A model generated the notes under the pieces. The model saw only the letters and a list, made by a program, of their open reading frames with translations. It made no database searches and had not been told where the DNA came from. A stretch of DNA of 62,587 nt from Microcoleus sp. LEGE 07076 (GTDB lineage: Bacteria > Cyanobacteriota > Cyanobacteriia > Cyanobacteriales > Microcoleaceae): contig NZ_JADEWV010000008.1 in NCBI RefSeq assembly GCF_015207455.1, positions 1 to 62,587 of the forward strand. Reading direction: 5' to 3'. Position 1 is the stretch's first letter, and every line of letters starts with the position of its first letter. A program made the position numbers and the translations under genes. Of the stretch, positions 1 to 62,587 are shown piece by piece.

Positions 1-108
1 GGTGCAGTCTAAGGGCTTGAGGGAGGAGGGGAAGGGGAGAATATTGAAGGGTTTGATGGTGCCTGATTGATGATTAAAAGCTGAATTTCCACATATTACT
101 TCGCTCAT
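1..108 (-). CDS. Possible partial ORF running off the left edge
   Basis: An ATG at 106-108 on the minus strand opens a frame with no stop for 36 codons to the window edge (it begins MSEVICGNSAFNHQSG). I do not recognise the product. The frame starts inside the second copy of a 27-bp direct repeat that also covers the end of the 215-aa gene upstream, so it may be a real downstream gene or chance. There is no clear ribosome binding site. Confidence 0.25.
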   Translation of the reverse strand, partial: MSEVICGNSAFNHQSGTIKPFNILPFPSSLKPLDCT

Positions 109-163
109 TACTTAACCGCACTGACTCAACGTTCGGTCATTAATTAAGCGCACTGACTCAACG
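105..163. repeat. 27-bp direct repeat at the 3' end of the 215-aa gene
   Basis: The 27 bases at 105-131 and 137-163 match with two differences, 5 bases apart. The right copy holds the last codons and stop of the 215-aa gene. The left copy repeats that ending outside the gene. This looks like a local duplication of a gene 3' end. Confidence 0.75.
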
Positions 164-791
164 GCGGAAAATCCCATTTACCAGAATATAAAGTAGATGG
201 TAGCTGTAAACAATAGGCAGCAGGAATTACCTCAATCAACCACCAATTAAACATATCTCGTCTGGCTTCAGTAAAACCAGAAATTGGATCGCCGGTAATG
301 GCATCATACATAATATCTAAGATGGCATTATAGGCTGTTTTGGTGTTGAGTGTTTGCATCAAGCCGTAGAAAATATTATAAGCTTCGTCAGTAGCTTGAT
401 ATTTTCCAATTTTGTTGATATTAGGAAACAAGGTATCAGCCCAAGTTTCGGGAATTTCACCGCCATCTTTTAGCCAACAAGATACAATTCCTTGAATGAT
501 ATCAGCCTTGTGTTCTTCAGGAAAGTAATGTTTAATAGTCGGTTTAGCTGCTAATGCTATTCCATAAGCGATGTAGACATATCGCTGATGGGATATTGGA
601 TCGTGAGGCATTCCAAATGCTGTCATTACTTCTACAAAAGCTTCTTCTACATCGCTGTTTCCACCTGTTTCGTATAAATCACGATACTTTCTTTCCCAAA
701 CCGTGCGAAGTGTTTGCTGTAATTGCTCAGGAATATCGGAATTGTTGGGCAATTTAAAATCGGTGTAGTAACCTATGTCAAACTCGATCAT
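144..791 (-). CDS. Hypothetical protein, 215 aa, beside restriction-modification remnants
   Basis: I do not recognise a family. The protein is soluble, acidic and rich in aromatic residues, with no signal peptide or membrane segment. The ATG start (MIEFDIGYYTDF) lies just after TCAGGAGCGAAAGTCA on the minus strand, whose AGGAG core is a good ribosome binding site. It lies 63 bp downstream of the NgoFVII-like DNA-binding domain gene on the same strand, but a strong hairpin (827-860) separates them, so it may be transcribed on its own. The position suggests a defence-linked gene, but nothing in the sequence proves that. Its last codons are duplicated just downstream. Confidence 0.6.
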   Translation of the reverse strand: MIEFDIGYYTDFKLPNNSDIPEQLQQTLRTVWERKYRDLYETGGNSDVEEAFVEVMTAFGMPHDPISHQRYVYIAYGIALAAKPTIKHYFPEEHKADIIQGIVSCWLKDGGEIPETWADTLFPNINKIGKYQATDEAYNIFYGLMQTLNTKTAYNAILDIMYDAITGDPISGFTEARRDMFNWWLIEVIPAAYCLQLPSTLYSGKWDFPPLSQCA

Positions 792-826
792 TGACTTTCG
801 CTCCTGATATACTTTAATTTTTTAGT

Positions 827-860
827 TTTTAGATCGAGAGCGAGCGCTCTCGATCTAAAA
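827..860. terminator. Perfect 16-bp-arm hairpin at the 3' end of the DNA-binding domain gene
   Basis: Bases 827-842 and 845-860 are perfect reverse complements with only two bases between them (arm TTTTAGATCGAGAGCG). The hairpin overlaps the stop codon of the gene ending at 855. There is no T-run after it on the minus strand, so it is a terminator-like or mRNA 3'-end structure rather than a textbook terminator. Confidence 0.6.
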
Positions 861-1304
861 TTCTAAGTAATAGTCAGAATCGGACAATTTATATAGACGG
901 ATATAGTCCCTGCCATAATTTTGCAATGTCTGGCTCGTGACAGGATCAAATTTATTCAATGCACCACTTTGTTCTAACTTACCTTTGATCCAGCGACCTA
1001 GAATTTTTAAGTCCTCCTTGGATCTAAGGTTTTTGTAATTATCCCCTTGAGTGCGACAGGGAAATTTTGAACCATCATCAGTATGGGCTGTAAAATCCCC
1101 CTGGGGATAAACAGGATTATTTGTTGTTCCTGTATCTACTATAATCTCAACTTCATACCAGTCTCTAGGGATAATCTTCCCCGTAGATTTACTTTCTCTT
1201 CCTTTTCCGAAAAAAGTATTGAGATTGGACTTTTGCTGAGCATCAACCCTGGATAAAGATATATCCACATAGGGCGTTGCGGGAGTTAGGGCAGGTATGG
1301 ACAT
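855..1304 (-). CDS. Stand-alone B3-like DNA-binding domain of an NgoFVII-type restriction enzyme (truncated)
   Basis: The 149-aa product resembles the C-terminal target-recognition (B3-like) domain of NgoFVII-family type II restriction enzymes, which normally follows a phospholipase-D-type nuclease domain. I base this on the run from about residue 47 to 140 (DWYEVEIIVDTG, then FPCRTQGDNYKNLRS, KILGRWIKGKLE, YGRDYIRLYKL). No nuclease domain, HxK motif or second ORF is present upstream; instead the C5 methyltransferase ends 13 bp before this ATG. The gene is therefore either a decayed restriction enzyme that kept only its specificity half, or a domain re-used as a DNA-binding regulator. The same strand and tight spacing suggest co-transcription with the methyltransferase. 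The family call is from memory of the motif pattern and is moderate. Confidence 0.6.
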   Translation of the reverse strand: MSIPALTPATPYVDISLSRVDAQQKSNLNTFFGKGRESKSTGKIIPRDWYEVEIIVDTGTTNNPVYPQGDFTAHTDDGSKFPCRTQGDNYKNLRSKEDLKILGRWIKGKLEQSGALNKFDPVTSQTLQNYGRDYIRLYKLSDSDYYLEF

Positions 1305-1316
1305 TAAGTTACCTCA

Positions 1317-2459
1317 CTAAAAAGTAAATGTTAATTGTAATTGCTGTTGTGAAGCCTCTAATTCTGCGTGTTCTAATCGTTCCTTAATTGACATCATTTG
1401 CAACTTTTGATTTAACGTATATAAATTTACTTTCGGATAATCTCCTTTAAATAGCGGAATTAGAGATTCAACCACGTCAACTATTCCATCTGGCGGAACT
1501 GCATTGCCAATTTGTCTTCTTACTTCAGTAATAGAACCTTCAAAAACAAAATTATCCGGAAAACTTTGCAACCTAGCTCTTTCCCGATTTGTCAATGAAC
1601 GCGGTTCGGGATAATGATATCCCCAAGTACCACCACCACCACCAGCAATAATTGTAGCACAGGGTTTATCTGGATGAATTCGCCGATAAACGTGACTGAT
1701 CATGCCTTTTACATAATATGGACTATCCTTGGGAATATCAGTAAAATTTCCTCCCGGTTTAATTCGACTCAAAATTTCAATGGTTCGAGGCTGAATTTTC
1801 TGATGTTCCTGATTATATTCCACCTTTTCCACATTTTTGAGTGCTTCACCTGCTGTGCGATAAGGATTTTGGCGATTTATACCGTATTTTGGCTGAGGAT
1901 GCACAAAGTTAAATCCTGTATCCATCCGAATGCCAACTAATAACACTCTTTGGCGAAATTGGGGAACTCCGTAATCAGCAAAGTTGTAGAGTTTAGGTTT
2001 GACTAAGTAGCCGGGAGCGATACTTTCAAAATCAGAAATTATTTGTTTGATTGCTTGATAATTATTGGCGCTTAATAAGCCTTTGACATTTTCTGCTACA
2101 AAAGCTTTGGGCTTTTTCTTGTTGACAAAATCGAGAAAGTATGTGTATAAATTGCCTCTGGTTCCTTCCAGTCCGGGACGTTTCCAAATCAGAGAAAAGT
2201 CTTGACAAGGAAACCCTCCTATACATATTTCTGCTTTGGGAACTTGTGCAATGTCTATATTTTCTATGCTGTCGTTGACGATGACATCAGCAATGTTTCG
2301 GCTGAATGTTTTGCAGGCGTGTTGATTGGAGTCGATCGCCCAAACTACTTCAAACCCCGCTTTGTGGAATGGCAAGTCCATGCCGCCGCAACCTGAAAAT
2401 AATGATATGAGTCGCGGTTTGGTTTTCCAGGAGATGGGCTTGAGACGTTCGATTAACAT
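1317..2459 (-). CDS. C5-cytosine DNA methyltransferase (type II)
   Basis: It transfers a methyl group from SAM to C5 of cytosine in a specific DNA site. All hallmark motifs are present (numbering from the chosen ATG): FSGCGG at 21-26 (SAM binding), the catalytic PCQ at 84-86, ENV at 123-125, FRQRV (motif VIII), and C-terminal RERARLQSFPDNF and RRQIGNAVPP (motifs IX and X). Between VIII and IX lies a target-recognition region of normal size. I chose the ATG at 2459 (380 aa). An upstream TTG at 2531 would add 24 residues, but those codons overlap a TATAAT box and a 30-bp palindrome that look like the control region. The partner is the truncated restriction-type gene 13 bp downstream, so the enzyme may now act as an orphan. 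Confidence 0.9.
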   Translation of the reverse strand: MLIERLKPISWKTKPRLISLFSGCGGMDLPFHKAGFEVVWAIDSNQHACKTFSRNIADVIVNDSIENIDIAQVPKAEICIGGFPCQDFSLIWKRPGLEGTRGNLYTYFLDFVNKKKPKAFVAENVKGLLSANNYQAIKQIISDFESIAPGYLVKPKLYNFADYGVPQFRQRVLLVGIRMDTGFNFVHPQPKYGINRQNPYRTAGEALKNVEKVEYNQEHQKIQPRTIEILSRIKPGGNFTDIPKDSPYYVKGMISHVYRRIHPDKPCATIIAGGGGGTWGYHYPEPRSLTNRERARLQSFPDNFVFEGSITEVRRQIGNAVPPDGIVDVVESLIPLFKGDYPKVNLYTLNQKLQMMSIKERLEHAELEASQQQLQLTFTF

Positions 2460-2510
2460 ATTAGTTCGCAGTAGGACAATGGCTGGCGGAATGCCGACCA
2501 CAAGATAGCA

Positions 2511-2547
2511 ATTATACCAAAATATAGTCAAATTTGACTATATTTTG
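2511..2547 (-). promoter_or_regulatory. Palindromic operator and -10 box of the methyltransferase gene
   Basis: Bases 2518-2547 form a perfect 30-bp palindrome; each 15-base arm is CAAAATATAGTCAAA or its complement. On the minus strand it is followed at once by TATAAT (2516-2511), about 50 bases upstream of the methyltransferase ATG. A two-fold symmetric site this close to a -10 box is the expected shape of an operator for a dimeric repressor, such as a C-protein or autoregulation in restriction-modification systems. No consensus -35 box stands at 16-18 bp. No regulator gene lies next to it. Confidence 0.6.
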
Positions 2548-2553
2548 ATAATT

Positions 2554-3324
2554 TCACTCTTCGTCATCTAACTCGATCGCCATTTGACGCAGTTTTTCGG
2601 CTAATCTTTCAGCGCGGAGTCTTTCGCGATCGGCCCGTTGCCGTTCTTGCTCAGCCCGCTCCTCCGACCATAACAATAACTCGCCTTCAGAATTCCACCA
2701 CCTCAGCCAATAACCAGTTCTAGATTCGTGGCTACCTTCCCAAATACCCAAAAACAAGTTTAATCCAGGTATCCAAAAACGTCCGTTATCATCTGGTTTT
2801 TCTAGTTGATAACGCTCCGATTCTAAAGCGTAAACTTCTAAATGAGCGGTAGTTGCTCGAAAAATAACGTACCTGGGGACTTTGATTACTTGCTCGTAAA
2901 AATACCACTTTCCCACCCGCGAGGTAAACTCAACAGAGTATTCTTCCCCGTAGGTTTCTGAGAGGAATTCCATCACGATTTGCGGGATGGTTCCTTCGGT
3001 GTGCGGCGTGTAACTGCGGCGGACTTGCGAGACATTTTTGGGATTTACTGGTTTTACGTACATCCAATCGGGTGCTTTGCAGATAATGCGCTGTTCGTCA
3101 CTGGTGGAGGATGGGAAACTAATTCCGGCACAAAGGGCAAAGTTGGAAACAATTAAGGCATCCCGCATTAATTCGGGAAATGCTGTTAGCGGTTGGCGCA
3201 AAGCGGAGGCTAATAATGGTTGGCTTTCGTCTTCCACGGGGTCATCTGGTAATTGAAAATCTTCTGGGAGTAGCGGCCATGTGATTGTGAGTTTTGTTTC
3301 AGGGTTTTTAGTTGCTACAGACAT
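2554..3324 (-). CDS. Uma2 family (DUF820) putative nuclease with C-terminal coiled coil
   Basis: This 256-aa protein belongs to the Uma2/DUF820 group, a PD-(D/E)XK-fold family that is greatly expanded in cyanobacteria and whose cellular role is not settled. The segment from about residue 85 to 200 (KAPDWMYVKP, PQIVMEFLSETYG, KWYFYEQVIKVPRYVIF, FWIPGLNLFLGIW) follows the usual domain order. Residues after about 222 are a charged Glu/Arg heptad region (RAEQERQRADRERLRAERL) typical of the longer Uma2 proteins. The stop lies a few bases from the palindrome that precedes the methyltransferase, so read-through from this gene into the methyltransferase is possible. Confidence 0.85.
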   Translation of the reverse strand: MSVATKNPETKLTITWPLLPEDFQLPDDPVEDESQPLLASALRQPLTAFPELMRDALIVSNFALCAGISFPSSTSDEQRIICKAPDWMYVKPVNPKNVSQVRRSYTPHTEGTIPQIVMEFLSETYGEEYSVEFTSRVGKWYFYEQVIKVPRYVIFRATTAHLEVYALESERYQLEKPDDNGRFWIPGLNLFLGIWEGSHESRTGYWLRWWNSEGELLLWSEERAEQERQRADRERLRAERLAEKLRQMAIELDDEE

Positions 3325-3479
3325 AGTTTATCAGATATTGTATGGGTTGATTTTTTTATTATATCTTTTGGTTTTGGGGATTAATGTTAATTGCGAGGCA
3401 GAGCCTTTGGATCTGCGTTACCGGGCTGAGCCTGGTAACGAGGAACGAGGAAACCGATCGTTTCTTTTGTTTGTATCGA

Positions 3480-3610
3480 AGTCTAGATCCCCCCTAGCCC
3501 CCCTTAATAAGGGGGGGACAAGAGTGCCATCAAAGCCCTTCTCAATCAGGGGGGACAAGAGTGCCGTCAAAGTCCCCCTTATTAAGGGGGATGCGAGGGG
3601 GATCTAGACT
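3480..3610. repeat. MITE-like palindromic element (131 bp) in the Uma2-hisS gap
   Basis: The ends AGTCTAGATCC and GGATCTAGACT are exact inverted repeats. Each is followed inward by a smaller C-run/G-run hairpin built on CCCTTAATAAGGGGG. Between them GGGGGGACAAGAGTGCC is repeated with small changes. The structure is that of a non-autonomous foldback element; I see no clear target-site duplication. It fills most of the 304-bp gap between the Uma2 start (3324) and the hisS stop (3629). Confidence 0.65.
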
Positions 3611-3628
3611 CGGCTACAAGCGATCGTT

Positions 3629-4903
3629 CTAAGGGTTGTTAATTTTCTGCTGTAGTTCGGTGGTCATTGCTAGTAGTTCCGATTGGGCGATCGCACTTTG
3701 TTCGCCACTCGCCAACCACTTCAATTGTACAGTCTCATTTTCAGCTTCCGCATCACCCAAAACCAAACACCCAACAGCACCGCTTCTGTCGGCTCTTTTA
3801 AACTGTTTTCCGAACGCACTGCCGCTCAAATCTATCTCGACACTAAACCCAGCACCCCGCAATTTTTGCGCTAACAAGATTGATTGCTGTTCGGCTTGTT
3901 CGCCCCTAGATACCAAATAGAAATCTAACTTCTGCGCGGGTAAAGGTTGCAACTTTTGCAACAGGATAATCAACCGTTCTACACCCATCGCCCAACCGAC
4001 TGCGGCCGTATCCGGGCCACCCAATTCCTTAACTAAACCGTCGTAGCGGCCGCCACCGCAGACTGTTGCTTGCGCTCCCAAATCGTCGGAGATAATTTCA
4101 AAGGCGGTGTAGGTATAGTAGTCTAAACCGCGCACTAATCTGGGATTTAACTGATAGCTAATTCCTAAATCTGTGAGCATTTGCTGGACTCGCTCGAAGT
4201 GACCTCGCGATTCATCGCCCAAATATTCTAAAATACTCGGCGCGCCTTTGACAATTTCTTGAGTGCGCTCATTTTTACTATCCAAAATCCGCAGCGGATT
4301 GCGATTCAAACGGTCTTGAGAATCGGCATCTAATTCCTCTTTGTGCGGTGTAAAATAATCGATTAATGCTTGTCGGTAATTTTGTCTGTCTTGCTTGTTT
4401 CCGACAGAGTTAATATCGAGTCGCAAATTGGTTAAACCGATCGCTTGCAGGATGTCGCAGGCGATCGCAATTACTTCCACATCCGCACGAGGATTCGCAC
4501 TCCCCAAGACTTCCACGCCAATTTGATTGAACTGCCGCTGTCTGCCTTCTTGGGCGCGTTCGTAGCGAAACATCGGCCCAGTATACCATAGGCGCTGCAC
4601 GTCTCCAGCGGCGTACAAACTGTGTTGAATAAAAGCTCGCACTACTCCGGCGGTGCCTTCTGGGCGCAAAGTTGTCGATCGATCGCCCTTATCTTTAAAA
4701 GTGTACATTTCTTTGCCCACGACATCGGTAGCTTCGCCGATGCCGCGTTCAAATAAAGATGTTTGTTCAAAAATAGGCGTGCGAATTTCTCGATAAGCTG
4801 CTTTTTTTAAGATAGTTCTAGCGATTTCTTCGACATTTTGCCAATAGCGAATTTCGTCGGGCAAAATATCCCGCGTTCCCGGTAAAGTTTTAATTGCACT
4901 CAT
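3629..4903 (-). CDS. hisS: Histidyl-tRNA synthetase
   Basis: A class II synthetase that charges tRNA-His. The 424-aa length is normal. Visible are the N-terminal LPGTRDILPDE, motif 2 (RPEGTAGVVRAF and FRYERAQEGRQRQFNQ), the two histidine-binding signatures GLDYYTYTAFE and CGGGRYDGL, motif 3 (GWAMGVERL), and the C-terminal anticodon-binding domain from about residue 325. The leader contains A/C-rich heptamers on the sense strand (about 4915-4976). It appears to be a single-gene unit: the 94-aa gene upstream is on the same strand but separated by about 140 bp of repeats. Confidence 0.97.
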   Translation of the reverse strand: MSAIKTLPGTRDILPDEIRYWQNVEEIARTILKKAAYREIRTPIFEQTSLFERGIGEATDVVGKEMYTFKDKGDRSTTLRPEGTAGVVRAFIQHSLYAAGDVQRLWYTGPMFRYERAQEGRQRQFNQIGVEVLGSANPRADVEVIAIACDILQAIGLTNLRLDINSVGNKQDRQNYRQALIDYFTPHKEELDADSQDRLNRNPLRILDSKNERTQEIVKGAPSILEYLGDESRGHFERVQQMLTDLGISYQLNPRLVRGLDYYTYTAFEIISDDLGAQATVCGGGRYDGLVKELGGPDTAAVGWAMGVERLIILLQKLQPLPAQKLDFYLVSRGEQAEQQSILLAQKLRGAGFSVEIDLSGSAFGKQFKRADRSGAVGCLVLGDAEAENETVQLKWLASGEQSAIAQSELLAMTTELQQKINNP

Positions 4904-4914
4904 TTTTTTAGTCA

Positions 4915-5036
4915 GTTTTCAGTTGGCAGTTGTTAGTTGTTATTAGTTATTAGTTATTAGTTATTAGTGGTTAGTTAACAGTCAACAGTTAACAGTCAAC
5001 AGTCAACAGTCAACAGTCAACAGTCAACAGTCAACA
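4915..5036. repeat. Heptanucleotide tandem repeats between hisS and the next gene
   Basis: Two tracts lie side by side: TTATTAG-type units at about 4915-4976, nearest the hisS start, then AGTCAAC units (about eight) at 4977-5036, nearest the stop of the 94-aa gene. On the sense strand of these minus-strand genes the first is A/C-rich (5' of hisS) and the second is TTGACTG (3' of the upstream gene). Confidence 0.9.
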
Positions 5037-5047
5037 ATTCCCAATAA

Positions 5048-5332
5048 CTACTGACTTAATAATTCCCAAGCTCCGTAACGATCGCCATAATAAGCCAAAA
5101 TGCGATCGACCCGCTGGCGATCGACCAAATCGAACCCTTCAGGATAGTGTATCCACAAGCCCCCAACTTGGCTGTCGCAGTAATCAAACCGCTGCAACTG
5201 CTGCGGAATTAAACCAATTTCCACTCCTTTAACTTGACGCAAATGGGCTGCCACTTCGCGATATACCGCCAGCGGCAATCCCGAGCATTTAATTTGATAG
5301 CGGAGTTGTTTTTCTTGTGCCGTTTGCATCAT
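5048..5332 (-). CDS. Conserved small cyanobacterial protein, unknown function
   Basis: A 94-aa soluble protein with no recognised motif (core QIKCSGLPLAVYREVAAHL, then IHYPEGFDLVDRQRVDRIL). The composition is that of a compact folded alpha/beta protein. The frame extends upstream to a TTG at 5350, but the tandem ATGs at 5332 and 5329 are better starts. It lies 31 bp downstream of the pedR-like regulator on the same strand, so the two may share a transcript. I infer conservation from its ordinary codon use and composition; no function can be assigned. Confidence 0.65.
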   Translation of the reverse strand: MMQTAQEKQLRYQIKCSGLPLAVYREVAAHLRQVKGVEIGLIPQQLQRFDYCDSQVGGLWIHYPEGFDLVDRQRVDRILAYYGDRYGAWELLSQ

Positions 5333-5363
5333 TTCTTTGCCTGTCCCCAACCATAATCCCTAT

Positions 5364-5639
5364 TTAAGATACTTCTTTATCGATCTGCCGCGGTAGAGGG
5401 CAGCAATTAATATTGTCCAAACATACCTTCCCCCACTGCAAAGCCCAACGTACCAGCGTAACTCGATTGTCAGCGTGCGTCTTGTTCAAGATATTGCTAA
5501 TGTGGTTGTCAACAGTACGCTTGCTAATCTCTAACTTTTCAGCGATTTTCTCATTGGTCAATCCTGCTGCTACTAACTCTACCACTTGCAATTCTCTGTC
5601 CGACAGGGTGACAGGGCTCCCGGAGACGCTCCCGCTCAT
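5364..5639 (-). CDS. pedR: Small LuxR-type transcriptional regulator, PedR-like
   Basis: The 91-aa protein is almost entirely a LuxR/FixJ helix-turn-helix: LSDRELQVVELVAAGLTNEK, then IAEKLEISKRTVDNHISNIL, with no receiver domain. Size and layout match PedR, the cyanobacterial regulator that responds to photosynthetic electron transport through thioredoxin and a C-terminal cysteine. Three cysteines lie in the tail (GKVCLDNINCCPL, residues about 72-82), which fits redox control. The ATG at 5639 has AGGA about 12 bases upstream. A gene of 94 aa follows at 31 bp. Any small LuxR-domain protein would look similar, so the specific name is an inference. Confidence 0.7.
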   Translation of the reverse strand: MSGSVSGSPVTLSDRELQVVELVAAGLTNEKIAEKLEISKRTVDNHISNILNKTHADNRVTLVRWALQWGKVCLDNINCCPLPRQIDKEVS

Positions 5640-6177
5640 AAATTTTTCCTATGTGTGCATATGTACCTATCTACAATTCTAGAGGATGAGCGATCGAGTA
5701 TGAAGAGAAAATTAAATTTGCTGCAGCTTGCTTTGCGCCCAGAAGGCACCCACTCGCTTGCAAAATCGCAGCAAGACGTGCAAACCCAGCGCTGACACAG
5801 CAAGACGCGCAGACACTTGTACTGCTGGCGCGTCGGGTGGCGGATGCTTGCTGGAAGGGCGCGCACCTGAGATCCGGGATCAAAAACCCGCAGATGTTTG
5901 CACCTAAAACTGGCAGTTACCCGTACACTGTACTTGTGCGTAGACGGGTAACTGCCAGTATCAGCAAGTCTGATATTATAGGAGCAGCCATTTAAAAATA
6001 GCTGGCAATTTTTCTGGGATGGGTTAAAAATAATTATTGACTTGTCTGCAGGCGTTCTAAAATCTCAAATTATAGCGGTTATCAAGCGTTGTGAGGTATG
6101 CCCTATGGCATATACTTTATGCCCAGCGGTACCTCATATGAGAGCTCGAAAGGCTATATATCCAACCTACAATTGAT
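5640..6177. other. Intergenic region between divergent pedR-like and fructokinase genes
   Basis: This 538-bp stretch separates divergent genes and must hold both promoters. It contains a CGTGCAAACCCAGCGC / GACGCGCAGACACTTG stretch with short internal repeats, an inverted GGTAACTGCCAGT / ACTGGCAGTTACC pair (about 5910-5960) and one TATAGC-family element (6071-6158). ORFs of 67-89 codons here overlap one another on both strands and have no support as genes. Confidence 0.5.
6071..6158. repeat. TATAGC...GCTATA MITE-like element, copy 1
   Basis: An 88-bp element that starts TATAGCGG and ends AAGGCTATA, with internal TTGTGAGGTATGCC and GGTACCTCAT arms that pair with each other. Two further copies with the same ends and the same GAGGTATG/ACCTCA core lie at 26528-26606 and 30971-31077. 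It ends about 20 bp before the fructokinase start and so lies within its 5' region. Confidence 0.75.
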
Positions 6178-7155
6178 ATGACTTATCCTCGCGTTTTGTG
6201 TCTGGGTGAAATTTTATTTGATTGTTTAGCAGACCAAACAAAAGTATCTCTCGAAGAGGTAGAATCTTGGACGGCATATCCCGGCGGTGCTCCTGCTAAT
6301 GTTGCCTGTGCTTTGGTTAAATTGGGGACGGCGGCGGGATTTATCGGTGCTGTGGGTGGGGATGAATTGGGGAATTCCCTAGTGCAGGTATTGCAAGAAG
6401 TAGGTGTTGACACTACAGGAGTTCAGCAGCATCCCACAGCACCGACACGGCAAGTTTATGTATTGCGAAATGAAGCGGGCGATCGATCTTTTGCAGGTTT
6501 TGGTAAATTGGATACTGCGGAGTTTGCCGACACCCGCCTCCAGGCCGCCCAAATACCCGAGGTACTGTTTCAAAATGCTGAGTTTTTAGTGCTAGGCACT
6601 TTAGAATTAGCTTATGCTGAAAGTCGAAAGGCTATAGAAAGAGCGATCGAACTAGCAGAAGTTTACGACGTTACAATTATAGTTGACATCAATTGGCGTC
6701 CAGTGTTTTGGGCAAATCCAGACGAAGCAAAAGCGCGCATTATAAAACTATTAAAAAAAGTTGATTTTCTCAAGTTATCTGACGAAGAAGCCGAATGGTT
6801 ATTTGGAACTACCGACGCTGGAGCTATTACCTACCGCCTCGATTCTGTAGAAGGTGTTTTGGTGACTGGGGGCGAGAAAGGTTGCGCCTATTGTATCTCG
6901 GAAAATGAAGGAAAAATTCCCGCATTTAAAGTAGATGTTGAGGATACAACAGGGGCCGGCGACGCATTTTTGGCAGGTTTTGTGCGACAGTTGTGCAAGC
7001 ATCGAATTAAAAATTTAGCAGATCCAGAAATAATCCCAAAAATTGTCACCTATGCGAGCGCGGTGGGTGCGATGAGTGTGATGAAACCCGGAGCAATTAC
7101 AGCTCAACCAACCGCCCCTGAAGTAGAAGCTTTCTTATATTTGTACAAAAATTAG
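6178..7155 (+). CDS. PfkB-family carbohydrate kinase, probable fructokinase
   Basis: It phosphorylates a sugar, most likely fructose to fructose-6-phosphate, linking sucrose breakdown to glycolysis. The 325-aa protein has the PfkB features: YPGGAPANVACALVKLG near the N-terminus (sugar-binding glycine pair), IVDINWRPVFW in the middle, and DTTGAGDAFLAGF at 256-268 with D262 as the catalytic base. The closing FKVDVEDTTGAGD pattern is typical of fructokinases. The gene is convergent with gluconokinase and shares a hairpin terminator with it, giving a small sugar-kinase pair. Substrate assignment within PfkB is by similarity only. Confidence 0.9.
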   Translation: MTYPRVLCLGEILFDCLADQTKVSLEEVESWTAYPGGAPANVACALVKLGTAAGFIGAVGGDELGNSLVQVLQEVGVDTTGVQQHPTAPTRQVYVLRNEAGDRSFAGFGKLDTAEFADTRLQAAQIPEVLFQNAEFLVLGTLELAYAESRKAIERAIELAEVYDVTIIVDINWRPVFWANPDEAKARIIKLLKKVDFLKLSDEEAEWLFGTTDAGAITYRLDSVEGVLVTGGEKGCAYCISENEGKIPAFKVDVEDTTGAGDAFLAGFVRQLCKHRIKNLADPEIIPKIVTYASAVGAMSVMKPGAITAQPTAPEVEAFLYLYKN

Positions 7156-7171
7156 CACGCCAAACATCAAT

Positions 7172-7240
7172 AGGTTCGTAGTGAGGAATGCGAGTCCTTC
7201 TTGATGCGGACTCGCATTCCTCACTACGAACCTGTTTTTT
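7172..7240. terminator. Bidirectional terminator between fructokinase and gluconokinase
   Basis: Perfect 26-bp arms (7172-7197 and 7208-7233) around a 10-base loop are followed on the plus strand by GTTTTTTG. It lies between two convergent stops (7155 and 7249). It is one of the longest perfect stems in the window. Confidence 0.85.
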
Positions 7241-7248
7241 GTAGGAAA

Positions 7249-7737
7249 TTAACCCCCAACTAGATGATTTTCAATCTGACGCACCATTACCTCTAGTGGC
7301 TGCGAAGCATCTATAATAATTGCATCTTCGGGTTCTTCGAGAGTGTCTAACTGACTTGACAGCAAGTCTGCTTTCATATAATGATTTTGGCGAGTTTGTA
7401 ACCTGGCTGTTAAGAGTTCAAAAGAAGCTTTGAGATAAACTATTTTGATCCGCTGCTGGTCTCGGTAGAGCATTTCGCGGTAAGATGTTTTTAAAGCAGA
7501 ACAAGCCAACACAACATTTTTATTTTCTAATAACCAGGTGTCTATTTCACTTTGCAGTTGCAAAAGCCACGGAATGCGATCGGCATCTTCTAAAGGAATG
7601 CCCAAACTCATTTTTTCGATGTTGGCTGCGGGGTGAAAATCGTCGGCATCGATGAAATCCCAATTGAGAGATTGCGCCAGCAACTTGCCAACAGTAGTTT
7701 TTCCCGAACCGGAGACTCCCATTACGATCGTAATCAT
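7249..7737 (-). CDS. gntK: Gluconokinase (GntK family)
   Basis: It phosphorylates gluconate to 6-phosphogluconate using ATP, feeding the pentose phosphate pathway. The 162-aa length is typical. The P-loop GVSGSGKT is at 7-14, followed by the family signatures DADDFHP, MSLGIPLEDADRIPWL, VLACSALKTSYRE and the lid region QTRQNHYMKADLLSSQLDTL. The ATG at 7737 starts directly on the conserved MITIVMGVSG. Transcription ends at the hairpin shared with the fructokinase gene. Confidence 0.95.
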   Translation of the reverse strand: MITIVMGVSGSGKTTVGKLLAQSLNWDFIDADDFHPAANIEKMSLGIPLEDADRIPWLLQLQSEIDTWLLENKNVVLACSALKTSYREMLYRDQQRIKIVYLKASFELLTARLQTRQNHYMKADLLSSQLDTLEEPEDAIIIDASQPLEVMVRQIENHLVGG

Positions 7738-7950
7738 CGGGCAGATTTACCAAATACTAGCAATTTTTTCAATTTGTGCGATCGATAAACCTGGTTTCTG
7801 AAGTTGTCGAATCAAGTCCGGTCGAGCGACCCGGATTAAAAGTCGGGGCGGGTTTTTGAGATTGTCATTTATTGGCAGATATTTTTGGGGAGGGGAACCC
7901 CTACCATATTACGTGCAATCGACCGGACTTGATATGACATCAACTACTTT

Positions 7951-9273
7951 CTAACACAGGAATTCGCGCGGATCGGTGACATACCCAGTCAGCGCCGAAG
8001 CCGCCGCCGTATAAGGCGAAGCGAGATAAACTTGCGCTTGTTTGTTCCCCATGCGGCCGGGGAAATTGCGGTTAGTTGTAGACACGCAAATTTCTGGTTC
8101 GTTCATCCGCCCAAAGGTGTCTTTCGGCCCGCCCAAACAAGCGGCGCAAGAAGGTGCTGCGGGTTCGATGCAGCCGGCGGCTAAGAAGATTTCTGACATG
8201 GTTTGACCGTCGTATTTTGTGACAAACAAATCTTCGTAAACTTTCTGAGTTGCTGGTACTAAATATGTCGGAACTTTGACTTGATTTCCTTTGAGAATGC
8301 GGGCTGCACTTAGAAAGTCGGAGGTTTTGCCGCCGGTGCAGGAACCGATGTAAACTCGATCGATCTTGACATCGCGACAGTTGCGGGCTAAGTCGCGGTT
8401 GTCGGGAGAGTGGGGTTTGGCGACGACTGGTTCTAATTTGCTGACATCGTAGGTGCGATCGCTATAAAATCTAGCATCGTCATCAGTGTAAAATGCCTCA
8501 AACGGCACATTAGTCCGGGGATTAACGTAATCAAACGTAGTTTTGTCTGGCGCAACCGTGCCGTTTTTGCCCCCAGCTTCGATTACCATATTGCACAGCG
8601 TCATCCGTTCTTCCATCGTCAAACGTTCGACTGTATCGCCGGCAAATTCCATTGTCCGGTAGTTAGCACCGGCGACGCTGATATCGCCAATAATTTGTAA
8701 AATCAAATCTTTTGCTAACAAGTAATCTGGCAATTCGCCGTTGAGTACAAAGCGCATCGTCGCCGGCACTTTAATCAACAATTTGCCGGTTCCCATGATA
8801 AATGCCGCGTCCGTATTGCCGATACCTGTGGCAAATTGTCCGAAAGCGCCGGCATTACAAGTGTGGGAATCTGTGCCGAAAAGCACTTCGCCGGGGCGCG
8901 TGTGGCCTTCTTGGGCGAGGGCGATGTGACAAACACCTTTGTAGTCGGGGTTGGCTTTGAAGTTCGATCGATCCGTGATGTCGTAAAAGTATTTGATCCC
9001 TTGTTCTGCGGCAAAATCGCGGAGAATATCGACGTTGCGGTTAGCCAGTTCGTCGTTGGTGAAAATGTAGTGATCCGGAATTAGGACGATTTTGTCTGGA
9101 TTCCAGACTTTAGCATTCTCGCCGAATTCGCGTTTGAAAACGCCGATCGTCCCTGGCCCGCAGACATCGTGGGTCATCAACACGTCTGTTTTTACCCAAA
9201 TGTTGTCTCCGGGCTCTACTTTGGTGCGGCTTGATGCTTTGGCCAAGATTTTTTCAGTGATGGTCATTCCCAT
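7951..9273 (-). CDS. leuC: 3-isopropylmalate dehydratase large subunit
   Basis: An aconitase-family enzyme that converts 2- to 3-isopropylmalate in leucine synthesis together with LeuD, which is not in this window. At 440 aa it is the shorter form common in cyanobacteria. The three [4Fe-4S] cysteines are visible in YIGSCTGGKTSDF and PSCAACLGGP. GTDSHTCNAGAFG and the C-terminal TNRNFPGRMG are family signatures. Two in-frame ATGs stand at the start (MGMTITEK); the first is listed. The product ends in a cysteine (DPREFLC). Confidence 0.95.
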   Translation of the reverse strand: MGMTITEKILAKASSRTKVEPGDNIWVKTDVLMTHDVCGPGTIGVFKREFGENAKVWNPDKIVLIPDHYIFTNDELANRNVDILRDFAAEQGIKYFYDITDRSNFKANPDYKGVCHIALAQEGHTRPGEVLFGTDSHTCNAGAFGQFATGIGNTDAAFIMGTGKLLIKVPATMRFVLNGELPDYLLAKDLILQIIGDISVAGANYRTMEFAGDTVERLTMEERMTLCNMVIEAGGKNGTVAPDKTTFDYVNPRTNVPFEAFYTDDDARFYSDRTYDVSKLEPVVAKPHSPDNRDLARNCRDVKIDRVYIGSCTGGKTSDFLSAARILKGNQVKVPTYLVPATQKVYEDLFVTKYDGQTMSEIFLAAGCIEPAAPSCAACLGGPKDTFGRMNEPEICVSTTNRNFPGRMGNKQAQVYLASPYTAAASALTGYVTDPREFLC

Positions 9274-9428
9274 AGTGCGATCGCCTTTTTTGATTAGATG
9301 CTACATAGTGTAATTGTAAGCGAAACATTCCATGTTGCCGAGGATACAAGTTAAAGAAATAGCAAGTATCCGGTTTGAGTGTAGATGCTTGTGTAGTCTC
9401 CCTTATGTCTGAAATTAGAGGATTTTAT

Positions 9429-10106
9429 ATGAACTTGCCAAAATTGTTATTGGGAACCAGCCTCAGTTTAGCAACATTTATTGGTTTGAGTGCAACAAGT
9501 GCGATCGCCACGAATCACACCAATTTCCCTGAAACCTATGTAACACAGCAACCTAATTGCAAAAATCCCCAAACTCAAACCGAGTTAAACATTTGTTCGG
9601 GAGTAGACTATCAGCAGGAAGACAAACAACTCAACCAAGTTTACAATCAAGTTCGCGACCAACTTTCAGCTAATCGTCGCCAACAATTGATTGTAGCACA
9701 AAGAGCGTGGATTTCCTTTCGCGATGGCAATTGCAAATTTGCCAAAAGTGAAGTTGAAGGTGGCACAATGGCACCGTTAATTTTCAATAACTGTCTGCAA
9801 GATACGACTAAAAAGCGGATCTCAGAATTGAACAGTTATGAACAAAACCAGATGCCACAGCCGAATGGTAGTAACTATCAAACAGTCGATCGCAAATTAA
9901 ATCAAGTATATCAAAATACGATGGGCACTCTTCCTGCATCCCGTCAATCTCAACTCAAGATAGCACAAAGAGCGTGGATTGTTTTTCGCGATGCTAACAG
10001 CAAGTTTGAAAGTTCTTTGTCTAATGGTAGCACTCAACTATCTTTGATTCGGATGACTGAACAGAGGACTAAAGATTTAATTAATCTTTCACGGGAAAGT
10101 CGTTAG
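9429..10106 (+). CDS. Secreted protein with two LprI/DUF1311 domains
   Basis: The protein carries two copies of the DUF1311 domain found in the N-terminal part of lysozyme inhibitor LprI: KQLNQVYNQVRDQLS...AQRAWISFRDGNCKF, and RKLNQVYQNTMGTLP...AQRAWIVFRDANSKF. A signal peptide spans about residues 1-27 (KLLLGTSLSLATFIGLSATS), so it is exported to the periplasm or outside. The cysteines of repeat 1 are absent from repeat 2, suggesting an old duplication that has diverged. I chose the ATG at 9429 (225 aa) over 9375 because AGAGGA lies directly upstream and the signal peptide then starts correctly. Lysozyme inhibition is a family association, not shown here. Confidence 0.85.
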   Translation: MNLPKLLLGTSLSLATFIGLSATSAIATNHTNFPETYVTQQPNCKNPQTQTELNICSGVDYQQEDKQLNQVYNQVRDQLSANRRQQLIVAQRAWISFRDGNCKFAKSEVEGGTMAPLIFNNCLQDTTKKRISELNSYEQNQMPQPNGSNYQTVDRKLNQVYQNTMGTLPASRQSQLKIAQRAWIVFRDANSKFESSLSNGSTQLSLIRMTEQRTKDLINLSRESR

Positions 10107-10109
10107 AAT

Positions 10110-10253
10110 ATTGGGAATTGGGAATTGGGTATAGGGCATAGGGCATTGGGCATTGGGCATCGCCAATCATTAGTATTGTCGAAATTAGGACACGGCAATG
10201 CCGTCTCCCTACAATATTATTTTGGGTAGGGACACGGCATTGCCGTCTCCTCT
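10110..10253. repeat. G/T-rich tandem repeats and ACGGCAATGCCGT palindromes
   Basis: Directly after the LprI-domain gene come GGGAATT and GGGCATT heptamers (about 10113-10160). Two copies of a GGACACGGCA(A/T)TGCCGTCTCC block follow (about 10187-10253), each a palindrome in its core. These fill the gap between the convergent stops at 10106 and 10266. Confidence 0.8.
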
Positions 10254-10265
10254 ATCATTCTGGTG

Positions 10266-10994
10266 CTATTCCCCTAGATCCAGTTTTGCTAAGCCCAAAT
10301 AGCGCACACCTTCCGGCGTCACATCAAACCGACAAGGCAAAACTTCCACACCTTCACTCATGGCCTGTCTGAACAATTGTCCGTAAAGGCGATCGGCACT
10401 ATCTCCCGGAGCAAAATCCGTACAATCTCCCCGATTAATAAAATACAGCATTACAGCCCTCGAACCCTGCCGCACCACATCGATCAACTCTCTCAAATGT
10501 TTCTGTCCCCTCTCCGTCACTGTATCAGGAAATAGAGCTAATGTATCTTTGACCCAAGTTGTATTTTTAACTTCCATAAAAATCGGTTTTTCCTCACCAG
10601 TCAGCCAAAAATCAACACGACTTTTTTTATCGATACCGTAAACAACCTCCGGCTGAATTAAACTGTAATTGCCCAACTCAGGAAACAATCGCAACTCCAA
10701 AGCTAATTTAATCGCTCGATTTGGCAGCCCAGTATTAACTCCCACCCAAACAGGTACAGTATCGCAAACCTTAATTAATTCCCAAGTATAAGCCAACTTG
10801 CGTTTGGGATTGTCGCTAGCAGATACTAGGACAGGATTACCCGGAATCAAAACACCAGTCATCGGGCCAGTATTCGGACAGTGCGCGGTGATAATTTCTC
10901 CCGAATCTAGTTCGATTTCGGCAAAAAATCGCTTGTACCGCTTGATTAAAGTGCCTGGTAATAAAGGCGGATATTTGTAAATTAAGTTAGTCAT
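10266..10994 (-). CDS. sfsA: SfsA family protein (sugar fermentation stimulation)
   Basis: A member of the SfsA family, proposed to bind DNA and to carry a nuclease-like fold; its true role is unclear. The 242-aa length is normal. Typical signatures are LIKRYKRFFAEIELDSGEII, HCPNTGPMTG, YTWELIKV, IFMEVKNTTW, FPDTVTERGQKHL and the C-terminal GVEVLPCRFDV. The ATG lies inside the last unit of a row of ATGACTA/ATGACCA heptamers (10988-11035), so the start codon itself belongs to the repeat and no Shine-Dalgarno is visible. Confidence 0.93.
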   Translation of the reverse strand: MTNLIYKYPPLLPGTLIKRYKRFFAEIELDSGEIITAHCPNTGPMTGVLIPGNPVLVSASDNPKRKLAYTWELIKVCDTVPVWVGVNTGLPNRAIKLALELRLFPELGNYSLIQPEVVYGIDKKSRVDFWLTGEEKPIFMEVKNTTWVKDTLALFPDTVTERGQKHLRELIDVVRQGSRAVMLYFINRGDCTDFAPGDSADRLYGQLFRQAMSEGVEVLPCRFDVTPEGVRYLGLAKLDLGE

Positions 10995-11035
10995 TAGTCA
11001 TTAGTCATTGGTCATTGGTCATTAGTCATTAGTCA
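10988..11035. repeat. ATGACTA/ATGACCA heptamers flush with the sfsA start
   Basis: Read on the sfsA strand, six to seven heptamer units (ATGACTA, ATGACCA) end at the start codon. Every unit supplies an ATG but cycles through frames, because 7 is not a multiple of 3. Confidence 0.85.
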
Positions 11036-11140
11036 TATCAAATCCGGTAACAGCGGAATGATTCAGATATATATTCTCTCCCTCTGCGTACTCTGTGTTC
11101 TCTGTGGTTAAATCATCCCGATGCTACCGAAAACGATATC
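11035..11140. repeat. MITE-like element, family B copy 1 (106 bp)
   Basis: It starts ATATCAAATCCGGTAACAGC and ends ACCGAAAACGATATC. The two ends are imperfect inverted repeats of about 29 bp, around a CTCCCTCTGCGTACTCTGTG core. A second copy with the same ends and core lies at 39421-39529. It occupies the 5' region of sfsA, in the gap to the GST gene. Confidence 0.75.
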
Positions 11141-11270
11141 ATCGACCATTAAACCTGCTACAACAAATGAAACTTATCTTGAATTACATCTGCGTTAATC
11201 TGTGTTTATCCGCCTCACATCTGCGGCTGCATTATCAATCAAAATTTCCGGCAATAAATCTCTGCACAAA

Positions 11271-11960
11271 CTAACCTTGCTGAGGTTTCATCAACTGTTT
11301 CATCTGCACTTTAAAAGCTTCCACCAGTTCGGGACTGGCTTGCGTTTGTTGCCAAGAAAGGCGGGAATTTAAGCGTTCCGACCAAGCCTGCAATTTGGGG
11401 TAATCGTCCAAAGACACGCCTAGTTCGGGCAGCCAAGTCACGGAAACGCCCGCCACAACATCTGCGAGGGTCATCGCGCTGCTGCCAAAAAAAGGTCGTG
11501 AAGCGAAGCTATCCCGTAGGGAATCGCCCAACAAACCCTCAAAAAACCTCAGTACCGCCGCCACTTGCAGCCGACGTTTTTCCAGCTTCTCGGGGTCTCC
11601 TGCGCCGCCGAAAGTCTGGCGTACCAAAGGACTCATTGCGGGTGACAATTCGTTGACTGCGACCATTTGTACCATGCGGGCGATCGCCAAATCCCGAGCA
11701 TCCTCCGGTAGCAGTGCGGGCGCGGGATACTTAGCTTCGAGATAATCAAGAATTGCCAGAGTTTCTATAATGTGAAAATCAGCATCAGCTAAAACAGGCA
11801 CGTGATGAAAAAAACTAATTGCCAAAAAATCTGGTTGAAATTGATCTCCGTTTAATTTGAGCGGCACTAATTCAAACTCAATCTCTTTTTCCAGCAAAAC
11901 AATCCAAACGCGACGAGAGTTAGTAGAGAGCGGATTGTGATAAAGTTTCAGCACACTCAT
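11271..11960 (-). CDS. Glutathione S-transferase family protein
   Basis: A 229-aa protein with the GST layout: thioredoxin-like N-terminal domain (LKLYHNPLSTNSRRVWIVL; HHVPVLADADFHIIETLAIL, the VPVL-x-D and E-T/S glutathione-binding pattern) and an all-helical C-terminal domain from about residue 90 (ALTLADVVAGVS near 165). Ser12 or Ser15 in PLSTNSRR is the likely catalytic hydroxyl. Substrate unknown. The start is preceded by five ATTTTAG units (A/C-rich on the sense strand). Confidence 0.9.
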   Translation of the reverse strand: MSVLKLYHNPLSTNSRRVWIVLLEKEIEFELVPLKLNGDQFQPDFLAISFFHHVPVLADADFHIIETLAILDYLEAKYPAPALLPEDARDLAIARMVQMVAVNELSPAMSPLVRQTFGGAGDPEKLEKRRLQVAAVLRFFEGLLGDSLRDSFASRPFFGSSAMTLADVVAGVSVTWLPELGVSLDDYPKLQAWSERLNSRLSWQQTQASPELVEAFKVQMKQLMKPQQG

Positions 11961-11963
11961 GCG

Positions 11964-11998
11964 ATTTTAGATTTTAGATTTTAGATTTTAGATTTTAG
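11964..11998. repeat. Five ATTTTAG heptamers upstream of the GST gene
   Basis: Five perfect copies of ATTTTAG, 3 bp before the GST start codon. On the sense strand the unit is CTAAAAT. Confidence 0.9.
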
Positions 11999-12037
11999 AT
12001 TGAAATATCATAGCATAAAAGATTTGTAGTAAAGACT

Positions 12038-13213
12038 TTAGTCCTGCATTCTTTTTTTCATATCCTTCGCCGCTAAAGCATAACCACCATCAGCACCGTC
12101 TATAAAATGCACTTGCTGGCCGTTGCGTTCAAACACCAAACAAGTCATCAACGCCCTGTCAGTAACGTGCAAACCATAAACCAGCTTGCCTTCTCGGTAA
12201 TTCCTTTCCAAGTACGCAGTCAATTTTTTTCGCCGCCATTCATTGCCCGCAATTACCATTCTCAACATATCATCAAATTTGCGGTAATCCGTAGCTGCGA
12301 TCGCAATATCTTTATAAACTCCCCAATCTAACTCTTCTGTCTTAACTTTCAAATTCATTAGCAGCGAACCAACCGCCGTCTCTAACTGTATTTTTGATAA
12401 ATATAACTGGCGGTCTAACCAACTAGCATTGCTCGCCCTCACTAAAGTTTCTTTAATCAGCTTTGTGCTATTCAATGTCAATTTTAGATTTTCCCGATCG
12501 ATCGGATTTAAAGAATTTTCTTTTCCATAAATATATTCAATTTTTTTGATGATTTTTCTATAGAATTGATGGCTCTGCTGACCAAAATCTTCTCGCACCA
12601 TTACCAGCAGCGTTACTATTTCCCCGTACTTGCTCGGAATATCCTGCCACCGGCACTCCAATCCCGAAAAATCGGCTGTTGCAGAAACACCCTTATTTTT
12701 TGTAAAAGTGTAAAGTTGACCAGCAACAGGGTCTTTAATAAGCTCAGTAGCACGGGTTAAGCCGCCGCCAACAAAAACAGCTTGGCTGTAATTATCCGAA
12801 ACTTTAAACTTAGCTATTTTAACCGAAAAATTAGCTGCTACCACAACTTTAACCGGCACAGCCCCAACTCGCAAATCCATATCAAATTCACTTTTAGCCA
12901 ATTGTTGAATGGCAAGCAAAGCAATTTTAGCAGCGGGTAAAAGCGATGGGCCCATCAACAGAGAAGCGCCGTCGCCACCGAAGACAAATGGAATTTCAAT
13001 TGGGGCTGCTGCATTCAAAACCGCAACGATCGAACAAGCCCCCAATAAGTTAACTTCTTTGTATTTCCCAGCTTCAATCGCTTTTGTAGAACCGCGAATA
13101 TCTGTGACAATAATGTACCAATCATCAGGTACGTCAACAAAATTATCCAAATCTGTAATCTTGATAAAATTGTCCAGTAAAGGCAATTCGGAATAGAAGT
13201 TTTCTGAATTCAT
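12038..13213 (-). CDS. DUF3095 family protein
   Basis: This 391-aa protein matches the cyanobacterial/proteobacterial DUF3095 family. The N-terminal segment WYIIVTDIRGSTKAIEAGKY, then VFGGDGASLL, resembles the metal-binding strands of class III nucleotide cyclases (an Asp followed by a Gly-Ser-Thr turn, then GGDG), so a cyclase-like fold is plausible. Catalytic activity cannot be judged. No signal peptide or membrane segment. It is divergent from murJ with only 67 bp between the two starts, so their promoters must overlap or be very compact. Confidence 0.85.
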   Translation of the reverse strand: MNSENFYSELPLLDNFIKITDLDNFVDVPDDWYIIVTDIRGSTKAIEAGKYKEVNLLGACSIVAVLNAAAPIEIPFVFGGDGASLLMGPSLLPAAKIALLAIQQLAKSEFDMDLRVGAVPVKVVVAANFSVKIAKFKVSDNYSQAVFVGGGLTRATELIKDPVAGQLYTFTKNKGVSATADFSGLECRWQDIPSKYGEIVTLLVMVREDFGQQSHQFYRKIIKKIEYIYGKENSLNPIDRENLKLTLNSTKLIKETLVRASNASWLDRQLYLSKIQLETAVGSLLMNLKVKTEELDWGVYKDIAIAATDYRKFDDMLRMVIAGNEWRRKKLTAYLERNYREGKLVYGLHVTDRALMTCLVFERNGQQVHFIDGADGGYALAAKDMKKRMQD

Positions 13214-13280
13214 GCTATGATTTTCCCGATTCGCTATTAAACTTAGTGAAGCCTTTTAGCACTAGCGTTTGTAACTATTT

Positions 13281-14894
13281 GTGTCTGAACCGCAGAAGCC
13301 CTCTCGTTCCCTAGCGGGGATTGCCGGCATTGTCGCAGTCGCCACTCTGATTAGCAAAGTCTTCGGGTTGGTGCGCCAAATTGCGATCGCCGCAGCCTTT
13401 GGAGTCGGTGTCGCCGTCGATGCCTACAACTACGCCTACGTCATCCCCGGTTTCTTATTTATTTTACTCGGAGGCATCAACGGGCCATTTCACAGCGCCA
13501 TAGTCAGCGTTTTAGCCCGCCGCGACAAAAAAGAAGCAGCACCCTTAGTCGAAACTATCACCACCTTAATCGGCGGCATACTGTTGTTGGTAACAGTTAC
13601 TTTAATTATTTTTGCCGATCCGCTGATCGATTTGGTAGCACCGGGATTAAATAGAACAGCAGAAGGCTTACAAATCAAAGCAATTGCTGTCCAACAATTT
13701 CGGATCATGGCACCGATGGCCTTACTTTCAGGCTTGATCGGTATTGGTTTCGGCACTCTCAACGCCGCCGATATGTACTGGCTTCCTTCGATTAGTCCTT
13801 TATTTTCTAGCGTTGCACTTGTTGGCGGTTTGGGGATTCTGGCACTGCAACTCGGAGACAAAATAACTCAGCCACAATACGCACTAATGGGCGGCTTAGT
13901 GTTAGCTTGGGGAACTTTAGCCGGAGCAGTTTTGCAGTGGTTGGTGCAACTGGCGGCGCAGTCGCGCGCCGGCTTGGGAAAATTGCGTTTGCGGTTGAAT
14001 TTTAAACTGCCTGGAGTGCAAGAAGTAGTTAAGGTGATGGTTCCTGCTACCTTATCATCAGGAATGCTGCAAATTAATGTCTATACCGACCTATTTTTCG
14101 CATCCTACATCCCTCAAGCTGCCTCTGCTATGAGTTACAGCGGGTTGTTAGTTATGACTCCTTTAGGCATCATTTCTAATGTAATTTTAGTGCCATTTCT
14201 GCCGATTTTTTCTCGCCTCACCGAACCCAAAGACTGGTTGGAATTAAAAGATAGAATTCGTCAATCTTTAATTTTGACTGGGCTGACGATGCTGCCGCTG
14301 AGTGCTTTAATGGTGACGCTGGCTACACCCATCGTCCGCATTGTTTACGAACGCTATGCTTTCGATCGATCGGCCTCGCAGTTTGTCGCGCCCTTACTGA
14401 TGGCTTACAGTATTGGAATGTTTGTGTATTTGGGCCGCGACGTTTTGGTACGGGTATTTTACGCTTTGGGAGATGGACAAACACCTTTTCGGATCAGTAT
14501 TCTCAATATTTTTTTGAACGGATTGTTGGATTATTTATTAGTAGGAGCTTTCGGGGCACCCGGATTAGTTCTGGCGACGGTAGGAGTGAATATAGTTTCG
14601 ATGATTATGCTTTTGTACTTATTAGACAAAAAGCTGAGCGGCTTGCCTTGGCGGGAGTGGAGTTTGCCCTTTTTGGGGTTAGCTTCTGGGAGTTCTCTAA
14701 CTGCTTTCGTGGCCTTGGCTACTCTGCAAGGCTGTCAAAGAGTTTTGGGTACTGAAGGTGTGGTAATTCAATTAGTGGAGTTGAGTGTGGCAAGTTTTTC
14801 CGGGTTGGGAGTTTTTGCCATTTTTGTAAATCAGATGAAGTTGCCGGAAGTTGATGTGTTTGTCGATCGAATTCGCCGCCGTTTTGGCAAATAA
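13281..14894 (+). CDS. murJ: Lipid II flippase MurJ
   Basis: An integral membrane protein of the MOP superfamily that moves lipid-linked peptidoglycan precursor across the inner membrane. The 537-aa protein begins with SLAGIAGIVAVATLISKVFG and LVRQIAIAAAFGVG, then about 14 hydrophobic segments; the conserved arginines of the central cavity (SRxxG-type KVFGLVRQ) are present. Start is GTG at 13281. It is a single transcript unit, divergent from the DUF3095 gene. It is a functional partner of PBP2 at 58785-60599. Confidence 0.95.
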   Translation: MSEPQKPSRSLAGIAGIVAVATLISKVFGLVRQIAIAAAFGVGVAVDAYNYAYVIPGFLFILLGGINGPFHSAIVSVLARRDKKEAAPLVETITTLIGGILLLVTVTLIIFADPLIDLVAPGLNRTAEGLQIKAIAVQQFRIMAPMALLSGLIGIGFGTLNAADMYWLPSISPLFSSVALVGGLGILALQLGDKITQPQYALMGGLVLAWGTLAGAVLQWLVQLAAQSRAGLGKLRLRLNFKLPGVQEVVKVMVPATLSSGMLQINVYTDLFFASYIPQAASAMSYSGLLVMTPLGIISNVILVPFLPIFSRLTEPKDWLELKDRIRQSLILTGLTMLPLSALMVTLATPIVRIVYERYAFDRSASQFVAPLLMAYSIGMFVYLGRDVLVRVFYALGDGQTPFRISILNIFLNGLLDYLLVGAFGAPGLVLATVGVNIVSMIMLLYLLDKKLSGLPWREWSLPFLGLASGSSLTAFVALATLQGCQRVLGTEGVVIQLVELSVASFSGLGVFAIFVNQMKLPEVDVFVDRIRRRFGK

Positions 14895-14975
14895 ATCGTC
14901 CGAGCTCAAACCGGAATTTAACGTCAGAAGTCTCGATAGACAAACAAGACTCTGCGATTTGCCAGCGTTACACAG

Positions 14976-15908
14976 CTAGTAACCCCGCGCCTCGTGAATG
15001 TTGCCGTAGTCGTTAATGGCGTACTCTATTTGCAGCATCAAGCGCGGTTTCTCAGTCGGCCGACTTCCCTTGTGAAAGCAAAGGGGATTTTCTACAAAAC
15101 CAAAACCAGCTTTTCCGCAGACATTTACCACATTTTCGGCACCGTAACATTCTTTAATCTTTTCGTCGTCGATGTCTGCACAGCGCGTACCTATAACTTG
15201 ATGCAGCAACTTTTTGTTCTTGTGAGTTCCGCGAATGTAAGCGTGCGGCCCGCTGGAGATATCGACATCGGTAAGGTAGAAAAAAAACTTAATGAACCGA
15301 TAGTCGTCTAAATCGTAGTGAAATACTTGGGCTACTTCCCGCTGCTGAACATGGCTTCCTGCTGCAACGGGAAAACTCCACGATATTTCGCTTCCCATGT
15401 GTACTGCTTCGGCACCTAGAAATTTAGTTGCAATAGCCAATATGCCGGGGTCTTTTTCCAGTTTTTTGAGAGTTGAAGACTGTTTTCCGTTGCTCATATA
15501 GCTGCAAACGCGGGAATTTTCAGGTAAGTCCACACCGACTTTTTCTGTTCCTTTGCAGCGCCAGGGACGGTTGGCATCTCTGTTAATGTAGCCGACTGTA
15601 GAACTGGCAAAATTCAAAAGTTCTTGAACTACATCTTCAGGTAGCTGTAGACCCTGATAACAACTGTCAGTTTCGATGGTTGCTGCGATCGCATTTACAT
15701 CCAATTTTCCCAAAACTGAAACGTCTTCTTGACTAATTTCGCTAGATTTTGTTGGACGCTTCAACAACCTCGCTTCCCAGTCGCGTACAATCTCGAAACG
15801 AGCCGATTTTTGCATCAAAAATAATCTGGGTTCTTGAGTCAGACCTTGATAGTTTTTGAGGCAATAATTGGCAAGCTTGTACCAGAACTTTTCCGATTTA
15901 TGAATCAC
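14976..15908 (-). CDS. Phytanoyl-CoA dioxygenase (PhyH)-like Fe(II)/2-oxoglutarate enzyme
   Basis: A 310-aa protein with the 2-oxoglutarate dioxygenase metal site: H197-Y-D199 in VFHYDLDDYRFIKFFFYLTD, distal H279 and the 2OG-binding R283 in CFHKGSRP. Residues 1-90 form an extra N-terminal part that is not typical of PhyH. Four cysteines are scattered in the core. The substrate is unknown; in bacteria such proteins often hydroxylate secondary metabolites or lipids. It stands alone: murJ is convergent, and 750 bp without a gene lie upstream. Confidence 0.85.
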   Translation of the reverse strand: MIHKSEKFWYKLANYCLKNYQGLTQEPRLFLMQKSARFEIVRDWEARLLKRPTKSSEISQEDVSVLGKLDVNAIAATIETDSCYQGLQLPEDVVQELLNFASSTVGYINRDANRPWRCKGTEKVGVDLPENSRVCSYMSNGKQSSTLKKLEKDPGILAIATKFLGAEAVHMGSEISWSFPVAAGSHVQQREVAQVFHYDLDDYRFIKFFFYLTDVDISSGPHAYIRGTHKNKKLLHQVIGTRCADIDDEKIKECYGAENVVNVCGKAGFGFVENPLCFHKGSRPTEKPRLMLQIEYAINDYGNIHEARGY

Positions 15909-16663
15909 GATTGTGTTCCTAGTTTGCGCTTGTTTTGTACATTTTTTGTTTTTGTACCTTGCACCTTTGATGGTTAAATATTTTCTTAAAACAAGAAAAC
16001 TAATTGAAATGTGAACCTTTACAAACTCTTTTATTTTAACACAAATATTTTCCTTGTCAATATTAAGCTATTCTTTGAATTAAATGCGTATTTTTATCAA
16101 AGAATAAAATTAGTTCAATTAAGTATAGTTAGAGGTTGCTGAGTTAACCAAAAACCTAGATAAATCAATGGATTGAGAGGGATAAAAAGTGAAGGAGGTG
16201 CAAGGAATAAGCTTTTAAACAATCAAAAGTAAATCACTTTCAACTTTGATTAGTGACTATTCTTACCTCCTCTAATTCCGAGTTCTGACTCCTGACTCCT
16301 ACAGTTAACGAAAAGACTTTTTCAGCAACCCCTAGTTACAGATTATTTTTGGCGGGAATTACTAGCTACGAATATAAGCAGAGTTCGATGTGTTGCTTTT
16401 ATTTTAAAAAGGTCAGGATTTGCGAGTCCGATTCCTTTGACATTCATCACAAAATATAAATAAATTGTCAGTTCGCGATCGCATGGAGGCCTGTGCGAAA
16501 CTGGGTTTTTTACGCCCGTGTGCGGGTCCAAACGCGTCTTTTCGTCCATCAAACCCTGTTTTGAGGAGTCGGAGTGCGATCGCCAACTGATTGTAAAAAC
16601 ATACTAAAAAAGGTAAGGCGGGCATTGCCCACCTTACCTGCACACATTCGGCGCTAATTATGT
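15909..16663. other. AT-rich intergenic region without a supported gene
   Basis: The first 400 bp (15909-16300) are AT-rich, hold several homopolymer-like runs and are probably the leader and promoter of the dioxygenase gene. The rest contains the phrase GACTCCTGACTCCTACAG and short ORFs (up to 100 codons) between 16343 and 16715 that overlap one another and a terminator; I do not accept them. The terminator of the next gene ends this region. Confidence 0.5.
16605..16638 (-). terminator. Rho-independent terminator of the DUF3181 gene
   Basis: On the minus strand a 13-bp stem with one mismatch (GGTAAGGTGGGCA / TGCCCGCCTTACC, single-base loop region) is followed directly by TTTTTTAG. It lies 26 bp after the stop of the gene at 16664-16966. 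Confidence 0.9.
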
Positions 16664-16966
16664 TTACATTTTGCCCTGAAATTCCTCCAAAACATCCATC
16701 AACTGAATTTGACACTGCATCGGAATCAAATCGGCCAGCGGCACTTCTCGCTTGCCGCCGCCCAACTTGACTGAAATTCCTTGCAAAACTCGTTCAACTT
16801 TGTCAGTATCTAAATCGCCATCTTCTAGCATTGAATAAAGTTGTTGGGCAACAATGGTATGCAGGTGGGCATCGCGGAGATACAAATGCCACTTGGCAAT
16901 GTCAATGTAGACATTTTCGCCGATTTCGGCTGCTAAGGATTCGATCGCCTGAGTAGTATTAGCCAT
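16664..16966 (-). CDS. DUF3181 family protein
   Basis: A 100-aa cyanobacterial protein of unknown function (IGENVYIDIAKWHLYLRDA, then VAQQLYSMLEDGD, VSVKL-type strand and a C-terminal CQIQLMDVLEEF helix). Soluble, acidic and probably helical. It is the last gene of a same-strand group with the 2TM protein and moaC and has its own strong terminator. No biochemical role can be inferred. Confidence 0.85.
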   Translation of the reverse strand: MANTTQAIESLAAEIGENVYIDIAKWHLYLRDAHLHTIVAQQLYSMLEDGDLDTDKVERVLQGISVKLGGGKREVPLADLIPMQCQIQLMDVLEEFQGKM

Positions 16967-17033
16967 ATAAAAAGCAGAACGTTATTGGTGATCCGTCAAA
17001 AAAAGTTAACCAATCGCCGACAACTAACTTCCT

Positions 17034-17291
17034 TCAGCCAGAATCTTTGGTGAGGGGCGAATAATCGGCGATCGCAAAAATGAAAATCGCGTGGGCAAAA
17101 ACTACTAAAGCCCATACACCCGTAACCGAAATTGCCCAAGGCCAATCAGCCTTTTGCAAATTGTGAACAAACCACAAACCAGAATTTGTAGCAGAAAAAA
17201 GACCGACGTGGATGGCAAAATTCATCCGGTCATCTAAACGGCGGTACTCTGGATCGTTGCGATCGGGTTTGCGGGGCCAACGAGGAGGCAT
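17034..17291 (-). CDS. Small membrane protein with 2TM domain
   Basis: An 85-aa protein with a charged N-terminus (PRWPRKPDRNDPEYRRLDDR) and two hydrophobic stretches (about residues 27-45 and 53-75), the pattern of the 2TM domain family common in cyanobacteria. Probably in the thylakoid or plasma membrane with both ends on the same side. Function unknown. Same strand as moaC upstream (88 bp) and DUF3181 downstream (67 bp). Confidence 0.8.
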   Translation of the reverse strand: MPPRWPRKPDRNDPEYRRLDDRMNFAIHVGLFSATNSGLWFVHNLQKADWPWAISVTGVWALVVFAHAIFIFAIADYSPLTKDSG

Positions 17292-17379
17292 AGTTTTTCA
17301 CTTAATATTAGTAGTTCTCTGCCTATTTTAATCATAAGTGCAGCTTTTTGAATTCTGCCTCCCTCTTTCGGCATGAAAC

Positions 17380-17901
17380 TTATGCCTCCACATTTTCATA
17401 GTCTCCAGACTTGCCGCCGCTTTTGCTTACCAGGCGAATCGATTCAATGGCGATCGACTTTTCCAAACCTTTCGCCATATCGTACAGAGTCAGCGCCGCC
17501 ACCGAAACCGCCGTCAGCGCCTCCATTTCCACCCCAGTTTCCGCCTTCGTTTTCACCGTCGCCCGGATTTGATACCCCGGCAACCCAGCATCCGCTATCA
17601 CCTGCACTTCCACCCTACTCAGGGGCAGCGGGTGGCACAGCGGAATCAAATGTGCAGTCTGCTTGGCCGCCATAATCCCAGCCAGCCTCGCAGTGCCCAA
17701 CACATCCCCTTTCGGCGCATTCCCCGCTTCAATCGCAGCAAACGTCTCCGCCGACATCCGCACCCGCCCCGCGGCCACAGCTTGCCGCACAGTTGCAACT
17801 TTTGCCGAAACGTCCACCATTTGAGCTTCCCCGCTGTTGTCGAGGTGAGTTAGCTGCGGGCGATCGGGCAATTTAGAAAAAGTTTGGGAAAAATCTTGCA
17901 T
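17380..17901 (-). CDS. moaC: Cyclic pyranopterin monophosphate synthase MoaC
   Basis: It makes cyclic pyranopterin monophosphate from the MoaA product in molybdenum cofactor synthesis. The 173-aa protein has [18 protein letters not shown], the active-site region [12 protein letters not shown], the [17 protein letters not shown] motif with catalytic residues, and DMAKGLEKS near the C-terminus, followed by [10 protein letters not shown]. Other moa genes are not in this window. It is divergent from the tRNA gene. Confidence 0.97.
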
Positions 17902-17979
17902 TATTTTGAGAATGGTGTTATTATTAGATTCTGTGAGAAAAGAACCTAATCAATCTTAGATTAAATCTGAACTCAACAG

Positions 17980-18053
17980 GGGCTTGTAGCTTAGTTGGAT
18001 AGAGTGCATGGCTACGAACCATGAGGTCGGGGGTTCGAATCCCTCCAAGCCCA
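17980..18053 (+). tRNA. tRNA-Arg (anticodon ACG)
   Basis: A 74-nt cloverleaf. Acceptor GGGCTTG (17980-17986) pairs with CAAGCCC (18046-18052), discriminator A at 18053. The anticodon stem CATGG/CCATG encloses CTACGAA with ACG at 18014-18016. The T arm is GGGGG-TTCGAAT-CCCTC. The 3' CCA is not encoded. A34 is expected to be deaminated to inosine by TadA and to read CGU, CGC and CGA. Confidence 0.97.
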
Positions 18054-18961
18054 TTAAACAAACAATAAGTTGGTAGTGAGGACTGAAGTCCTCTCTTTTC
18101 CATATAGGTTCATAGTGAGGACTTCAGTCCCTAACGGAGTGACAAGCCCGTCATTCGATTTTAGATTTTAGATTCCAGATGCTTTCGATCGACCCCACGG
18201 ATAAATTCGGGGGCTCTTCTGATTTGAGATTTGAGATTTTGGATTGATTCGGCGGATCGATGATCGCGCGGCGGATACCACCTTTAAAATTCGCTTGTCA
18301 AAAGCCCCATCGGTGACGGACTTGACCAACTCGATCTAAAAAAAGATGGGGTATATATTATTGTTTGAGTGTCGCCATCCAATACTTCGGACAGTTTTAG
18401 ATCGAGTCGAGTCTCCGAAACCCTTACGGGCGATATAAAGCCCATTTGACATCTTTGAGTTTTTGGGTTGGGTGACGAGAAATATAGAGATGAAACCCGG
18501 TTTCTGATATTTAGGCAGAATAGATATCAAATAGGTTCTATAGTGGACTATTTTTTCAAGGTTTGAGTCTAGCGCCCTTGTTGCGTAAAATGCGTGAAAA
18601 ATGGCAGGGCTTGCTCGCCCTCGGCTTACAGGGCCGTTAAAAAATAGTCCGAACTATTGTTCTATGCAGCTTCACCAATAGTTCGGACAGTTTTTTAACG
18701 ACTCTGTAAGCGTTATAGAGTAAGCCCTGGCATTTTTAATGATTTTTTGAAACTCAGGGCTAGACTTAAAGATTGAAAAAATAGTCAGCCCTATAGCCAT
18801 CAAGGGTTTGAGATACTCGATTAGAGCTAAAACTGTCCGAAGTATTGTTCACATTAAATTAGTATTAAGGATTAGAGGATTTCTCGGAGCTTGAGTTTAT
18901 ATGGGGCAAGCAGATGTAAGAAATCGACCTGTTCTCATTTTATGTTCAGAAGGAGAAAGCC
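18054..18961. other. 908-bp gene-free stretch made mostly of palindromic repeats
   Basis: After the tRNA come GAGGACT(T/G)CAGTCC phrases (about 18080-18135), ATTTTAG repeats (18160-18180), one AAACCCGGTTT element (18491-18508) and the large nested inverted repeat described separately (18381-18846). The last 115 bp lead to the GT4 gene and contain AGAAGGAG as its ribosome binding site. A 64-codon ORF at 18336-18530 lies within repeats and is not accepted. Confidence 0.6.
18381..18846. repeat. Nested inverted-repeat island
   Basis: Outer arms: 20 bases AATACTTCGGACAGTTTTAG at 18381-18400 and its perfect complement at 18827-18846. Middle arms: GACTATTTTTTCAAGG...GTCTAGCGCCC from about 18546 pairs with GGGCTAGAC...AAAAAATAGTC ending 18786. 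Inner hairpin: 18636-18659 against 18675-18698, 24 bases with two mismatches, around a 15-base loop. The phrase TTCGGACAGTTTT occurs in both outer and inner arms, so one element appears to have landed inside, or been duplicated within, another. Confidence 0.75.
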
Positions 18962-20176
18962 ATGTCTAAATCACTGCGAATTCTTTATGCAGCAGGACCG
19001 GGAAACATCATAGGAACTTATGGCTATTGGAGGAAAGGAGAAGACGATCCGTCACAAGTTGCAATTACTTATTCCAGCCAATTTTATGATGCGTGCCGCG
19101 ACTTGCAAGCAGAGGGCTACGTCATCTCCTCCTGCGAGGAAAAAGAATACTTGCAAGATGGTAACTACATTCTGGAACACCGCCCCAACCCGTTAAGGAA
19201 CGCATCGGGTTTGTTGTATCACCTGGGTCATATATGGTACGGCTTAAGGTTGATTGCGACTGCGATCGCGTGGCGGGCTAAAGTTGCGATCGTCGCCGAT
19301 GGAACCACACACTGGTTTGTTTTATCTCTACTTTCTTTCCTGGGAGTCCAAGTTGTCCCTTCGCTACACTGTACACCCAAGCGCAAATTTGGTTCGCCAG
19401 GCAAGCTCGATAAATTACTTTCAACACTGAATCGCCATTTCTTTGCAAAAAGCTGTACCGCAATCATGTCAATTTCCGATGAGATTGACAAACAACTGGC
19501 AAATATCACAGGAGGTAAAACCAAATCTATCGTGCAGTTCAAACCCACTTACCGCCACACGGAGTTTGCAACAGTAAAGCAACCCGATGGCGAACATTCC
19601 CGTTTTCGGGTACTATTCGCAGGTCGGATTGAAGCAGATAAAGGTGTTTTCGATCTGGTGGAAATTGCTAAACGTTTTGCAGCGCTTGGCCGAAATGATA
19701 TTACCTTCGATATTTGCGGCACTGGTTCAGTGCTAGATGCTTTGCGCGAGCAAGTAAAGCTTGCTGGTGTTGATTCCGCCTTTACATTTCACGGTTACTG
19801 CAACAAGCTCAAAATGCACGAGAGGTTCTCTGAAGCCCACGCTGTCATCGTACCAACAAAGACGAATTTTGTAGAGGGATTCAACAAAGTTGTAGCAGAA
19901 GGCGTTCTATCGAGTCGTCCCGTGATTACCTCAGCAGTCTGTCCCGCCCTGTCCCACATGGACGGTACGCTGGTAGAAGTTCCACCCGATGATGTTACAG
20001 CATACGGTGACGCCCTACTCAAGTTGTGCGACGATCGCGAATTATACGAGCAAAAGCGACAATACCCACAACATTTGGTAAATCAATTTTATGACCTTTC
20101 CAACGGCTGGGCTGCCGCGCTCGAATCAATTGTGACACCACAAGATAAAAACGTGCCTTCAGAAAAAACTTTATAG
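18962..20176 (+). CDS. Glycosyltransferase family 4 protein
   Basis: A GT-B fold glycosyltransferase that would move a sugar from a nucleotide donor to a glycan or lipid acceptor. At 404 aa the C-terminal donor-binding domain is clear: FRVLFAGRIEADKGVFDLVE (about 215-235), FDICGTGSVLDALREQV, FTFHGYC, then VPTKTNFVEGFNKVVAEGVL with the E-x7-E pattern. The N-terminal acceptor domain is divergent. AGAAGGAG sits 7-8 bases upstream of the ATG. It is preceded by the palindrome island and stands alone. Acceptor and donor cannot be told from sequence. Confidence 0.85.
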   Translation: MSKSLRILYAAGPGNIIGTYGYWRKGEDDPSQVAITYSSQFYDACRDLQAEGYVISSCEEKEYLQDGNYILEHRPNPLRNASGLLYHLGHIWYGLRLIATAIAWRAKVAIVADGTTHWFVLSLLSFLGVQVVPSLHCTPKRKFGSPGKLDKLLSTLNRHFFAKSCTAIMSISDEIDKQLANITGGKTKSIVQFKPTYRHTEFATVKQPDGEHSRFRVLFAGRIEADKGVFDLVEIAKRFAALGRNDITFDICGTGSVLDALREQVKLAGVDSAFTFHGYCNKLKMHERFSEAHAVIVPTKTNFVEGFNKVVAEGVLSSRPVITSAVCPALSHMDGTLVEVPPDDVTAYGDALLKLCDDRELYEQKRQYPQHLVNQFYDLSNGWAAALESIVTPQDKNVPSEKTL

Positions 20177-20466
20177 AAAATCTGCCGGACTGCGGGGGCA
20201 AATTCCTTCTAAATTTTCTAGGTCGCTAAGGCATTTTATAGTTCAATACCGTTTACTTAAGGCCGAACAAGTGGTAAACTGGGTATTTCGTGTGCGATCG
20301 CAGATAAATTTGTAGGGGTAGTGCCAAGAGTGCCTACCCTCCTATCTATCTGGCTCTTCAAGGGGGAATAACCCTACAATAATTATGCAAATGATGCGAG
20401 GATTGCTATACCGTCTTTTTTACTGGGAGTTAAGCAGGACTAAAGTCCGAACGATCAAACCGATTG

Positions 20467-21711
20467 TCACTTATTCAAAGCATAGACATCCTTGCCTCGC
20501 CCGATCGCAAATTTGAGCGAATGAGACAAATCTTTGCTACACCGAGTAACAAAAACCAGCAAAGCAAAAGCAGCTAGTCCCGCAGCCAAACCAAACATAT
20601 TTCTGTAGCCGACTTGTTCAGCAACAAAACCTAAAGTCGGGCCAGCCAGCGCAATTCCCAAATCAAATCCGCCAATACAAAGCGAAAACAATCTACCCCT
20701 TTCATGAGGTTCGCACCTGTCCGACATCAGCGTCACCATCATCGGCATAACAGTACCGCCCGCGCAACCTTCAACCAAAGCTGCGATTAAAAAAGCATCA
20801 CTGTTGTTAGCAAAATACAACAATAGCATAGACAGGGCGTAACAGATTAAGCCGCCAGTAATAAACAAACCGCGGCCGTATTTGTCCGAAGCCCGTCCCG
20901 TCACCAAACGCATACCGAAACTAGCTACAGCCGCCGTAGAATAAAATAATCCTGGATTCAAATTAGCCTTAGTTTCTTGGATAAACAAAGGCATGAAAGT
21001 GCTCAAAGTTCCGAATACCAAACCCACCAGTAATAACACCAAAGCTGGAATCCGCACCCGGGGATTCCACAGCATTTGCCAGTATTTTTGGGTGTTTTTG
21101 TTTTCAGATTGCGAGTCAGATTTTGTTAACTCAGCAAAATTAGGTTCCGCAATTTTGCTGGTAAAAAATACACCAATTGTGGCGAAAGTCGCCGACATCG
21201 CAAACAAAGGAGGATAACCAACCCAAGCTTGGACAAATCCGCCAATCGCTGGGCCTATCGCCAAACCAATAGGCGCTACCAAACTCATGTAACCGATTAA
21301 TTCGCCCCGTTTTGCCGGCGGTGAAAAATCAGTCACTAAGGCGCTGTAAGCTGTGGTAAAAGCGGCGATGCTAATGCCGTGAAAAGCCCTGATAAATAAC
21401 AGTAAGGAAACCGATTTAGCGAACAGGTACATTATAGGGGCGATCGCAGCCACTGACACCCCTAGCAGCAAAATTTGTTTTCGCCCCCTGCTGTCGGCTA
21501 TTTTGCCCAACTGCGGCCTCGATAGCAAAAGCCCGAGCGCAAATGCACCCATCACAAAGCCAATTTGCTGTTTTGTGCCGCCCACAGATTGAACGTACAG
21601 CGGCAAAGTTGGCAGCAGCGAAGCCAAACTCGACCAGAATAGCAAACCTGCGGTGAATAAAGTCAGCAAGCTGCGTTTGCGTTGGGGATCGATGTCGCTA
21701 AAAATATTCAA
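20467..21711 (-). CDS. MFS transporter, probably drug/metabolite efflux type
   Basis: A 414-aa major facilitator protein with 12 hydrophobic segments. The loop 2-3 signature appears as GLLLSRPQLGKIADSRGRKQ (MFS motif A-like), the central loop is charged (residues about 195-212, KSDSQSENKN), and a second RASDKYGRG copy lies at about 275. The AFHGISIAAFTTAYSALVTD segment in TM4 is close to drug-proton antiporters of the 12-TM type. Substrate unknown. Nothing in the neighbourhood suggests a partner. Confidence 0.88.
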   Translation of the reverse strand: MNIFSDIDPQRKRSLLTLFTAGLLFWSSLASLLPTLPLYVQSVGGTKQQIGFVMGAFALGLLLSRPQLGKIADSRGRKQILLLGVSVAAIAPIMYLFAKSVSLLLFIRAFHGISIAAFTTAYSALVTDFSPPAKRGELIGYMSLVAPIGLAIGPAIGGFVQAWVGYPPLFAMSATFATIGVFFTSKIAEPNFAELTKSDSQSENKNTQKYWQMLWNPRVRIPALVLLLVGLVFGTLSTFMPLFIQETKANLNPGLFYSTAAVASFGMRLVTGRASDKYGRGLFITGGLICYALSMLLLYFANNSDAFLIAALVEGCAGGTVMPMMVTLMSDRCEPHERGRLFSLCIGGFDLGIALAGPTLGFVAEQVGYRNMFGLAAGLAAFALLVFVTRCSKDLSHSLKFAIGRGKDVYALNK

Positions 21712-22044
21712 GATGCTCCCTTCCCTTCAAATCTTCTGAGTGCGATCGAGCTAATACCAATTCTCGCCTCCAGAAAGCTACAATCCTGAGTGTTAAGTTT
21801 GTTTCCTGAGAGACTGTCCGCAGCGGTGCGGATATGTAAGATTGTCGCTCTTTTTTGGGATTTAAGGGTAGCGATGCACCCTACAGCTACTGTTGCATGA
21901 GTTTTGAGAATTAGTATAAAGTCAAGTCTATCTATCATTGTGTTGCAATTTCTTAATATTTGCAACCCAAAAAGTTGATATTCTACCCACAGTCAACAGT
22001 CAACAGTCAACAATTCCCCAGTCAACAGTCAACAGTCAACATTC
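21712..22044. other. Intergenic region with AGTCAAC heptamers
   Basis: It separates the MFS start from the GT4 stop on the same strand. The first 250 bp hold the MFS leader, with a GAGACTGTCCGCAGCGGTGCG stem-like stretch. The last 55 bp (about 21990-22041) are AGTCAAC units ending a few bases from the GT4 stop codon. An 85-codon ORF across 21708-21965 has no ribosome binding site and odd composition and is rejected. Confidence 0.6.
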
Positions 22045-23232
22045 TTACCAATCAACCTCTGCCCTTTCCTCCATCACCCGGTGATAAACCCACTCGGTTT
22101 CCATCGCCAACTTCGGCCAACTAAATCGCCGTTCCAAATCCTCATAAGCATTGTCAACCAACCACCGCGCGTAACCCGGATTTTTCAACACTTCCAAAAT
22201 TCCCCAGGCCAAAGAATCCCGATTATTTGCCTCAGTGACAACGCCTGTTTTTGTATGCTGCACCACTTCCGGCAAGCCGCCCGTATTGGAAACTACCACC
22301 GGCACCCGGGCTGCAAAACTTTCTAGCGCTACAATCCCAAAAGGTTCGTAAAGACTTGGGAAAACCGCGCAGTCAGCCACTGTCTGGAATTTGTCGAGAT
22401 CTTCCTCAAACATGAAGCCAGTAAAATAACACTTATGCCAAATTCCTAAATGCCAAGCCTGATGTTTGAGATGGTCTGTATTGCCACCACCAATAATCAC
22501 AATTTTCGCTTTGCCGCCCATTTCCCAAATTACTTGAGGTGCTGCATTCAGAAATACCGCAATCCCCTTTTCGTAGCTAATTCTTCCTACATAATAAACT
22601 ATTTTTTCATCGTCTGCTGCAAATTGACGGCGGAAGTTCATCGCGTCAAATTCGTGCCGTCTGGGCTTTTTTTCAGCTCTAATTCCGTTGTAAATTACCT
22701 CGATTTTGTTCCACGGAGTCGATAGTACCCGTTCGGCTTCCCGCCGCATATAGTCGGTGCAAACAATTACCCGCCAAGCGTTGTAAGCGAGGTGGTTTTC
22801 CTTGGTGTTAATGTAGCGCTGTCCGTCATTGTGGATGCCGTTGAAGCGCCCGTATTCGGTGGCGTGGATGGTGGCAATCAGGGGGATTTTAAAGGTATGC
22901 TTGAGGGCGATCGCCGCATCTCCCACTAACCAATCGTGAGCGTGGATCAGGTCGAAGGGGCCTTCTTCCAGTATCAGTTTGCCGCCTAGGTGGCCCATAC
23001 TTTGGTTGAGGTTCGCCACCCAGTGAAAAAAGTCCTTGGCGTGTCCCACCACCACCCGATGCACCTGTATTCCTTCTACCACTTCGTACATCGGTGCGTG
23101 TCCGAACTCTACTGTAATTAAGTGAATCGAGTGGCCCAGCTTCACTAATTCTGGATACAGTTCCGATACGTGGCGGGCGATGCCACCTACGATTCTGGGA
23201 GGAAACTCCCAGGCTAATGCCAAAATTTTCAT
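22045..23232 (-). CDS. Glycosyltransferase family 4, starch-synthase-like N-terminus
   Basis: A 395-aa GT-B enzyme. The start MKILALAWEFPPRIVGGIA is the pattern of GT4/GT5 sugar transferases in which the KxGG-type loop (here IVGG) binds the nucleotide sugar. The C-terminal half has IVYYVGRISYEKGIAVFLNA, AKIVIIGGGN and the E-x7-E motif in PSLYEPFGIVALESFA. The frame extends to a TTG at 23247, but the ATG at 23232 with GGAG upstream is the better start. Donor and product are unknown; glycogen, sucrose-type or exopolysaccharide roles are all possible. The DUF2079 gene lies upstream on the same strand. Confidence 0.88.
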   Translation of the reverse strand: MKILALAWEFPPRIVGGIARHVSELYPELVKLGHSIHLITVEFGHAPMYEVVEGIQVHRVVVGHAKDFFHWVANLNQSMGHLGGKLILEEGPFDLIHAHDWLVGDAAIALKHTFKIPLIATIHATEYGRFNGIHNDGQRYINTKENHLAYNAWRVIVCTDYMRREAERVLSTPWNKIEVIYNGIRAEKKPRRHEFDAMNFRRQFAADDEKIVYYVGRISYEKGIAVFLNAAPQVIWEMGGKAKIVIIGGGNTDHLKHQAWHLGIWHKCYFTGFMFEEDLDKFQTVADCAVFPSLYEPFGIVALESFAARVPVVVSNTGGLPEVVQHTKTGVVTEANNRDSLAWGILEVLKNPGYARWLVDNAYEDLERRFSWPKLAMETEWVYHRVMEERAEVDW

Positions 23233-23373
23233 CTTTCTGTACTCCAATAATTTATATATCTTAATGTTTATTGTTGACTACTTTCTTGTATAATCCCAAA
23301 CCTTATTTTTGGGGAAAGCGCAAATTTATGCCCGAAGGCTGACATTTTGCAGCCGCAAGGATGGAAAATTATG

Positions 23374-23438
23374 CAGAAACCTGGTGTTTGCAGGAATTGC
23401 TCGATCGCCCGATCGCCAAAAAAAACACCCGGTTTCTG
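23374..23438. repeat. AAACCCGGTTT-family inverted repeat
   Basis: CAGAAACCTGGTGTTT (23374-23389) faces AAACACCCGGTTTCTG (23423-23438), one mismatch, around a CGATCG-rich loop. It lies between the GT4 and DUF2079 genes. Related elements lie at 7787, 18491, 29440-29472, 31253-31316 and 55572-55629. Confidence 0.75.
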
Positions 23439-23468
23439 GAATATTTGGGCACCGCCGCCCGTACCCGC

Positions 23469-25157
23469 TTACCCTTGCTTCAAAATCGGTGTCAATTCGC
23501 GACGAAAACGGGCCCAAGCCGCCGCTGCTACAGAATTAGAAGCAGCACCCTTACGCATCAAAATCGCGCCGTCTTCAAAGCCAAGAATTCCGTATTCTCC
23601 TGAGTAGGACATTCGATCGATCTGCGGGACGATCGCCTGCAACTGTCCCCGTTCCCGGCGAAAAGCAGCTTGATACTGCTGCAACTGCCACATATCGGCA
23701 ATTACATATTCCATCTTCACCGCCTCCCCCGCATCATTGCGGAGTTCAAACATCGGAAACCTGAGAATTTCCCGGCGGCTTGACAAAATCGGCACAATAT
23801 TATTCGTTGCAGTCACGCTAGCATCTGCAGGAATTTGAGCCAAAAGAGGCCGGACTTGAGAAACGTGGTGCCACTGTCGGATCAGAGGAACCTGCACCCA
23901 AGGGTCGATCGCATCGGGCAAAATCCCAGAAAAAGTCCGATTTGGGTTAGACGTGAAGGTAAAAAATAGCGACAAGCAAATGCAAAACCCCCAAAAGCGG
24001 CGAAACTTTGAAGAAGAAGGGAAAGGCAAAACTGCTGAAGGAAAACGCAAAATTGTTTGTTCTCGCCTCTTAATTTTATCCTCTTCTTTTTGACGATCGG
24101 CCCACCACAAAATCGCCCCGTAAAACAGCCCTGGAACCACCGTCATCGCATAGCGAATATTAATCGCCAGGACAGACTCTCCTTTGGCTAAAAATAGCTT
24201 CAGCAGCGGAAACCCAGCGATCGTCCAAGACGCAGGCGCGAAAGCAGGAACTAAAGCTAAGGGCAACCACTGACCCAGCAGGTATTTAATCTTACCAAAG
24301 AACGGCGTAAATAGTTCCCCCACCAACCGCCCCGGATTGCTAACCATTCCCCAAATAATTTCCAGAGTCGAAGCTTCATCTCCATCGGCATATTGACCGA
24401 AGCGTTCCATCATAAACCGCTCAGAGATGTCAGCAGAAAACAAAGGCATAATCAAATTTGTCAGGACGATCGTGTAACCAAAACTGAGAATGCAGACAGC
24501 CAAACCAGTCCGAGGGTAGCGCCGGCTCAAAATTAGATAAACCCCCACCCCAAATAAAACAACTCCCCCATCTTCTCGCACAGCCAAAATTAAAGTTGCC
24601 AGAATCCCAAACAGCGGCCAAGTGCGCTTCTCCATCGCCAGCAGCAAGCTAAAAACATAAAGCGGAATTTGACAAACATCGTGAAAATTGCCCAAAGTCG
24701 GGCCGATGACTGCGTTAGCTGCGTAATAACTCACCACAATTGTCGCCGACAGCCTTGGTTCCAGATAGTGTCTGGCGAGGGCGTACAGGACTAAACCAGC
24801 CGCCGTAATTAAAGTCACCTGCAACACCGTCAAAGTCACGGGCGAGGGAAACAGCGAGTAAATTGGCAGCCACAGTATCAGTGCCGGGGTGAAGTGCTGC
24901 CCCAACCGGTAGTATGATACTTCCGGCAGCTCGTTGTGGTGGACGACATTGGTTGACAGTGCCGAAGACAGCGAACTCTCAAACAAGTGACCCCGAGTGC
25001 CGTTCCAGAAAAGTTGATTGAAAATGCCTTGGTCGTATGTAGCGTAAAAGCTGTAGTAGCGGTGCAGCGTCAGCAACAAGCACAGCACAAAAAAGGCGAT
25101 CGCCACTTTCACCACCACCTGCAGCGATTCATTTTTCTTCCATCTCAAAAATGTCAT
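23469..25157 (-). CDS. DUF2079 multi-pass membrane protein
   Basis: A 562-aa integral membrane protein of the DUF2079 family, related in shape to GT-C polyprenol-dependent glycosyltransferases. After TM1 the conserved RYYSFYATYDQGIFNQLFWN appears (about 28-47), with the acidic residue expected near the active site in that class. About 10 hydrophobic segments follow, then a soluble C-terminal domain (from about 430: HHVSQVRPLLAQIPADASV). Function is not established. It is co-directional with the GT4 gene downstream, so a surface glycan role is likely but inferred. Confidence 0.85.
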   Translation of the reverse strand: MTFLRWKKNESLQVVVKVAIAFFVLCLLLTLHRYYSFYATYDQGIFNQLFWNGTRGHLFESSLSSALSTNVVHHNELPEVSYYRLGQHFTPALILWLPIYSLFPSPVTLTVLQVTLITAAGLVLYALARHYLEPRLSATIVVSYYAANAVIGPTLGNFHDVCQIPLYVFSLLLAMEKRTWPLFGILATLILAVREDGGVVLFGVGVYLILSRRYPRTGLAVCILSFGYTIVLTNLIMPLFSADISERFMMERFGQYADGDEASTLEIIWGMVSNPGRLVGELFTPFFGKIKYLLGQWLPLALVPAFAPASWTIAGFPLLKLFLAKGESVLAINIRYAMTVVPGLFYGAILWWADRQKEEDKIKRREQTILRFPSAVLPFPSSSKFRRFWGFCICLSLFFTFTSNPNRTFSGILPDAIDPWVQVPLIRQWHHVSQVRPLLAQIPADASVTATNNIVPILSSRREILRFPMFELRNDAGEAVKMEYVIADMWQLQQYQAAFRRERGQLQAIVPQIDRMSYSGEYGILGFEDGAILMRKGAASNSVAAAAWARFRRELTPILKQG

Positions 25158-25245
25158 GGGCCCGCCGTAATCAAATCATCGGAGATTAGCATAAATCTAA
25201 AGTAAGTATTAAATTAAAGTAGAAGTGAAATAACTCGGCTCGGCA

Positions 25246-26487
25246 ATGGTCAATTATTTTCACCAGATCGAAAAGCTCAACAGCGTCAATCCAACACCAG
25301 GCACCGGCGACACCGACAGTTCTCCCGAACGGCCGGCCAATCCCGCACCGCTTTTGCAGCTTTTGCTGTTCGTAGACAAGCGTCCCTCTTCCAGGGAACA
25401 GACCAGACACATCCGCCAGTACCTACAGGATTTGAAGGCAGAGTGCGACTTCGATCTTCAAATCATTGATGTCGGAGAACAGCCGGATTTAGCAGAACAC
25501 TTTAGACTTGTAGCTACTCCCTCCCTGCTCAAAATTCATCCCGAGCCCCGACAAACTCTCGCCGGCAGCAATTTGATCGCCCAACTAGAACAGTGGTGGC
25601 CCCGCTGGAAGCGTTCTGTAGAAGAATACGCAGCCCAGCAGCAGTCGGCCCCAGCTCAGACTGCGGCGGCGGCGGCCGACCCAAAACCAATCTATTCTGT
25701 TGCTTGCGCCACCGAGCTCGTGCAGCTTTCCGATGAAGTTTTTCGCCTCAAAAAGGAACAAGAACACCTGCAAGAGCAGTTGCAGTTGAAAGACCGGATT
25801 ATTGCGATGCTGGCTCACGACTTGCGAAATCCTTTGACAGCCGCATCTTTGGCTTTGGAGACTTTGGAGTCAAGTCAGAAGGTGAAAGAGGGGGAAAAGT
25901 CGCGTTTGACACCGACTTTGGCGGCTCATTTGATGAAACAAGCCCGCCGCCAAATCCGAATTGTCGATCGGATGATTACAGATATCCTCGAAGCGGCCCG
26001 GGGCACAAACGCTCAACTTCACATTCAAGCAAAAAAAATAGAACTGGGAGGGATTTGTCAAGATGTAATCCTGCAATTTGAAGATAAATTTCAGACCAAA
26101 AGTCTGAATTTGGAAACAGACATTCCCACAGATTTGCCCTTGGTTTATGCCGATCCAGCTCGCATCAAACAAGTCATAGTCAACCTGCTTGACAATGCCA
26201 GCAAGTACACCCCAGAGCAAGGAACTGTTAATATTTCAATTCTCCACCGCACTGCTTACAAGGTTCAAGTCAGCATTTGCAACAGCGGCCCGGGAATTCC
26301 TCAAGAAGATTGTGCAAGCATTTTTGAAGATAGCTTTCGGTTGCAGCGAGATAAATCAACAGACGGTTACGGCATTGGGCTGTCTCTGTGTCAAGGCATT
26401 ATCCGCGCCCACTACGGTCAAATTTGGGTAGACTCTGTACCCGATCAAGGCACTTGTTTTCACTTTACTCTGCCTATTCAAAATTGA
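25246..26487 (+). CDS. sasA: Clock-output histidine kinase SasA
   Basis: SasA binds KaiC through a KaiB-like domain and passes phosphate to RpaA, linking the circadian oscillator to transcription. The 413-aa protein has a short disordered start (1-34), the KaiB/thioredoxin-like domain at about 35-125 (LLLFVDKRPSSREQTRHI; VGEQPDLAEHFRLVATPSLL), a coiled linker at about 160-182, the H-box with H191 (MLAHDLRNPLTAASLALE), and the ATPase domain (VNLLDNASKYTPEQG; GYGIGLSLC). It is slightly longer than the 387-aa Synechococcus protein because of the N-terminal tail and linker. kaiABC and rpaA are not here. The gene is divergent from the DUF2079 gene. Confidence 0.95.
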   Translation: MVNYFHQIEKLNSVNPTPGTGDTDSSPERPANPAPLLQLLLFVDKRPSSREQTRHIRQYLQDLKAECDFDLQIIDVGEQPDLAEHFRLVATPSLLKIHPEPRQTLAGSNLIAQLEQWWPRWKRSVEEYAAQQQSAPAQTAAAAADPKPIYSVACATELVQLSDEVFRLKKEQEHLQEQLQLKDRIIAMLAHDLRNPLTAASLALETLESSQKVKEGEKSRLTPTLAAHLMKQARRQIRIVDRMITDILEAARGTNAQLHIQAKKIELGGICQDVILQFEDKFQTKSLNLETDIPTDLPLVYADPARIKQVIVNLLDNASKYTPEQGTVNISILHRTAYKVQVSICNSGPGIPQEDCASIFEDSFRLQRDKSTDGYGIGLSLCQGIIRAHYGQIWVDSVPDQGTCFHFTLPIQN

Positions 26488-26508
26488 CTGTTGACTGTTG
26501 ACTGTTCT
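26485..26508. repeat. TTGACTG heptamers overlapping the sasA stop
   Basis: Three TTGACTG units start inside the sasA stop codon (TGACTGTTGACTG...). The tract is T/G-rich on the sense strand, as for all tracts at gene 3' ends in this window. Confidence 0.85.
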
Positions 26509-26527
26509 TAGTAAGCTGTTTTCCATA

Positions 26528-26606
26528 TATAGGGGTTTTCAAGCGTTGTGAGGTATGCCATATACCATATACCCAGCGGCACCTCATCTTTCTGAGAAAG
26601 GCTATA
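26528..26606. repeat. TATAGC...GCTATA MITE-like element, copy 2
   Basis: A 79-bp copy of the element at 6071-6158: TATAGGGGTTTTCAAGCGTT, GTGAGGTATGCC, CACCTCAT and AAAGGCTATA in the same order. It lies between the convergent sasA and mutT stops. Confidence 0.75.
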
Positions 26607-26715
26607 AATTATAGGTCAAAAAACAATTCCCCGTCTTGTGGGGAGGGCGGGAGACCCGACAAGAATTTCCTCACACTTGACTGTAAAATTTAGATGCGCC
26701 TAGGCTTATTAAAAT

Positions 26716-27120
26716 TCAACTTGAACGCAGTGCAGCAATAATCTGTTCGTTGGCTTTGGGAAAAGTAAACTGGTCAATTTCGTCGAGTGTCACCCAGCGA
26801 ATTTCATCGCATTCGATCGTCTGCGGTTCCCCCCTGACGTGGCGGCAGTGGTGCACGTAGAGCCTAACTGTAAATTTAGTGTAGTCGTGGTCAATTGTAA
26901 TCAGACGATCGCCAACTTCCACAACAATCCCCAACTCCTCCATAATTTCCCGCTGTATGCAAGCTTCGATCGTTTCCCCACTCTCAATTTTACCCCCAGG
27001 AAACTCCCAGAAACCCCCGTGCATTCCGTGTTGAAGCCGTTTGTCAATCAAAATTTGTTGTCTGTTGTTCCAGATTACAGCAACGCCTATAACTTTGTGG
27101 GACACAGGAGAAAGAGACAT
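26716..27120 (-). CDS. mutT: NUDIX hydrolase, MutT-type 8-oxo-dGTP diphosphatase
   Basis: It removes oxidised dGTP from the nucleotide pool. The NUDIX box is complete: GGKIESGETIEACIQREIMEEL, 23-residue pattern G-x5-E-x7-REUxEE-x-G, at about residues 36-58 (numbering from the chosen start). FWEFPGG and the C-terminal WVTLDEIDQFTFPKAN match MutT. I chose the ATG at 27120 (134 aa). The frame runs on to 27171, but the 17 extra residues simply translate GGGAATT heptamers, so they are not coding. Confidence 0.9.
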   Translation of the reverse strand: MSLSPVSHKVIGVAVIWNNRQQILIDKRLQHGMHGGFWEFPGGKIESGETIEACIQREIMEELGIVVEVGDRLITIDHDYTKFTVRLYVHHCRHVRGEPQTIECDEIRWVTLDEIDQFTFPKANEQIIAALRSS

Positions 27121-27266
27121 ATTAATTGGGAATTGGGAATTGGGAATTGGCCCGCGCAGGGAATTGGTCATTGGTCATTGGTCATTGGGAATTCAAGAAT
27201 AATATCAATAATTATTCAATTATTTAATCAACAATCTAACATCTAACATCTCAAATCTCAAATCTC
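27121..27266. repeat. Two opposed heptamer tracts between mutT and DUF760
   Basis: At 27123-27190 GGGAATT/GGTCATT units (A/C-rich on the mutT sense strand) abut the mutT start. At 27232-27266 CATCTAA/TCTCAAA units (T/G-rich on the sense strand) face the DUF760 3' end. The composition switches between them. Confidence 0.8.
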
Positions 27267-27306
27267 AAATGTCAAGCCCCCATCTTGCGAAGGGGGCTTG
27301 ACATTT
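27267..27306 (-). terminator. Hairpin downstream of the DUF760 gene
   Basis: Perfect 15-bp arms: AAATGTCAAGCCCCC (27267-27281) and GGGGGCTTGACATTT (27292-27306), 10-base loop. It lies 26 bp past the DUF760 stop. No T-run follows on either strand. Confidence 0.7.
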
Positions 27307-27331
27307 GGATAGCTTAAATGTTAATAATCTA

Positions 27332-27673
27332 CTAATCGTCCGAGCCGTGTCTCTCACTGGCTTGTATGGACTTTTCAAAAGTCATGCGCTGTTCGGCATT
27401 TTTGAGAAAATAACCGCTAATCATGGCCGAGGCGAGCAATCTACCCAAATGTTCGCGACTGGTAGTCACTGTCACCCCGAAGTGTTCCGAAGGCAAATTC
27501 CCCAAGAGTCCGACAATATTTCGCTCCATTACTTGAAATACTTCATGAGAAGTCGGCTTAGACAACTGAGAAACAGTGTCTGGAGCCATTGACTGCACGT
27601 ATTGCCATAATAAGTTGGCATTTTCTCCGTCTTCTTCAAAGAATTCTGGGGATTTATTATCTGAATTACTCAC
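27332..27673 (-). CDS. DUF760 family protein
   Basis: A 113-aa protein of the DUF760 family, conserved in cyanobacteria and plastids. The core LLWQYVQSMAPDTVSQLSKP, then EVFQVMERNIVGLLGNLPSE and SREHLGRLLASAMISGYFL, is typical. No signal or membrane segment. The role is not well defined; plant relatives have been linked to chloroplast processes. ACGGAGGTACTCG upstream of the ATG gives a strong ribosome binding site. Confidence 0.88.
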   Translation of the reverse strand: MSNSDNKSPEFFEEDGENANLLWQYVQSMAPDTVSQLSKPTSHEVFQVMERNIVGLLGNLPSEHFGVTVTTSREHLGRLLASAMISGYFLKNAEQRMTFEKSIQASERHGSDD

Positions 27674-27848
27674 GAGTACCTCCGTTTCACAGACAGCTTG
27701 TTATTTTAGATGCGGGCGGTTAAATTAAGTAACCCTTACGCGATCCGATCGCTGTTGATCTTTATTACTAAGTAATTACTAATGTAGCAGGACAATCGCC
27801 ACAACCGAGTGGGCACAACCGAATTAAAGTCGGCGGTTTTTACGATTT

Positions 27849-27897
27849 TAGATTGGGGATTGACCATCGGGTGTGTCCCGGCACAATCCCCAATCTA
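27849..27897. terminator. Hairpin directly after the sigma factor stop codon
   Basis: Arms TAGATTGGGGATTG (27849-27862) and CAATCCCCAATCTA (27884-27897) pair perfectly, with a loop of about 21 bases. It begins one base from the sigma gene stop at 27899. No T-run follows. Confidence 0.65.
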
Positions 27898-27898
27898 G

Positions 27899-28858
27899 TT
27901 AGCTGGCGAGATAATCGTTGATATCTTGCTTGCGCTTGCGGAGTTTAGTCAAAGCTTCCCGTTCTATTTGCCGCACTCGTTCCCGACTGATGTTGAGACG
28001 ATCGCCTATTTTTGCCAAAGTTAAGGTTTGCCCGTCTTCTAAACCAAACCGCAAGGCCAGCACTTGTCGCTGTTGCTGAGTCAGTTCTGCCATCAGATGA
28101 TCCAGATCGGTCCGCAGAGAAGATTGCAGGGCAAAATCTTCTGGGGTAGTACCGGTATCTTCCAACAAATCGCCCAACTCAGTATCTTGATTGTCTCCCA
28201 CGCGCAAGTCCAGGGAAAGTGGCAGGCGCGCGCGATCGAGATATTCGCGAATTTGCTTGGGTGTCAAATCTAACTCAGCAGCCAATTCAGCAGCAGTAGC
28301 CGCGCGGCCGAGCTGTTGAGCTAGCTGGCGCTGAGCTTTTTTAATTTTGTTGAGTTTTTCGGTAATGTGGATCGGCAAGCGGATGGTGCGACCTTTTTCG
28401 GCGATCGCCCGAGTAATTGCCTGACGAATCCACCAATAAGCATAAGTAGAAAATCTGTAGCCCTTAGTCGGGTCAAATTTTTCGACTCCCCGCTGCATCC
28501 CGATCGTGCCTTCCTGAATCAGATCGAGTAAGTCTACGTTGCGCTTGATATATTTTTTGGCAACAGACACTACCAGGCGCAGGTTAGCTTCCACCATTTG
28601 GCGCTTTGCCCTTTCCCCGTGGTCGATTGTCCGCTGCAACTGTGCCTCAGACAACCCGACTGCCTGTGCCCATTCAGCCGTCGTCGGGTCGCGGCCTAAC
28701 TCTTCGGCTAAAATATTTTTCTCCTGATGCAGTGCGGTTGAGCGCTGTACCTGTTTCCCGTAGAGTATTTCTTGCTCATGGGTCAACAGGGGGACGCGGC
28801 CGATTTCCCGCAAGTAAGCACGAACAGAATCTGTATCTGAGGACTTAAGAGTTTTCAT
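27899..28858 (-). CDS. Group 2 RNA polymerase sigma factor (RpoD family)
   Basis: A 319-aa sigma-70 factor of the non-essential group 2 class (SigB/C/D/E-like in cyanobacteria), which shifts transcription under stress, light or nutrient change. Region 1.2 ([17 protein letters not shown]) is at the N-terminus, with no long 1.1 region. Region 2 ([55 protein letters not shown]), region 3 and region 4 ([10 protein letters not shown] and [18 protein letters not shown]) are complete. I chose the ATG at 28858; an upstream in-frame start at 28909 lacks support. Which group 2 member it is cannot be told. Confidence 0.92.
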
Positions 28859-29204
28859 GAGCTTTTCCCGCTGAGGATCTTTGCCTCTAAAGGTTTGCGG
28901 TAGTCGCAAACCCCTAGCTTTAGCTGGGAAGGAAGGCGGGCGGGGATTTGCGCTTTCCTTCCATTTAAAGAGGCTTCGTTTGATGTATGGTAGCTAGCTG
29001 CTACTCCCAGTCAGCACCGTTTCAGGTTAGGTTTTGGTTGGGGCGTGCACAATACTAGGTTGTGTTAAGAATCTTAACATTTGTGAGAGCAGTTGGCTAC
29101 ATTTCTTCACATTTATTTCATGCAAGCCTGCACTGTATTGGTTTGAGAGTACCCGCAAACTAATTTCGCAGTTGCATCCTGTTAAACAAAATCGGGTAAA
29201 TCTT

Positions 29205-29330
29205 AGAGGAGGAGAGAGAGAGGGAGATGCCACAGAGGGGGATATGCCGCAGAGGGGGAGATGCCCCAGAGAGAGGGATATGCGCCAGAGGGGGAGATGT
29301 CACCGAGATGGGGAGATGGGAGACGCTACC
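29205..29330. repeat. Degenerate tandem repeat, unit about 18 bp
   Basis: Purine-rich units of the form GGGGGAGATGCC(A/C)CAGAG or GGATATGCCGCAGAGGG, about six in a row. One strand is almost entirely purine in several stretches. Confidence 0.8.
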
Positions 29331-29439
29331 AGATGCTTTTCCAAAACGCAATTAAAAAATACAATTTAAATAGCCAACAACTTGTCAATAATCAGGCTGT
29401 GAATTTACAGATACAGTCGAGGACGCAGTGCGATCGAAC

Positions 29440-29472
29440 AAACCGGGGTTTTTTCGGAAAAAAACCCGGTTT
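29440..29472. repeat. AAACCCGGTTT-family inverted repeat
   Basis: AAACCGGGGTTTTTTC (29440-29455) faces GAAAAAAACCCGGTTT (29457-29472) with a single base between. It is a compact member of the family also seen at 23374 and 31253. Confidence 0.75.
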
Positions 29473-30025
29473 CTCGGTGCCGCGTACAGATCGTGACCGA
29501 TGACTAATGACTTCGGTTATTGCTGAATTAGGGTTTGATAAATTGAGAGTGCGATCGCCCAAAAATAACACTTCAAAAAACGCAGAGTTTACGCAATGTC
29601 CTGAATATCAGTCAACTTGATCTTAAGCAAAATAGTCAAAAGAAAGGTAAAGCGAATTATATTTATGTCGGCTCTGGCAGAGAATTTATAGATTGTTATA
29701 AACCTCATAAATCTTAGTTGGAAAATCTGAAACTTGAATTATAAAAATGTAGGTCTACGGTAGGGGTTTTCGAGCCATTCATGAGTTTGTTGGTTAAATT
29801 AATCGGCAGCAATAAATTAATAAATGTACGATCGACCTTTCTAAAATTGAGTCAAAAGTGCGATCGCGAATCTCTTCTCGTTGCCCGTGCTACACTCAAC
29901 AGATATGTTGTACCATTATCAAGAACAGGCTGTCGGGCCTGTTCCACAAAGAATGAGTTTTCTTGCAGGGTAGGCATCCTGCCTGCCCTTGGCACAAATT
30001 TAACAACTAGCTCCCAATTCAGCTT

Positions 30026-30259
30026 ATGATTGTTATCGCTCCCGTCCTCAAACCCGTTAGCCAGATCGAGCTTACTCCCGGCAGTACAGTAACTATTCCC
30101 AATATAAGTTGGCTGTAATTTGAGTTAATTTTGGAGGAATTGGGAGAAAAGCGAAGAAGTAGAATTGCCTACAGCAACAGTACCTTAGAAATTATGGTTC
30201 CCCTGCCAGAACACGAAAGGCCGAAATATTTAATTTCCGATATTGTAAAAATTTTACTT
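30026..30259 (+). pseudogene. Uma2 N-terminal fragment with in-frame stop
   Basis: The first 78 codons match the intact Uma2 gene at 32925 closely (APVLKPVSQI..LTPGS.VTIPNISWL, then EELGEKR, TLEIMVPLPEHERP, LISDIVKILL). Codon 31 is TAA (30116-30118) where the intact copy has GAA, a single G-to-T change. After KILL the sequence stops resembling Uma2 and continues as the 3' half of dapL. The catalytic second half of Uma2 is missing, so it is a dead gene. Confidence 0.9.
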
Positions 30260-30927
30260 GGCGCAACTGCAACCAATCAACACTTGCAAGTTTGGGTAAA
30301 TTATGCTAAGGCGAACGGTTCGATTATTTCTTCGATGCGGCCTACGAAGTGTATATTACCGATCCGAGTTTACCCCATTCTATCTACGAAATTGAGGGTG
30401 CGCGCGATTGTGCGATCGAATTTCGTTCATTCTCCAAAAATGCTGGTTTCACAGGTACTCGCTGCGCCCTAACAGTCGTACCGAAGACTTTGACAGGAAA
30501 AGCAGCCGACGGTTCCGATGTCGAAATTTGGAAATTGTGGAACCGCCGCCAATCTACTAAATTTAACGGTGTTTCTTACATCGTGCAGTGCGGTGCAGAG
30601 GCGGTTTATTCCGAGGAAGGTAAAGCACAAATTCAGGCGTTAGTCAATTTTTACATGGAAAATGCTGCGATTATTCGCGAAAAATTGACAGCAGCGGGAA
30701 TTGAGGTTTTTGGCGGCGAAAATGCGCCTTACGTGTGGGTGAAAACGCCTCATGGTTTGTCGAGTTGGGATTTCTTTCAGAAGTTGTTAGAAACTTGCAA
30801 TGTGGTGGGAACTCCGGGTTCTGGTTTTGGTGCGGCGGGTGAGGGTTATTTCCGCATTTCGGCGTTTAATAGTCGGGAGAATGTGGAGGAAGCGATGAGA
30901 CGGATTGTGGAGAAGTTTAAGGTTTAA
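30260..30927 (+). pseudogene. dapL: LL-diaminopimelate aminotransferase, 3' half only, frameshifted
   Basis: From [20 protein letters not shown] onwards this is the C-terminal part of DapL, the PLP enzyme that makes LL-diaminopimelate in the cyanobacterial lysine route. It includes [17 protein letters not shown] with the PLP-binding lysine and ends [15 protein letters not shown]. About 220 of roughly 410 residues are present. Near 30323-30330 one T is missing (GATTATTTCTTCGATG should encode SIIFFDA), so the frame changes once. Beyond that point the frame is intact for 190 codons. An intact dapL must exist elsewhere if the strain makes its own lysine. Confidence 0.9.
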
Positions 30928-30940
30928 TATCCTACTAGCC

Positions 30941-30964
30941 AGCCAGGGAATGAATTCCCTGGCT
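30941..30964. terminator. Hairpin after the dapL fragment
   Basis: AGCCAGGGAAT and ATTCCCTGGCT, 11-bp perfect arms with a 2-base centre, 14 bp after the dapL stop. No T-run. It probably travelled with the dapL 3' end. Confidence 0.55.
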
Positions 30965-30970
30965 AATAGC

Positions 30971-31077
30971 TATAGCGTTTATCAGAAAGATGAGGTATGC
31001 TGAGGTATGCTGTAACCCTTACATTGTCAAGCTTTTTCGGTCAAAATTCGTACCTCACTAAAGTGAGAAAGGCTATA
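30971..31077. repeat. TATAGC...GCTATA MITE-like element, copy 3
   Basis: A 107-bp member: TATAGCGTTTATCAGAAAGA, a doubled GAGGTATGCT, then GTACCTCACT and GAGAAAGGCTATA. The GAGGTATGCT unit is duplicated in this copy only. Confidence 0.75.
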
Positions 31078-31252
31078 AAGTCCTCGCTATGAGGACTGAA
31101 GAACTCATTAGTTTTATGTAAGAGGACTTTCGATTTGAGGCAAGGGTTTCAACCGCCGTCTTATCTCATACATCATATCGTGCGCGATCGGTTACGATAA
31201 TAAAAACCAATCGCGAGAGCCGTCAATCTACTGGACACGATACCGCAACCAA

Positions 31253-31316
31253 AGAAACCGGGTTTTTGCAGTTTTTGCTTTCTGTCACCAAATATTCTCG
31301 AAAAAACCCGGTTTCT
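31253..31316. repeat. AAACCCGGTTT-family inverted repeat
   Basis: Perfect 15-bp arms AGAAACCGGGTTTTT (31253-31267) and AAAAACCCGGTTTCT (31302-31316) around a 34-base spacer. Confidence 0.8.
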
Positions 31317-31368
31317 GACCGCCCAGGCTGTCGAGCCGGAAGAGCAACTTTCTATTTTAATTGTATCC

Positions 31369-32706
31369 ATGATTGGAAACAAAAATATGCACCTGAATAG
31401 CAACCAAATTCGTCAACAGTTTCTTGAATTTTATGCGGCTAGAGCTCATCAAATCCTCCCCACTGAACCTTTTGCTGTCAACATTTCCTATTTAAATTCA
31501 ATATCGCGAACTAATTTGTGGACTTTACCATTCTACCCTATTTCCCTCGGAGAAAAATACTCGCCCGAAAATCACAGTGCGATTTTACAAAAATATATTT
31601 CTCCGAATGTCCGGGTACTCACCGATCGCCATCCTACCTTTTTTGAGATGTTAACTCACTGGGGCGATTACTCCAAACAACAAGCATTAATTTGGGCTTG
31701 GGAACTTTGCACGGAAATTTATCAAATTCCGCGATCGCGATTGGTGGTTAGTGTAGATGCACGCGATACTGAAACTCTGGCTATCTGGCGCGACAAAATC
31801 GGCATACCCGAACAACAAATTATTATCAGCCGCTGGAATTCGTGGCATCCCAAGCCTTCCGGTCATTGTGGAATTTCTACTCGCATCCATTACGATTGTT
31901 ATCCTGAAAGAGGCTATGAATTAGCTGCGTCGGAAGAAGATATCGAATTTCGATCTAAAAGTAAAGAAGAGTACGATCGCGAAGATTCTATCGGTCACAT
32001 TCTACCAGAAGAAGATTTGCGATTTTTGAGTTTTTACCATCTGGTATTTATGGACTCAGAATCACCAAAATATGGAAATATAAGGACTCCTCTCAAGACA
32101 AATTATATGGCTTGCGGGATGAACTTAGAACGGTTAGCGGCGATTTTGCAAGGAGGATCTAGCTTTTATCAAACCGATTTGATATTGCCCGTGATTCTCA
32201 GGACGGCTAAAGTTGCGGGTGTGGAGTACGATCGCGCTGACAATTTAACTAAAGTTTCTCTCAAACTAATAGCCGACCAAATTCGTCCTGCCGTTCATTT
32301 GACTGCCGATTATATCGTCAAACCACCGCATCACTGGCCACAGTTTATTCATCAACTAATTCAAATGTGGTTGATGCGTGGGGTATTGTACTCCCAAATT
32401 TTAGGAATTGAGGAGCCTTTTGTTGAGCTGTTAATTGACAAAATTGTTACTTTTGGAGAAGTTTTTTATCCTCACCTGCGACAGCGGCAGAAAGAGATTG
32501 TTGCTTATCTGAAACCGCAAGAGTCTTACTGTTGGAGTATGTTGGATGGCGAGCGAAAAAAAGGGATTGTTAGCGGTTACTTGTTGGATAAACTTTTCCG
32601 CACCTACCATTGCTACAGACAAGACATTGAAAAATTGGCCCAGAAAAATAGCTTAACTATTGATTGGGATGGGTACAATCTGATGTTGGGGCCGGAGATA
32701 GATTGA
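31369..32706 (+). CDS. Truncated alanyl-tRNA synthetase paralogue (catalytic-domain only)
   Basis: A 445-aa protein homologous to the class II core and tRNA-recognition helices of AlaRS, but ending before the editing (HxxxH) and C-Ala domains, which normally bring the length to about 880 aa. Visible: motif 2 region R87-HPTFFEML, SGHCGISTRIHYD (compare GDTGPCGPCSEI), YHLVFMDSES, motif 3 GMNLER at 250-255, and LIADQIRPAVHLTADYIV. The canonical VDTGMGLER is MACGMNLER here, so the Asp that holds the alanine amino group is replaced by Ala, and the GGKHNDLENVG loop is missing. It probably does not charge tRNA-Ala normally. The start may be the ATG at residue 7. The neighbours (dapL/Uma2 remnants, Uma2, cofH) give no hint. 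Confidence 0.85.
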   Translation: MIGNKNMHLNSNQIRQQFLEFYAARAHQILPTEPFAVNISYLNSISRTNLWTLPFYPISLGEKYSPENHSAILQKYISPNVRVLTDRHPTFFEMLTHWGDYSKQQALIWAWELCTEIYQIPRSRLVVSVDARDTETLAIWRDKIGIPEQQIIISRWNSWHPKPSGHCGISTRIHYDCYPERGYELAASEEDIEFRSKSKEEYDREDSIGHILPEEDLRFLSFYHLVFMDSESPKYGNIRTPLKTNYMACGMNLERLAAILQGGSSFYQTDLILPVILRTAKVAGVEYDRADNLTKVSLKLIADQIRPAVHLTADYIVKPPHHWPQFIHQLIQMWLMRGVLYSQILGIEEPFVELLIDKIVTFGEVFYPHLRQRQKEIVAYLKPQESYCWSMLDGERKKGIVSGYLLDKLFRTYHCYRQDIEKLAQKNSLTIDWDGYNLMLGPEID

Positions 32707-32747
32707 TAGTTTATAGCAGTTCTCACAAAGATTGGGTATCTATCGAT

Positions 32748-32806
32748 AGATCCCTCAATTCCTCAATCCCCCAATCCCCCAATTCCTCAATCCCCCAATT
32801 TAAAAT
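32748..32806. repeat. C-rich 8-9 bp tandem repeat upstream of Uma2
   Basis: Units of TCAATCCCCC and TCAATTCC repeat about seven times, 120 bp before the Uma2 start. C/A-rich on the sense strand. Confidence 0.75.
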
Positions 32807-32924
32807 CTAAATGAGAATCCAGTGACAATGAAGTTACTCCCTTGATTGCTCGGCGATTGAAATCGCGTCTACACAAACAAAGTCCCAGCAGAGAGGGACT
32901 GAGAAATAAAATTAAATCAACATT

Positions 32925-33584
32925 ATGACTATCGCTCCCGTCCTCAAACCTGTTAGTCAAATAACGCTTACTCCCGGCAGTGTCGTAACTATTCCCAATA
33001 TAAGTTGGCTGGAATTCGAGTCAATTTTGGAGGAATTGGGAGAAAAGCGATCGGCACGAGTTGCTTACAGCAAAGAAACTTTAGAAATTATGGTTCCTTT
33101 ACCCGAACACGAAAGACCAACTGATTTAATCTCTGATATTGTCAAAATTTTACTCAAGTCGGCGGGCAGAAGATATGAACCATTTGGTTCTACTACTTTC
33201 AAGCGGGAAGGTGCAGCCGGAATTGAACCTGATGCTTGCTTTTATATTCTAAATTATCAGCGGATGATTAACCGCCGCCGACTTTTGCCGGACGATCCGC
33301 CGCCGGATTTAGCAATTGAAACGGATGTAGCTTCTAAAACTACGATCGATGCCTATCTAGCTATTGAAGTTCCAGAAGTTTGGGTTTACGACAGCGGCAG
33401 GCTTCGCGTCTATTTGCTGCAAGATGGAGAGTATGTGGAATCGGAGATTAGTCCGAATTTTCCAGGAATCGCGATCGCCCAACTGATTCCTGCTACGGTG
33501 GAACGTGCTTTGCAGGTAGGAAGTTGTCAAGCACTAGAAGAATTTGAAAGTGCGATCCTCTCCGAGGGCTTCGCTAACGGCTAA
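32925..33584 (+). CDS. Uma2 family (DUF820) putative nuclease
   Basis: A 219-aa, full-length Uma2 protein. The PD-(D/E)XK-type core is visible: E-E-L start (LEEFESILEELGEKR-like), DLISDIVKILL, GAAGIEPDACFYI with the Asp, PPDLAIETDVAS with the acidic metal ligands, and VPEVWVYDSGRLRVYLL. Unlike the copy at 2554 it has no coiled-coil tail. Its first 78 codons are nearly the same as the fragment at 30026, so one gave rise to the other by duplication. Its cellular role is not known; the family is often found in many copies in filamentous cyanobacteria. Confidence 0.9.
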   Translation: MTIAPVLKPVSQITLTPGSVVTIPNISWLEFESILEELGEKRSARVAYSKETLEIMVPLPEHERPTDLISDIVKILLKSAGRRYEPFGSTTFKREGAAGIEPDACFYILNYQRMINRRRLLPDDPPPDLAIETDVASKTTIDAYLAIEVPEVWVYDSGRLRVYLLQDGEYVESEISPNFPGIAIAQLIPATVERALQVGSCQALEEFESAILSEGFANG

Positions 33585-33628
33585 ACTCGCAGGATACGTT
33601 ACGCTCTTCGCACTTCGCATCCTAAAAA

Positions 33629-34774
33629 TTACACAACTACTGCCAACTTGTCAACCCCCAAAGGTTGATAAACTGTATCTCTTTGCTGATAACTCCGCCC
33701 CACAGAACGAATCGCATTTTGCAAATCTTCCACAGACTGACAACTGCCGCCAACTGCACCAGCCATTGTAGTAATGTGCTCTTCCATCAAAGTGCCGCCG
33801 ATATCGTTGCAGCCCCATTTCAGCGCTTCTGTAGCTCCATCTAAACCCAGTTTTACCCAGCTTGGCTGATGATTGGAAATCAAATTTCCCAAGAAAATTC
33901 TCGATACTGCGGTGAGCAACAATGTATCTGCTAAAACTGGTTGATCGCGGCCGACTCGACTGCGTAAAGGAGCCGGTGCATCCTGTCCGACAAAGGGCAG
34001 TAAAATGAATTCTGTGATGCGGGCCCGATAGTTGTTGTTAATGGCAGTTTGTTGGAGCGATCGCACTTTTTCTAAATGCAAAACCTGCTGTTCGGCGGTT
34101 TCAACATGGCCGCAAAGCATTGTGCTCGTTGTCGGCAAACCCAAACTGTGAGCAGTTCCCACAATTTCTAACCAAGTTGCCGAATTCAGTTTTTCCGGGC
34201 AAATCACCCTCCGCACCGCATCGTCGAGAACTTCCGCCGCAGTACCGGGCATCGAACCGACTCCCGCATCCCGCAAAGCCGAAATTACATAGCTGAAACT
34301 CAGATTATCTTGTCTGGCAATAAATTCTATTTCTTGTGGCGAAAAAGCGTGCAAGTGCAACTGCGGAAACATATCTTTAATAGTTTTCACCAATTGCAGA
34401 TAATAAGGCAAAGATCCGCCATTTAGTTTAGCTTGAAGATTTAAGCCGCCCTGCATACAAATTTCCGTTGCACCCCGCTGCACTGCATCAGTTGCCTTTT
34501 CCTGAATTTGGGCTGCATCTAACCAAAAAGCGCCCTCATCTCCGTCGTCACGGCGAAATGCACAAAAACTGCAATGCTGCTCGCAAATGTTAGTAAAATT
34601 AATATTCCGATTGATCACATAGGTGACAGTATCCCCTGATTGTTGGCGACGGAGCAAGTCAGCGGTTGTTTGAATAGAAGCTCGCGCCCTTGGATCTCTT
34701 TGCTGCAAAAGTACCAAGGCTTCTGCGGTGGAAATGTTATAACCTTGTAAAGCTCGATCGAGAATTGCATCCAC
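33629..34774 (-). CDS. cofH: FO synthase subunit 2 (radical SAM)
   Basis: With CofG it makes FO (8-hydroxy-5-deazaflavin), the antenna chromophore of cyanobacterial photolyases and cryptochromes. CofH joins tyrosine-derived hydroxyphenyl to 5-amino-6-ribitylaminouracil. The 381-aa protein has the radical SAM cluster C64-x3-C68-x2-C71 in [12 protein letters not shown], then [12 protein letters not shown] and the C-terminal [24 protein letters not shown] typical of the CofH/MqnE group. Start at the ATG at 34774. cofG is not in the window, so the two genes are unlinked here. The gene is convergent with Uma2. Confidence 0.92.
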
Positions 34775-34914
34775 AGTTTTACTTTTTACTCATCTATACC
34801 ATTACTGCCTATAATTAAGGCGTTTTTATATTTTAACAAATCAATCATAGAGGAACCATATTCTCAAATCTCGAGTCTTACACAAACACCGTTTACATTC
34901 TCGAAATTGAACTT

Positions 34915-36129
34915 ATGGGCATCAACCAAACAAATCACCTGTTGCCAGTACCTTCTGGGCTTTTGCAAATTCCGGCTGTAGGGACTTCTGCTTCAACTTT
35001 TGTAGACTCCGGCACGCAGCCAATTTATTTTTCCCTCGTCATTCCCACCTACAACGAGTGCAAGAATGTCAAGAGTATTGTGCAACAACTGAGCAAATTG
35101 CTTGATGGCAGCATTCCCGGCAACTACGAATTAATTGTAGTCGATGACAACAGCCCCGATCGCACCTGGGAAGTTGCCCAATCCTTGACGGCCGAATATC
35201 CGCAATTGTGGGTGATGCGCCGGGAAGACGAACGGGGACTTTCCACCGCCGTAATTCGCGGGTGGCAAGCCTCTCGGGGCGAGGTTTTGGGCGTTATCGA
35301 CGCCGACTTGCAGCATCCCCCGGAGACACTGTTGCAGCTTTTAGCAGAAATTCAGCGGGGAGCCGATTTGGCCACCGCGAGCCGCCACGTTGCCGAGGGC
35401 GGAGTCAGCGACTGGAGCGTCGTCAGGCGATTTTTGTCACGGGGCGCTCAAACAGTCGGATTGGTGATCCTGCCGGGAGTGGTGGGGCGAGTTTCCGATC
35501 CGATGAGCGGCTATTTTATGGTGCGGCGCAGTTGCATTGCCGAGAAAACCATGAATCCTGCGGGTTACAAAATTTTGATTGAAGTGCTCGGGAGGGGAAA
35601 CATCCGCTGGATTGGAGAAGTTGGTTATGTGTTTCAGGAACGGCAAGAAGGCGAAAGCAAAGTTACTGGGAAACAGTATATTGAGTATTTGCTGCATTTG
35701 CTCATATTGCGGTTTGCCCGCTGGCCGATGGGTAAGTTTCTGCGCTTCGGCATTGTGGGTTTCAGTGGCGTGTTTGTGAATATGGCGGTTTTGTACCTGC
35801 TGCGGGAGATTTTAAAATTAGAGCTGACTCGCAGTCTAATTATTGCTGCTGAATTGGCAATTATTAGTAACTTTTTGTGGAATGATTTGTGGACTTTTGG
35901 GGACATTTCTAAACGGCAGCCAGGAAATAGCCAGCGCTTAAAACGCTTGTTGAAATTTAATACAATCTGCTTGATGGGTTTGATTTTGAATGTGCTGCTG
36001 GTTAATGTGATGTTTAATGTTTTTGGGATGAATCAGTATTTGGCTAATTTAATTGCGATCGCATCTGTAACTCTGTGGAATTTCTGGATCAATATGAAGT
36101 TGAGCTGGCGGGTGACGGAAGTTGATTAA
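34915..36129 (+). CDS. Family 2 glycosyltransferase fused to a GtrA membrane domain
   Basis: A dolichol/polyprenyl-phosphate mannose-synthase-type enzyme that moves a hexose from a nucleotide sugar to a polyprenyl phosphate. Residues about 38-275 are the GT2 domain (FSLVIPTYNECKNVKSIV; LIVVDDNSPDRTWEVA; GVIDADLQHPPE with the DxD). Residues about 278-395 are a four-helix GtrA domain (RFGIVGFSGVFVNMAVLYLL; SNFLWNDLWTFGD). It is followed on the same strand by two multi-pass membrane proteins that could use the lipid-linked sugar. Family layout is clear, sugar identity is not. Confidence 0.93.
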   Translation: MGINQTNHLLPVPSGLLQIPAVGTSASTFVDSGTQPIYFSLVIPTYNECKNVKSIVQQLSKLLDGSIPGNYELIVVDDNSPDRTWEVAQSLTAEYPQLWVMRREDERGLSTAVIRGWQASRGEVLGVIDADLQHPPETLLQLLAEIQRGADLATASRHVAEGGVSDWSVVRRFLSRGAQTVGLVILPGVVGRVSDPMSGYFMVRRSCIAEKTMNPAGYKILIEVLGRGNIRWIGEVGYVFQERQEGESKVTGKQYIEYLLHLLILRFARWPMGKFLRFGIVGFSGVFVNMAVLYLLREILKLELTRSLIIAAELAIISNFLWNDLWTFGDISKRQPGNSQRLKRLLKFNTICLMGLILNVLLVNVMFNVFGMNQYLANLIAIASVTLWNFWINMKLSWRVTEVD

Positions 36130-36284
36130 ACGCTGGAAATATCTGACAGTGAGAAGGGCAGACCGGGACAGAAAGAGAGCAAAATTAACGCTCGCTCTGG
36201 ATGTCAAGAGCGAGCCAAATACATTGAAACAGAAACATCAGCCTTGAAATAAAAATTTTCAACTCTTACAATCAAGCTAATTTT

Positions 36285-37547
36285 ATGCACCAAAGATTGT
36301 TTTCACTCTCAGCCACTACTTGGCGCTATATCACTAATCAATCATTACTTTTGCCTTTGGTGTTGCTGTTGCTATTAACCAATCTTTTATCTTGGTCTAT
36401 GGTTTTTGCTTTTATTTGTCCGTGGCTGGCGGCGGCCGCGATATATCTCTATTTAGGAACCATTAAAGATGCGGGCACTCCTATTTTTCAAAGCATCCAG
36501 GGACGAGTTTTAATGTCAGCTATGGATGGGTTGCGTCACATTCCAGTTTCACTTTGTTATATGGGTCTTTTTGCTCTACCTTTGGGTGCGGGCAGACTTT
36601 GGCAAATAGTCCGAAAGCACGATGTTTGGACTCGGAAACACACCGCTATTTTTGTCGGATTTTGTTGTGTATCGCTGACAGTGTTTTTCTTACCTAAAGT
36701 TTTATTTATTGCCCAAAGTGTATTGTTTCAAAAAGAATCTTTGTGGTTAAATCAATATGCACAGCGAATGCCTCTATTAAAAGGGGATTATCTGCTGGAT
36801 TTGGCTGTGGGTAATATTCAGTTACCTGGTGTTAACGGACAGCCAGTCGTTAGTATCGGTAAGTGGTGGTGGCCCATAACATTCGCTGCACTCGGAGTGG
36901 CAGGACTCATTTTTCTGAAGTCTGTGGATACATTTTACGATGTGCGACGACAAAAAGATGAAAATAATGTATTGCATTCGCGAAGCAATCAAAGACTTTT
37001 TTTGTTACTGTGGGGATTGATTTTTCTGGCTGTAGCTTACAATCCAGGGCGGTTTTTCGTGTTCGATCGATATTTAATTCCAGCACTGCCGCCCTTCATT
37101 TTGCTATTAGCATATGAAATGAACCGATTTAAGCTCAAAGGTGCAATGAGGTTGGCAACTTTTAGTTGTACGCTACTTTACATTTTCAGTGTGGTTTGCC
37201 TTCAGGACTATATGGGTTGGAACAGTGCAGCAACGGCTGCTCAAAATAAACTCATGACTGTATATGGTGTGAAGTCCGAATCAATTCGCGGTCTAGATAC
37301 TTTTAATGGATGGTACAATAGTGACAATTTCATGAGAATATACAAAACTAAGAAATGGCAGGATGCTAATTTGACAGGATTAGGGCCGTGGGTATTTGAT
37401 GATGAGTACATTGTGGCTAGCAAGCAGCCAAAGCCTGGATATGAGGAGTTCGATCGCATACCATATTTCTCTTGGCTGGGAATGCAACAACGAGAGATTG
37501 TAATTTACAAGCGCGGTAAAAATGAAAAGAAGGATATACTCTTTTGA
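36285..37547 (+). CDS. Multi-pass membrane protein resembling the C-terminal part of GT39-type transferases
   Basis: A 420-aa protein with about eight hydrophobic segments and a soluble C-terminal part (from about 320). It has the look of the second half of a GT-C protein (WWWPITFAALGVAGLIFL, then NPGRFFVFDRYLIPALPPFI, a pattern like the arginine-tyrosine-lipid motif of GT39) but lacks the first luminal loop with the acidic DE motif. It is therefore N-terminally short or works with a partner. The stop overlaps the start of the next gene by four bases (TTGA), so the two are translationally coupled. Confidence 0.75.
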   Translation: MHQRLFSLSATTWRYITNQSLLLPLVLLLLLTNLLSWSMVFAFICPWLAAAAIYLYLGTIKDAGTPIFQSIQGRVLMSAMDGLRHIPVSLCYMGLFALPLGAGRLWQIVRKHDVWTRKHTAIFVGFCCVSLTVFFLPKVLFIAQSVLFQKESLWLNQYAQRMPLLKGDYLLDLAVGNIQLPGVNGQPVVSIGKWWWPITFAALGVAGLIFLKSVDTFYDVRRQKDENNVLHSRSNQRLFLLLWGLIFLAVAYNPGRFFVFDRYLIPALPPFILLLAYEMNRFKLKGAMRLATFSCTLLYIFSVVCLQDYMGWNSAATAAQNKLMTVYGVKSESIRGLDTFNGWYNSDNFMRIYKTKKWQDANLTGLGPWVFDDEYIVASKQPKPGYEEFDRIPYFSWLGMQQREIVIYKRGKNEKKDILF

Positions 37548-39382
37548 GCCAGAACAAACAACTGTTGGTGCTATTGCTGTGGACGGCGATCGCCCTGATG
37601 CTGCGTTTTGCCAATTTGGACTCGAAACCGCTGTGGACGGACGAGTTTTCGACTCTGGTATTTAGTTTGGGGAACAGTTTTCGCGACGTGCCGATCGATC
37701 GCCCGATCGACCTTCCTACTCTGCTAAAGCCGCTACAATTCCGTGCCGGTGCTGGCATTGCAGATGTTCTAAACCATTTGCTGCTAGAAAGCAACCATCC
37801 ACCAGTGTATTTTATGCTAGCCCATTGGTGGATGCGACTGTTTGCACCGACTCAGGATAGTTTAGTGTGGATTGGGCGATCGCTCCCGGCATTATTGGGA
37901 GCGATTTCAGTTCCCGCTATCTACTTTTTAGGCAAATTTGCATTCAACTCTCGTTTAGTCGGTCAATGTGCGGCCGCCATGATGGCAGTTTCTCCCTACG
38001 GCATTTATCTCGCTCAAGAAGCCCGCCATTATACTTTAGGAATTTTATTAGTTATTGCCTCTCTTTTTTGCTTGACATTAGCTGCAAAAAAACTGGTACA
38101 ACGCGCTCCTATGCCTGTTTGGGCTGTACTGCTTTGGATAGTTGTTAACTGTTTGGGAATTGCTTCTCACTACTTTTTTGTTCTGACTTTGGGCGCGGAA
38201 ACCATAGCATTAATTGTTGTAATTTGGCAGGAATTCAATCAAAAGTTACCAGCTTCAAACGAGTCACACCCAAATATTTGGCAATCTCAAATTTTGTGGC
38301 GGCTGTTAGCAGTAGCAATCGGCACTGTAGCAGGCGGTTTAGTTTGGGTGCCGATATTTTTGTCAAATAAATACGGTAGCGAACTCACGAATTGGCTTGT
38401 CAGCGGCGATCGCACATTTGTAGATTTGATTAATCCGATTGTTCAAGCTTTAGCTGGATGGATTACTATCGTGTCGCTGCTGCCAGTGGAATCGCCAAAT
38501 TTGGCAGTAGTGGCTGGATCTGCGATCGGCATGACAATATTTTTGCTGTGGGCACTTCCCCTGCTGCCAAACGCTCTTAAGACTTCCTTAAAAACGCCAA
38601 AAACTCATTTAGGTACTGTGATTTTTGGCGGATTTGTACTAGGAGCAATTTTCCAATTTTTCAGCTTTGCATACATTCTAGGAATTGACCTAACTCGCGG
38701 CCCTCGGTACAATTTCGTATACTTTCCGGGCGCGATATTATTGTTAGGAGCAACCTTAGCAGTTATTTCTAACACACCTACAGTAAAAAGTCAATGGTTT
38801 AATTTGCCTGATGTAGAAATTGCTGGCAAAAAAGCAGTGGTGGTAATTTTAGTAATGGGTTTTCTTAGCGGTGTCACAGTAAATTCTAATCTCGGCTATC
38901 GCAAATATTACAAACCAGATTTTTTAGTTCCGACTATCCGCGAAGTGTCGAAAGTTCCCGTGTTAATTGCCACTACTCAAAAGACTCATGTAGAAATAGG
39001 AGAATTAATGGGGATAGGATTGGAATGGGAAAGAAGGAAGAAGGAAGAAGGAAGTTCGGCAACGGATTATTTAACGGATGTAACGGATGTAAGTCCGAGG
39101 GAAGAAGTCCGAGGGAAGAAGGAAGAAGTCCGAGGGAAGAAGGAAGAAGTTAAAGCCTTTGATTCTCCGCGGTTTCTTTTAGTTAAGCAGAGAAGGGATG
39201 CGCCGGAAATTGTGACGGGGATACTCGATCGGACACTCAGTCAATTAGAACGTCCGCTCGATTTGTGGTTGGTAAATTTTCGCACACCTGTCAACTTAGC
39301 AGAACAAAAATGTCAGATTGAGTCGCGCCAGCTTCCGGGTGTAGATGGGTATGAATATCAAATTTATCATTGCTCTAGTTAA
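37544..39382 (+). CDS. Glycosyltransferase family 39-type membrane protein
   Basis: A 612-aa GT-C transferase. The first extracytoplasmic loop has KPLWTDEFST with the D-E catalytic pair, followed by VLNHLLLESNHPPVYFMLAHWWM. About 11 hydrophobic segments reach residue 445; DLTRGPRYNFVYFPG is a later family signature. A soluble C-terminal domain follows, interrupted at about residues 485-540 by charged repeats (RRKKEEGSS..., VRGKKEEVRGKKEEV) encoded by GGAAGAAG...CCGAGGG units, which look like intergenic repeats that entered the gene in frame. Start is TTG at 37544, overlapping the previous stop. It probably uses the polyprenyl-linked sugar made by the GT2-GtrA gene. Confidence 0.88.
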   Translation: MSQNKQLLVLLLWTAIALMLRFANLDSKPLWTDEFSTLVFSLGNSFRDVPIDRPIDLPTLLKPLQFRAGAGIADVLNHLLLESNHPPVYFMLAHWWMRLFAPTQDSLVWIGRSLPALLGAISVPAIYFLGKFAFNSRLVGQCAAAMMAVSPYGIYLAQEARHYTLGILLVIASLFCLTLAAKKLVQRAPMPVWAVLLWIVVNCLGIASHYFFVLTLGAETIALIVVIWQEFNQKLPASNESHPNIWQSQILWRLLAVAIGTVAGGLVWVPIFLSNKYGSELTNWLVSGDRTFVDLINPIVQALAGWITIVSLLPVESPNLAVVAGSAIGMTIFLLWALPLLPNALKTSLKTPKTHLGTVIFGGFVLGAIFQFFSFAYILGIDLTRGPRYNFVYFPGAILLLGATLAVISNTPTVKSQWFNLPDVEIAGKKAVVVILVMGFLSGVTVNSNLGYRKYYKPDFLVPTIREVSKVPVLIATTQKTHVEIGELMGIGLEWERRKKEEGSSATDYLTDVTDVSPREEVRGKKEEVRGKKEEVKAFDSPRFLLVKQRRDAPEIVTGILDRTLSQLERPLDLWLVNFRTPVNLAEQKCQIESRQLPGVDGYEYQIYHCSS

Positions 39383-39420
39383 GCACGAACGGGATTTTTT
39401 ACGAAAATACTATTCGTAGT

Positions 39421-39529
39421 TATATCAAATCCGATAACATCGGAATGATTCAGATAGATATTCTCTCCCTCTGTGTACTCTGCGCCCTCTGTGGTTAAAA
39501 AATCATTCCGATGCAACCGGAAACGATAC
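39421..39529. repeat. MITE-like element, family B copy 2 (109 bp)
   Basis: It begins ATATCAAATCCGATAACATC and ends CAACCGGAAACGATAC, with CTCCCTCTGTGTACTCTGCG inside; it matches 11035-11140 over its length. It sits between the convergent GT39-type and DUF3318 stops. Confidence 0.75.
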
Positions 39530-39604
39530 GAACCCTCCGTTTCCGAGGCTTTGTTGGGGTTTCACTTCGTAAGTGCTCAACCTACGCTAGGAAGAAAGTA
39601 GTTT

Positions 39605-40210
39605 TCAATCTTTCCTGACACTATCCGGCACGCCCACCGCCGAAATACCCGATATCGCCCTTAAATTCTGACACCGAATCAACTCATTAAAATCCAAACT
39701 GCGCCCTTCAATTTGCGCCGCAGCTTCAATAGCAGACAGCAGATGTCCGGCAGCTTCCGCTTCGCTGTAACCGCGCCTGAGAGCGATTTTAATCGCCGTC
39801 TCGTCAGCATCTAACTCTACTTGCGAACTGCGGTTGTCGCGCCAAATTCGAGTCATCGCCAGTCCCGTCAAACCAGCGGCGATCGCAGTGCCGATCGCAT
39901 CTGGCTGCAACAACTCTACAACAGTCCCAACAATTCCCGCCAGAGCAGCACCTTGATAAATATCCAGCTTAAACCACTTGAAATTGCCCAAAAAACTCAC
40001 ATTCCGCAATATCAGTAAATCCCGCTGCGGCTTAGATAGCAGCCGCCACAAATCAAAATTAATATAAATCGGTCGAGCACTATTCCAAGGCAAAGGAAAA
40101 TCGCAATCAATCACCGTCGATTGTTGAGGCTTATTAATAATTTTACAATTCATGCGACCGGAAGCGGGCATCACATCTAACAGGCGGCGAATTTCAGGTT
40201 CGGGATTCAT
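39605..40210 (-). CDS. DUF3318 family protein
   Basis: A 201-aa cyanobacterial protein of unknown function (EIRRLLDVMPASGRMNCKI at the start, DLWRLLSKPQRDLLILR, and a hydrophobic helix pair YQGAALAGIVGTVVELL / AIGTAIAAGLTGLA around 95-130). The LDADETAIKIALRRGYSEAEAA helix with E-rich repeats closes the protein. I use the ATG at 40210; the frame also starts at 40222 (MTSIM), right at the end of a heptamer tract. Membrane-associated, role unknown. Confidence 0.85.
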   Translation of the reverse strand: MNPEPEIRRLLDVMPASGRMNCKIINKPQQSTVIDCDFPLPWNSARPIYINFDLWRLLSKPQRDLLILRNVSFLGNFKWFKLDIYQGAALAGIVGTVVELLQPDAIGTAIAAGLTGLAMTRIWRDNRSSQVELDADETAIKIALRRGYSEAEAAGHLLSAIEAAAQIEGRSLDFNELIRCQNLRAISGISAVGVPDSVRKD

Positions 40211-40222
40211 GATTGAAGTCAT

Positions 40223-40300
40223 TAGTTATTAGTTATTGGTTATTGGTTATTAGTTATTGGTTATTGGTCATTAGTCATTAGTCATTAGTCATTGGTCATC
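40223..40300. repeat. Heptamer tract upstream of the DUF3318 gene
   Basis: TTATTAG, TTATTGG and TCATTAG units, about eleven in a row, begin flush with the upstream start codon of the gene. On the sense strand the units are CTAATAA, CCAATAA and CTAATGA. Confidence 0.9.
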
Positions 40301-40587
40301 AGGAAAAGGGAATTGGTGCGACAAATCTCGTTTATTACTACTCGTTACCAGGCAGAGCCTGGTAATGCAGATCCGGAGGCTCTGCCTCCTTTTTCCCAGT
40401 CGAGGCAGAGCCTCTGAATATCGGTTCCAAGGCAGAGCATTGGAACCAGTTTACCAGTTAAATATTGGCAGGTTTACCCACCCCTACAAGCGGGAATTTA
40501 CTGTTGGGTGAGGGCGAGTTTTACCGAATTGTCAATAATTGATAAACATTGTGGTAAAACCCGCCCCTACAAGTCAATAGAAGATAA
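40301..40587. other. Intergenic region with AGGCAGAGCCT repeats
   Basis: It contains several copies of AGGCAGAGCCTGGTAA-type phrases (CCAGGCAGAGCCTGG, GGAGGCTCTGCCTCC, TCGAGGCAGAGCCTCTG at about 40350-40450), which pair with each other as inverted repeats. A related GCGAGGCAGAGCC...GAGCCTGGTAACG block lies at 3390-3450. No gene. Confidence 0.6.
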
Positions 40588-42162
40588 TTAAGGGCTTTTC
40601 TTGGGTTCAGATTTAGGAGATTCTTGAGATTTTGGAGCCACTTTTTCACCCTTCGGCGAAGGCTTCGGGCTGGCAATTGCTGGGGCAACTGACGGCTTGG
40701 AAGTCGCGGCGGGGGGTGCCAGCGGTTTCGGGGAAGCGGGGGCTGTTATCGGGGCAGCAGGGGCTGTCTTATCGCCTAAAATGCTAGCGTCTCCGGTGTC
40801 AAATAATCCGGCGATGCAGGCAATCATCATTGTTGCTAAGGTGCCGACAAATAATGCTTTCCAACCGAGTTCGGAAATGTCTTTGCGGCGGGAGGGAATT
40901 AGGGCGATCGTACCGCCGACAAATATACCGACGGAGGCTAAGTGGGCGAAGCCAGAAAGGGCGTAACTGACAATCAAAACTGTGCGATCGCTAATCAGTC
41001 CTTGTTTGGCCGCTTCTGCTAAGCTTTGATAGGGGGGAATTGCGGTTTCTAACAGCCGCCGTCCGATGATTACTGATGCTACCCAAGAATCCTCAATGGG
41101 AACTCCGGTTAACAAGGTTAGCGGGTAAAATAAGACTCCTTGGATATTTTGCAGGGTGACGTAACTAAAGATTGTGCCGATGGGAGCCGGCAACACGGCC
41201 AGCCAAGCGAAGAATTGATTGATTAAGGACACTAAGCCCAAGATTAAAATCAAAACAGCGGCAATTGCTACTGCCATTTTCACACCGTCCAATGCGCCAA
41301 TTATCGCTGCATCCAAAGGGCTGACTCGTTCGATGGGTTCTCCGCCCACAGTCTCTTGTTGACGGATTTCGCCGTCCGTTTCGGAAATTTCTTCGCCCAC
41401 AAACTCGCGGCCTTGAGGTTTCCGTTCTTCCTTGGGGATGCCGCCCATTGTCAGCGGTACTCCTGTTTCGGGTACTAAGATTTTGGAGAGGACAAAGCAA
41501 GCTGGAATGGCGATGATTGAGGCGGAAACTAAATGTCCTAAAATATTGGGAAATACAGGCTTGAGAAAACTGACGTAAATTGCTAAAGTTGATGAAGCAG
41601 CGGTTCCAAAACAGCAGGAGAGGATGGCACAAATTTCGGAACGAGTCATTTGTGGCAAGTAAGGCTTGACGACAATTGCTGCTTCTATTCCTACGAAAAT
41701 ATTGGCTGCGCCGCTGAGCGCTTCTGCGCCGCTCAACCGCATTGTCTTATAAAATAGTTTGGCAAAAACTTCGGTGATAATTTGAATCACGCCGATGTTG
41801 TAAAGTAAAGCCATGAGACCGGAAAAAAAGATGACTGTCGGTAAAGCTCGAAAGGCGAAAATATATCCTAAATTAACTGCCGGATCTTTACCCGGTACTG
41901 GTACAATATTGCTCCCGAATACAAACCTCGCTCCGGTGTCAGCAGCGGTGAATACTCCATCGAGCAAGCTAGTAAACCATTCTAGGGCGATGCGAGTTGG
42001 GGGAAACAGGAATACTAAAAATCCTAAGACTAATTGCAGGCCAATGCCCCAGATGATGACGCGCCAAGGTATATACTGAGCTTTGCGGTTTTCTGAGAAA
42101 ATCCAGGCGATCGCGCAGAGGCCAAAAATGCCCAGAAATGAGATAAGGTTGTAGATAGACAT
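40588..42162 (-). CDS. NupC/CNT family nucleoside transporter
   Basis: A concentrative nucleoside transporter that would import nucleosides with H+ or Na+. The 524-aa protein has the N-terminal helices, the gate domain FRALPTVIFFSGLMALLYNI, the CNT signature GAEALSGAANIFVGIEAAI and MTRSEICAILSCCFGTAASS, and the C-terminal transport half (VSYALSGFAHLASVGIFVGG). A charged loop of about 45 residues (EERKPQGREFVGEEISE) is inserted midway. After about residue 460 a Pro/Ala/Lys tail (PKPLAPPAATSKPSVAPAI) with no counterpart in bacterial CNTs extends the protein by about 60 residues. Confidence 0.93.
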   Translation of the reverse strand: MSIYNLISFLGIFGLCAIAWIFSENRKAQYIPWRVIIWGIGLQLVLGFLVFLFPPTRIALEWFTSLLDGVFTAADTGARFVFGSNIVPVPGKDPAVNLGYIFAFRALPTVIFFSGLMALLYNIGVIQIITEVFAKLFYKTMRLSGAEALSGAANIFVGIEAAIVVKPYLPQMTRSEICAILSCCFGTAASSTLAIYVSFLKPVFPNILGHLVSASIIAIPACFVLSKILVPETGVPLTMGGIPKEERKPQGREFVGEEISETDGEIRQQETVGGEPIERVSPLDAAIIGALDGVKMAVAIAAVLILILGLVSLINQFFAWLAVLPAPIGTIFSYVTLQNIQGVLFYPLTLLTGVPIEDSWVASVIIGRRLLETAIPPYQSLAEAAKQGLISDRTVLIVSYALSGFAHLASVGIFVGGTIALIPSRRKDISELGWKALFVGTLATMMIACIAGLFDTGDASILGDKTAPAAPITAPASPKPLAPPAATSKPSVAPAIASPKPSPKGEKVAPKSQESPKSEPKKSP

Positions 42163-42384
42163 AAGCCTAGTCCTTGAAATAACTGAGAATGCCGATCGGC
42201 GGTTTGCACCACATCAGTTATACTATTCATCGGACGGCAAGTGCCAAAAAAAATAATTGGCAGGTGAATTACGCATTCAACGGCGTATTTATGTCGTTGC
42301 TTATGTGATTGCGAGCGGAAGCGGCTCTCGATCGACCGTTGATTGGCCCTAATTACCAGCAGTTTAAATAAAAACACGCAACAC

Positions 42385-42675
42385 ATGGAAGCTTTTGCTC
42401 CACATCCTCCCGAATGGACTGCGACGGCGGTTCACGCTACTGAGTTTTGCTGTCCCAAGTGCGGTGCTAGCTGCACTGATGCCCACGAGGTCTGGATTAA
42501 TCGCCGATCGCCAGTATACAGCGAGTCCCACCGTCGCAAGTGGCAAGAATTTTACCGCTGTCAGTGCGACGGCGTGTGGTGGGCTTGGAGTAGCGATCGA
42601 CCTCCTTCGGAACTTGTGCGTCCCGACGATATCTCCAATGATATCTCCGATGAGGACGATGATGATGATTTTTAG
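42385..42675 (+). CDS. Small zinc-ribbon-like protein
   Basis: A 96-aa protein with FCCPKCGASC followed by a second pair CQCDGVWWAW, a Cys-4 pattern that suggests a zinc ribbon (residues about 20-60). The C-terminus is a run of acidic residues (DISDEDDDDDF). I chose the ATG at 42385; the in-frame ATG at 42343 would add residues without support. No family is recognised. It lies divergent to the NupC gene and is convergent with the 64-aa gene, with a shared hairpin between them. Confidence 0.7.
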   Translation: MEAFAPHPPEWTATAVHATEFCCPKCGASCTDAHEVWINRRSPVYSESHRRKWQEFYRCQCDGVWWAWSSDRPPSELVRPDDISNDISDEDDDDDF

Positions 42676-42705
42676 AACGAGTTTCGATTTTATTTGAAAT
42701 TAGGG

Positions 42706-42729
42706 TAAGGTGCGTCCGGGCGCACCTTA
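42706..42729. terminator. Hairpin between two convergent small genes
   Basis: TAAGGTGCG and CGCACCTTA pair around TCCGGG. It lies 31 bp after the plus-strand stop and 30 bp after the minus-strand stop, so it can serve both. Confidence 0.7.
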
Positions 42730-42758
42730 ACCTTACATTGGCGCGTGCAAGTTTTCAA

Positions 42759-42953
42759 TTAATACAGCACGTCGAGTATGCCTTTGACTACGCCTTCGAT
42801 GACTTTTTCAATTAAACTCAATTCATGTTCGCCGATCGACTCATCCAACAGCATTGACTTAATTCGCTGTCTGTCATCGCGAGTCAGTTCGCCGGAGGCA
42901 AATATCCGATCGACTATTTGTTCATTGAGAAATGGGAAAGCTTGAGTTTGCAT
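42759..42953 (-). CDS. Small conserved protein, 64 aa
   Basis: A 64-aa acidic helical protein (LNEQIVDRIFASGELTRDD, IKSMLLDESIGEHELSLIEK, VIEGVVKGILDVLY). The pattern of a short helical hairpin with regulatory size is common in cyanobacterial genomes. No family name can be given. The ATG at 42953 follows a GAGACCAGCC stretch without a strong ribosome binding site. Its 5' side faces the large repeat field. Confidence 0.65.
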   Translation of the reverse strand: MQTQAFPFLNEQIVDRIFASGELTRDDRQRIKSMLLDESIGEHELSLIEKVIEGVVKGILDVLY

Positions 42954-43263
42954 GGCTGGTCTCTAAAAGCATGAATATTTTGTTTTTAACTTTGTTAGAG
43001 GAGGCAGTTATGTTGTGGGTTTTTGCCGTCTCATCCAATCTGTGTTCCAATCCTAGGACTGTGCGGTCATTTTGTCAAGACACCGGCGATCTATAAAATA
43101 CAAAACCTGCACGGTATTTCCGACATTCTGGCGGCGGGTGCTTTGGGATGTCGATCCGACTCAAGGAGGCGCTTAGCTTCGCACCCCAGGAGCAAATCGC
43201 TGTGTCCACACGCTTTTTAAGTTTCTTGGCACTTTGGCGGAACATTACAGCTCAAAAAAAAAT

Positions 43264-43643
43264 CAAAACTACAATAGATTAGAATGGGGCAAACAGGGAA
43301 TTGGCAAAACAGGGAATTGGCAAAACAGGGAATTGGGAATTGGTAATGGGGAATTGGCAAAACAGCGAATTGGTAATGGGGAATTGGGAATTGGTAATGG
43401 GGAATTGGCAAAACAGCGAATTGGTAATGGGGCATGGGGAATTGTCAATAACTAATAACCAATAACCAATAACCAATAACCAATAACCAATAACCAATAA
43501 CCAATAACCAATAACCAATAACCAATAACCAATAACCAATAACTAATAACCAATAACCAATAACCAATAACCAATAACTAATAACCAATAACTAATAACC
43601 AATAACCAATAACTAATAACCAATAACCAATAACCAATAACCA
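43264..43643. repeat. Repeat field: GGGAATTGGCAAAACAG units, then 28 heptamers
   Basis: At about 43283-43440 units of GGGAATTGG, GGCAAAACAG and GGTAATGG alternate in higher-order blocks. At 43449-43643 about 28 copies of a 7-bp unit (AATAACC, with AATAACT and CTAATAA variants) run without interruption into the start codon of the large exoprotein gene at 43644. This is a long tandemly repeated repetitive (LTRR-type) array of the kind known in filamentous cyanobacteria. ORFs across it (43217-43539) are repeat translations. Confidence 0.95.
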
Positions 43644-46600
43644 ATGACCTATTTTCGCTCTATTTTAATTTTGACATTAGGTTTTTGGCTGCTACCGCTA
43701 GCAGTGCGATCGCAACCTGTCGTCCCGGCAAATGACGGCACTAATACTGTTGTCAATAGGGAGCAAAATCGCTTAGACATTAGAGGCGGACAACTGTCAG
43801 GAAACGGCGCAAATCTGTTTCACAGCTTCAGCCAATTTAATCTCAGCGAAGGTCAAATTGCTAATTTTATAACTAATCCCAATATTCAAAATATTTTAGG
43901 GCGGATTTCCGGCAGCGAGGTTTCCGTCATTAACGGTTTGATTTCAATAAGCGGGGGCAACTCAAATTTATTTCTAATGAATCCGGCGGGAATTGTTTTC
44001 GGTCAAAATGCGATATTGAACGTGCCGGTGTCTTTTTTGGCAACAACTGCAACGAAGATTGGTTTCGGCGACGGCTGGTTTACTTCTACGGGAATTAATG
44101 ATTACAAATCCTTGCTGGGAAATCCAACTCAATTTAATTTTAATAATTCACAATCTGGGATAATTGTCAATGCGGGAAAGTTGGCAGTTGGTAGCGGTCA
44201 AAATTTAACTTTGTTGGGCGGTACTGTGATTAATACCGGGCAATTGTCCGCCCCGGGCGGTCAAATTACGGTGGCTGCTGTTCCGGGAAGCAATGCAGTC
44301 CGTATCAGTCAAGCTGGTAATTTATTGAGTTTAGAAATTATTCCGTCTTTGCAGTCAGAAAAATCGACGATCGCCCCGGCTGCTTTGCCTCAGTTGCTGA
44401 CGGGTGCCGGGGTAGAGTCAGCCACAGGTTTAACGATTAACGAACAAGGTCAATTAATCCTGACTGGCGGCCAAAGAGTAGCGGTAAATGCCGGAAGTGC
44501 GATCGTCTCGGGTACTGTCAATGTATTTGCTTCTTCTGGCGGGATTGGTGGCACTGTCAATATTTTAGGCGAAACAGTCGGACTCTTCGGCGCAAAGGTC
44601 GATGCTTCGGGGACAGATGGCGGAGGAGTTGTGCGCGTCGGAGGCGGTTGGCGGGGGGCGGAACCGATACCAAACGCCCTGGTAACATACGTTAGTCGAG
44701 ATTCGACGATCGCAGCAGACGCGATCGAGCGCGGTAACGGCGGCACTGCGACAATTTGGTCAGACAATACAACTCGCTTCTTGGGCAATATTACGGCTCG
44801 CGGCGGCACAGCAGCAGGTAACGGCGGCAGAGTGGAAGTCTCCGGTAAAAATGCTTTAGTTTTCCAAGGAGAGGTCGATACCCGCGCGCCTAACGGGGCG
44901 ATCGGCAATTTGTGGCTCGATCCGGCAAATATTGCGATCGTCAGCGGTAACGGCGAAAACAGCCCGATCTTGACTGGGGGGGAACTCGAAGCCACAGAAT
45001 CGCCGACTGAAACATCGATCTCAGAAGTGCAGTTGGAACAGATGGCGGCCGGCAGCAACGCGGTTGTAGAAACCCCGGGCTACATCACCCTCCAAGACTT
45101 GCCCGACAACAAACTCGCACTGCAAGCGAAAACCGGAGACAGTGTAACATTCCGATCGGGCGGAGTGTTTTTTGTCAATGACCCGAAGGATTTAATCGAG
45201 ACTCAAGGCGGCAACATCAACATTTTCGCCAGCAGCATCTCTCTGGGCGGACTCAATGCTAGCGGCGGCAATATCGCTCTGACTGCTAACGGGATTGACT
45301 TGAGGGGCGGCAGCAATTCGGTCACCAGTGCGGGGGGAACAATTAGCTTGCAACCCAGCGACGGCCGAGGAATTAGGATCGGTGGCACTGGCGATATTTT
45401 AGGGGTTTTGGACTTGACAGCAGCGGATCTCGGTGCTTTGGCGGGGGGTTTCGGTTCGATCGCGATCGGGCGTGCCAACAGCAGTTCGATCGCGATCGTC
45501 GCACCGATTACCTTCAACAGCCCGCTGACACTTCAAGGCAGTTCGATCGCGATCGACAATCCCCTGAGAACAAGCGGCAGCGCTAGCATCACTCTCGACG
45601 CGCCCCAAACCGATCTCGGTGCCAACATCGCCACATCGGGCGCAGATATCACTTTTACCGGCAACCTGTCGCTGAATGCTGACGCAGCTTTGGACGCTCA
45701 AGCCACGGGCAGCATTCTGTTTTCCGGCAGCCTGGACGGAGCTCGCGCCCTGAGACTTGACGCTGGGCGAGTCCGCTTCGGCGGTACAGTCGTCGGTGAA
45801 GCTGCACCGCTGGCGAGTTTGACTGTCAGCGGCGGGAGTACCGAGATAGCTGGCGATATCGCCACATCTGGCGACATCGCTTTCAACAGTGCCGTCACAG
45901 TCGATCGGCGCAGCACGATTTCAGCCAGTAGCGGCAACATCACTTTTGCCAGCACCCTCGACAGCATCCAAGGCCGGGCAAATAATTTGACGCTGCGGGC
46001 TGGCGGCAACATTACCTTTGAGGGCGCAGTCGGTCAAACTCAGAGGTTGGGCCTGCTCTCGGCTGATGCTGCTAGCGTGACGGCTGCTTCCCGAATTGCC
46101 GCGCGCAGGTTGAGCGTGAACGCGCGAGATGTTGCTACCTTCAGGGGGGACACCGCGGCCGCTGTGGGAGCCGATATCAAGGCAGGAAACATCCTCTTAG
46201 AGGGTAATTTAAGCACGGATGGCGGCAGCGCGAACCTGCAAGCAACTCGCGAGGTTCGGACTGGCAATATTACCTCCAACGGCGGGAGCATTCGGGTTGA
46301 GGGAAATACTGTTGCAGCAGGCGCGATCGACTCCTCGTCGGCAACGGGAACAGGCGGCGCGATCGCGATCGAAAGCAATGCTGGCCCTTTAACTGCGGGA
46401 GCTTTGAACGCTTCGGGAGCGATCGGCGGCAATATTGCCCTCACCTCGCAAGCCGACATTTCGGCTCTCGATCTCAACTCCAGTGGCACTGAGGGAAACG
46501 GCGGCGCAGTCTCCCTGAGCGCGACTGGTAACATTCAGTCGGGCTTTATCAACGCTAGAGGCGGCAGTGTTGATGTGACAACCCTCGGTTTGTTTCGATC

Positions 46601-48497
46601 GAACAATGTTTTTAGCGATATATCGGGCAATCTTGCCAGTATTTCTACTGCTGGGGGTACAGGAGGCGGGGCGATCGCAATTCGGCACGGAGGCGGTAGC
46701 GATCGATCTTTTGTAGTTGGCGGCGCGATCGACAATGGAACCCAGGGAACCATTAATGCTGGCGCGGGAAACGCCATTTTGCCAAGTTTTTCCTTTGGGC
46801 AAACTTACACCCAAGGAAGTTTACCAAATCAGATTTCCCTAATTACACCGGGCCCACCGCCTGCTCCGGCACCAATTCCCGAACCAATTCCCGAACCAAT
46901 TCCCCAACCAATTCCCGAACCAATTCCCGAACCAATTCCCGAACCAATTCCCGAACCAATTCCCCAACCAATTCCCGAACCGGCGCTGTCACTTCCTGCA
47001 TCTTTGCAAGTAGAATTGCGATCGCCAAATCAAAACAAAACTTCCCCAACTAGCCCCGAGCTTTTGATTCCCTCTCGCAGATTCGATACCGCAGCCTCCG
47101 GTATTTTAGCCTTTGAACAAACCTTCACTCGCGAATACGAAAAATATCTAGATTTGCCCGCCCGAAAGCCGATTACGAATATGTCGGTAATTTACGAAAC
47201 TCTTCGCAAAAACGAACAAATTACCGGGGTAAAATCTGCAATTATTTATATGAATTGGGTGAGGCAATCGGACGCAGCAGCCCCCAAAGAAAATGATTCG
47301 GTACTGGTGGCAAGTCGGGATTTATCTAATCTATTGCCTGTGAGAAAAAACCTCCCTATCCAGCCTGCGAGCCTCATGCAAGATGGGTTGGAGGAGAGGT
47401 TGCCACCAGCCGGCACAGAAGTTTCCGATGTGCCGAGCGGGGAGCATTTAGAATTAGTGTTAGTCACAGCTAACGCTGAACCGATGCGCGTTTTAGTTCC
47501 GGCGACAACGCGCTGGCAGGTACTGCAACTAGCCGACGCTTTGCAAACCGAAATTACTAATCCCAGAAGAAGAAACAGTATCAGTTATTTGGATGTAGCT
47601 CAAAAACTTTATCGGTGGTTAATTGCGCCATTGGCAGGAGAATTGGCAGCTTTAAAAATTAAGAATTTAATTGTAATTCCGGCAGCGGGCTTGCGAAGCG
47701 TGCCGTTTGCTGCTCTTCACGATGGCAAACAATTTTTAGTTGAGCAATACAGCTTTAGCGTGATGCCGAGTCTGAGTTTGACTGATATCCGCTACGACAA
47801 TATTGCTGACGATGAAGTTTTGGCGATGGGAGCGTCAGTATTTAAAGATAAAGCGCCTCTGCCTGCGGTACCGATCGAGTTAGAGTTGATCGCGCCGCCC
47901 TCAGAAGGAAGATCATTTTTGAATCAAGACTTTACTCTCGAAAATTTGCAAGCTCAACGGGCAAATCAGCCTTTTGGAATCATTCACTTAGCAACTCACA
48001 GCGAATTCCAGCCTGGGGCACCAAAAAATTCTTACATTCAGTTGTGGGATACTAAATTGCGCCTCGATCAAATGCCGCAGTTGCGGTGGAATTCTCCCCC
48101 GGTGCACCTGTTAGTTTTAAGCGCGTGCAGTACCGCTTTGGGCGACGAAGACGCGGAGTTGGGGTTTGCGGGTTTGGCGGTAGCTAGCGGTGCGCGATCG
48201 GCTTTGGCGAGTTTGTGGGAAGTCAGCGATGAGGGAACTTTGGGGCTAATGACGGAGTTTTACCGGGAGTTGCGGGCCCCCAGACGCGGTAGCAATTTGA
48301 CGATTAAAGCCGAGGCTTTGCGGTGGGCGCAATTGCAGATGCTGCGGGGGCGCGTGCGGATTCAAGACGGGATGCTGGAAGCCGAAGGGCTTTCTGAGGC
48401 GATCGCTTTACCTCCGGAAATTGCGGGGCGGGGCGATCGAATCCTTTCCCATCCTTATTATTGGGCTGCCTTTACAATGATTGGCAATCCTTGGTAA
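43644..48497 (+). CDS. Secreted haemagglutinin-type (TPS) exoprotein with C-terminal CHAT protease domain
   Basis: A 1617-aa protein. Residues 1-23 are a signal peptide (ILILTLGFWLLPLAVRS). About 25-320 form the TPS/haemagglutination domain used for export by a TpsB partner (GNGANLFHSFSQFNLSEGQ; NLFLMNPAGIVFGQNAIL; FLATTATKIGFGDG). About 330-1065 are Gly/Ser/Ala-rich beta-helix repeats (GGNIALTAN, GGTISLQPS). About 1072-1113 is a Pro-rich spacer of PEPI/PQPI repeats. Residues about 1230-1617 are a CHAT (caspase-like) domain: AGLRSVPFAALHDG, IIHLATHSEF with H1452, and LVLSACSTALGD with C1495, the two catalytic residues. It is likely an exported adhesin or filament that carries its own protease. 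No TpsB gene is in the window. The ATG directly follows the heptamer array. Confidence 0.93.
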   Translation: MTYFRSILILTLGFWLLPLAVRSQPVVPANDGTNTVVNREQNRLDIRGGQLSGNGANLFHSFSQFNLSEGQIANFITNPNIQNILGRISGSEVSVINGLISISGGNSNLFLMNPAGIVFGQNAILNVPVSFLATTATKIGFGDGWFTSTGINDYKSLLGNPTQFNFNNSQSGIIVNAGKLAVGSGQNLTLLGGTVINTGQLSAPGGQITVAAVPGSNAVRISQAGNLLSLEIIPSLQSEKSTIAPAALPQLLTGAGVESATGLTINEQGQLILTGGQRVAVNAGSAIVSGTVNVFASSGGIGGTVNILGETVGLFGAKVDASGTDGGGVVRVGGGWRGAEPIPNALVTYVSRDSTIAADAIERGNGGTATIWSDNTTRFLGNITARGGTAAGNGGRVEVSGKNALVFQGEVDTRAPNGAIGNLWLDPANIAIVSGNGENSPILTGGELEATESPTETSISEVQLEQMAAGSNAVVETPGYITLQDLPDNKLALQAKTGDSVTFRSGGVFFVNDPKDLIETQGGNINIFASSISLGGLNASGGNIALTANGIDLRGGSNSVTSAGGTISLQPSDGRGIRIGGTGDILGVLDLTAADLGALAGGFGSIAIGRANSSSIAIVAPITFNSPLTLQGSSIAIDNPLRTSGSASITLDAPQTDLGANIATSGADITFTGNLSLNADAALDAQATGSILFSGSLDGARALRLDAGRVRFGGTVVGEAAPLASLTVSGGSTEIAGDIATSGDIAFNSAVTVDRRSTISASSGNITFASTLDSIQGRANNLTLRAGGNITFEGAVGQTQRLGLLSADAASVTAASRIAARRLSVNARDVATFRGDTAAAVGADIKAGNILLEGNLSTDGGSANLQATREVRTGNITSNGGSIRVEGNTVAAGAIDSSSATGTGGAIAIESNAGPLTAGALNASGAIGGNIALTSQADISALDLNSSGTEGNGGAVSLSATGNIQSGFINARGGSVDVTTLGLFRSNNVFSDISGNLASISTAGGTGGGAIAIRHGGGSDRSFVVGGAIDNGTQGTINAGAGNAILPSFSFGQTYTQGSLPNQISLITPGPPPAPAPIPEPIPEPIPQPIPEPIPEPIPEPIPEPIPQPIPEPALSLPASLQVELRSPNQNKTSPTSPELLIPSRRFDTAASGILAFEQTFTREYEKYLDLPARKPITNMSVIYETLRKNEQITGVKSAIIYMNWVRQSDAAAPKENDSVLVASRDLSNLLPVRKNLPIQPASLMQDGLEERLPPAGTEVSDVPSGEHLELVLVTANAEPMRVLVPATTRWQVLQLADALQTEITNPRRRNSISYLDVAQKLYRWLIAPLAGELAALKIKNLIVIPAAGLRSVPFAALHDGKQFLVEQYSFSVMPSLSLTDIRYDNIADDEVLAMGASVFKDKAPLPAVPIELELIAPPSEGRSFLNQDFTLENLQAQRANQPFGIIHLATHSEFQPGAPKNSYIQLWDTKLRLDQMPQLRWNSPPVHLLVLSACSTALGDEDAELGFAGLAVASGARSALASLWEVSDEGTLGLMTEFYRELRAPRRGSNLTIKAEALRWAQLQMLRGRVRIQDGMLEAEGLSEAIALPPEIAGRGDRILSHPYYWAAFTMIGNPW
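46858..46984. repeat. In-frame 12-bp minisatellite encoding PEPI repeats
   Basis: Units of CCAATTCCCGAA or CCAATTCCCCAA (Pro-Ile-Pro-Glu/Gln) repeat about nine times within the exoprotein gene. The unit length is a multiple of three, so copy-number change keeps the frame and alters only the spacer length between beta-helix and CHAT domain. Confidence 0.9.
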
Positions 48498-48858
48498 TTG
48501 GTAATCGGTAATATTATTTCCGGTCAATTATAGCAGTCCTAAATCCGATCAAATCGGTCAGCATCGGAATTATATCGTTTCCGGTTGCACTCCTGATGAC
48601 TGTTGACTGTTGACTGTTGACTGTTGACTGTTGACTGTTGATTTCTCTGCATCTGCGTGAATCAGCGTTTATCAATTGTCATCTGCGGTTATAAACTATC
48701 TTTTTTTACCCCAGATACGGGCAGATTAACACAGATTGCATCATTTTTGGTCAAATAATCCTCAGACAAATGGTTCGAGTTTGGATAATTTACCGACACG
48801 ATATTACTAGATAATTTCTGACCAAACTTGCTTTTACTTGTACGCTCTCTGTCTGAAG
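48498..48858. other. Intergenic region after the exoprotein gene
   Basis: GGTAATT units start right after the stop codon. A shortened family-B element (AAATCCGATCAAATCGG...CGGAATTATATCG, about 48540-48585) follows, then about six TTGACTG heptamers at 48597-48640. The rest, including a TCTGCATCTGCGTGAATCAG phrase, holds nothing I can name. Both heptamer groups are T/G-rich on the sense strand of the exoprotein gene. Confidence 0.6.
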
Positions 48859-49551
48859 TTAACGCTGTTCGCTCTGCTGGAAATGCTGCTCAATTTCCTG
48901 ATGGCATACGTGCCAAAAATACAAAGCCATATTCACAAGAGCTAATAATTTAGTTCCATCTTCTAACATCGCGTGTAATCCGATACTTCGAGAATTTAAA
49001 ATATCCTCAAACCGCGAGATGGCAAACAAGACGAATGCTGCGGCTAACGGCAGGTAAGGAGTGGTTTTGATGTACCGCCAAAAATTAAATATGTAAAGGA
49101 AAACACCGCTACCATAACATAAGTAAATTAATTTCTTGGATATTCCCAGCCGAGAAAGAATCAAAGTCATCCGAAACCTGTCATCCAGGTACAAGATTCC
49201 CAGCAGTAAAGCACTAAAAAATAAGAAAATCGACGATCGGCTGCGCGGCTGTTTTTGGCGCAGCAGTCCGAAAGTAAATGCACAAATTGCGACTGATATG
49301 CACCCGAGGACTTCGGAAACGCCGGTGAGAATTCCTTCGTAAGGGAACCAGAAATTAAAAGGGTCGCTAAACAGGCGTTCAACTCCGTCTCCCTTATTGT
49401 TGAGTTTGGCGTATATGCTCAGCACGCCCAAAATCAGGACTGTCAGAATGTTGAAACCAACTAAAAATGGTACTGTAAAAAAGTGTGTTTTCAAAATTTC
49501 TAAAGAGTTTGAAAAATTGGAAATTTTCTCTAATAAAGACCGAGGCTTCAT
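48859..49551 (-). CDS. Hypothetical integral membrane protein, 230 aa
   Basis: Six or so hydrophobic segments (for example FLVGFNILTVLILGVLSIY, VSEVLGCISVAICAFTFGL, SSIFLFFSALLLGILYLDD). No family is recognised. The last part is a hydrophilic tail (CHQEIEQHFQQSEQR). I chose the ATG at 49551 with GGAG upstream over the in-frame ATG at 49566. It follows the Hik2-like kinase on the same strand with only 28 bp between, so it may be co-transcribed and serve as a partner, but that is an inference. Confidence 0.7.
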   Translation of the reverse strand: MKPRSLLEKISNFSNSLEILKTHFFTVPFLVGFNILTVLILGVLSIYAKLNNKGDGVERLFSDPFNFWFPYEGILTGVSEVLGCISVAICAFTFGLLRQKQPRSRSSIFLFFSALLLGILYLDDRFRMTLILSRLGISKKLIYLCYGSGVFLYIFNFWRYIKTTPYLPLAAAFVLFAISRFEDILNSRSIGLHAMLEDGTKLLALVNMALYFWHVCHQEIEQHFQQSEQR

Positions 49552-49579
49552 AAAAACTATCTCCAAGCAATAGGCTTAG

Positions 49580-50959
49580 TTACTGATTTAGTGGCAGCCA
49601 AAGTACAAATGTAGTGCCGTGGTCGGTTGGATATAAATGAGTTTCCACAGATGGCAGCCATTCGGGATTTAGTGGGGAAAATACTTCGATTTCTCCTTGC
49701 ATTTGATGGACTAAATCGCGGGCGATCGCCAAACCCAATCCTGTGCCGGGAATTTGAGTATGCGCTTTTTCTCCCCGGTAGTGCCGCTCAAATAAATGCT
49801 CTAAATCCTGGGGAGGAATCCCGACACCTGTGTCGCTGACTGCAACTGCTACCGCAGGTGATGGGCGGTGTGTTGCCCGATCGCCATTCGCTGTTACTTT
49901 AATATAAATTTGGCAGCCGGCGGGGCTATATTTCAAAGCATTGTCAATTAAATTGCTCAAAACTTCGCGCAAAGCTCGATCGTTCGCCGAGACTGGCGGT
50001 AAATCTGCCGGTATGTCGGCTACCAATGACAGATGCCTTTCCGATGCGATCGCAACAGCGGAAATTAACAGCGGTTTTAAGACTTCTGCTACAAAGCAGG
50101 ATTCTGCCAAATTGGCCGCAGGTGACAGCGACAGAGGAGAATGCTGGATTAATTCCACGTTGGACATTGCTTTGTCCGAATTGCCTGATGGGAGTCTCAG
50201 ATTTGCTTCGCCGGTGTCAACGGTGCGATCGAATTGACTGAGCAACTCTTGCAGCCGATCGCTCTCTCGGACAATACTGAAAGCCACATTGCGGTTTTTG
50301 TCTTCCGGTACCAGCCGCCGCGCCAACAGCTTACCAAAAGTTCGCAACGCTGTCAGCGGACTTTTGAACTGGTGCAGCAAATTGTGCACCGTCTCGTAAA
50401 CCTGAGCCTGGATTTGCCGAACCGAGTTTAGTTCCTGGTGCATCCACTGCGATCGCTGGTCTAAAATGCACGCCAGGGCTAAGGTGCGAGCAATTTGTTG
50501 CATCGTCGCCTCCTCTCGATCGTTCCAAGGCCTGTCTTGCCTACCGCACACCAGGAGTCCCATTACAGAACCCTCGTGTATCATAGGCGTCACTATTTGC
50601 AGGCGCTGCTGCCACAGATTCTCCGGGCCTTGACACTGGTTTTGGCGCCCATCACCGGGCAGCCGATCGGGTGCGATCGCCCCCACTGTTGATTCTTCCA
50701 CAGCAAAAACTGGCGCCGCCAGCCGTCGCGGCACGGGTTTTGCTGTCGAACTTTCGGACGATTGCAGCGTCAACTCCTCATTTTCTGGTGATTCGACTGA
50801 AGTTTCGGGGTAAACTGCGATCGGCACTAACTTTGCCTCGCTCCCGGATACCAGCTCTCGTGTCAAGTATACTGCGCTGAATGTCGCTCCCAAACTGACT
50901 GCGATCGCCACCTGCGATCGACAAAGCTTGACAAATTCTGAACTGGCTGGCATTGACAT
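49580..50959 (-). CDS. GAF-domain histidine kinase, Hik2/CSK-like redox sensor
   Basis: A 459-aa soluble sensor kinase. An N-terminal GAF-type domain (about 5-165) begins EFVKLCRSQVAIA; Cys13 matches the place of the cysteine that holds the iron-sulfur cluster in Hik2 and chloroplast sensor kinase. A low-complexity insert is found at 52-75. The H-box is VHNLLHQFKSPLTALRTFGK with H196, which is the Hik2/CSK form and not the usual HELRTPL. The ATPase domain has LIDNALKYSPAGC, DTGVGIPPQDLEHLFERHYR and GTGLGLAIARDLV. Such kinases report plastoquinone redox state to Rre1/RppA. No response regulator is adjacent. Confidence 0.85.
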   Translation of the reverse strand: MSMPASSEFVKLCRSQVAIAVSLGATFSAVYLTRELVSGSEAKLVPIAVYPETSVESPENEELTLQSSESSTAKPVPRRLAAPVFAVEESTVGAIAPDRLPGDGRQNQCQGPENLWQQRLQIVTPMIHEGSVMGLLVCGRQDRPWNDREEATMQQIARTLALACILDQRSQWMHQELNSVRQIQAQVYETVHNLLHQFKSPLTALRTFGKLLARRLVPEDKNRNVAFSIVRESDRLQELLSQFDRTVDTGEANLRLPSGNSDKAMSNVELIQHSPLSLSPAANLAESCFVAEVLKPLLISAVAIASERHLSLVADIPADLPPVSANDRALREVLSNLIDNALKYSPAGCQIYIKVTANGDRATHRPSPAVAVAVSDTGVGIPPQDLEHLFERHYRGEKAHTQIPGTGLGLAIARDLVHQMQGEIEVFSPLNPEWLPSVETHLYPTDHGTTFVLWLPLNQ

Positions 50960-51347
50960 GAGCGCCGCATGATTAATATATCTAACGGAATTTTAAGTGA
51001 ACTACAACTAATTTGCCGCCGATTACAGATTCGGAGACTTCTAGATTTCAGGTTTCTGCGTTTTAATTGAAGGCTGCTAGGTTCCAAGCATCCGGCTCTC
51101 AAGAACAAAAATTGTCCTGCATCCGGCTCCAGTTTTCACATATTCCGAAGCTAGCTGCTGCCTGAACTTTCGGGCTACCGTACCACAACCGCTGCACTTT
51201 TGTCGATCGGCACGAATTTTCACAGTGTGTCGATATATTAAAAACTGTTGATTTTTGGAGTTAGAACGGATATACTCGGCTCGGATTTGGTAGCTATCAT
51301 TACAACCTGTCTGCTCATACTGTCTGCTCACAGAGGAGGTAAAGAAA
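50960..51347. other. Intergenic region between divergent kinase and DUF3155 genes
   Basis: 388 bp with both promoters. GATTAATATATCTAACGG lies near the kinase start and GAGGAGGT (51332-51339) near the DUF3155 start. The remainder is unremarkable; overlapping ORFs of 70-97 codons on the minus strand are shadows without ribosome binding sites. Confidence 0.5.
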
Positions 51348-51671
51348 TTGGCCAGGAGACGCAAACGCAAGAGTCGCCGCCGACAAGAAGGACGCAGAAT
51401 TTTAGAGTGTGTGCCTCAATATAGCATCGAGAGCGGCGAAGATAAACCCGTAACAGCGGCTCGCAAGTTCATCCATGCTGAAGGCATTGCTCCCCCCGCT
51501 TTACTGTTAGTCAAGCGTAACGAGCATACCACCGACAGATACTTCTGGGCTGAAAAAGGTTTGTTCGGAGCCCAATACGTAGAAGAGAACCATTTCTTGT
51601 TTCCCAGCTTAAAGGTAATGCTGGAAACAGCCACAGAAAAACTTGCTCTGGTGGCCGCCAGTCGCGCATAG
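51348..51671 (+). CDS. DUF3155 family protein
   Basis: A 107-aa cyanobacterial protein. The first 16 residues are extremely basic (RRRKRKSRRRQEGRR), then VTAARKFIHAEGIAPPALLL, the DUF3155 core, and RYFWAEKGLFGAQYVEENHF. The basic N-terminus suggests nucleic-acid or ribosome binding, which is an inference. The start is TTG at 51348, chosen because a strong GAGGAGGT lies 8 bases upstream and no ATG precedes the basic region. Confidence 0.88.
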   Translation: MARRRKRKSRRRQEGRRILECVPQYSIESGEDKPVTAARKFIHAEGIAPPALLLVKRNEHTTDRYFWAEKGLFGAQYVEENHFLFPSLKVMLETATEKLALVAASRA

Positions 51672-52132
51672 AGCAAAATGTTTAGCTCTAAACATTGACA
51701 GCAATGTTTTTCTAACTCTTTTAACAAAAGCGCGAGAGTTCTCATTGTCTGGAGAGTGCTGACTGAAATTTACGCGAAAAGTCCTTAAAAAATAAGAACT
51801 AGGGTATAAGGCGCCATCGCAACAGGATAGCTCGCCTGCTAGGGGCGATCGCCACAGCGCGCACTCTCACGATAATGGTTTTTTGAGATTCGCCCAAAAA
51901 CGGATACAATCTCGGCAGGGCTGTCGCTGCCCCAAATTTTAGACGAAAATTAAAGCTCCCAGATTCATCTTTAGCATAAATCTCAAATCTTCAATGCCCC
52001 AATCTAAAATCGAGCAAGTGTTTGGTCGATCGAGCAAACAGCAAACGAGAGAGCCACGGGGATTCATCGGTTTGTCTGCTCAAAGTTGAAGCACGGCATT
52101 TAGCATATCAAAAAACGTTCCACACCCAACTT
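51672..52132. other. Intergenic region between convergent DUF3155 and CCB genes
   Basis: It starts with AAATGTTTAGCTCTAAACATT (about 51677-51697), an imperfect palindrome that can act as the DUF3155 3' hairpin. CTAAAATC-type units appear near 51990-52010 (T/G-rich on the sense strand of the CCB gene). Nothing else can be recognised. Confidence 0.5.
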
Positions 52133-52669
52133 TTAATCAAACAGCGGTTTCAAATCTAAAGCTTTTTGCATAGCTGCTAGTTCATCGCGGTGAGCTCTGA
52201 CAGTAACCAGGCTCTTAGTTTGGCTTCCAGACTCAGCAACTGATTCGAGTTTAAGGGAAACTTGCTCCGAGCGTCCAGCTTTTTTCCAGTAAAATACTCC
52301 CGCCAGCGGTGACAGCAGTACCAAAGCTAGAAAAATTTGACCTTGCTGGGGAACTAGCATTCCCAAAACCAGTCCCAAGCAGAGAGTGCCACCTGCACTC
52401 AGCAAAGTTAAAAAAATAGCTAAAAACCAACTAGGGCGCACAAAACCTTCAAAAGTGACTTTATAGTTGGGGGCATCGACGGCTGCAACTCGGTAAGCCC
52501 TAGAAGCAAAATATTCTTGTAGCTGGGTTAACAGTGACTCTTGGGCGCTCTCAGAAGCCAGCTTGACTTGTTCGATTCTATCTTTGACTGAGGCCTTGAT
52601 GAAGAAAAACAAGCCAACAGCAAGCAGCAGGGTAATCGTGAACGTTGAAGAAAGAACAGTAGTATCCAT
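52133..52669 (-). CDS. Cofactor assembly of complex C subunit B (CCB)-type membrane protein
   Basis: A 178-aa membrane protein related to the CCB factors that attach haem c(i)-prime to cytochrome b6 in thylakoids. TM1 is at 9-27 (FTITLLLAVGLFFFIKAS), a soluble part with VKDRIEQVKLASESAQESLL follows, then two further TMs at about 82-128 (WFLAIFLTLLSAGGTLCLGL; ILFLALVLLSPLAGVFYW-like). I think it is the CCB1 (DUF3529) type, but CCB2/4 cannot be excluded. I chose the ATG at 52669; the frame runs to 52822 but the extra 51 residues are cysteine-rich and unlike any family member. Confidence 0.75.
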   Translation of the reverse strand: MDTTVLSSTFTITLLLAVGLFFFIKASVKDRIEQVKLASESAQESLLTQLQEYFASRAYRVAAVDAPNYKVTFEGFVRPSWFLAIFLTLLSAGGTLCLGLVLGMLVPQQGQIFLALVLLSPLAGVFYWKKAGRSEQVSLKLESVAESGSQTKSLVTVRAHRDELAAMQKALDLKPLFD

Positions 52670-52991
52670 CGGTACAAGTTTTGTGCAATTGAAACGATCT
52701 ACTATTACTTTACAGAACTTTACATACAAAAGCGATCGAGGACTTACGCAGACACTTACTTGCCAAAATTCCCAACAAGCTTTACAGCAAGGCGTTTTTC
52801 TCGCCATCACATTTCTTTGCATATCTCCCCATCATCCCTAATTCTCAAGTGACAATGCGTAAGTCCTGACGTAGTGTAGCTGCTCTAATCGCTGTGCGGC
52901 GATGCCAGAAGCATCAGCCAAGGCAATCGGGCAAATCGCTTTGCTAGTAGCGCCAGCATTTCAATGGTTTAGGCATCCGATTTAAACTGTG
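52670..52991. other. Intergenic region, CCB leader
   Basis: 322 bp between CCB and PadR genes on the same strand. It includes two inverse-oriented GACTTACGCA / TGCGTAAGTC phrases (about 52741-52750 and 52857-52866), which could form a long stem around an AT-rich segment. Nothing else. Confidence 0.5.
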
Positions 52992-53384
52992 TTAACCCGT
53001 GTGACCAGTTTCTAAGGCGCGGGGCCGGAGCCCAGAAGCGCCGTTACCCTGACCGATGTACTCGTGCCAGAGACGAGCCAGGTCTTGAGCTTGGTGCCGC
53101 CATTCGGGGAGGATTTGATACATCCGGCGGGGGCGGCCGCGTCCTTCTACTTTTTTCCAGTAACCGGTGATTACGGCTTCATCTTCAAGGAATTTCAGAG
53201 CGCTGTAGAGGACGGTATCAGAAAGCCGGTAGATGGGGAATTCCCTTTCTAATTGGCCGATGAGTTCTGTACCGTAGGAATCTCCGCGCAATAACACCGA
53301 GAGAATGTAGCACACTGCTAGTTCCTTGTTTAGATAAACAGGAGGGGGGTCTTGAAAAAATTGATAGATGTGTTCAAATTTCAT
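52992..53384 (-). CDS. PadR family transcriptional regulator
   Basis: A 130-aa winged-helix regulator. ELAVCYILSVLLRGDSYGTE is the usual PadR start, then IYRLSDTVLYSALKFLEDEA (recognition helix) and the wing YWKKVEGRGRPRRMYQI. The C-terminal helix used for dimer formation is short, and a Gly-rich tail follows. The ATG at 53384 has AGACAG upstream only, so translation may be weak. The 406-bp gap upstream holds no gene. Its targets and ligand are unknown. Confidence 0.9.
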   Translation of the reverse strand: MKFEHIYQFFQDPPPVYLNKELAVCYILSVLLRGDSYGTELIGQLEREFPIYRLSDTVLYSALKFLEDEAVITGYWKKVEGRGRPRRMYQILPEWRHQAQDLARLWHEYIGQGNGASGLRPRALETGHTG

Positions 53385-53790
53385 CTGTCTTGTCCGCTAG
53401 AAACTCTCGTGATACCGTCAGGTTAACGGGAGAGGAAAGCGGGGCGGGGTGTGCCGCTTCCTAATGATTAACTGGGAATGGAGGGAAACACAGGTGCAGT
53501 ATTTCCCGGCGTTGTGTCGCTCGCCCCAAACGCTTGTTTTGCACTTCGGTAATGTTGGCGTGGATCAAGGTTGAGGAGCGCTGACAACTAGCTTAACTTT
53601 CTTCCTCTTCCAATCTATCGCAGCGACTCTTGTCAAGTGTGCGATCGCCGCGGGCGAATTGCAGCTAATTTCGGAGTTGGTGTTTTAAAGGAAGCTGAGA
53701 ATTACCAACTTCCCCAAACCCTTATTTTGTCTTGGTTGTGCGCTGTAGATTGTCAGAGTATGCCGGCTTTTTGGGGCAAAAACTTTGCCT
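53385..53790. other. Intergenic region upstream of the PadR gene
   Basis: It contains GGTTAACGGGAGAGG...CTTCCTAATGATTAACT, a weak inverted pair near 53421-53472 that could be a regulator site. The rest is ordinary sequence with one GCGATCGCC. I see no ORF worth listing. Confidence 0.45.
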
Positions 53791-53994
53791 TTAAACCGGA
53801 CTGAGACCTAACATGGCACGCAGTGTAAAAGTTAGAAAAACAAAAGTCGCTACAATCGAAGTAATCAGGGCGATCGCTGTTGCGGGTCGATCGAGCAAAG
53901 GTCTGAGTCGCTCGAACAGAAAAAAGAAAATTCCCAAACATATCGTAATGAAAAAACGGGGGTAGCGAGAGATGTTATTAATGAAATCTTGCAT
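53791..53994 (-). CDS. ycf33: Ycf33/DUF751 family small membrane protein
   Basis: A 67-aa protein with FINNISRYPRFFITICLGIF at the start and two hydrophobic helices (about 12-30 and 42-60), the pattern of Ycf33, encoded in many plastid genomes and in cyanobacteria. Its role in the thylakoid is not known. I chose the ATG at 53994; the frame extends to 54042 but the extra residues are not conserved in such proteins. Confidence 0.82.
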   Translation of the reverse strand: MQDFINNISRYPRFFITICLGIFFFLFERLRPLLDRPATAIALITSIVATFVFLTFTLRAMLGLSPV

Positions 53995-54265
53995 GAGCTT
54001 GGTTGGGTAAAGTGTTACAGCTCGATCTTTGACTGGTAACACTTGTGAGCGAGTTTGACAATTTTGGCACAGCCGCAGCTAAATCTGCCTCCTCGGGCGA
54101 TCGGGCATTTTTGTCGGCGATGCTGACATATATAATTCTAACGAAAACTTTTGGTTGATCGAGCGCTGTCTGTTGAATGCCTAGGCACATCCGGTGACCA
54201 ATTCAGAAGTATTTATATTGAGTTCTAGTTGTGATAGATATTATAAGGCTGTTATTTCTCGATAA

Positions 54266-55141
54266 ATGTCTGCTTCCGCACCTTTTCCAGTCTTGCCGCG
54301 TCCATTTCTGAAATGGGCTGGAGGCAAAACTAGGTTGATTGAACAATATCAACCTTATTTTCCTAAAAAGTTCACAACTTACTACGAGCCTTTTTTGGGC
54401 GGCGGAGCTGTATTTTTTTACTTAGCACAACAGCACCCTTCTTTGCAAGCTGTGTTAACAGATGTTAATCTTGAGTTGATCAATGCCTATTGCTGCGTCA
54501 GGGAGCGAGTTGAGGAGCTGATTCTACTTTTAGAGGAGCATCAGTTAGAACACGCCAAGGACAATAAAGAGTATTATTACTGGGTGCGATCGCGCTCCTA
54601 CAAAAAAGATACAGAAAAAGCAGCACGCCTGATTTACCTCAATAAAACTTGTTACAACGGCCTCTACAGGGAAAACTCTAAAGGTCAATTTAATGTTCCC
54701 GCAGGCAGATACAAAAATCCTAACATCTGTAAACCAGATTTATTGCGATCGGTCTCATCTTTACTCGCCACCGCTAAAATTGAAGTAAGAAAATTCGATT
54801 TAGTGCTGGATTTTGCTAAAAGCAGCGAAGACTTTGTTTATTTCGATCCGCCCTATTATCCGATCAGTGCCACCAGTAACTTCACCGCCTACAACCGGGA
54901 TAATTTCAAAGAATCCGAACAGCTTAAACTGAGAGATGTTTTTGCAGAGCTTGCCCAACGGGGCGTCAAAATTATGCTGTCTAATTCTAACTGCGATTTT
55001 ATCAAAGAAATATACAGCGACAGTCAAGTTTTTCCTAAAAACACGATTCCCAAACTAATTGAAATATCAGCATCTCGGGGAATAAATTCTAATAGTGACA
55101 AGCGCGGCAAAGTCAAAGAATTATTAATAGTTTCAGTTTAA
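54266..55141 (+). CDS. Dam-type DNA adenine methyltransferase (N6)
   Basis: It methylates adenine in a short site, most likely GATC as in Dam, DpnM and cyanobacterial DmtA. Motif I/X region FLKWAGGKTRLI (14-25), YYEPFLGGGAVFF (39-51), and the catalytic DPPY at 194-197 are present. The 291-aa length is that of the D12-class family. GATC lies inside HIP1, which is abundant here, so its methylation would affect thousands of sites. A PD-(D/E)XK protein lies 0.8 kb downstream on the other strand and might be a former or real partner. Confidence 0.9.
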   Translation: MSASAPFPVLPRPFLKWAGGKTRLIEQYQPYFPKKFTTYYEPFLGGGAVFFYLAQQHPSLQAVLTDVNLELINAYCCVRERVEELILLLEEHQLEHAKDNKEYYYWVRSRSYKKDTEKAARLIYLNKTCYNGLYRENSKGQFNVPAGRYKNPNICKPDLLRSVSSLLATAKIEVRKFDLVLDFAKSSEDFVYFDPPYYPISATSNFTAYNRDNFKESEQLKLRDVFAELAQRGVKIMLSNSNCDFIKEIYSDSQVFPKNTIPKLIEISASRGINSNSDKRGKVKELLIVSV

Positions 55142-55964
55142 ATAAGCAGTTAACCAAAGTCTCTACCTAAACATATTTTGTACGGGCAACTCGTGATATC
55201 ATTTCTGGTTGCATCGGTATTAGACGTAATTGCAAAAATAGTTAGATAGTTAGGACGATGCTGAGAGCAACGTCCGATAAAAATCTTTTTTTCTTGTGGG
55301 ATGACACGCGAGCATCGTCCCAAAATTTGATTAAGGAATGAGAATTACATAACTTACCATCTTTATTGTTCTTGTGGGATGGGCTCTCCCGCCCATCCCA
55401 CAATTATGTGTACATTATTTAATTGACAGTCTATGGTTCAAACAGCGAGCTCTCAACAGTCAACAGGTAGGGGCGGTGCCTGTGAGTGCGGGCTCTTCTT
55501 AGCAGTCAGCAGCCAACCGTCAACGCCGTCAACATCAACAAAAGTGCAACCGGAATTGATATGACCTCATCAACCCGGTTTCTTCGTATATTTATCGTTA
55601 CTCAACTTAAAACTCCCCGAAACCGGGTTTCTCGCCTGTCAGGAGTCAGTAATCGGCGAAAAAAAGGAACAATTACCTATTGATTTTTCTTGAGTTTGGC
55701 GTTATATTATTAGATAATGGGACTGGTAACATAATTTTTATTTTTGTCACTATTCCCATTATTAGATTATACTTCTAAAAACGATCGCAGTCAAGCTATA
55801 AACCCGAAAAAAAAAGAGTTTTTTTTTAAAAGTTTTATAAATAAAAATATCAAAATGCTGCGCTACCGTGAATCATAGCAGTTTCCCGAAAAAATGCAAG
55901 TGTAGGGAAGCTCGAAAAGGCGATCGCGATCGGTCACGGACAAAGATTAATGCGTAATTCCTAA
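55142..55964. other. 823-bp gene-free stretch with hairpins and repeats
   Basis: GGACGATGCT (55253-55262) and AGCATCGTCC (55311-55320) can pair. A perfect 13-bp-arm hairpin lies at 55372-55403. Degenerate AGTCAAC and CAACCGGAATTGATATGA phrases follow (about 55440-55565), and the AAACCCGGTTT pair is at 55572-55629. An A/T-rich stretch with poly-A runs is at 55800-55860. A 65-codon ORF at 55486-55683 lies over these repeats and is not accepted. Confidence 0.55.
55372..55403. terminator. Perfect 13-bp-arm hairpin
   Basis: TTGTGGGATGGGC and GCCCATCCCACAA pair around TCTCCC, 230 bp after the methyltransferase stop. AATTATG follows, so there is no T-run. Its shape resembles dispersed cyanobacterial hairpin repeats. 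Confidence 0.6.
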
Positions 55965-56447
55965 TTATAAATGTTTGTTAGCCCAAGTAATAAAGCCTTC
56001 CAGCTTGTAAACTCCCAAAAGATTTTGATTGTCGGGAATTTGTTTTTTAAACCAGTCGATCGAACCTTGCCTCATACCGTCACCGCCCACGATCACAATA
56101 GTCGGCACTCGATAACAATTTTTAATATTTAAATTGAGGTAAGGATACTTCTCATCAACTGAACCTTTATCTTCTTGCCACTTGCATTCAACAATTAGAC
56201 CGAGAGGAAACGAACCAGAACCAACAATATAAAAATCGACATTTATTTCAGTTTCGTAAATGCTAGAACCGATATAAACCTGTTTAGCATATCGCTTGGG
56301 ATTTGTTGTGGAGAGTAAGAGCCAATCTCGCTTGCGCTTTTTCGGCAACTCGGGACATATTTCGAGATATCCGTGACCTCTCAACGTACCTTCTACAGTT
56401 GTTTCCAAAACAAAACCCGTTTTATTGGCTCTACAACCCCTATTCAT
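55965..56447 (-). CDS. PD-(D/E)XK nuclease-like protein, 160 aa
   Basis: The core SIYETEINVDFYIVGSG, then FPLGLIVECKWQEDKGSVDE has the acidic-lysine triad of the PD-(D/E)XK fold: D71, E87 and K89. E15 near the N-terminus may be the extra Glu of this fold. The following KYPYLNLNIKNCYRVPTIVIVGG is a strand-helix pair typical of restriction-like nucleases. Size fits a small endonuclease. The phosphoesterase gene ends 27 bp upstream on the same strand, and the Dam-type methyltransferase is 0.8 kb away on the other strand. Whether it cuts DNA and at what site is unknown. Confidence 0.75.
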   Translation of the reverse strand: MNRGCRANKTGFVLETTVEGTLRGHGYLEICPELPKKRKRDWLLLSTTNPKRYAKQVYIGSSIYETEINVDFYIVGSGSFPLGLIVECKWQEDKGSVDEKYPYLNLNIKNCYRVPTIVIVGGDGMRQGSIDWFKKQIPDNQNLLGVYKLEGFITWANKHL

Positions 56448-56474
56448 ATTGTTGGCTCCTAAATATAATGTGAA

Positions 56475-57410
56475 TTAAGTCGATCGCACTTGAATCATTC
56501 CTCTATCAAAAACCCGCTTGTCAGTACCGATACAACTGACAAACATCCGGTCTTGATAGACATCAAACGTCGCAAAACTCAGGAGGCTAGCAGAATACTC
56601 CGTCCACTCAGAACGCCCCACCGGACGAGTACCGCCGCCGGCCCCGCAAATTAAATAAGTCGTACCGTCAATCGATCGGGTGCGTTCGTAACTGTGTTCG
56701 TGTCCGTTGATATAAAGCTGCACGCCGTACTTTTGAAACAAAGGCTTCAAAGTGTCAATAAAAGGTTGATTCAATCCGTAGATGCCAGAAGAATAAATCT
56801 GATGGTGACCGAATACAACTTTCCAGGGTGCGGTGCTCTGACTCAACTCTTTTTCCAGCCAAACAAGCTGATTTTTCCAATCAGCATTGTGATTGGTATC
56901 TAAGGCAAAAAACTGTACCGGATCGCGCCGAAAAGTATAGTAGCGGCCTTGCATATTAAAACCCGCATATTTAACTTGCGGGTCGCCGTTAGCAGTGCGG
57001 ATGTCGTGATTTCCCAGACAAGCATAAAATTTTACGCCTTGCTGCAATAATGGCTGATAAGGCCGCTCAAAAACAGCATTAATTTTTTCAATTTCGCCGT
57101 TATTGTAGATATTGTCGCCGGCGAGAACAGCAACATTAAAAGGGTTTTCCCGGTGATACTGGGCCATCGCCTCAGCTACGGCATACTGACCTTCGGCACC
57201 GGTACCCGTGTCTGCGATCGAAATAAAGCGTAAAATAGGCGGTGAGGCCGGCAATTGGACGATCGTCCTTTGGCCCTCAACATTAGAAGGTACAGCAGCA
57301 TTCGCGTCTTTACCCCAGGAAGTCCGAAGCTGAAGCATTTTCCAGACTCCAGTAAAACCTAAGCTGCTGAGACTGGCTAAAACTAGAAAGTGACGGCGTT
57401 TAATGCTCAT
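56475..57410 (-). CDS. Tat-exported metallophosphoesterase (purple acid phosphatase-like)
   Basis: A 311-aa calcineurin-fold phosphoesterase with all metal-binding motifs: D67-TG (ADTGTG), GDN at 98-100, GNHD at 133-136, GHH at 201-203 and GHEH at 236-239. The N-terminus SIKRRHFLVLASLSSLGFTG is a twin-arginine signal, so folded protein is exported to the periplasm. It probably removes phosphate from an external ester. It is divergent from the 339-aa gene (102 bp), where the promoter must lie. No Pho box is evident by eye. Confidence 0.9.
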   Translation of the reverse strand: MSIKRRHFLVLASLSSLGFTGVWKMLQLRTSWGKDANAAVPSNVEGQRTIVQLPASPPILRFISIADTGTGAEGQYAVAEAMAQYHRENPFNVAVLAGDNIYNNGEIEKINAVFERPYQPLLQQGVKFYACLGNHDIRTANGDPQVKYAGFNMQGRYYTFRRDPVQFFALDTNHNADWKNQLVWLEKELSQSTAPWKVVFGHHQIYSSGIYGLNQPFIDTLKPLFQKYGVQLYINGHEHSYERTRSIDGTTYLICGAGGGTRPVGRSEWTEYSASLLSFATFDVYQDRMFVSCIGTDKRVFDRGMIQVRST

Positions 57411-57512
57411 GATGATTCAGTTAGAACTAATAAAATGATAAATTAAGGTTGAGATGGCTCAACTAAAATTTATCTTGTTTAGATATATTTGCAGGGCTCC
57501 AAGGTAAAGAAA

Positions 57513-58532
57513 ATGTCAGAAAAACCACTAAACCAACCAACTCCAGAAGCGTCTCAATCTCCGAAAGCGGAGGTTGACTCGGCGCCAAAGTCTGCCGCCA
57601 CAACCAGCCAAGCTCAAAAAACCGGCCCTGGGGGCAAAAATGAGAAAATCAAAGCTTTGATGTTCTCAATTCGGAATTTGGGAAAAAAGGGGAAAAATGT
57701 AGCAGCAGAAGCGCCGTTGCAGCCCCAAAAGCCGATCGCGCCCACCGCTGCTGACTCAGCAACAGTAATTCCTGGGGCTGTTGCTGCGGAAGTTAAAAGC
57801 GTTCTCCCGCCAAAAGCGGCAGTAAAATCCGATAAAAAGCCTGTATCAAAACCTGCAGGCGGCGGTTTTTTAGAGAAAGTCGGTGTACTTTGGAAGAGTA
57901 TTGTGCGGTTAGTGCGCGATTTGCTACCGCCATCTGCAAACGCCAAGCTGTCCGATCCAATTTTAAACGCCTCCTTAGCAGCAATTCTAATCGTTGCAGT
58001 CGGTTTAACTTTCAACAGTTTCTCAGCAAAACCGCCGGAAAAACTAGCAACAGCACCTTTGACAGCAGCGCCGCAGTCGCCCCCGCCTACCTTTGGAGAT
58101 TTTTTGCCAGACACAGCAAAATCACCAGAGGCGATCGCAAATTCTGAGCCAACACCCGCTAAATTCAAAAGCAAGTTGCCCGATTTAGTTGCTCCGCAAA
58201 AACCGCAAACTGTAGAAATTATCCCGCCGCCGCTGACGCCAGAACAGTCTCTGATTGCTGGAATTCAAAATCAAGTTACTGAAATTACCGATCGACTTGG
58301 CGGCGGTTTAGTTAAGTCTGTGGAAGCTAATTTTTCGAGCAGCATTTTGACGGTGAAAGTCGCTGAAGATTGGTACAAACTCAGCGATGTCGAGCAAAAT
58401 CAGCTAGCGACTAAAATGTGGAAGCAAGCTAATTCACTCGATTTCAGCAAGTTACAAATTGCGAATCTGGAAGGTAAGTTAATAGCTAGAAGTCCGGTTG
58501 TTGGTTCTGAAATGATTGTTTTGGAGAGATAA
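57513..58532 (+). CDS. Hypothetical protein with one membrane helix and disordered flanks
   Basis: A 339-aa protein. Residues 1-145 are Lys/Pro/Ala-rich and probably disordered, one TM lies at about 150-166 (LNASLAAILIVAVGLTF), a Pro-rich linker follows, and a folded C-terminal domain of about 95 residues begins at LTPEQSLIAGIQNQVTEI with ANFSSSILTVKVAEDWYKL. This layout resembles anchoring or envelope-linked proteins of cyanobacteria with an unknown output domain. I chose the ATG at 57513, which follows AAGGTAAAGA. No function can be assigned. Confidence 0.75.
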   Translation: MSEKPLNQPTPEASQSPKAEVDSAPKSAATTSQAQKTGPGGKNEKIKALMFSIRNLGKKGKNVAAEAPLQPQKPIAPTAADSATVIPGAVAAEVKSVLPPKAAVKSDKKPVSKPAGGGFLEKVGVLWKSIVRLVRDLLPPSANAKLSDPILNASLAAILIVAVGLTFNSFSAKPPEKLATAPLTAAPQSPPPTFGDFLPDTAKSPEAIANSEPTPAKFKSKLPDLVAPQKPQTVEIIPPPLTPEQSLIAGIQNQVTEITDRLGGGLVKSVEANFSSSILTVKVAEDWYKLSDVEQNQLATKMWKQANSLDFSKLQIANLEGKLIARSPVVGSEMIVLER

Positions 58533-58618
58533 ATGAGATTTTAAAATTTGCTATCTGTAAGTATATCTCACAGATGGTATCTTTCGGATATTGGGGGGAG
58601 AATGTATATTTGGCTGCG

Positions 58619-58777
58619 GGGTAATGGGTAATTGGTAATTGGCGATAGATTCGGGATCTATTACGCATTACCTATTACCTATTACCAAAGATTAGATGAA
58701 GTTATAGCCACAAGTTCAGGAGAGCCGAGCTGAAATGCGCTGTAACAAAATGCGAACAGTCAACAGTCAACAATTAA
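58619..58777. repeat. Opposed heptamer tracts between convergent genes
   Basis: GGTAATT units (58619-58640) follow the plus-strand gene; ATTACCT units (58664-58687) and AGTCAAC units (58757-58777) precede the PBP2 stop. On the sense strands of both genes they are T/G-rich. The first two can form a stem. Confidence 0.85.
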
Positions 58778-58784
58778 CTAATGA

Positions 58785-60599
58785 CTAGAAAGGCTTATTA
58801 GTAGGTTTAAAACCCTGTTTTTTGAAATAGGTTCTAAATACCTCTTGAGCAATTGGTGCCGCCGAAACAGAACCAAATCCACCGCCTTCAACAATAACTG
58901 CGATCGCCACTTCCGGCTTGTCAGCGGGAGCAAAACCTACATACATAGAATTGTCAGGATGACCGGGCATTTCCACAGTTCCAGTTTTACCAGCACTTAA
59001 AGGAATAGTACCGTCATTCATGCGTTTACCAGTACCTTTTTTCACCACGTCAATCAATCCCTGGCGAACTACGTTCAAAGTTCCCGGCTTAATACCTGTG
59101 GGAATTTTTTTGGTGACAGGAGTGTTGGTTTGAGAAGCCAACAAATGCGGCTGAACTCGATAACCGCCGTTAGCAATAGTTGACACCATCACTGCCAATT
59201 CTAGGGGAGTACAAAGTACCAAACCCTGACCGATCGCCATTGTCACCGTATCGCCGACGTACCAATCTTCCCCGTACATTTTCTGTTTCTCTGCTGGGAT
59301 CGGAACTTGACCGTGATTGGCTGCATCTAACCCCAAAAGCTCTAAATTAATAGTACCGCCAATGCCCATTTTTTTAGCCCATTTCGCCATTTGTTCCGGG
59401 CCGGCAGCCATGCCTACTTGATAGAAAAACGTATTGCTGCTGTAGGCTAAAGCATCGCGGAAACCGATAACGCCGTAACCGCCGCTGTGTTCGTTAAAGG
59501 TAATTCCGCCGATGTTAATTGAAGAAGAAGTTCCCAAAGTCGAGTCAGGAGAAAACTTGCCCGACTCTATCCCGGCTACAGAAGTTACAATTTTAAAAGT
59601 GCTGCCGACTGGATAGCCTTGAACTGCCCGATTTAAAAATGGTTTTTCTGGCCCTTGGAGTCGATCCCATTCTTTTTGAGTTACTTTGCGGGTGAAAATA
59701 TTGGGGTCAAAGGTAGGCCAACTCGCCATTGTTAAAAGCGCTCCGGTTTTCACGTCGATCGCCACAACTGCACCCAGGCGATCGCCCAAAGCCTTTTCGG
59801 CAGTTTTCTGCATATCTAAATCTAAAGTTAGCTGCACGGGTTTGCCGGGAACAGGATCTTTTACACCTAAATCTTGGATTTCCTCGCCCTTAGCATTCAC
59901 CTCGATCAAACGGTTTCCCCAAACGCCTTCTAAAGTTTTATTGGCTAATTTTTCAACTCCCATCTGACCGACGATCATTCCCATTGGATAGGTAGGATTA
60001 GCTTTTAATTCGTCTAAAGTAGCTTCGCCGACGTATCCCAAAAGGTGAGCTGCTAACTGCTGGTTGGGATTGTCTCGGCTCGATTCGGCGCGAATTTCAA
60101 CTCCCTGCAAAGTATTAGCTTGTTCTCCCAAGGCCACGAAAGTGCTGACATCGATATTTTTACTAATTCGCACTGGTAGGGCCGATCTGTAGCCAACTCC
60201 TTGGATTTTTTGGATGATTTCGGCTGCGGGAAGTTTGACGATTGGGCCGAGTGTAGCGGCGACTTCTTGCCACTCCTTGATCGATCGCTCTTTTGGCCAG
60301 AGATAGATCGATCGAGATACGCGGTTAGCGGCAAAAATTTTGCCGTTGCGGTCTAAAATTTGACCGCGATTCGCTGCTACCGAAACAGGGCGAATGCGGT
60401 TATTTTCAGCCCGCTGTCGGTTGTAAGCTCCTTGTACCAGTTGCAGTTCGGCGAGACGAAATATCGGCAGCGTCACCAAAGTAGTGACTAGCAGCATAAA
60501 AACCATCACTTGGAACGATCGGCTGCGCTGCCGCGCTGGATTATCGAAGCCATTTTTGTCGAATCGGACTTGAGAGTTAAAAGAAAAATCGCCAGCCAT
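58785..60599 (-). CDS. mrdA: Penicillin-binding protein 2 (transpeptidase)
   Basis: A peptidoglycan cross-linking enzyme of the class B PBPs needed for cell elongation. The 604-aa protein has one N-terminal membrane anchor (about 30-50), the pedestal domain with NRGQILDRNGKIFAANRVSR, and the transpeptidase domain with the SxxK motif S333-TFK, SSN at 387-389 and KTG at 538-540. The C-terminus ends soon after. I chose the ATG at 60599; the frame extends to a TTG at 60626. It is a partner of MurJ in wall synthesis. Its stop is followed by AGTCAAC units. Confidence 0.93.
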   Translation of the reverse strand: MAGDFSFNSQVRFDKNGFDNPARQRSRSFQVMVFMLLVTTLVTLPIFRLAELQLVQGAYNRQRAENNRIRPVSVAANRGQILDRNGKIFAANRVSRSIYLWPKERSIKEWQEVAATLGPIVKLPAAEIIQKIQGVGYRSALPVRISKNIDVSTFVALGEQANTLQGVEIRAESSRDNPNQQLAAHLLGYVGEATLDELKANPTYPMGMIVGQMGVEKLANKTLEGVWGNRLIEVNAKGEEIQDLGVKDPVPGKPVQLTLDLDMQKTAEKALGDRLGAVVAIDVKTGALLTMASWPTFDPNIFTRKVTQKEWDRLQGPEKPFLNRAVQGYPVGSTFKIVTSVAGIESGKFSPDSTLGTSSSINIGGITFNEHSGGYGVIGFRDALAYSSNTFFYQVGMAAGPEQMAKWAKKMGIGGTINLELLGLDAANHGQVPIPAEKQKMYGEDWYVGDTVTMAIGQGLVLCTPLELAVMVSTIANGGYRVQPHLLASQTNTPVTKKIPTGIKPGTLNVVRQGLIDVVKKGTGKRMNDGTIPLSAGKTGTVEMPGHPDNSMYVGFAPADKPEVAIAVIVEGGGFGSVSAAPIAQEVFRTYFKKQGFKPTNKPF

Positions 60600-60813
60600 A
60601 TTAATTAATCTGCTCTTTTTATCCAACTAACAGGTAGGGACGGTTGCCATCCGGATTATTTGGCGAAAGATGCAACAATTATAACTTCTCACTCTTTAGT
60701 GACAGACATAAAATCTGCCGATTGGCAGACCAATCTCGCAGATTTTGTGATTAAAGTAGATTTTAAATATCATCTTTTTGTGACAATTCAAATGTTAAGG
60801 AGGTACAGGCGCT

Positions 60814-61173
60814 GTGGAACCGATCGATTTTTTGATTGCTTGGCTGGTGACGGGCAGTAGCTTGCTGCTAATTTCTCAACTGCCGATCGGCGTGGAAATT
60901 GACAGCACACCGAAAGCAGTAATTTCCGCTGCTGTTTTGGGACTTTTGAATGTTTTAATCTTGCCACTTTTGAAAGCAGTTTTTTTTGTGCCGAACTTGC
61001 TGACGCTGGGATTGCTTTCGGGTGCGTTTGCTTTTGTAATGAACGCGATCGTTTTTGCCTCTGCTGCGAAGCTAGTTGAAGGATTTCGCTTGCGGATGGG
61101 TGTGTGGAGCGCGGTATTGGGGGCGATCGCCTTGGCAGCAGTTAGCAGCTTTATCAACGGCGCGCTGATTTAG
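60814..61173 (+). CDS. Phage-holin-family (superfamily IV) membrane protein
   Basis: A 119-aa protein with four hydrophobic helices (FLIAWLVTGSSLLLISQL, AVISAAVLGLLNVLILPLLK, LLTLGLLSGAFAFVMNAIV, GVWSAVLGAIALAAVSSFI). It matches the mycobacterial-type 4-TMS holin family that is common in cyanobacterial chromosomes outside prophages. Start is GTG at 60814, supported by AAGGAGGT 9 bases upstream (60797-60804). No lysis genes lie nearby, so a real holin role is unlikely; the function is unknown. Confidence 0.88.
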   Translation: MEPIDFLIAWLVTGSSLLLISQLPIGVEIDSTPKAVISAAVLGLLNVLILPLLKAVFFVPNLLTLGLLSGAFAFVMNAIVFASAAKLVEGFRLRMGVWSAVLGAIALAAVSSFINGALI

Positions 61174-61190
61174 CAATTTCCCCAGAAAAA

Positions 61191-61208
61191 GGGCGATTGA
61201 AATCGCCC
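61191..61208. terminator. Short hairpin after the holin-like gene
   Basis: GGGCGATT and AATCGCCC pair with a GA centre, 17 bp after the stop. Not followed by a T-run. Confidence 0.5.
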
Positions 61209-61299
61209 GATATTTCCACACCTTACCTTGGGCGTTTCGTTTCTCTAGAACCGATTTCAATCGCGAAATATTCCTTGTTTCTTCTTCTTTGTTCTTTCT

Positions 61300-61455
61300 G
61301 CCCTCTTCCTTCTTCCTAATGACTAATGACTAGCCTTCGGCTTCGAGCTTCGGCTGAAATGACTACTGACTACTGACTTCTTCCTGATGACTAATGACTA
61401 GCCTGCGGCTAAAATGACTACTGACTTCTTCCTGATGACTAATGACTAATGACTA
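61300..61455. repeat. ATGACTA/CTACTGA repeat tract downstream of nanE
   Basis: ATGACTA, CTACTGACT and CTTCTTCCTG units recur in blocks between the holin-like gene and nanE stops. TAGCCTTCGGCTTCGAGCTTCGGCT and TAGCCTGCGGCTAAAA phrases lie between the blocks. On the nanE sense strand the units are TAGTCAT, T/G-rich. Confidence 0.8.
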
Positions 61456-61463
61456 CTGACTTC

Positions 61464-62138
61464 TTACTTCCCAATCACCGACTTATAGGCTGTCACCTTG
61501 AGATCAATTCCAGTAATATCTGTGCCGACAACCACAGCCGCCGCTCCTAAATCCAATGCTTTTTTAGCCATTAAGGGTGCTGCGATCCCGCCTTCGCAGA
61601 TAACCGGAACCTTAAGCTTTTCTACCATTTGGGCGAGCAAATCAAATCCGGGCGGCGAGAAACTTTGCGTCTGGGGAGTGTAGCCAAAAAGAGTAGTTGC
61701 GACAGTATCTGCACCAGCTTCGGCAGCCGCGATTGCGGCTTCGATTGTATCGACATCCGCCATCACCAACTTCCCTAATTCGCTGTGAATTCGCGCGATT
61801 AAGGTTTTTAACTCTTCGCCGGCAGGACGGTTTCGCAAAGTCGCGTCAACGGCGATAATATCGGCTCCTGAAGTGGCGATCGCCCGCGCGTCTTCAAACC
61901 GAGGAGTAATGTAAATCTCGCATCCCGGCAATTGCCGCTTCCAAATCCCAATTATTGGAGCAGATACCTGTTTTCGCACCGCCGCAACGTGATCGGGAGA
62001 ATCAATCCGCACCCCGGCAGCACCTCGATTGACAGCGGCGCGAGCCATTGCCGCGATCGCGATCGGATCGTGCAGCGGCGAATCAGCAGGTGCTTGACAA
62101 GAAACAATTAATCCTGTAGGAATTTGACAATTAATCAT
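61464..62138 (-). CDS. nanE: N-acylglucosamine-6-phosphate 2-epimerase
   Basis: It converts N-acetylmannosamine-6-phosphate to N-acetylglucosamine-6-phosphate, the step that returns sialic-acid or amino-sugar carbon to wall precursor metabolism. The 224-aa length is typical. Signatures: GLIVSCQAPADSPL at the start, AAGVRIDSPDHVAAVR, APIIGIWKRQLPG, GADIIAVDATLRNRP, LVMADVDTIEAAIAAAEAGA, and the phosphate-binding CEGGIAAP and VVVGTDIT. No nanA or nanK is in the window. The ATG lies right beside GGGAATTGG heptamers with no clear ribosome binding site. Confidence 0.94.
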   Translation of the reverse strand: MINCQIPTGLIVSCQAPADSPLHDPIAIAAMARAAVNRGAAGVRIDSPDHVAAVRKQVSAPIIGIWKRQLPGCEIYITPRFEDARAIATSGADIIAVDATLRNRPAGEELKTLIARIHSELGKLVMADVDTIEAAIAAAEAGADTVATTLFGYTPQTQSFSPPGFDLLAQMVEKLKVPVICEGGIAAPLMAKKALDLGAAAVVVGTDITGIDLKVTAYKSVIGK

Positions 62139-62139
62139 G

Positions 62140-62180
62140 GGAATTGGGGATTGGGGATTGGGGATTGAGAATTGGGAATG
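62140..62180. repeat. GGGGATT heptamers flush with the nanE start
   Basis: About five GGGGATT/GGGAATT units end one base from the nanE ATG. On the sense strand the unit is AATCCCC. Confidence 0.85.
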
Positions 62181-62196
62181 GGGATTTTTTTTTAAT

Positions 62197-62562
62197 TTAT
62201 TCCCTGTGTCCTATTGAACTCAAATAAGCGTTAAGTTTTGGTAGTAACTTATCGACAATTGGTTTAAATTTGCTTACTTCTTCGCTTGTGATAAGTTGTC
62301 TAGCATCGGCTAATCTTAACCAGTTTACTGTTTCGTACAAAGAGCCTCTCGCAATTTTTACAAAACCCCGATTATCTTTATCATTATAACGACCTTTTCC
62401 TTCAGTAATATTAGCACAGACACTATCAGCAGACCGAACGATCTGTTTGCCCATCGTATCTTTTGTGAAGTAATCCCATTTTTTAACAATCTCCCAAATC
62501 TGATTCGCCAAACTTTCCGCCAACTTATAAACCTCTAATTCCTCAAAATCAGGTCTTCCCAT
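62197..62562 (-). CDS. Four-helix-bundle protein (23S rRNA intervening-sequence protein family)
   Basis: A 121-aa protein of the family first found inside intervening sequences of 23S rRNA genes. Core FEELEVYKLAESLANQIWEI, MGKQIVRSADSVCANITEGK and RGFVKIARGSLYETVNWLRL are typical. The family is widely found as single genes in cyanobacteria; it forms pentameric helical bundles and may bind nucleic acid, but its function is unknown. No rRNA lies near it. It is complete, with ATG at 62562 and the frame ending at 62197. Confidence 0.93.
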   Translation of the reverse strand: MGRPDFEELEVYKLAESLANQIWEIVKKWDYFTKDTMGKQIVRSADSVCANITEGKGRYNDKDNRGFVKIARGSLYETVNWLRLADARQLITSEEVSKFKPIVDKLLPKLNAYLSSIGHRE

Positions 62563-62587
62563 AATTATCTCAAAAACTCAATTATAT

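Follow-up and report, generated by a model that had tools for sequence, protein, structure and literature searches.

Heptamer arrays at gene ends

In these cyanobacteria, numerous intergenic gaps are taken up by tandem heptamer arrays, which are usually dismissed as junk or slippage products. The window analysed here (the whole stretch of 62,587 nucleotides from a contig of Microcoleus sp. LEGE 07076) raises the question of whether they are oriented relative to genes, as a preliminary description had read them, on the sense strand of the nearest gene, as A/C-rich before genes and T/G-rich after genes with no exception. Table 1 collects the arrays concerned. Twenty intergenic period-7 arrays in the window have a called gene on each side, and 19 of these show the predicted polarity; the sole exception (43368-43405) lies 238 bp from the nearest called gene.

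Table 1. Repeat arrays of the window, with their position relative to called genes and their C and G counts or sense skew where available.
Array	Position	Strand	Relation to genes	Composition
Composite array	4912..5036	-	before 3629-4903 (-), called hisS in the preliminary description; bipartite gap	left half T/G on +, right half A/C on +; overall sense skew +0.06; C 23, G 19
ATTGGGC	10110..10160	+	3 bp past stop of 9429-10106 (+)	C 4, G 21
ATGACTA	10987..11036	-	enters and covers start codon of 10266-10994 (-); orthologues compared	
CTAAAAT	11963..12001	-	2 bp ahead of start of 11271-11960 (-)	C 6, G 0
AAATCTC, short	18221..18239	-	divergent gap; nearest called gene 319 bp off	
TTGACTG, two arrays (21989-22012, 22019-22041)	21989..22041	-	past stop of 22045-23232 (-)	each C 3, G 7
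TTGACTG	26484..26506	+	contains stop codon of 25246-26487 (+); orthologues compared	
AATTCCC	27124..27150	-	3 bp ahead of start of 26716-27120 (-)	C 11, G 0
ATGACCA	27163..27188	-	also before 26716-27120 (-), 42 bp from start	
AGATTTG	27234..27275	-	56 bp past stop of 27332-27673 (-)	C 1, G 11
ATCCCCCA, 8-bp/24-bp repeats	32750..32799	+	before 32925-33584 (+); period not 7, left out of counts	
AATAACY/AATGACT	40217..40299	-	6 bp ahead of start of 39605-40210 (-); orthologues compared	
T/G half, GGGAATT/GGTAATG	43296..43444	+	bipartite gap upstream of 43644; includes the rule-breaking 43368-43405	
AATAACC, about 29 units	43447..43649	+	ends in ATG of 43644-48497 (+)	C 53, G 1
GGTAATT	48491..48512	+	covers stop codon of 43644-48497 (+)	C 1, G 6
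TTGACTG	48593..48641	+	95 bp past stop of 43644-48497 (+)	
AATGGGT	58619..58642	+	86 bp past stop of 57513-58532 (+); convergent gap	C 0, G 10
AATAGGT	58660..58686	-	98 bp past stop of 58785-60599 (-); convergent gap shared with 58619..58642	C 1, G 8
TAGTCAG/TAGTCAT, two arrays (61360-61378, 61435-61470)	61360..61470	-	past and over stop of 61464-62138 (-)	small skews, -0.05 and -0.06
ATCCCCA, imperfect	62138..62186	-	before 61464-62138 (-); TRF only, left out of counts	

In a sample of 94 contigs of the same genome (1,885,348 of 6,793,430 bases, 28%; N making up 2.65% of sampled bases), our detector (period 7, score at least 12) found 430 arrays, compared with 2-44 at each other period from 4 to 15, and 422 of the 430 are intergenic. 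Polarity was scored on the 391 arrays with flanking genes on both sides and an N-free gap, 9 of zero skew being dropped; 278 lie within 50 bp of a gene, or 272 after dropping 6 of zero skew. The A/C-before, T/G-after rule is obeyed by 235 of these 272 (99 of 111 before starts, 136 of 161 after stops), whereas random strand flips per gap leave 136 +/- 9.4 obeying (maximum 173 in 20,000 flips). The strand rule of the preliminary description is thus borne out in both window and sample. Its claim of no exception does not survive, as 37 of the 272 break the A/C-T/G wording. The ratio of A/C to T/G arrays is 87:9 before starts and 20:126 after stops within 30 bp, and 114:17 and 44:147 within 100 bp (Fisher test, p = 1e-31); beyond 100 bp there is no bias (16:9 and 21:14), and arrays in the middle of gaps are without polarity.

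The rule is kept with naive ATG open reading frames of at least 150 aa and no coding model (81 of 91 before, 92 of 104 after), on contigs picked by number rather than array content (31 of 36 and 47 of 53), and in single-array gaps within 50 bp of genes (49:7 before, 54:19 after). Within about 50 bp of genes it is present in co-directional, convergent and divergent gaps. As "A/C before, T/G after" on the sense strand amounts to the A/C strand running into the gene, the rule is blind to gene direction, which the sense wording hides: whichever side of the gene an array is on, its A/C strand leads into that gene. The T/G strand is closer to the 5' ORF 291 times and to the 3' ORF 91 times, and among arrays that touch exactly one gene, the A/C strand meets it with its 3' end in 183 and with its 5' end in 18. 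That the G-poor strand of tandem 7-base repeats usually runs into the gene, at starts and stops alike, looks like a real rule. Among gaps of 40-5000 bp, the arrays per gap class are 25/243 for divergent, 181/696 for co-directional and 59/216 for convergent gaps; none of the 8 tRNA genes detected has an array within 120 bp.

Composition axis and unit turnover

C versus G is a stronger polarity axis than A versus T (cross-validated AUC 0.936 and 0.831, respectively; 0.947 for both together), with C exceeding G in 103 of 109 arrays before starts and G exceeding C in 135 of 159 after stops. The AAGAAGG/CCTTCTT family illustrates this: 10 of its 12 arrays break the A/C-T/G wording, yet 10 of 12 obey C versus G.

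Between species, one and the same boundary can carry different units, with the polarity kept. Orthologues of the boundary before 10266-10994 are A/C-rich in 21 of 21 cases, with 7 unit classes, and those before hisS keep polarity in 7 of 7. Before 39605-40210, 15 of 22 are A/C-rich, the other 7 being G-free CCTTCTT, which by unit gives 20 with C exceeding G and 2 ties; after 25246-26487, 14 of 15 are T/G-rich and the remaining one is AAGAAGG. Pooled by unit, the four boundaries yield 0 of 65 with the wrong C/G sign, and 17 ties. Since the polarity is strict and persists when the unit sequence is replaced, the composition of the strands would seem to be sensed in some way at the two ends of genes. 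Among orthologues the gene-proximal remnant is conserved and the distal part varies. Remnants adjacent to the start codon are common to different array types; given this and common descent, polarity was possibly inherited rather than re-selected.

Elsewhere, twelve other Microcoleus loci give 18:1 before and 0:1 after genes. In 80 kb of a second genus of the family, C exceeds G in 7 of 7 arrays before genes and G exceeds C in 9 of 12 after, the 3 misses being by one base each; 2 genic arrays were excluded, and 4 of the 7 start-side arrays come from stretches selected for CCAATTACC then ATG. At 58 loci of other cyanobacteria the start side conforms in 7 of 7 and the stop side is weak (13 of 20 by C/G, 10:10 by A/C-T/G), and gammaproteobacterial loci contained one array, none near a gene end. 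The annotated plasmids of Oscillatoria nigro-viridis PCC 7112, taken as an independent replicate, had just 3 arrays in 200 kb. Counts of ATG-after-array patterns in 59 genomes of the family were uninformative, because unit variants make ATG within arrays.

Proposed RNA-level selection and its rivals

The best explanation, to which we give an even chance, is selection at the RNA level favouring open leaders. Slippage and mutation would create tandem, STRR-like arrays in intergenic spacers and turn them over, with mRNA-level selection choosing the orientation that survives and sorting them by strand at the nearest gene end. Before a start codon, the G-poor orientation would form no structure with itself or with the first codons, and a start lacking a Shine-Dalgarno sequence would stay open. 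Downstream of stops, it is the G/U-rich and slightly more folded orientation that would be kept, perhaps because it stands in for terminator hairpins or for barrier hairpins at the 3' end, or perhaps because an open, leader-like stretch is avoided at a place where no ribosome ought to load.

The G-poor, unstructured leaders proposed in the preliminary description are supported in silico: start regions fold at -5.7 kcal/mol, versus -11.35 with the array flipped in place (weaker in 78 of 82), and a Shine-Dalgarno-like tetramer is found in 0 of 63 array-led genes versus 358 of 1281 others. An E. coli study (PMC7043885) reports that initiation without Shine-Dalgarno pairing is promoted by A-rich stretches ahead of starts. 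Avoidance of Shine-Dalgarno mimics was rejected, as only 4 of 64 start-side arrays would gain such a tetramer if flipped. One orthologue set hinted that the array is a promoter-proximal 5' UTR beginning at a -10 box, but genome-wide such a box is not enriched at the distal edge of start-side arrays (7 of 77 versus 84 of 863 controls). Counting against a leader role, divergent gaps have start-side arrays five times less often (13/464) than co-directional ones (87/592), when such a role should hold for both alike. Stop-side arrays are modestly more folded in their real orientation (-17.75 versus -15.91, the fold being stronger for 85 of 135 and weaker for 48). Terminator-like hairpins follow 2 of 118 stops with a T/G array versus 53 of 750 without (p = 0.024), a deficit that is confounded because arrays take up part of the 200 nt searched. 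The Rho RNA-binding domain had 0 matches in this genome and was present in 9 of 14 control genomes. Anchoring is equally strong at stops and at starts: in gaps of at least 400 bp, coverage by arrays with G exceeding C is 5-7% in the first 50 bp after stops versus 1.5-1.9% beyond 100 bp, a pattern that pure purging does not give.

Polarity might instead be a functionless trace of growth, if arrays were preferentially made or extended in the 5'-to-3' direction of the A/C strand, halting at a selected sequence, the gene. The indifference of the rule to gene direction and the lack of polarity in mid-gap would follow, and so would the anchoring of arrays at or over stop codons, with its excess of TAG stops beside arrays (48 of 92 versus 330 of 1256), and the order within the 75 gaps with exactly two arrays, which is T/G followed by A/C in 57 and the reverse in none. 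The predicted fresh 3' and decayed 5' edges were not found, however (35 versus 24 in 81 free arrays, p = 0.17; outside identity, 56 versus 35 in 101 arrays, p = 0.10), which also dismisses directional wear of arrays, and it is the gene-proximal remnant that is conserved among orthologues; we regard such growth as unlikely. Still less probable is that T/G-then-A/C pairs serve as an RNA hairpin or DNA cruciform, acting as terminator or barrier. Co-directional gaps of at least 100 bp do carry arrays at both ends 38 times versus 11.4 expected, and pairing between T/G and A/C arrays is fairly good whichever two are combined (about -22 kcal/mol). Against this, single-array gaps obey the rule too, co-occurrence in convergent gaps is weak (6 versus 3.2 expected, p = 0.10), and reverse-complement partners are not above chance among 125 adjacent pairs (exact 1, expected 3.8; near 15, expected 10.4). 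Nor do partners pair better than random ones, whether from one gap (-21.6 kcal/mol versus -22.2 +/- 0.9 for different gaps, n = 77) or from one gene (-20.8 versus -18.7 +/- 2.8 kcal/mol, n = 18). The specific leader-trailer pairing envisaged in the preliminary description is not supported by the same figures, and a hairpin or foldback origin of whole gaps was rejected on these and the reverse-complement counts.

The three remaining explanations fare worse. Arrays could supply codons, ATGACTA offering ATG in the direction of a gene and TAG in the direction away from it, and many boundaries do use an array codon, in keeping with the TAG excess. Within 50 bp after stops, however, a stop triplet occurs only in sense about as often as only in antisense (36 and 34), and stop-free units such as AATTGGG/AATTCCC obey 14 of 14 times; codon supply is disfavoured, being very unlikely as the source of polarity, and may explain the choice of unit at the junction. 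G-quadruplex function or avoidance, discussed for GGGNATC repeats, agrees with the 22 of 22 conforming arrays whose units have GGG or CCC, but these are only 22 of the 272 arrays within 50 bp. A further 187 have units that lack GG and CC altogether, and 166 of them obey; the rule can therefore do without quadruplexes, which are disfavoured as a general cause and extremely improbable. It is just as hard to believe that arrays merely track the general skew of gene flanks. Around starts and stops, non-array DNA here does show a skew with the sign of the arrays, but it is small (means of +0.048 and -0.005 in matched segments within 100 bp, versus +0.344 and -0.212 for arrays), and its stop-side C/G component was not seen in other cyanobacterial or gammaproteobacterial loci, so that in Microcoleus it may itself consist of decayed arrays. 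RNA-level selection remains our preferred reading, and the polarity rule offers a simple, testable handle.

Relation to known repeats

Short tandemly repeated repetitive (STRR) sequences are tandem heptamers in the intergenic DNA of filamentous cyanobacteria, and the Microcoleus arrays share both the 7-bp tandem period and the placement; to our knowledge, STRR sequences have been described by sequence and not by polarity relative to genes. The REP/BIME elements of enterobacteria are likewise intergenic, favouring co-directional and convergent gaps and avoiding divergent ones, but REPs are single palindromes, whereas the Microcoleus arrays are tandem heptamers with units that are as a rule non-palindromic.

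According to the preliminary description, known STRR/LTRR repeats are usually portrayed as position-neutral, which for heptamers is contradicted by what Rehm 2015 (PMC4692102) and MacGregor 2015 (PMC4679880) describe. The former reports the same geometry for the G-rich heptamers GGGNATC and GGGGA(C/T)T in Xanthomonas and Nostoc PCC 7120, the G-rich strand being closer to its 5' ORF whatever the ORF orientation. As portrayed there (PMC4692102), those heptamers resemble ours in being tandem, mostly intergenic and scarce between divergent ORFs, and in Xanthomonas in forming pairs in convergent orientation. In Microcoleus, too, the G-rich strand lies closer to the 5' ORF and divergent gaps are under-represented, but quadruplex-capable GGG runs are not characteristic: unlike the heptamers presented in that report (PMC4692102), most units lack GG or CC, and the rule also covers A/T skew and survives a change of unit between species. 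This removes quadruplexes as a general reason for the geometry of Rehm et al. MacGregor 2015 (PMC4679880) describes TAACTGA direct repeats in Beggiatoaceae, some cyanobacteria and Bacteroidetes, which, like Microcoleus start-side arrays, are forward-oriented a few bases before start codons at genes with few ribosome binding sites. The related unit AACTGAC occurs in our genome sample and obeys in 10 of 11 cases, and forward orientation just upstream of starts extends to the Microcoleus heptamers as a class (99 of 111 A/C-rich, as given above). The account in PMC4679880 concerns a single unit on the start side, with mixed orientation in Microcystis; in Microcoleus there are many units, at both gene ends.

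It is possible, and we offer this tentatively, that one gene-anchored polarity law spans several bacterial phyla, with the unit sequence free and only strand composition, taken with respect to the closest end of a gene, fixed. Both gene ends would then be marked independently of sequence, in a manner persisting through array replacement, whether through one shared constraint on the ends of mRNAs or through array formation that has a direction. The geometry itself was already known from these systems; what is new here is that the rule spans most common unit families and survives unit turnover.

Period-7 arrays in the genome

We sampled the window's own genome, G000 (6.79 Mb in 495 contigs, the window being contig C126), in 94 contigs, whole or in part, amounting to 1.885 Mb (28%), some chosen for their content of the TAGTCAT pattern and others by number. 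The histidyl-tRNA synthetase of the window has 92-95% identity to those of Microcoleus/Tychonema, and the organism is accordingly named Microcoleus here. A purpose-made small Markov caller gave 1408 genes, with some missed and some starts possibly misplaced; a naive ORF rule in its place led to the same answer on polarity. Period-7 tandem repeats (arrays) are a real feature: the sample holds 430, 422 of them intergenic, against 2 to 44 at the other periods from 4 to 15. Among gaps of 40-5000 bp, arrays are present in 25 of the 243 divergent ones, in 181 of 696 between co-directional genes and in 59 of 216 between convergent genes, and start-side arrays lie at 13 of 464 divergent boundaries versus 87 of 592 co-directional ones. 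This rarity in divergent gaps is consistent with avoidance of promoter regions, and matches a general leader function poorly.

In 200 kb of plasmid DNA from a related species, Oscillatoria nigro-viridis PCC 7112, only 3 such arrays were seen, compared with 430 in the 1.885 Mb sampled from G000. Since AAGAAGG and 21-bp repeats lie inside an ORF of the window (see table), heptamer-like arrays occur in coding DNA too.

Repeats and array-bearing gene boundaries of the window, with array counts at orthologous loci
Position	Repeat	Loci with array	Unit classes	Composition (sense strand)
Start of 10266-10994	array within 60 bp	21/26 (own included)	7	21/21 A/C-rich
Start of 39605-40210	array	22/27	8	15 A/C-rich, 7 CCTTCTT (G-free)
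Stop of 25246-26487	array	15/29		14 T/G-rich, 1 AAGAAGG
Before hisS	array	7/14		all A/C-rich
39031-39150	AAGAAGG and 21-bp repeats, 3' part of ORF 37568-39382
46871-46981	in-frame 12-bp ACCAATTCCCGA repeats, including AATTCCC, a motif of intergenic arrays, in long gene 43644-48497
29217-29318	AGAGGGGGAGATGCCAC repeats (17/36 bp); ORF there doubtful, no other

Strand polarity at gene edges

The preliminary description had proposed that the sense strand of the arrays is A/C-rich before genes and T/G-rich after them, and within the sampled 28% of the genome this was borne out, 235 of 272 arrays within 50 bp of a gene obeying the rule as against 136 +/- 9 when the strand of each gap was randomised. 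Among the 391 arrays with both flanking genes, the A/C:T/G ratio within 100 bp was 114:17 before starts and 44:147 after stops, sharpening to 87:9 and 20:126 within 30 bp and falling to 16:9 and 21:14 beyond 100 bp. The excess of C over G persists to about 70 bp before starts (16:1 at 40-70 bp), that of G over C to about 40 bp after stops (14:6 at 20-40 bp, then 10:8). Polarity is present in every gap class, also in single-array gaps. Read on one strand, the proposal predicts T/G on the left and A/C on the right of every gap whatever the gene direction; the rule thus concerns gene edges, not the direction of transcription as such, the A/C strand entering the gene from either side.

Fourteen of the 15 unit families with at least 4 arrays near genes follow the A/C-T/G wording, and in the fifteenth, AAGAAGG/CCTTCTT, 10 of 12 arrays conform on the C-versus-G axis. 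Where a unit has as many C as G, A versus T gives the right orientation in 39 of 47 cases. Both axes therefore count, and their fitted sum is correct, in-sample, for 247 of 278 arrays.

Origin and possible role

Could the bias be a general skew? Non-array gene flanks are skewed with the same sign but at a fraction of the size, and background skew does not seem to be the cause; its stop-side component is absent from the other cyanobacterial and gammaproteobacterial loci compared. Quadruplexes and stop-codon supply were each contradicted by a result, as was specific array-array pairing; a specific pairing of leader with trailer tracts found no support. Directional growth of the arrays is a candidate source of the polarity, of fairly low probability: the geometry fits it (A/C 3' end at the gene, 183:18), as does the order T/G then A/C in two-array gaps (57:0), but an array-edge test was not significant.

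No orthologous array of 65, counted by unit, has the wrong C/G sign (17 ties), in sets of which three of four contain the window's genome, with some unit classes one base apart and related genomes not independent. At these four boundaries polarity outlasts unit turnover. As mixed arrays in orthologues keep the old unit adjoining the start codon with the new unit upstream, it may be kept there by descent.

Start-side arrays may preserve an open start region, the predicted mean fold being -5.7 kcal/mol versus -11.35 when arrays are reversed in place (78 of 82 arrays). Of 63 genes led by an array at most 12 nt from the start codon, none has a Shine-Dalgarno-like tetramer, versus 358 of 1281 others. 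On the stop side the real orientation folds slightly more strongly than the reversed one (85 arrays stronger, 48 weaker, n=135); terminator-like hairpins follow 2 of 118 stops with such arrays versus 53 of 750 without, a contrast weakened by the arrays filling part of the searched stretch. A Rho RNA-binding domain could not be recognised in G000, and RRM-type RNA-binding matches number four there.

Other genomes and known repeats

In 80 kb of a second genus of the family, the rule held for 7/7 arrays before and 9/12 after genes, the start side being partly selected by the search pattern; at 58 other cyanobacterial loci it held for 7/7 on the start side and weakly on the stop side (C/G 13/20, A/C-T/G 10:10). 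Three genomes of this second genus (G037, G042, G047) have abundant CCAATTACC/GGTAATT arrays; most other family genera searched have none or very few matches to these two patterns followed by ATG.

In the open-licence literature we found no earlier report of the geometry across all heptamer families or through unit turnover. The geometry itself is already known. Rehm et al. 2015 (PMC4692102) saw it in Nostoc PCC 7120 and two Xanthomonas species, where the heptamers are G-rich and ORF orientation makes no difference; they also describe convergent repeat pairs in Xanthomonas, scarcity between divergent ORFs and no such repeats on plasmids. MacGregor 2015 (PMC4679880) places TAACTGA repeats in forward orientation directly before starts in Beggiatoaceae, with mixed orientation in a Microcystis sample. 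The extension to most common heptamer families and through unit turnover appears to be the new part, and our finding is a variation on a known geometry, which the Microcoleus arrays share, along with scarcity in divergent gaps, with the G-rich heptamers of Rehm et al.
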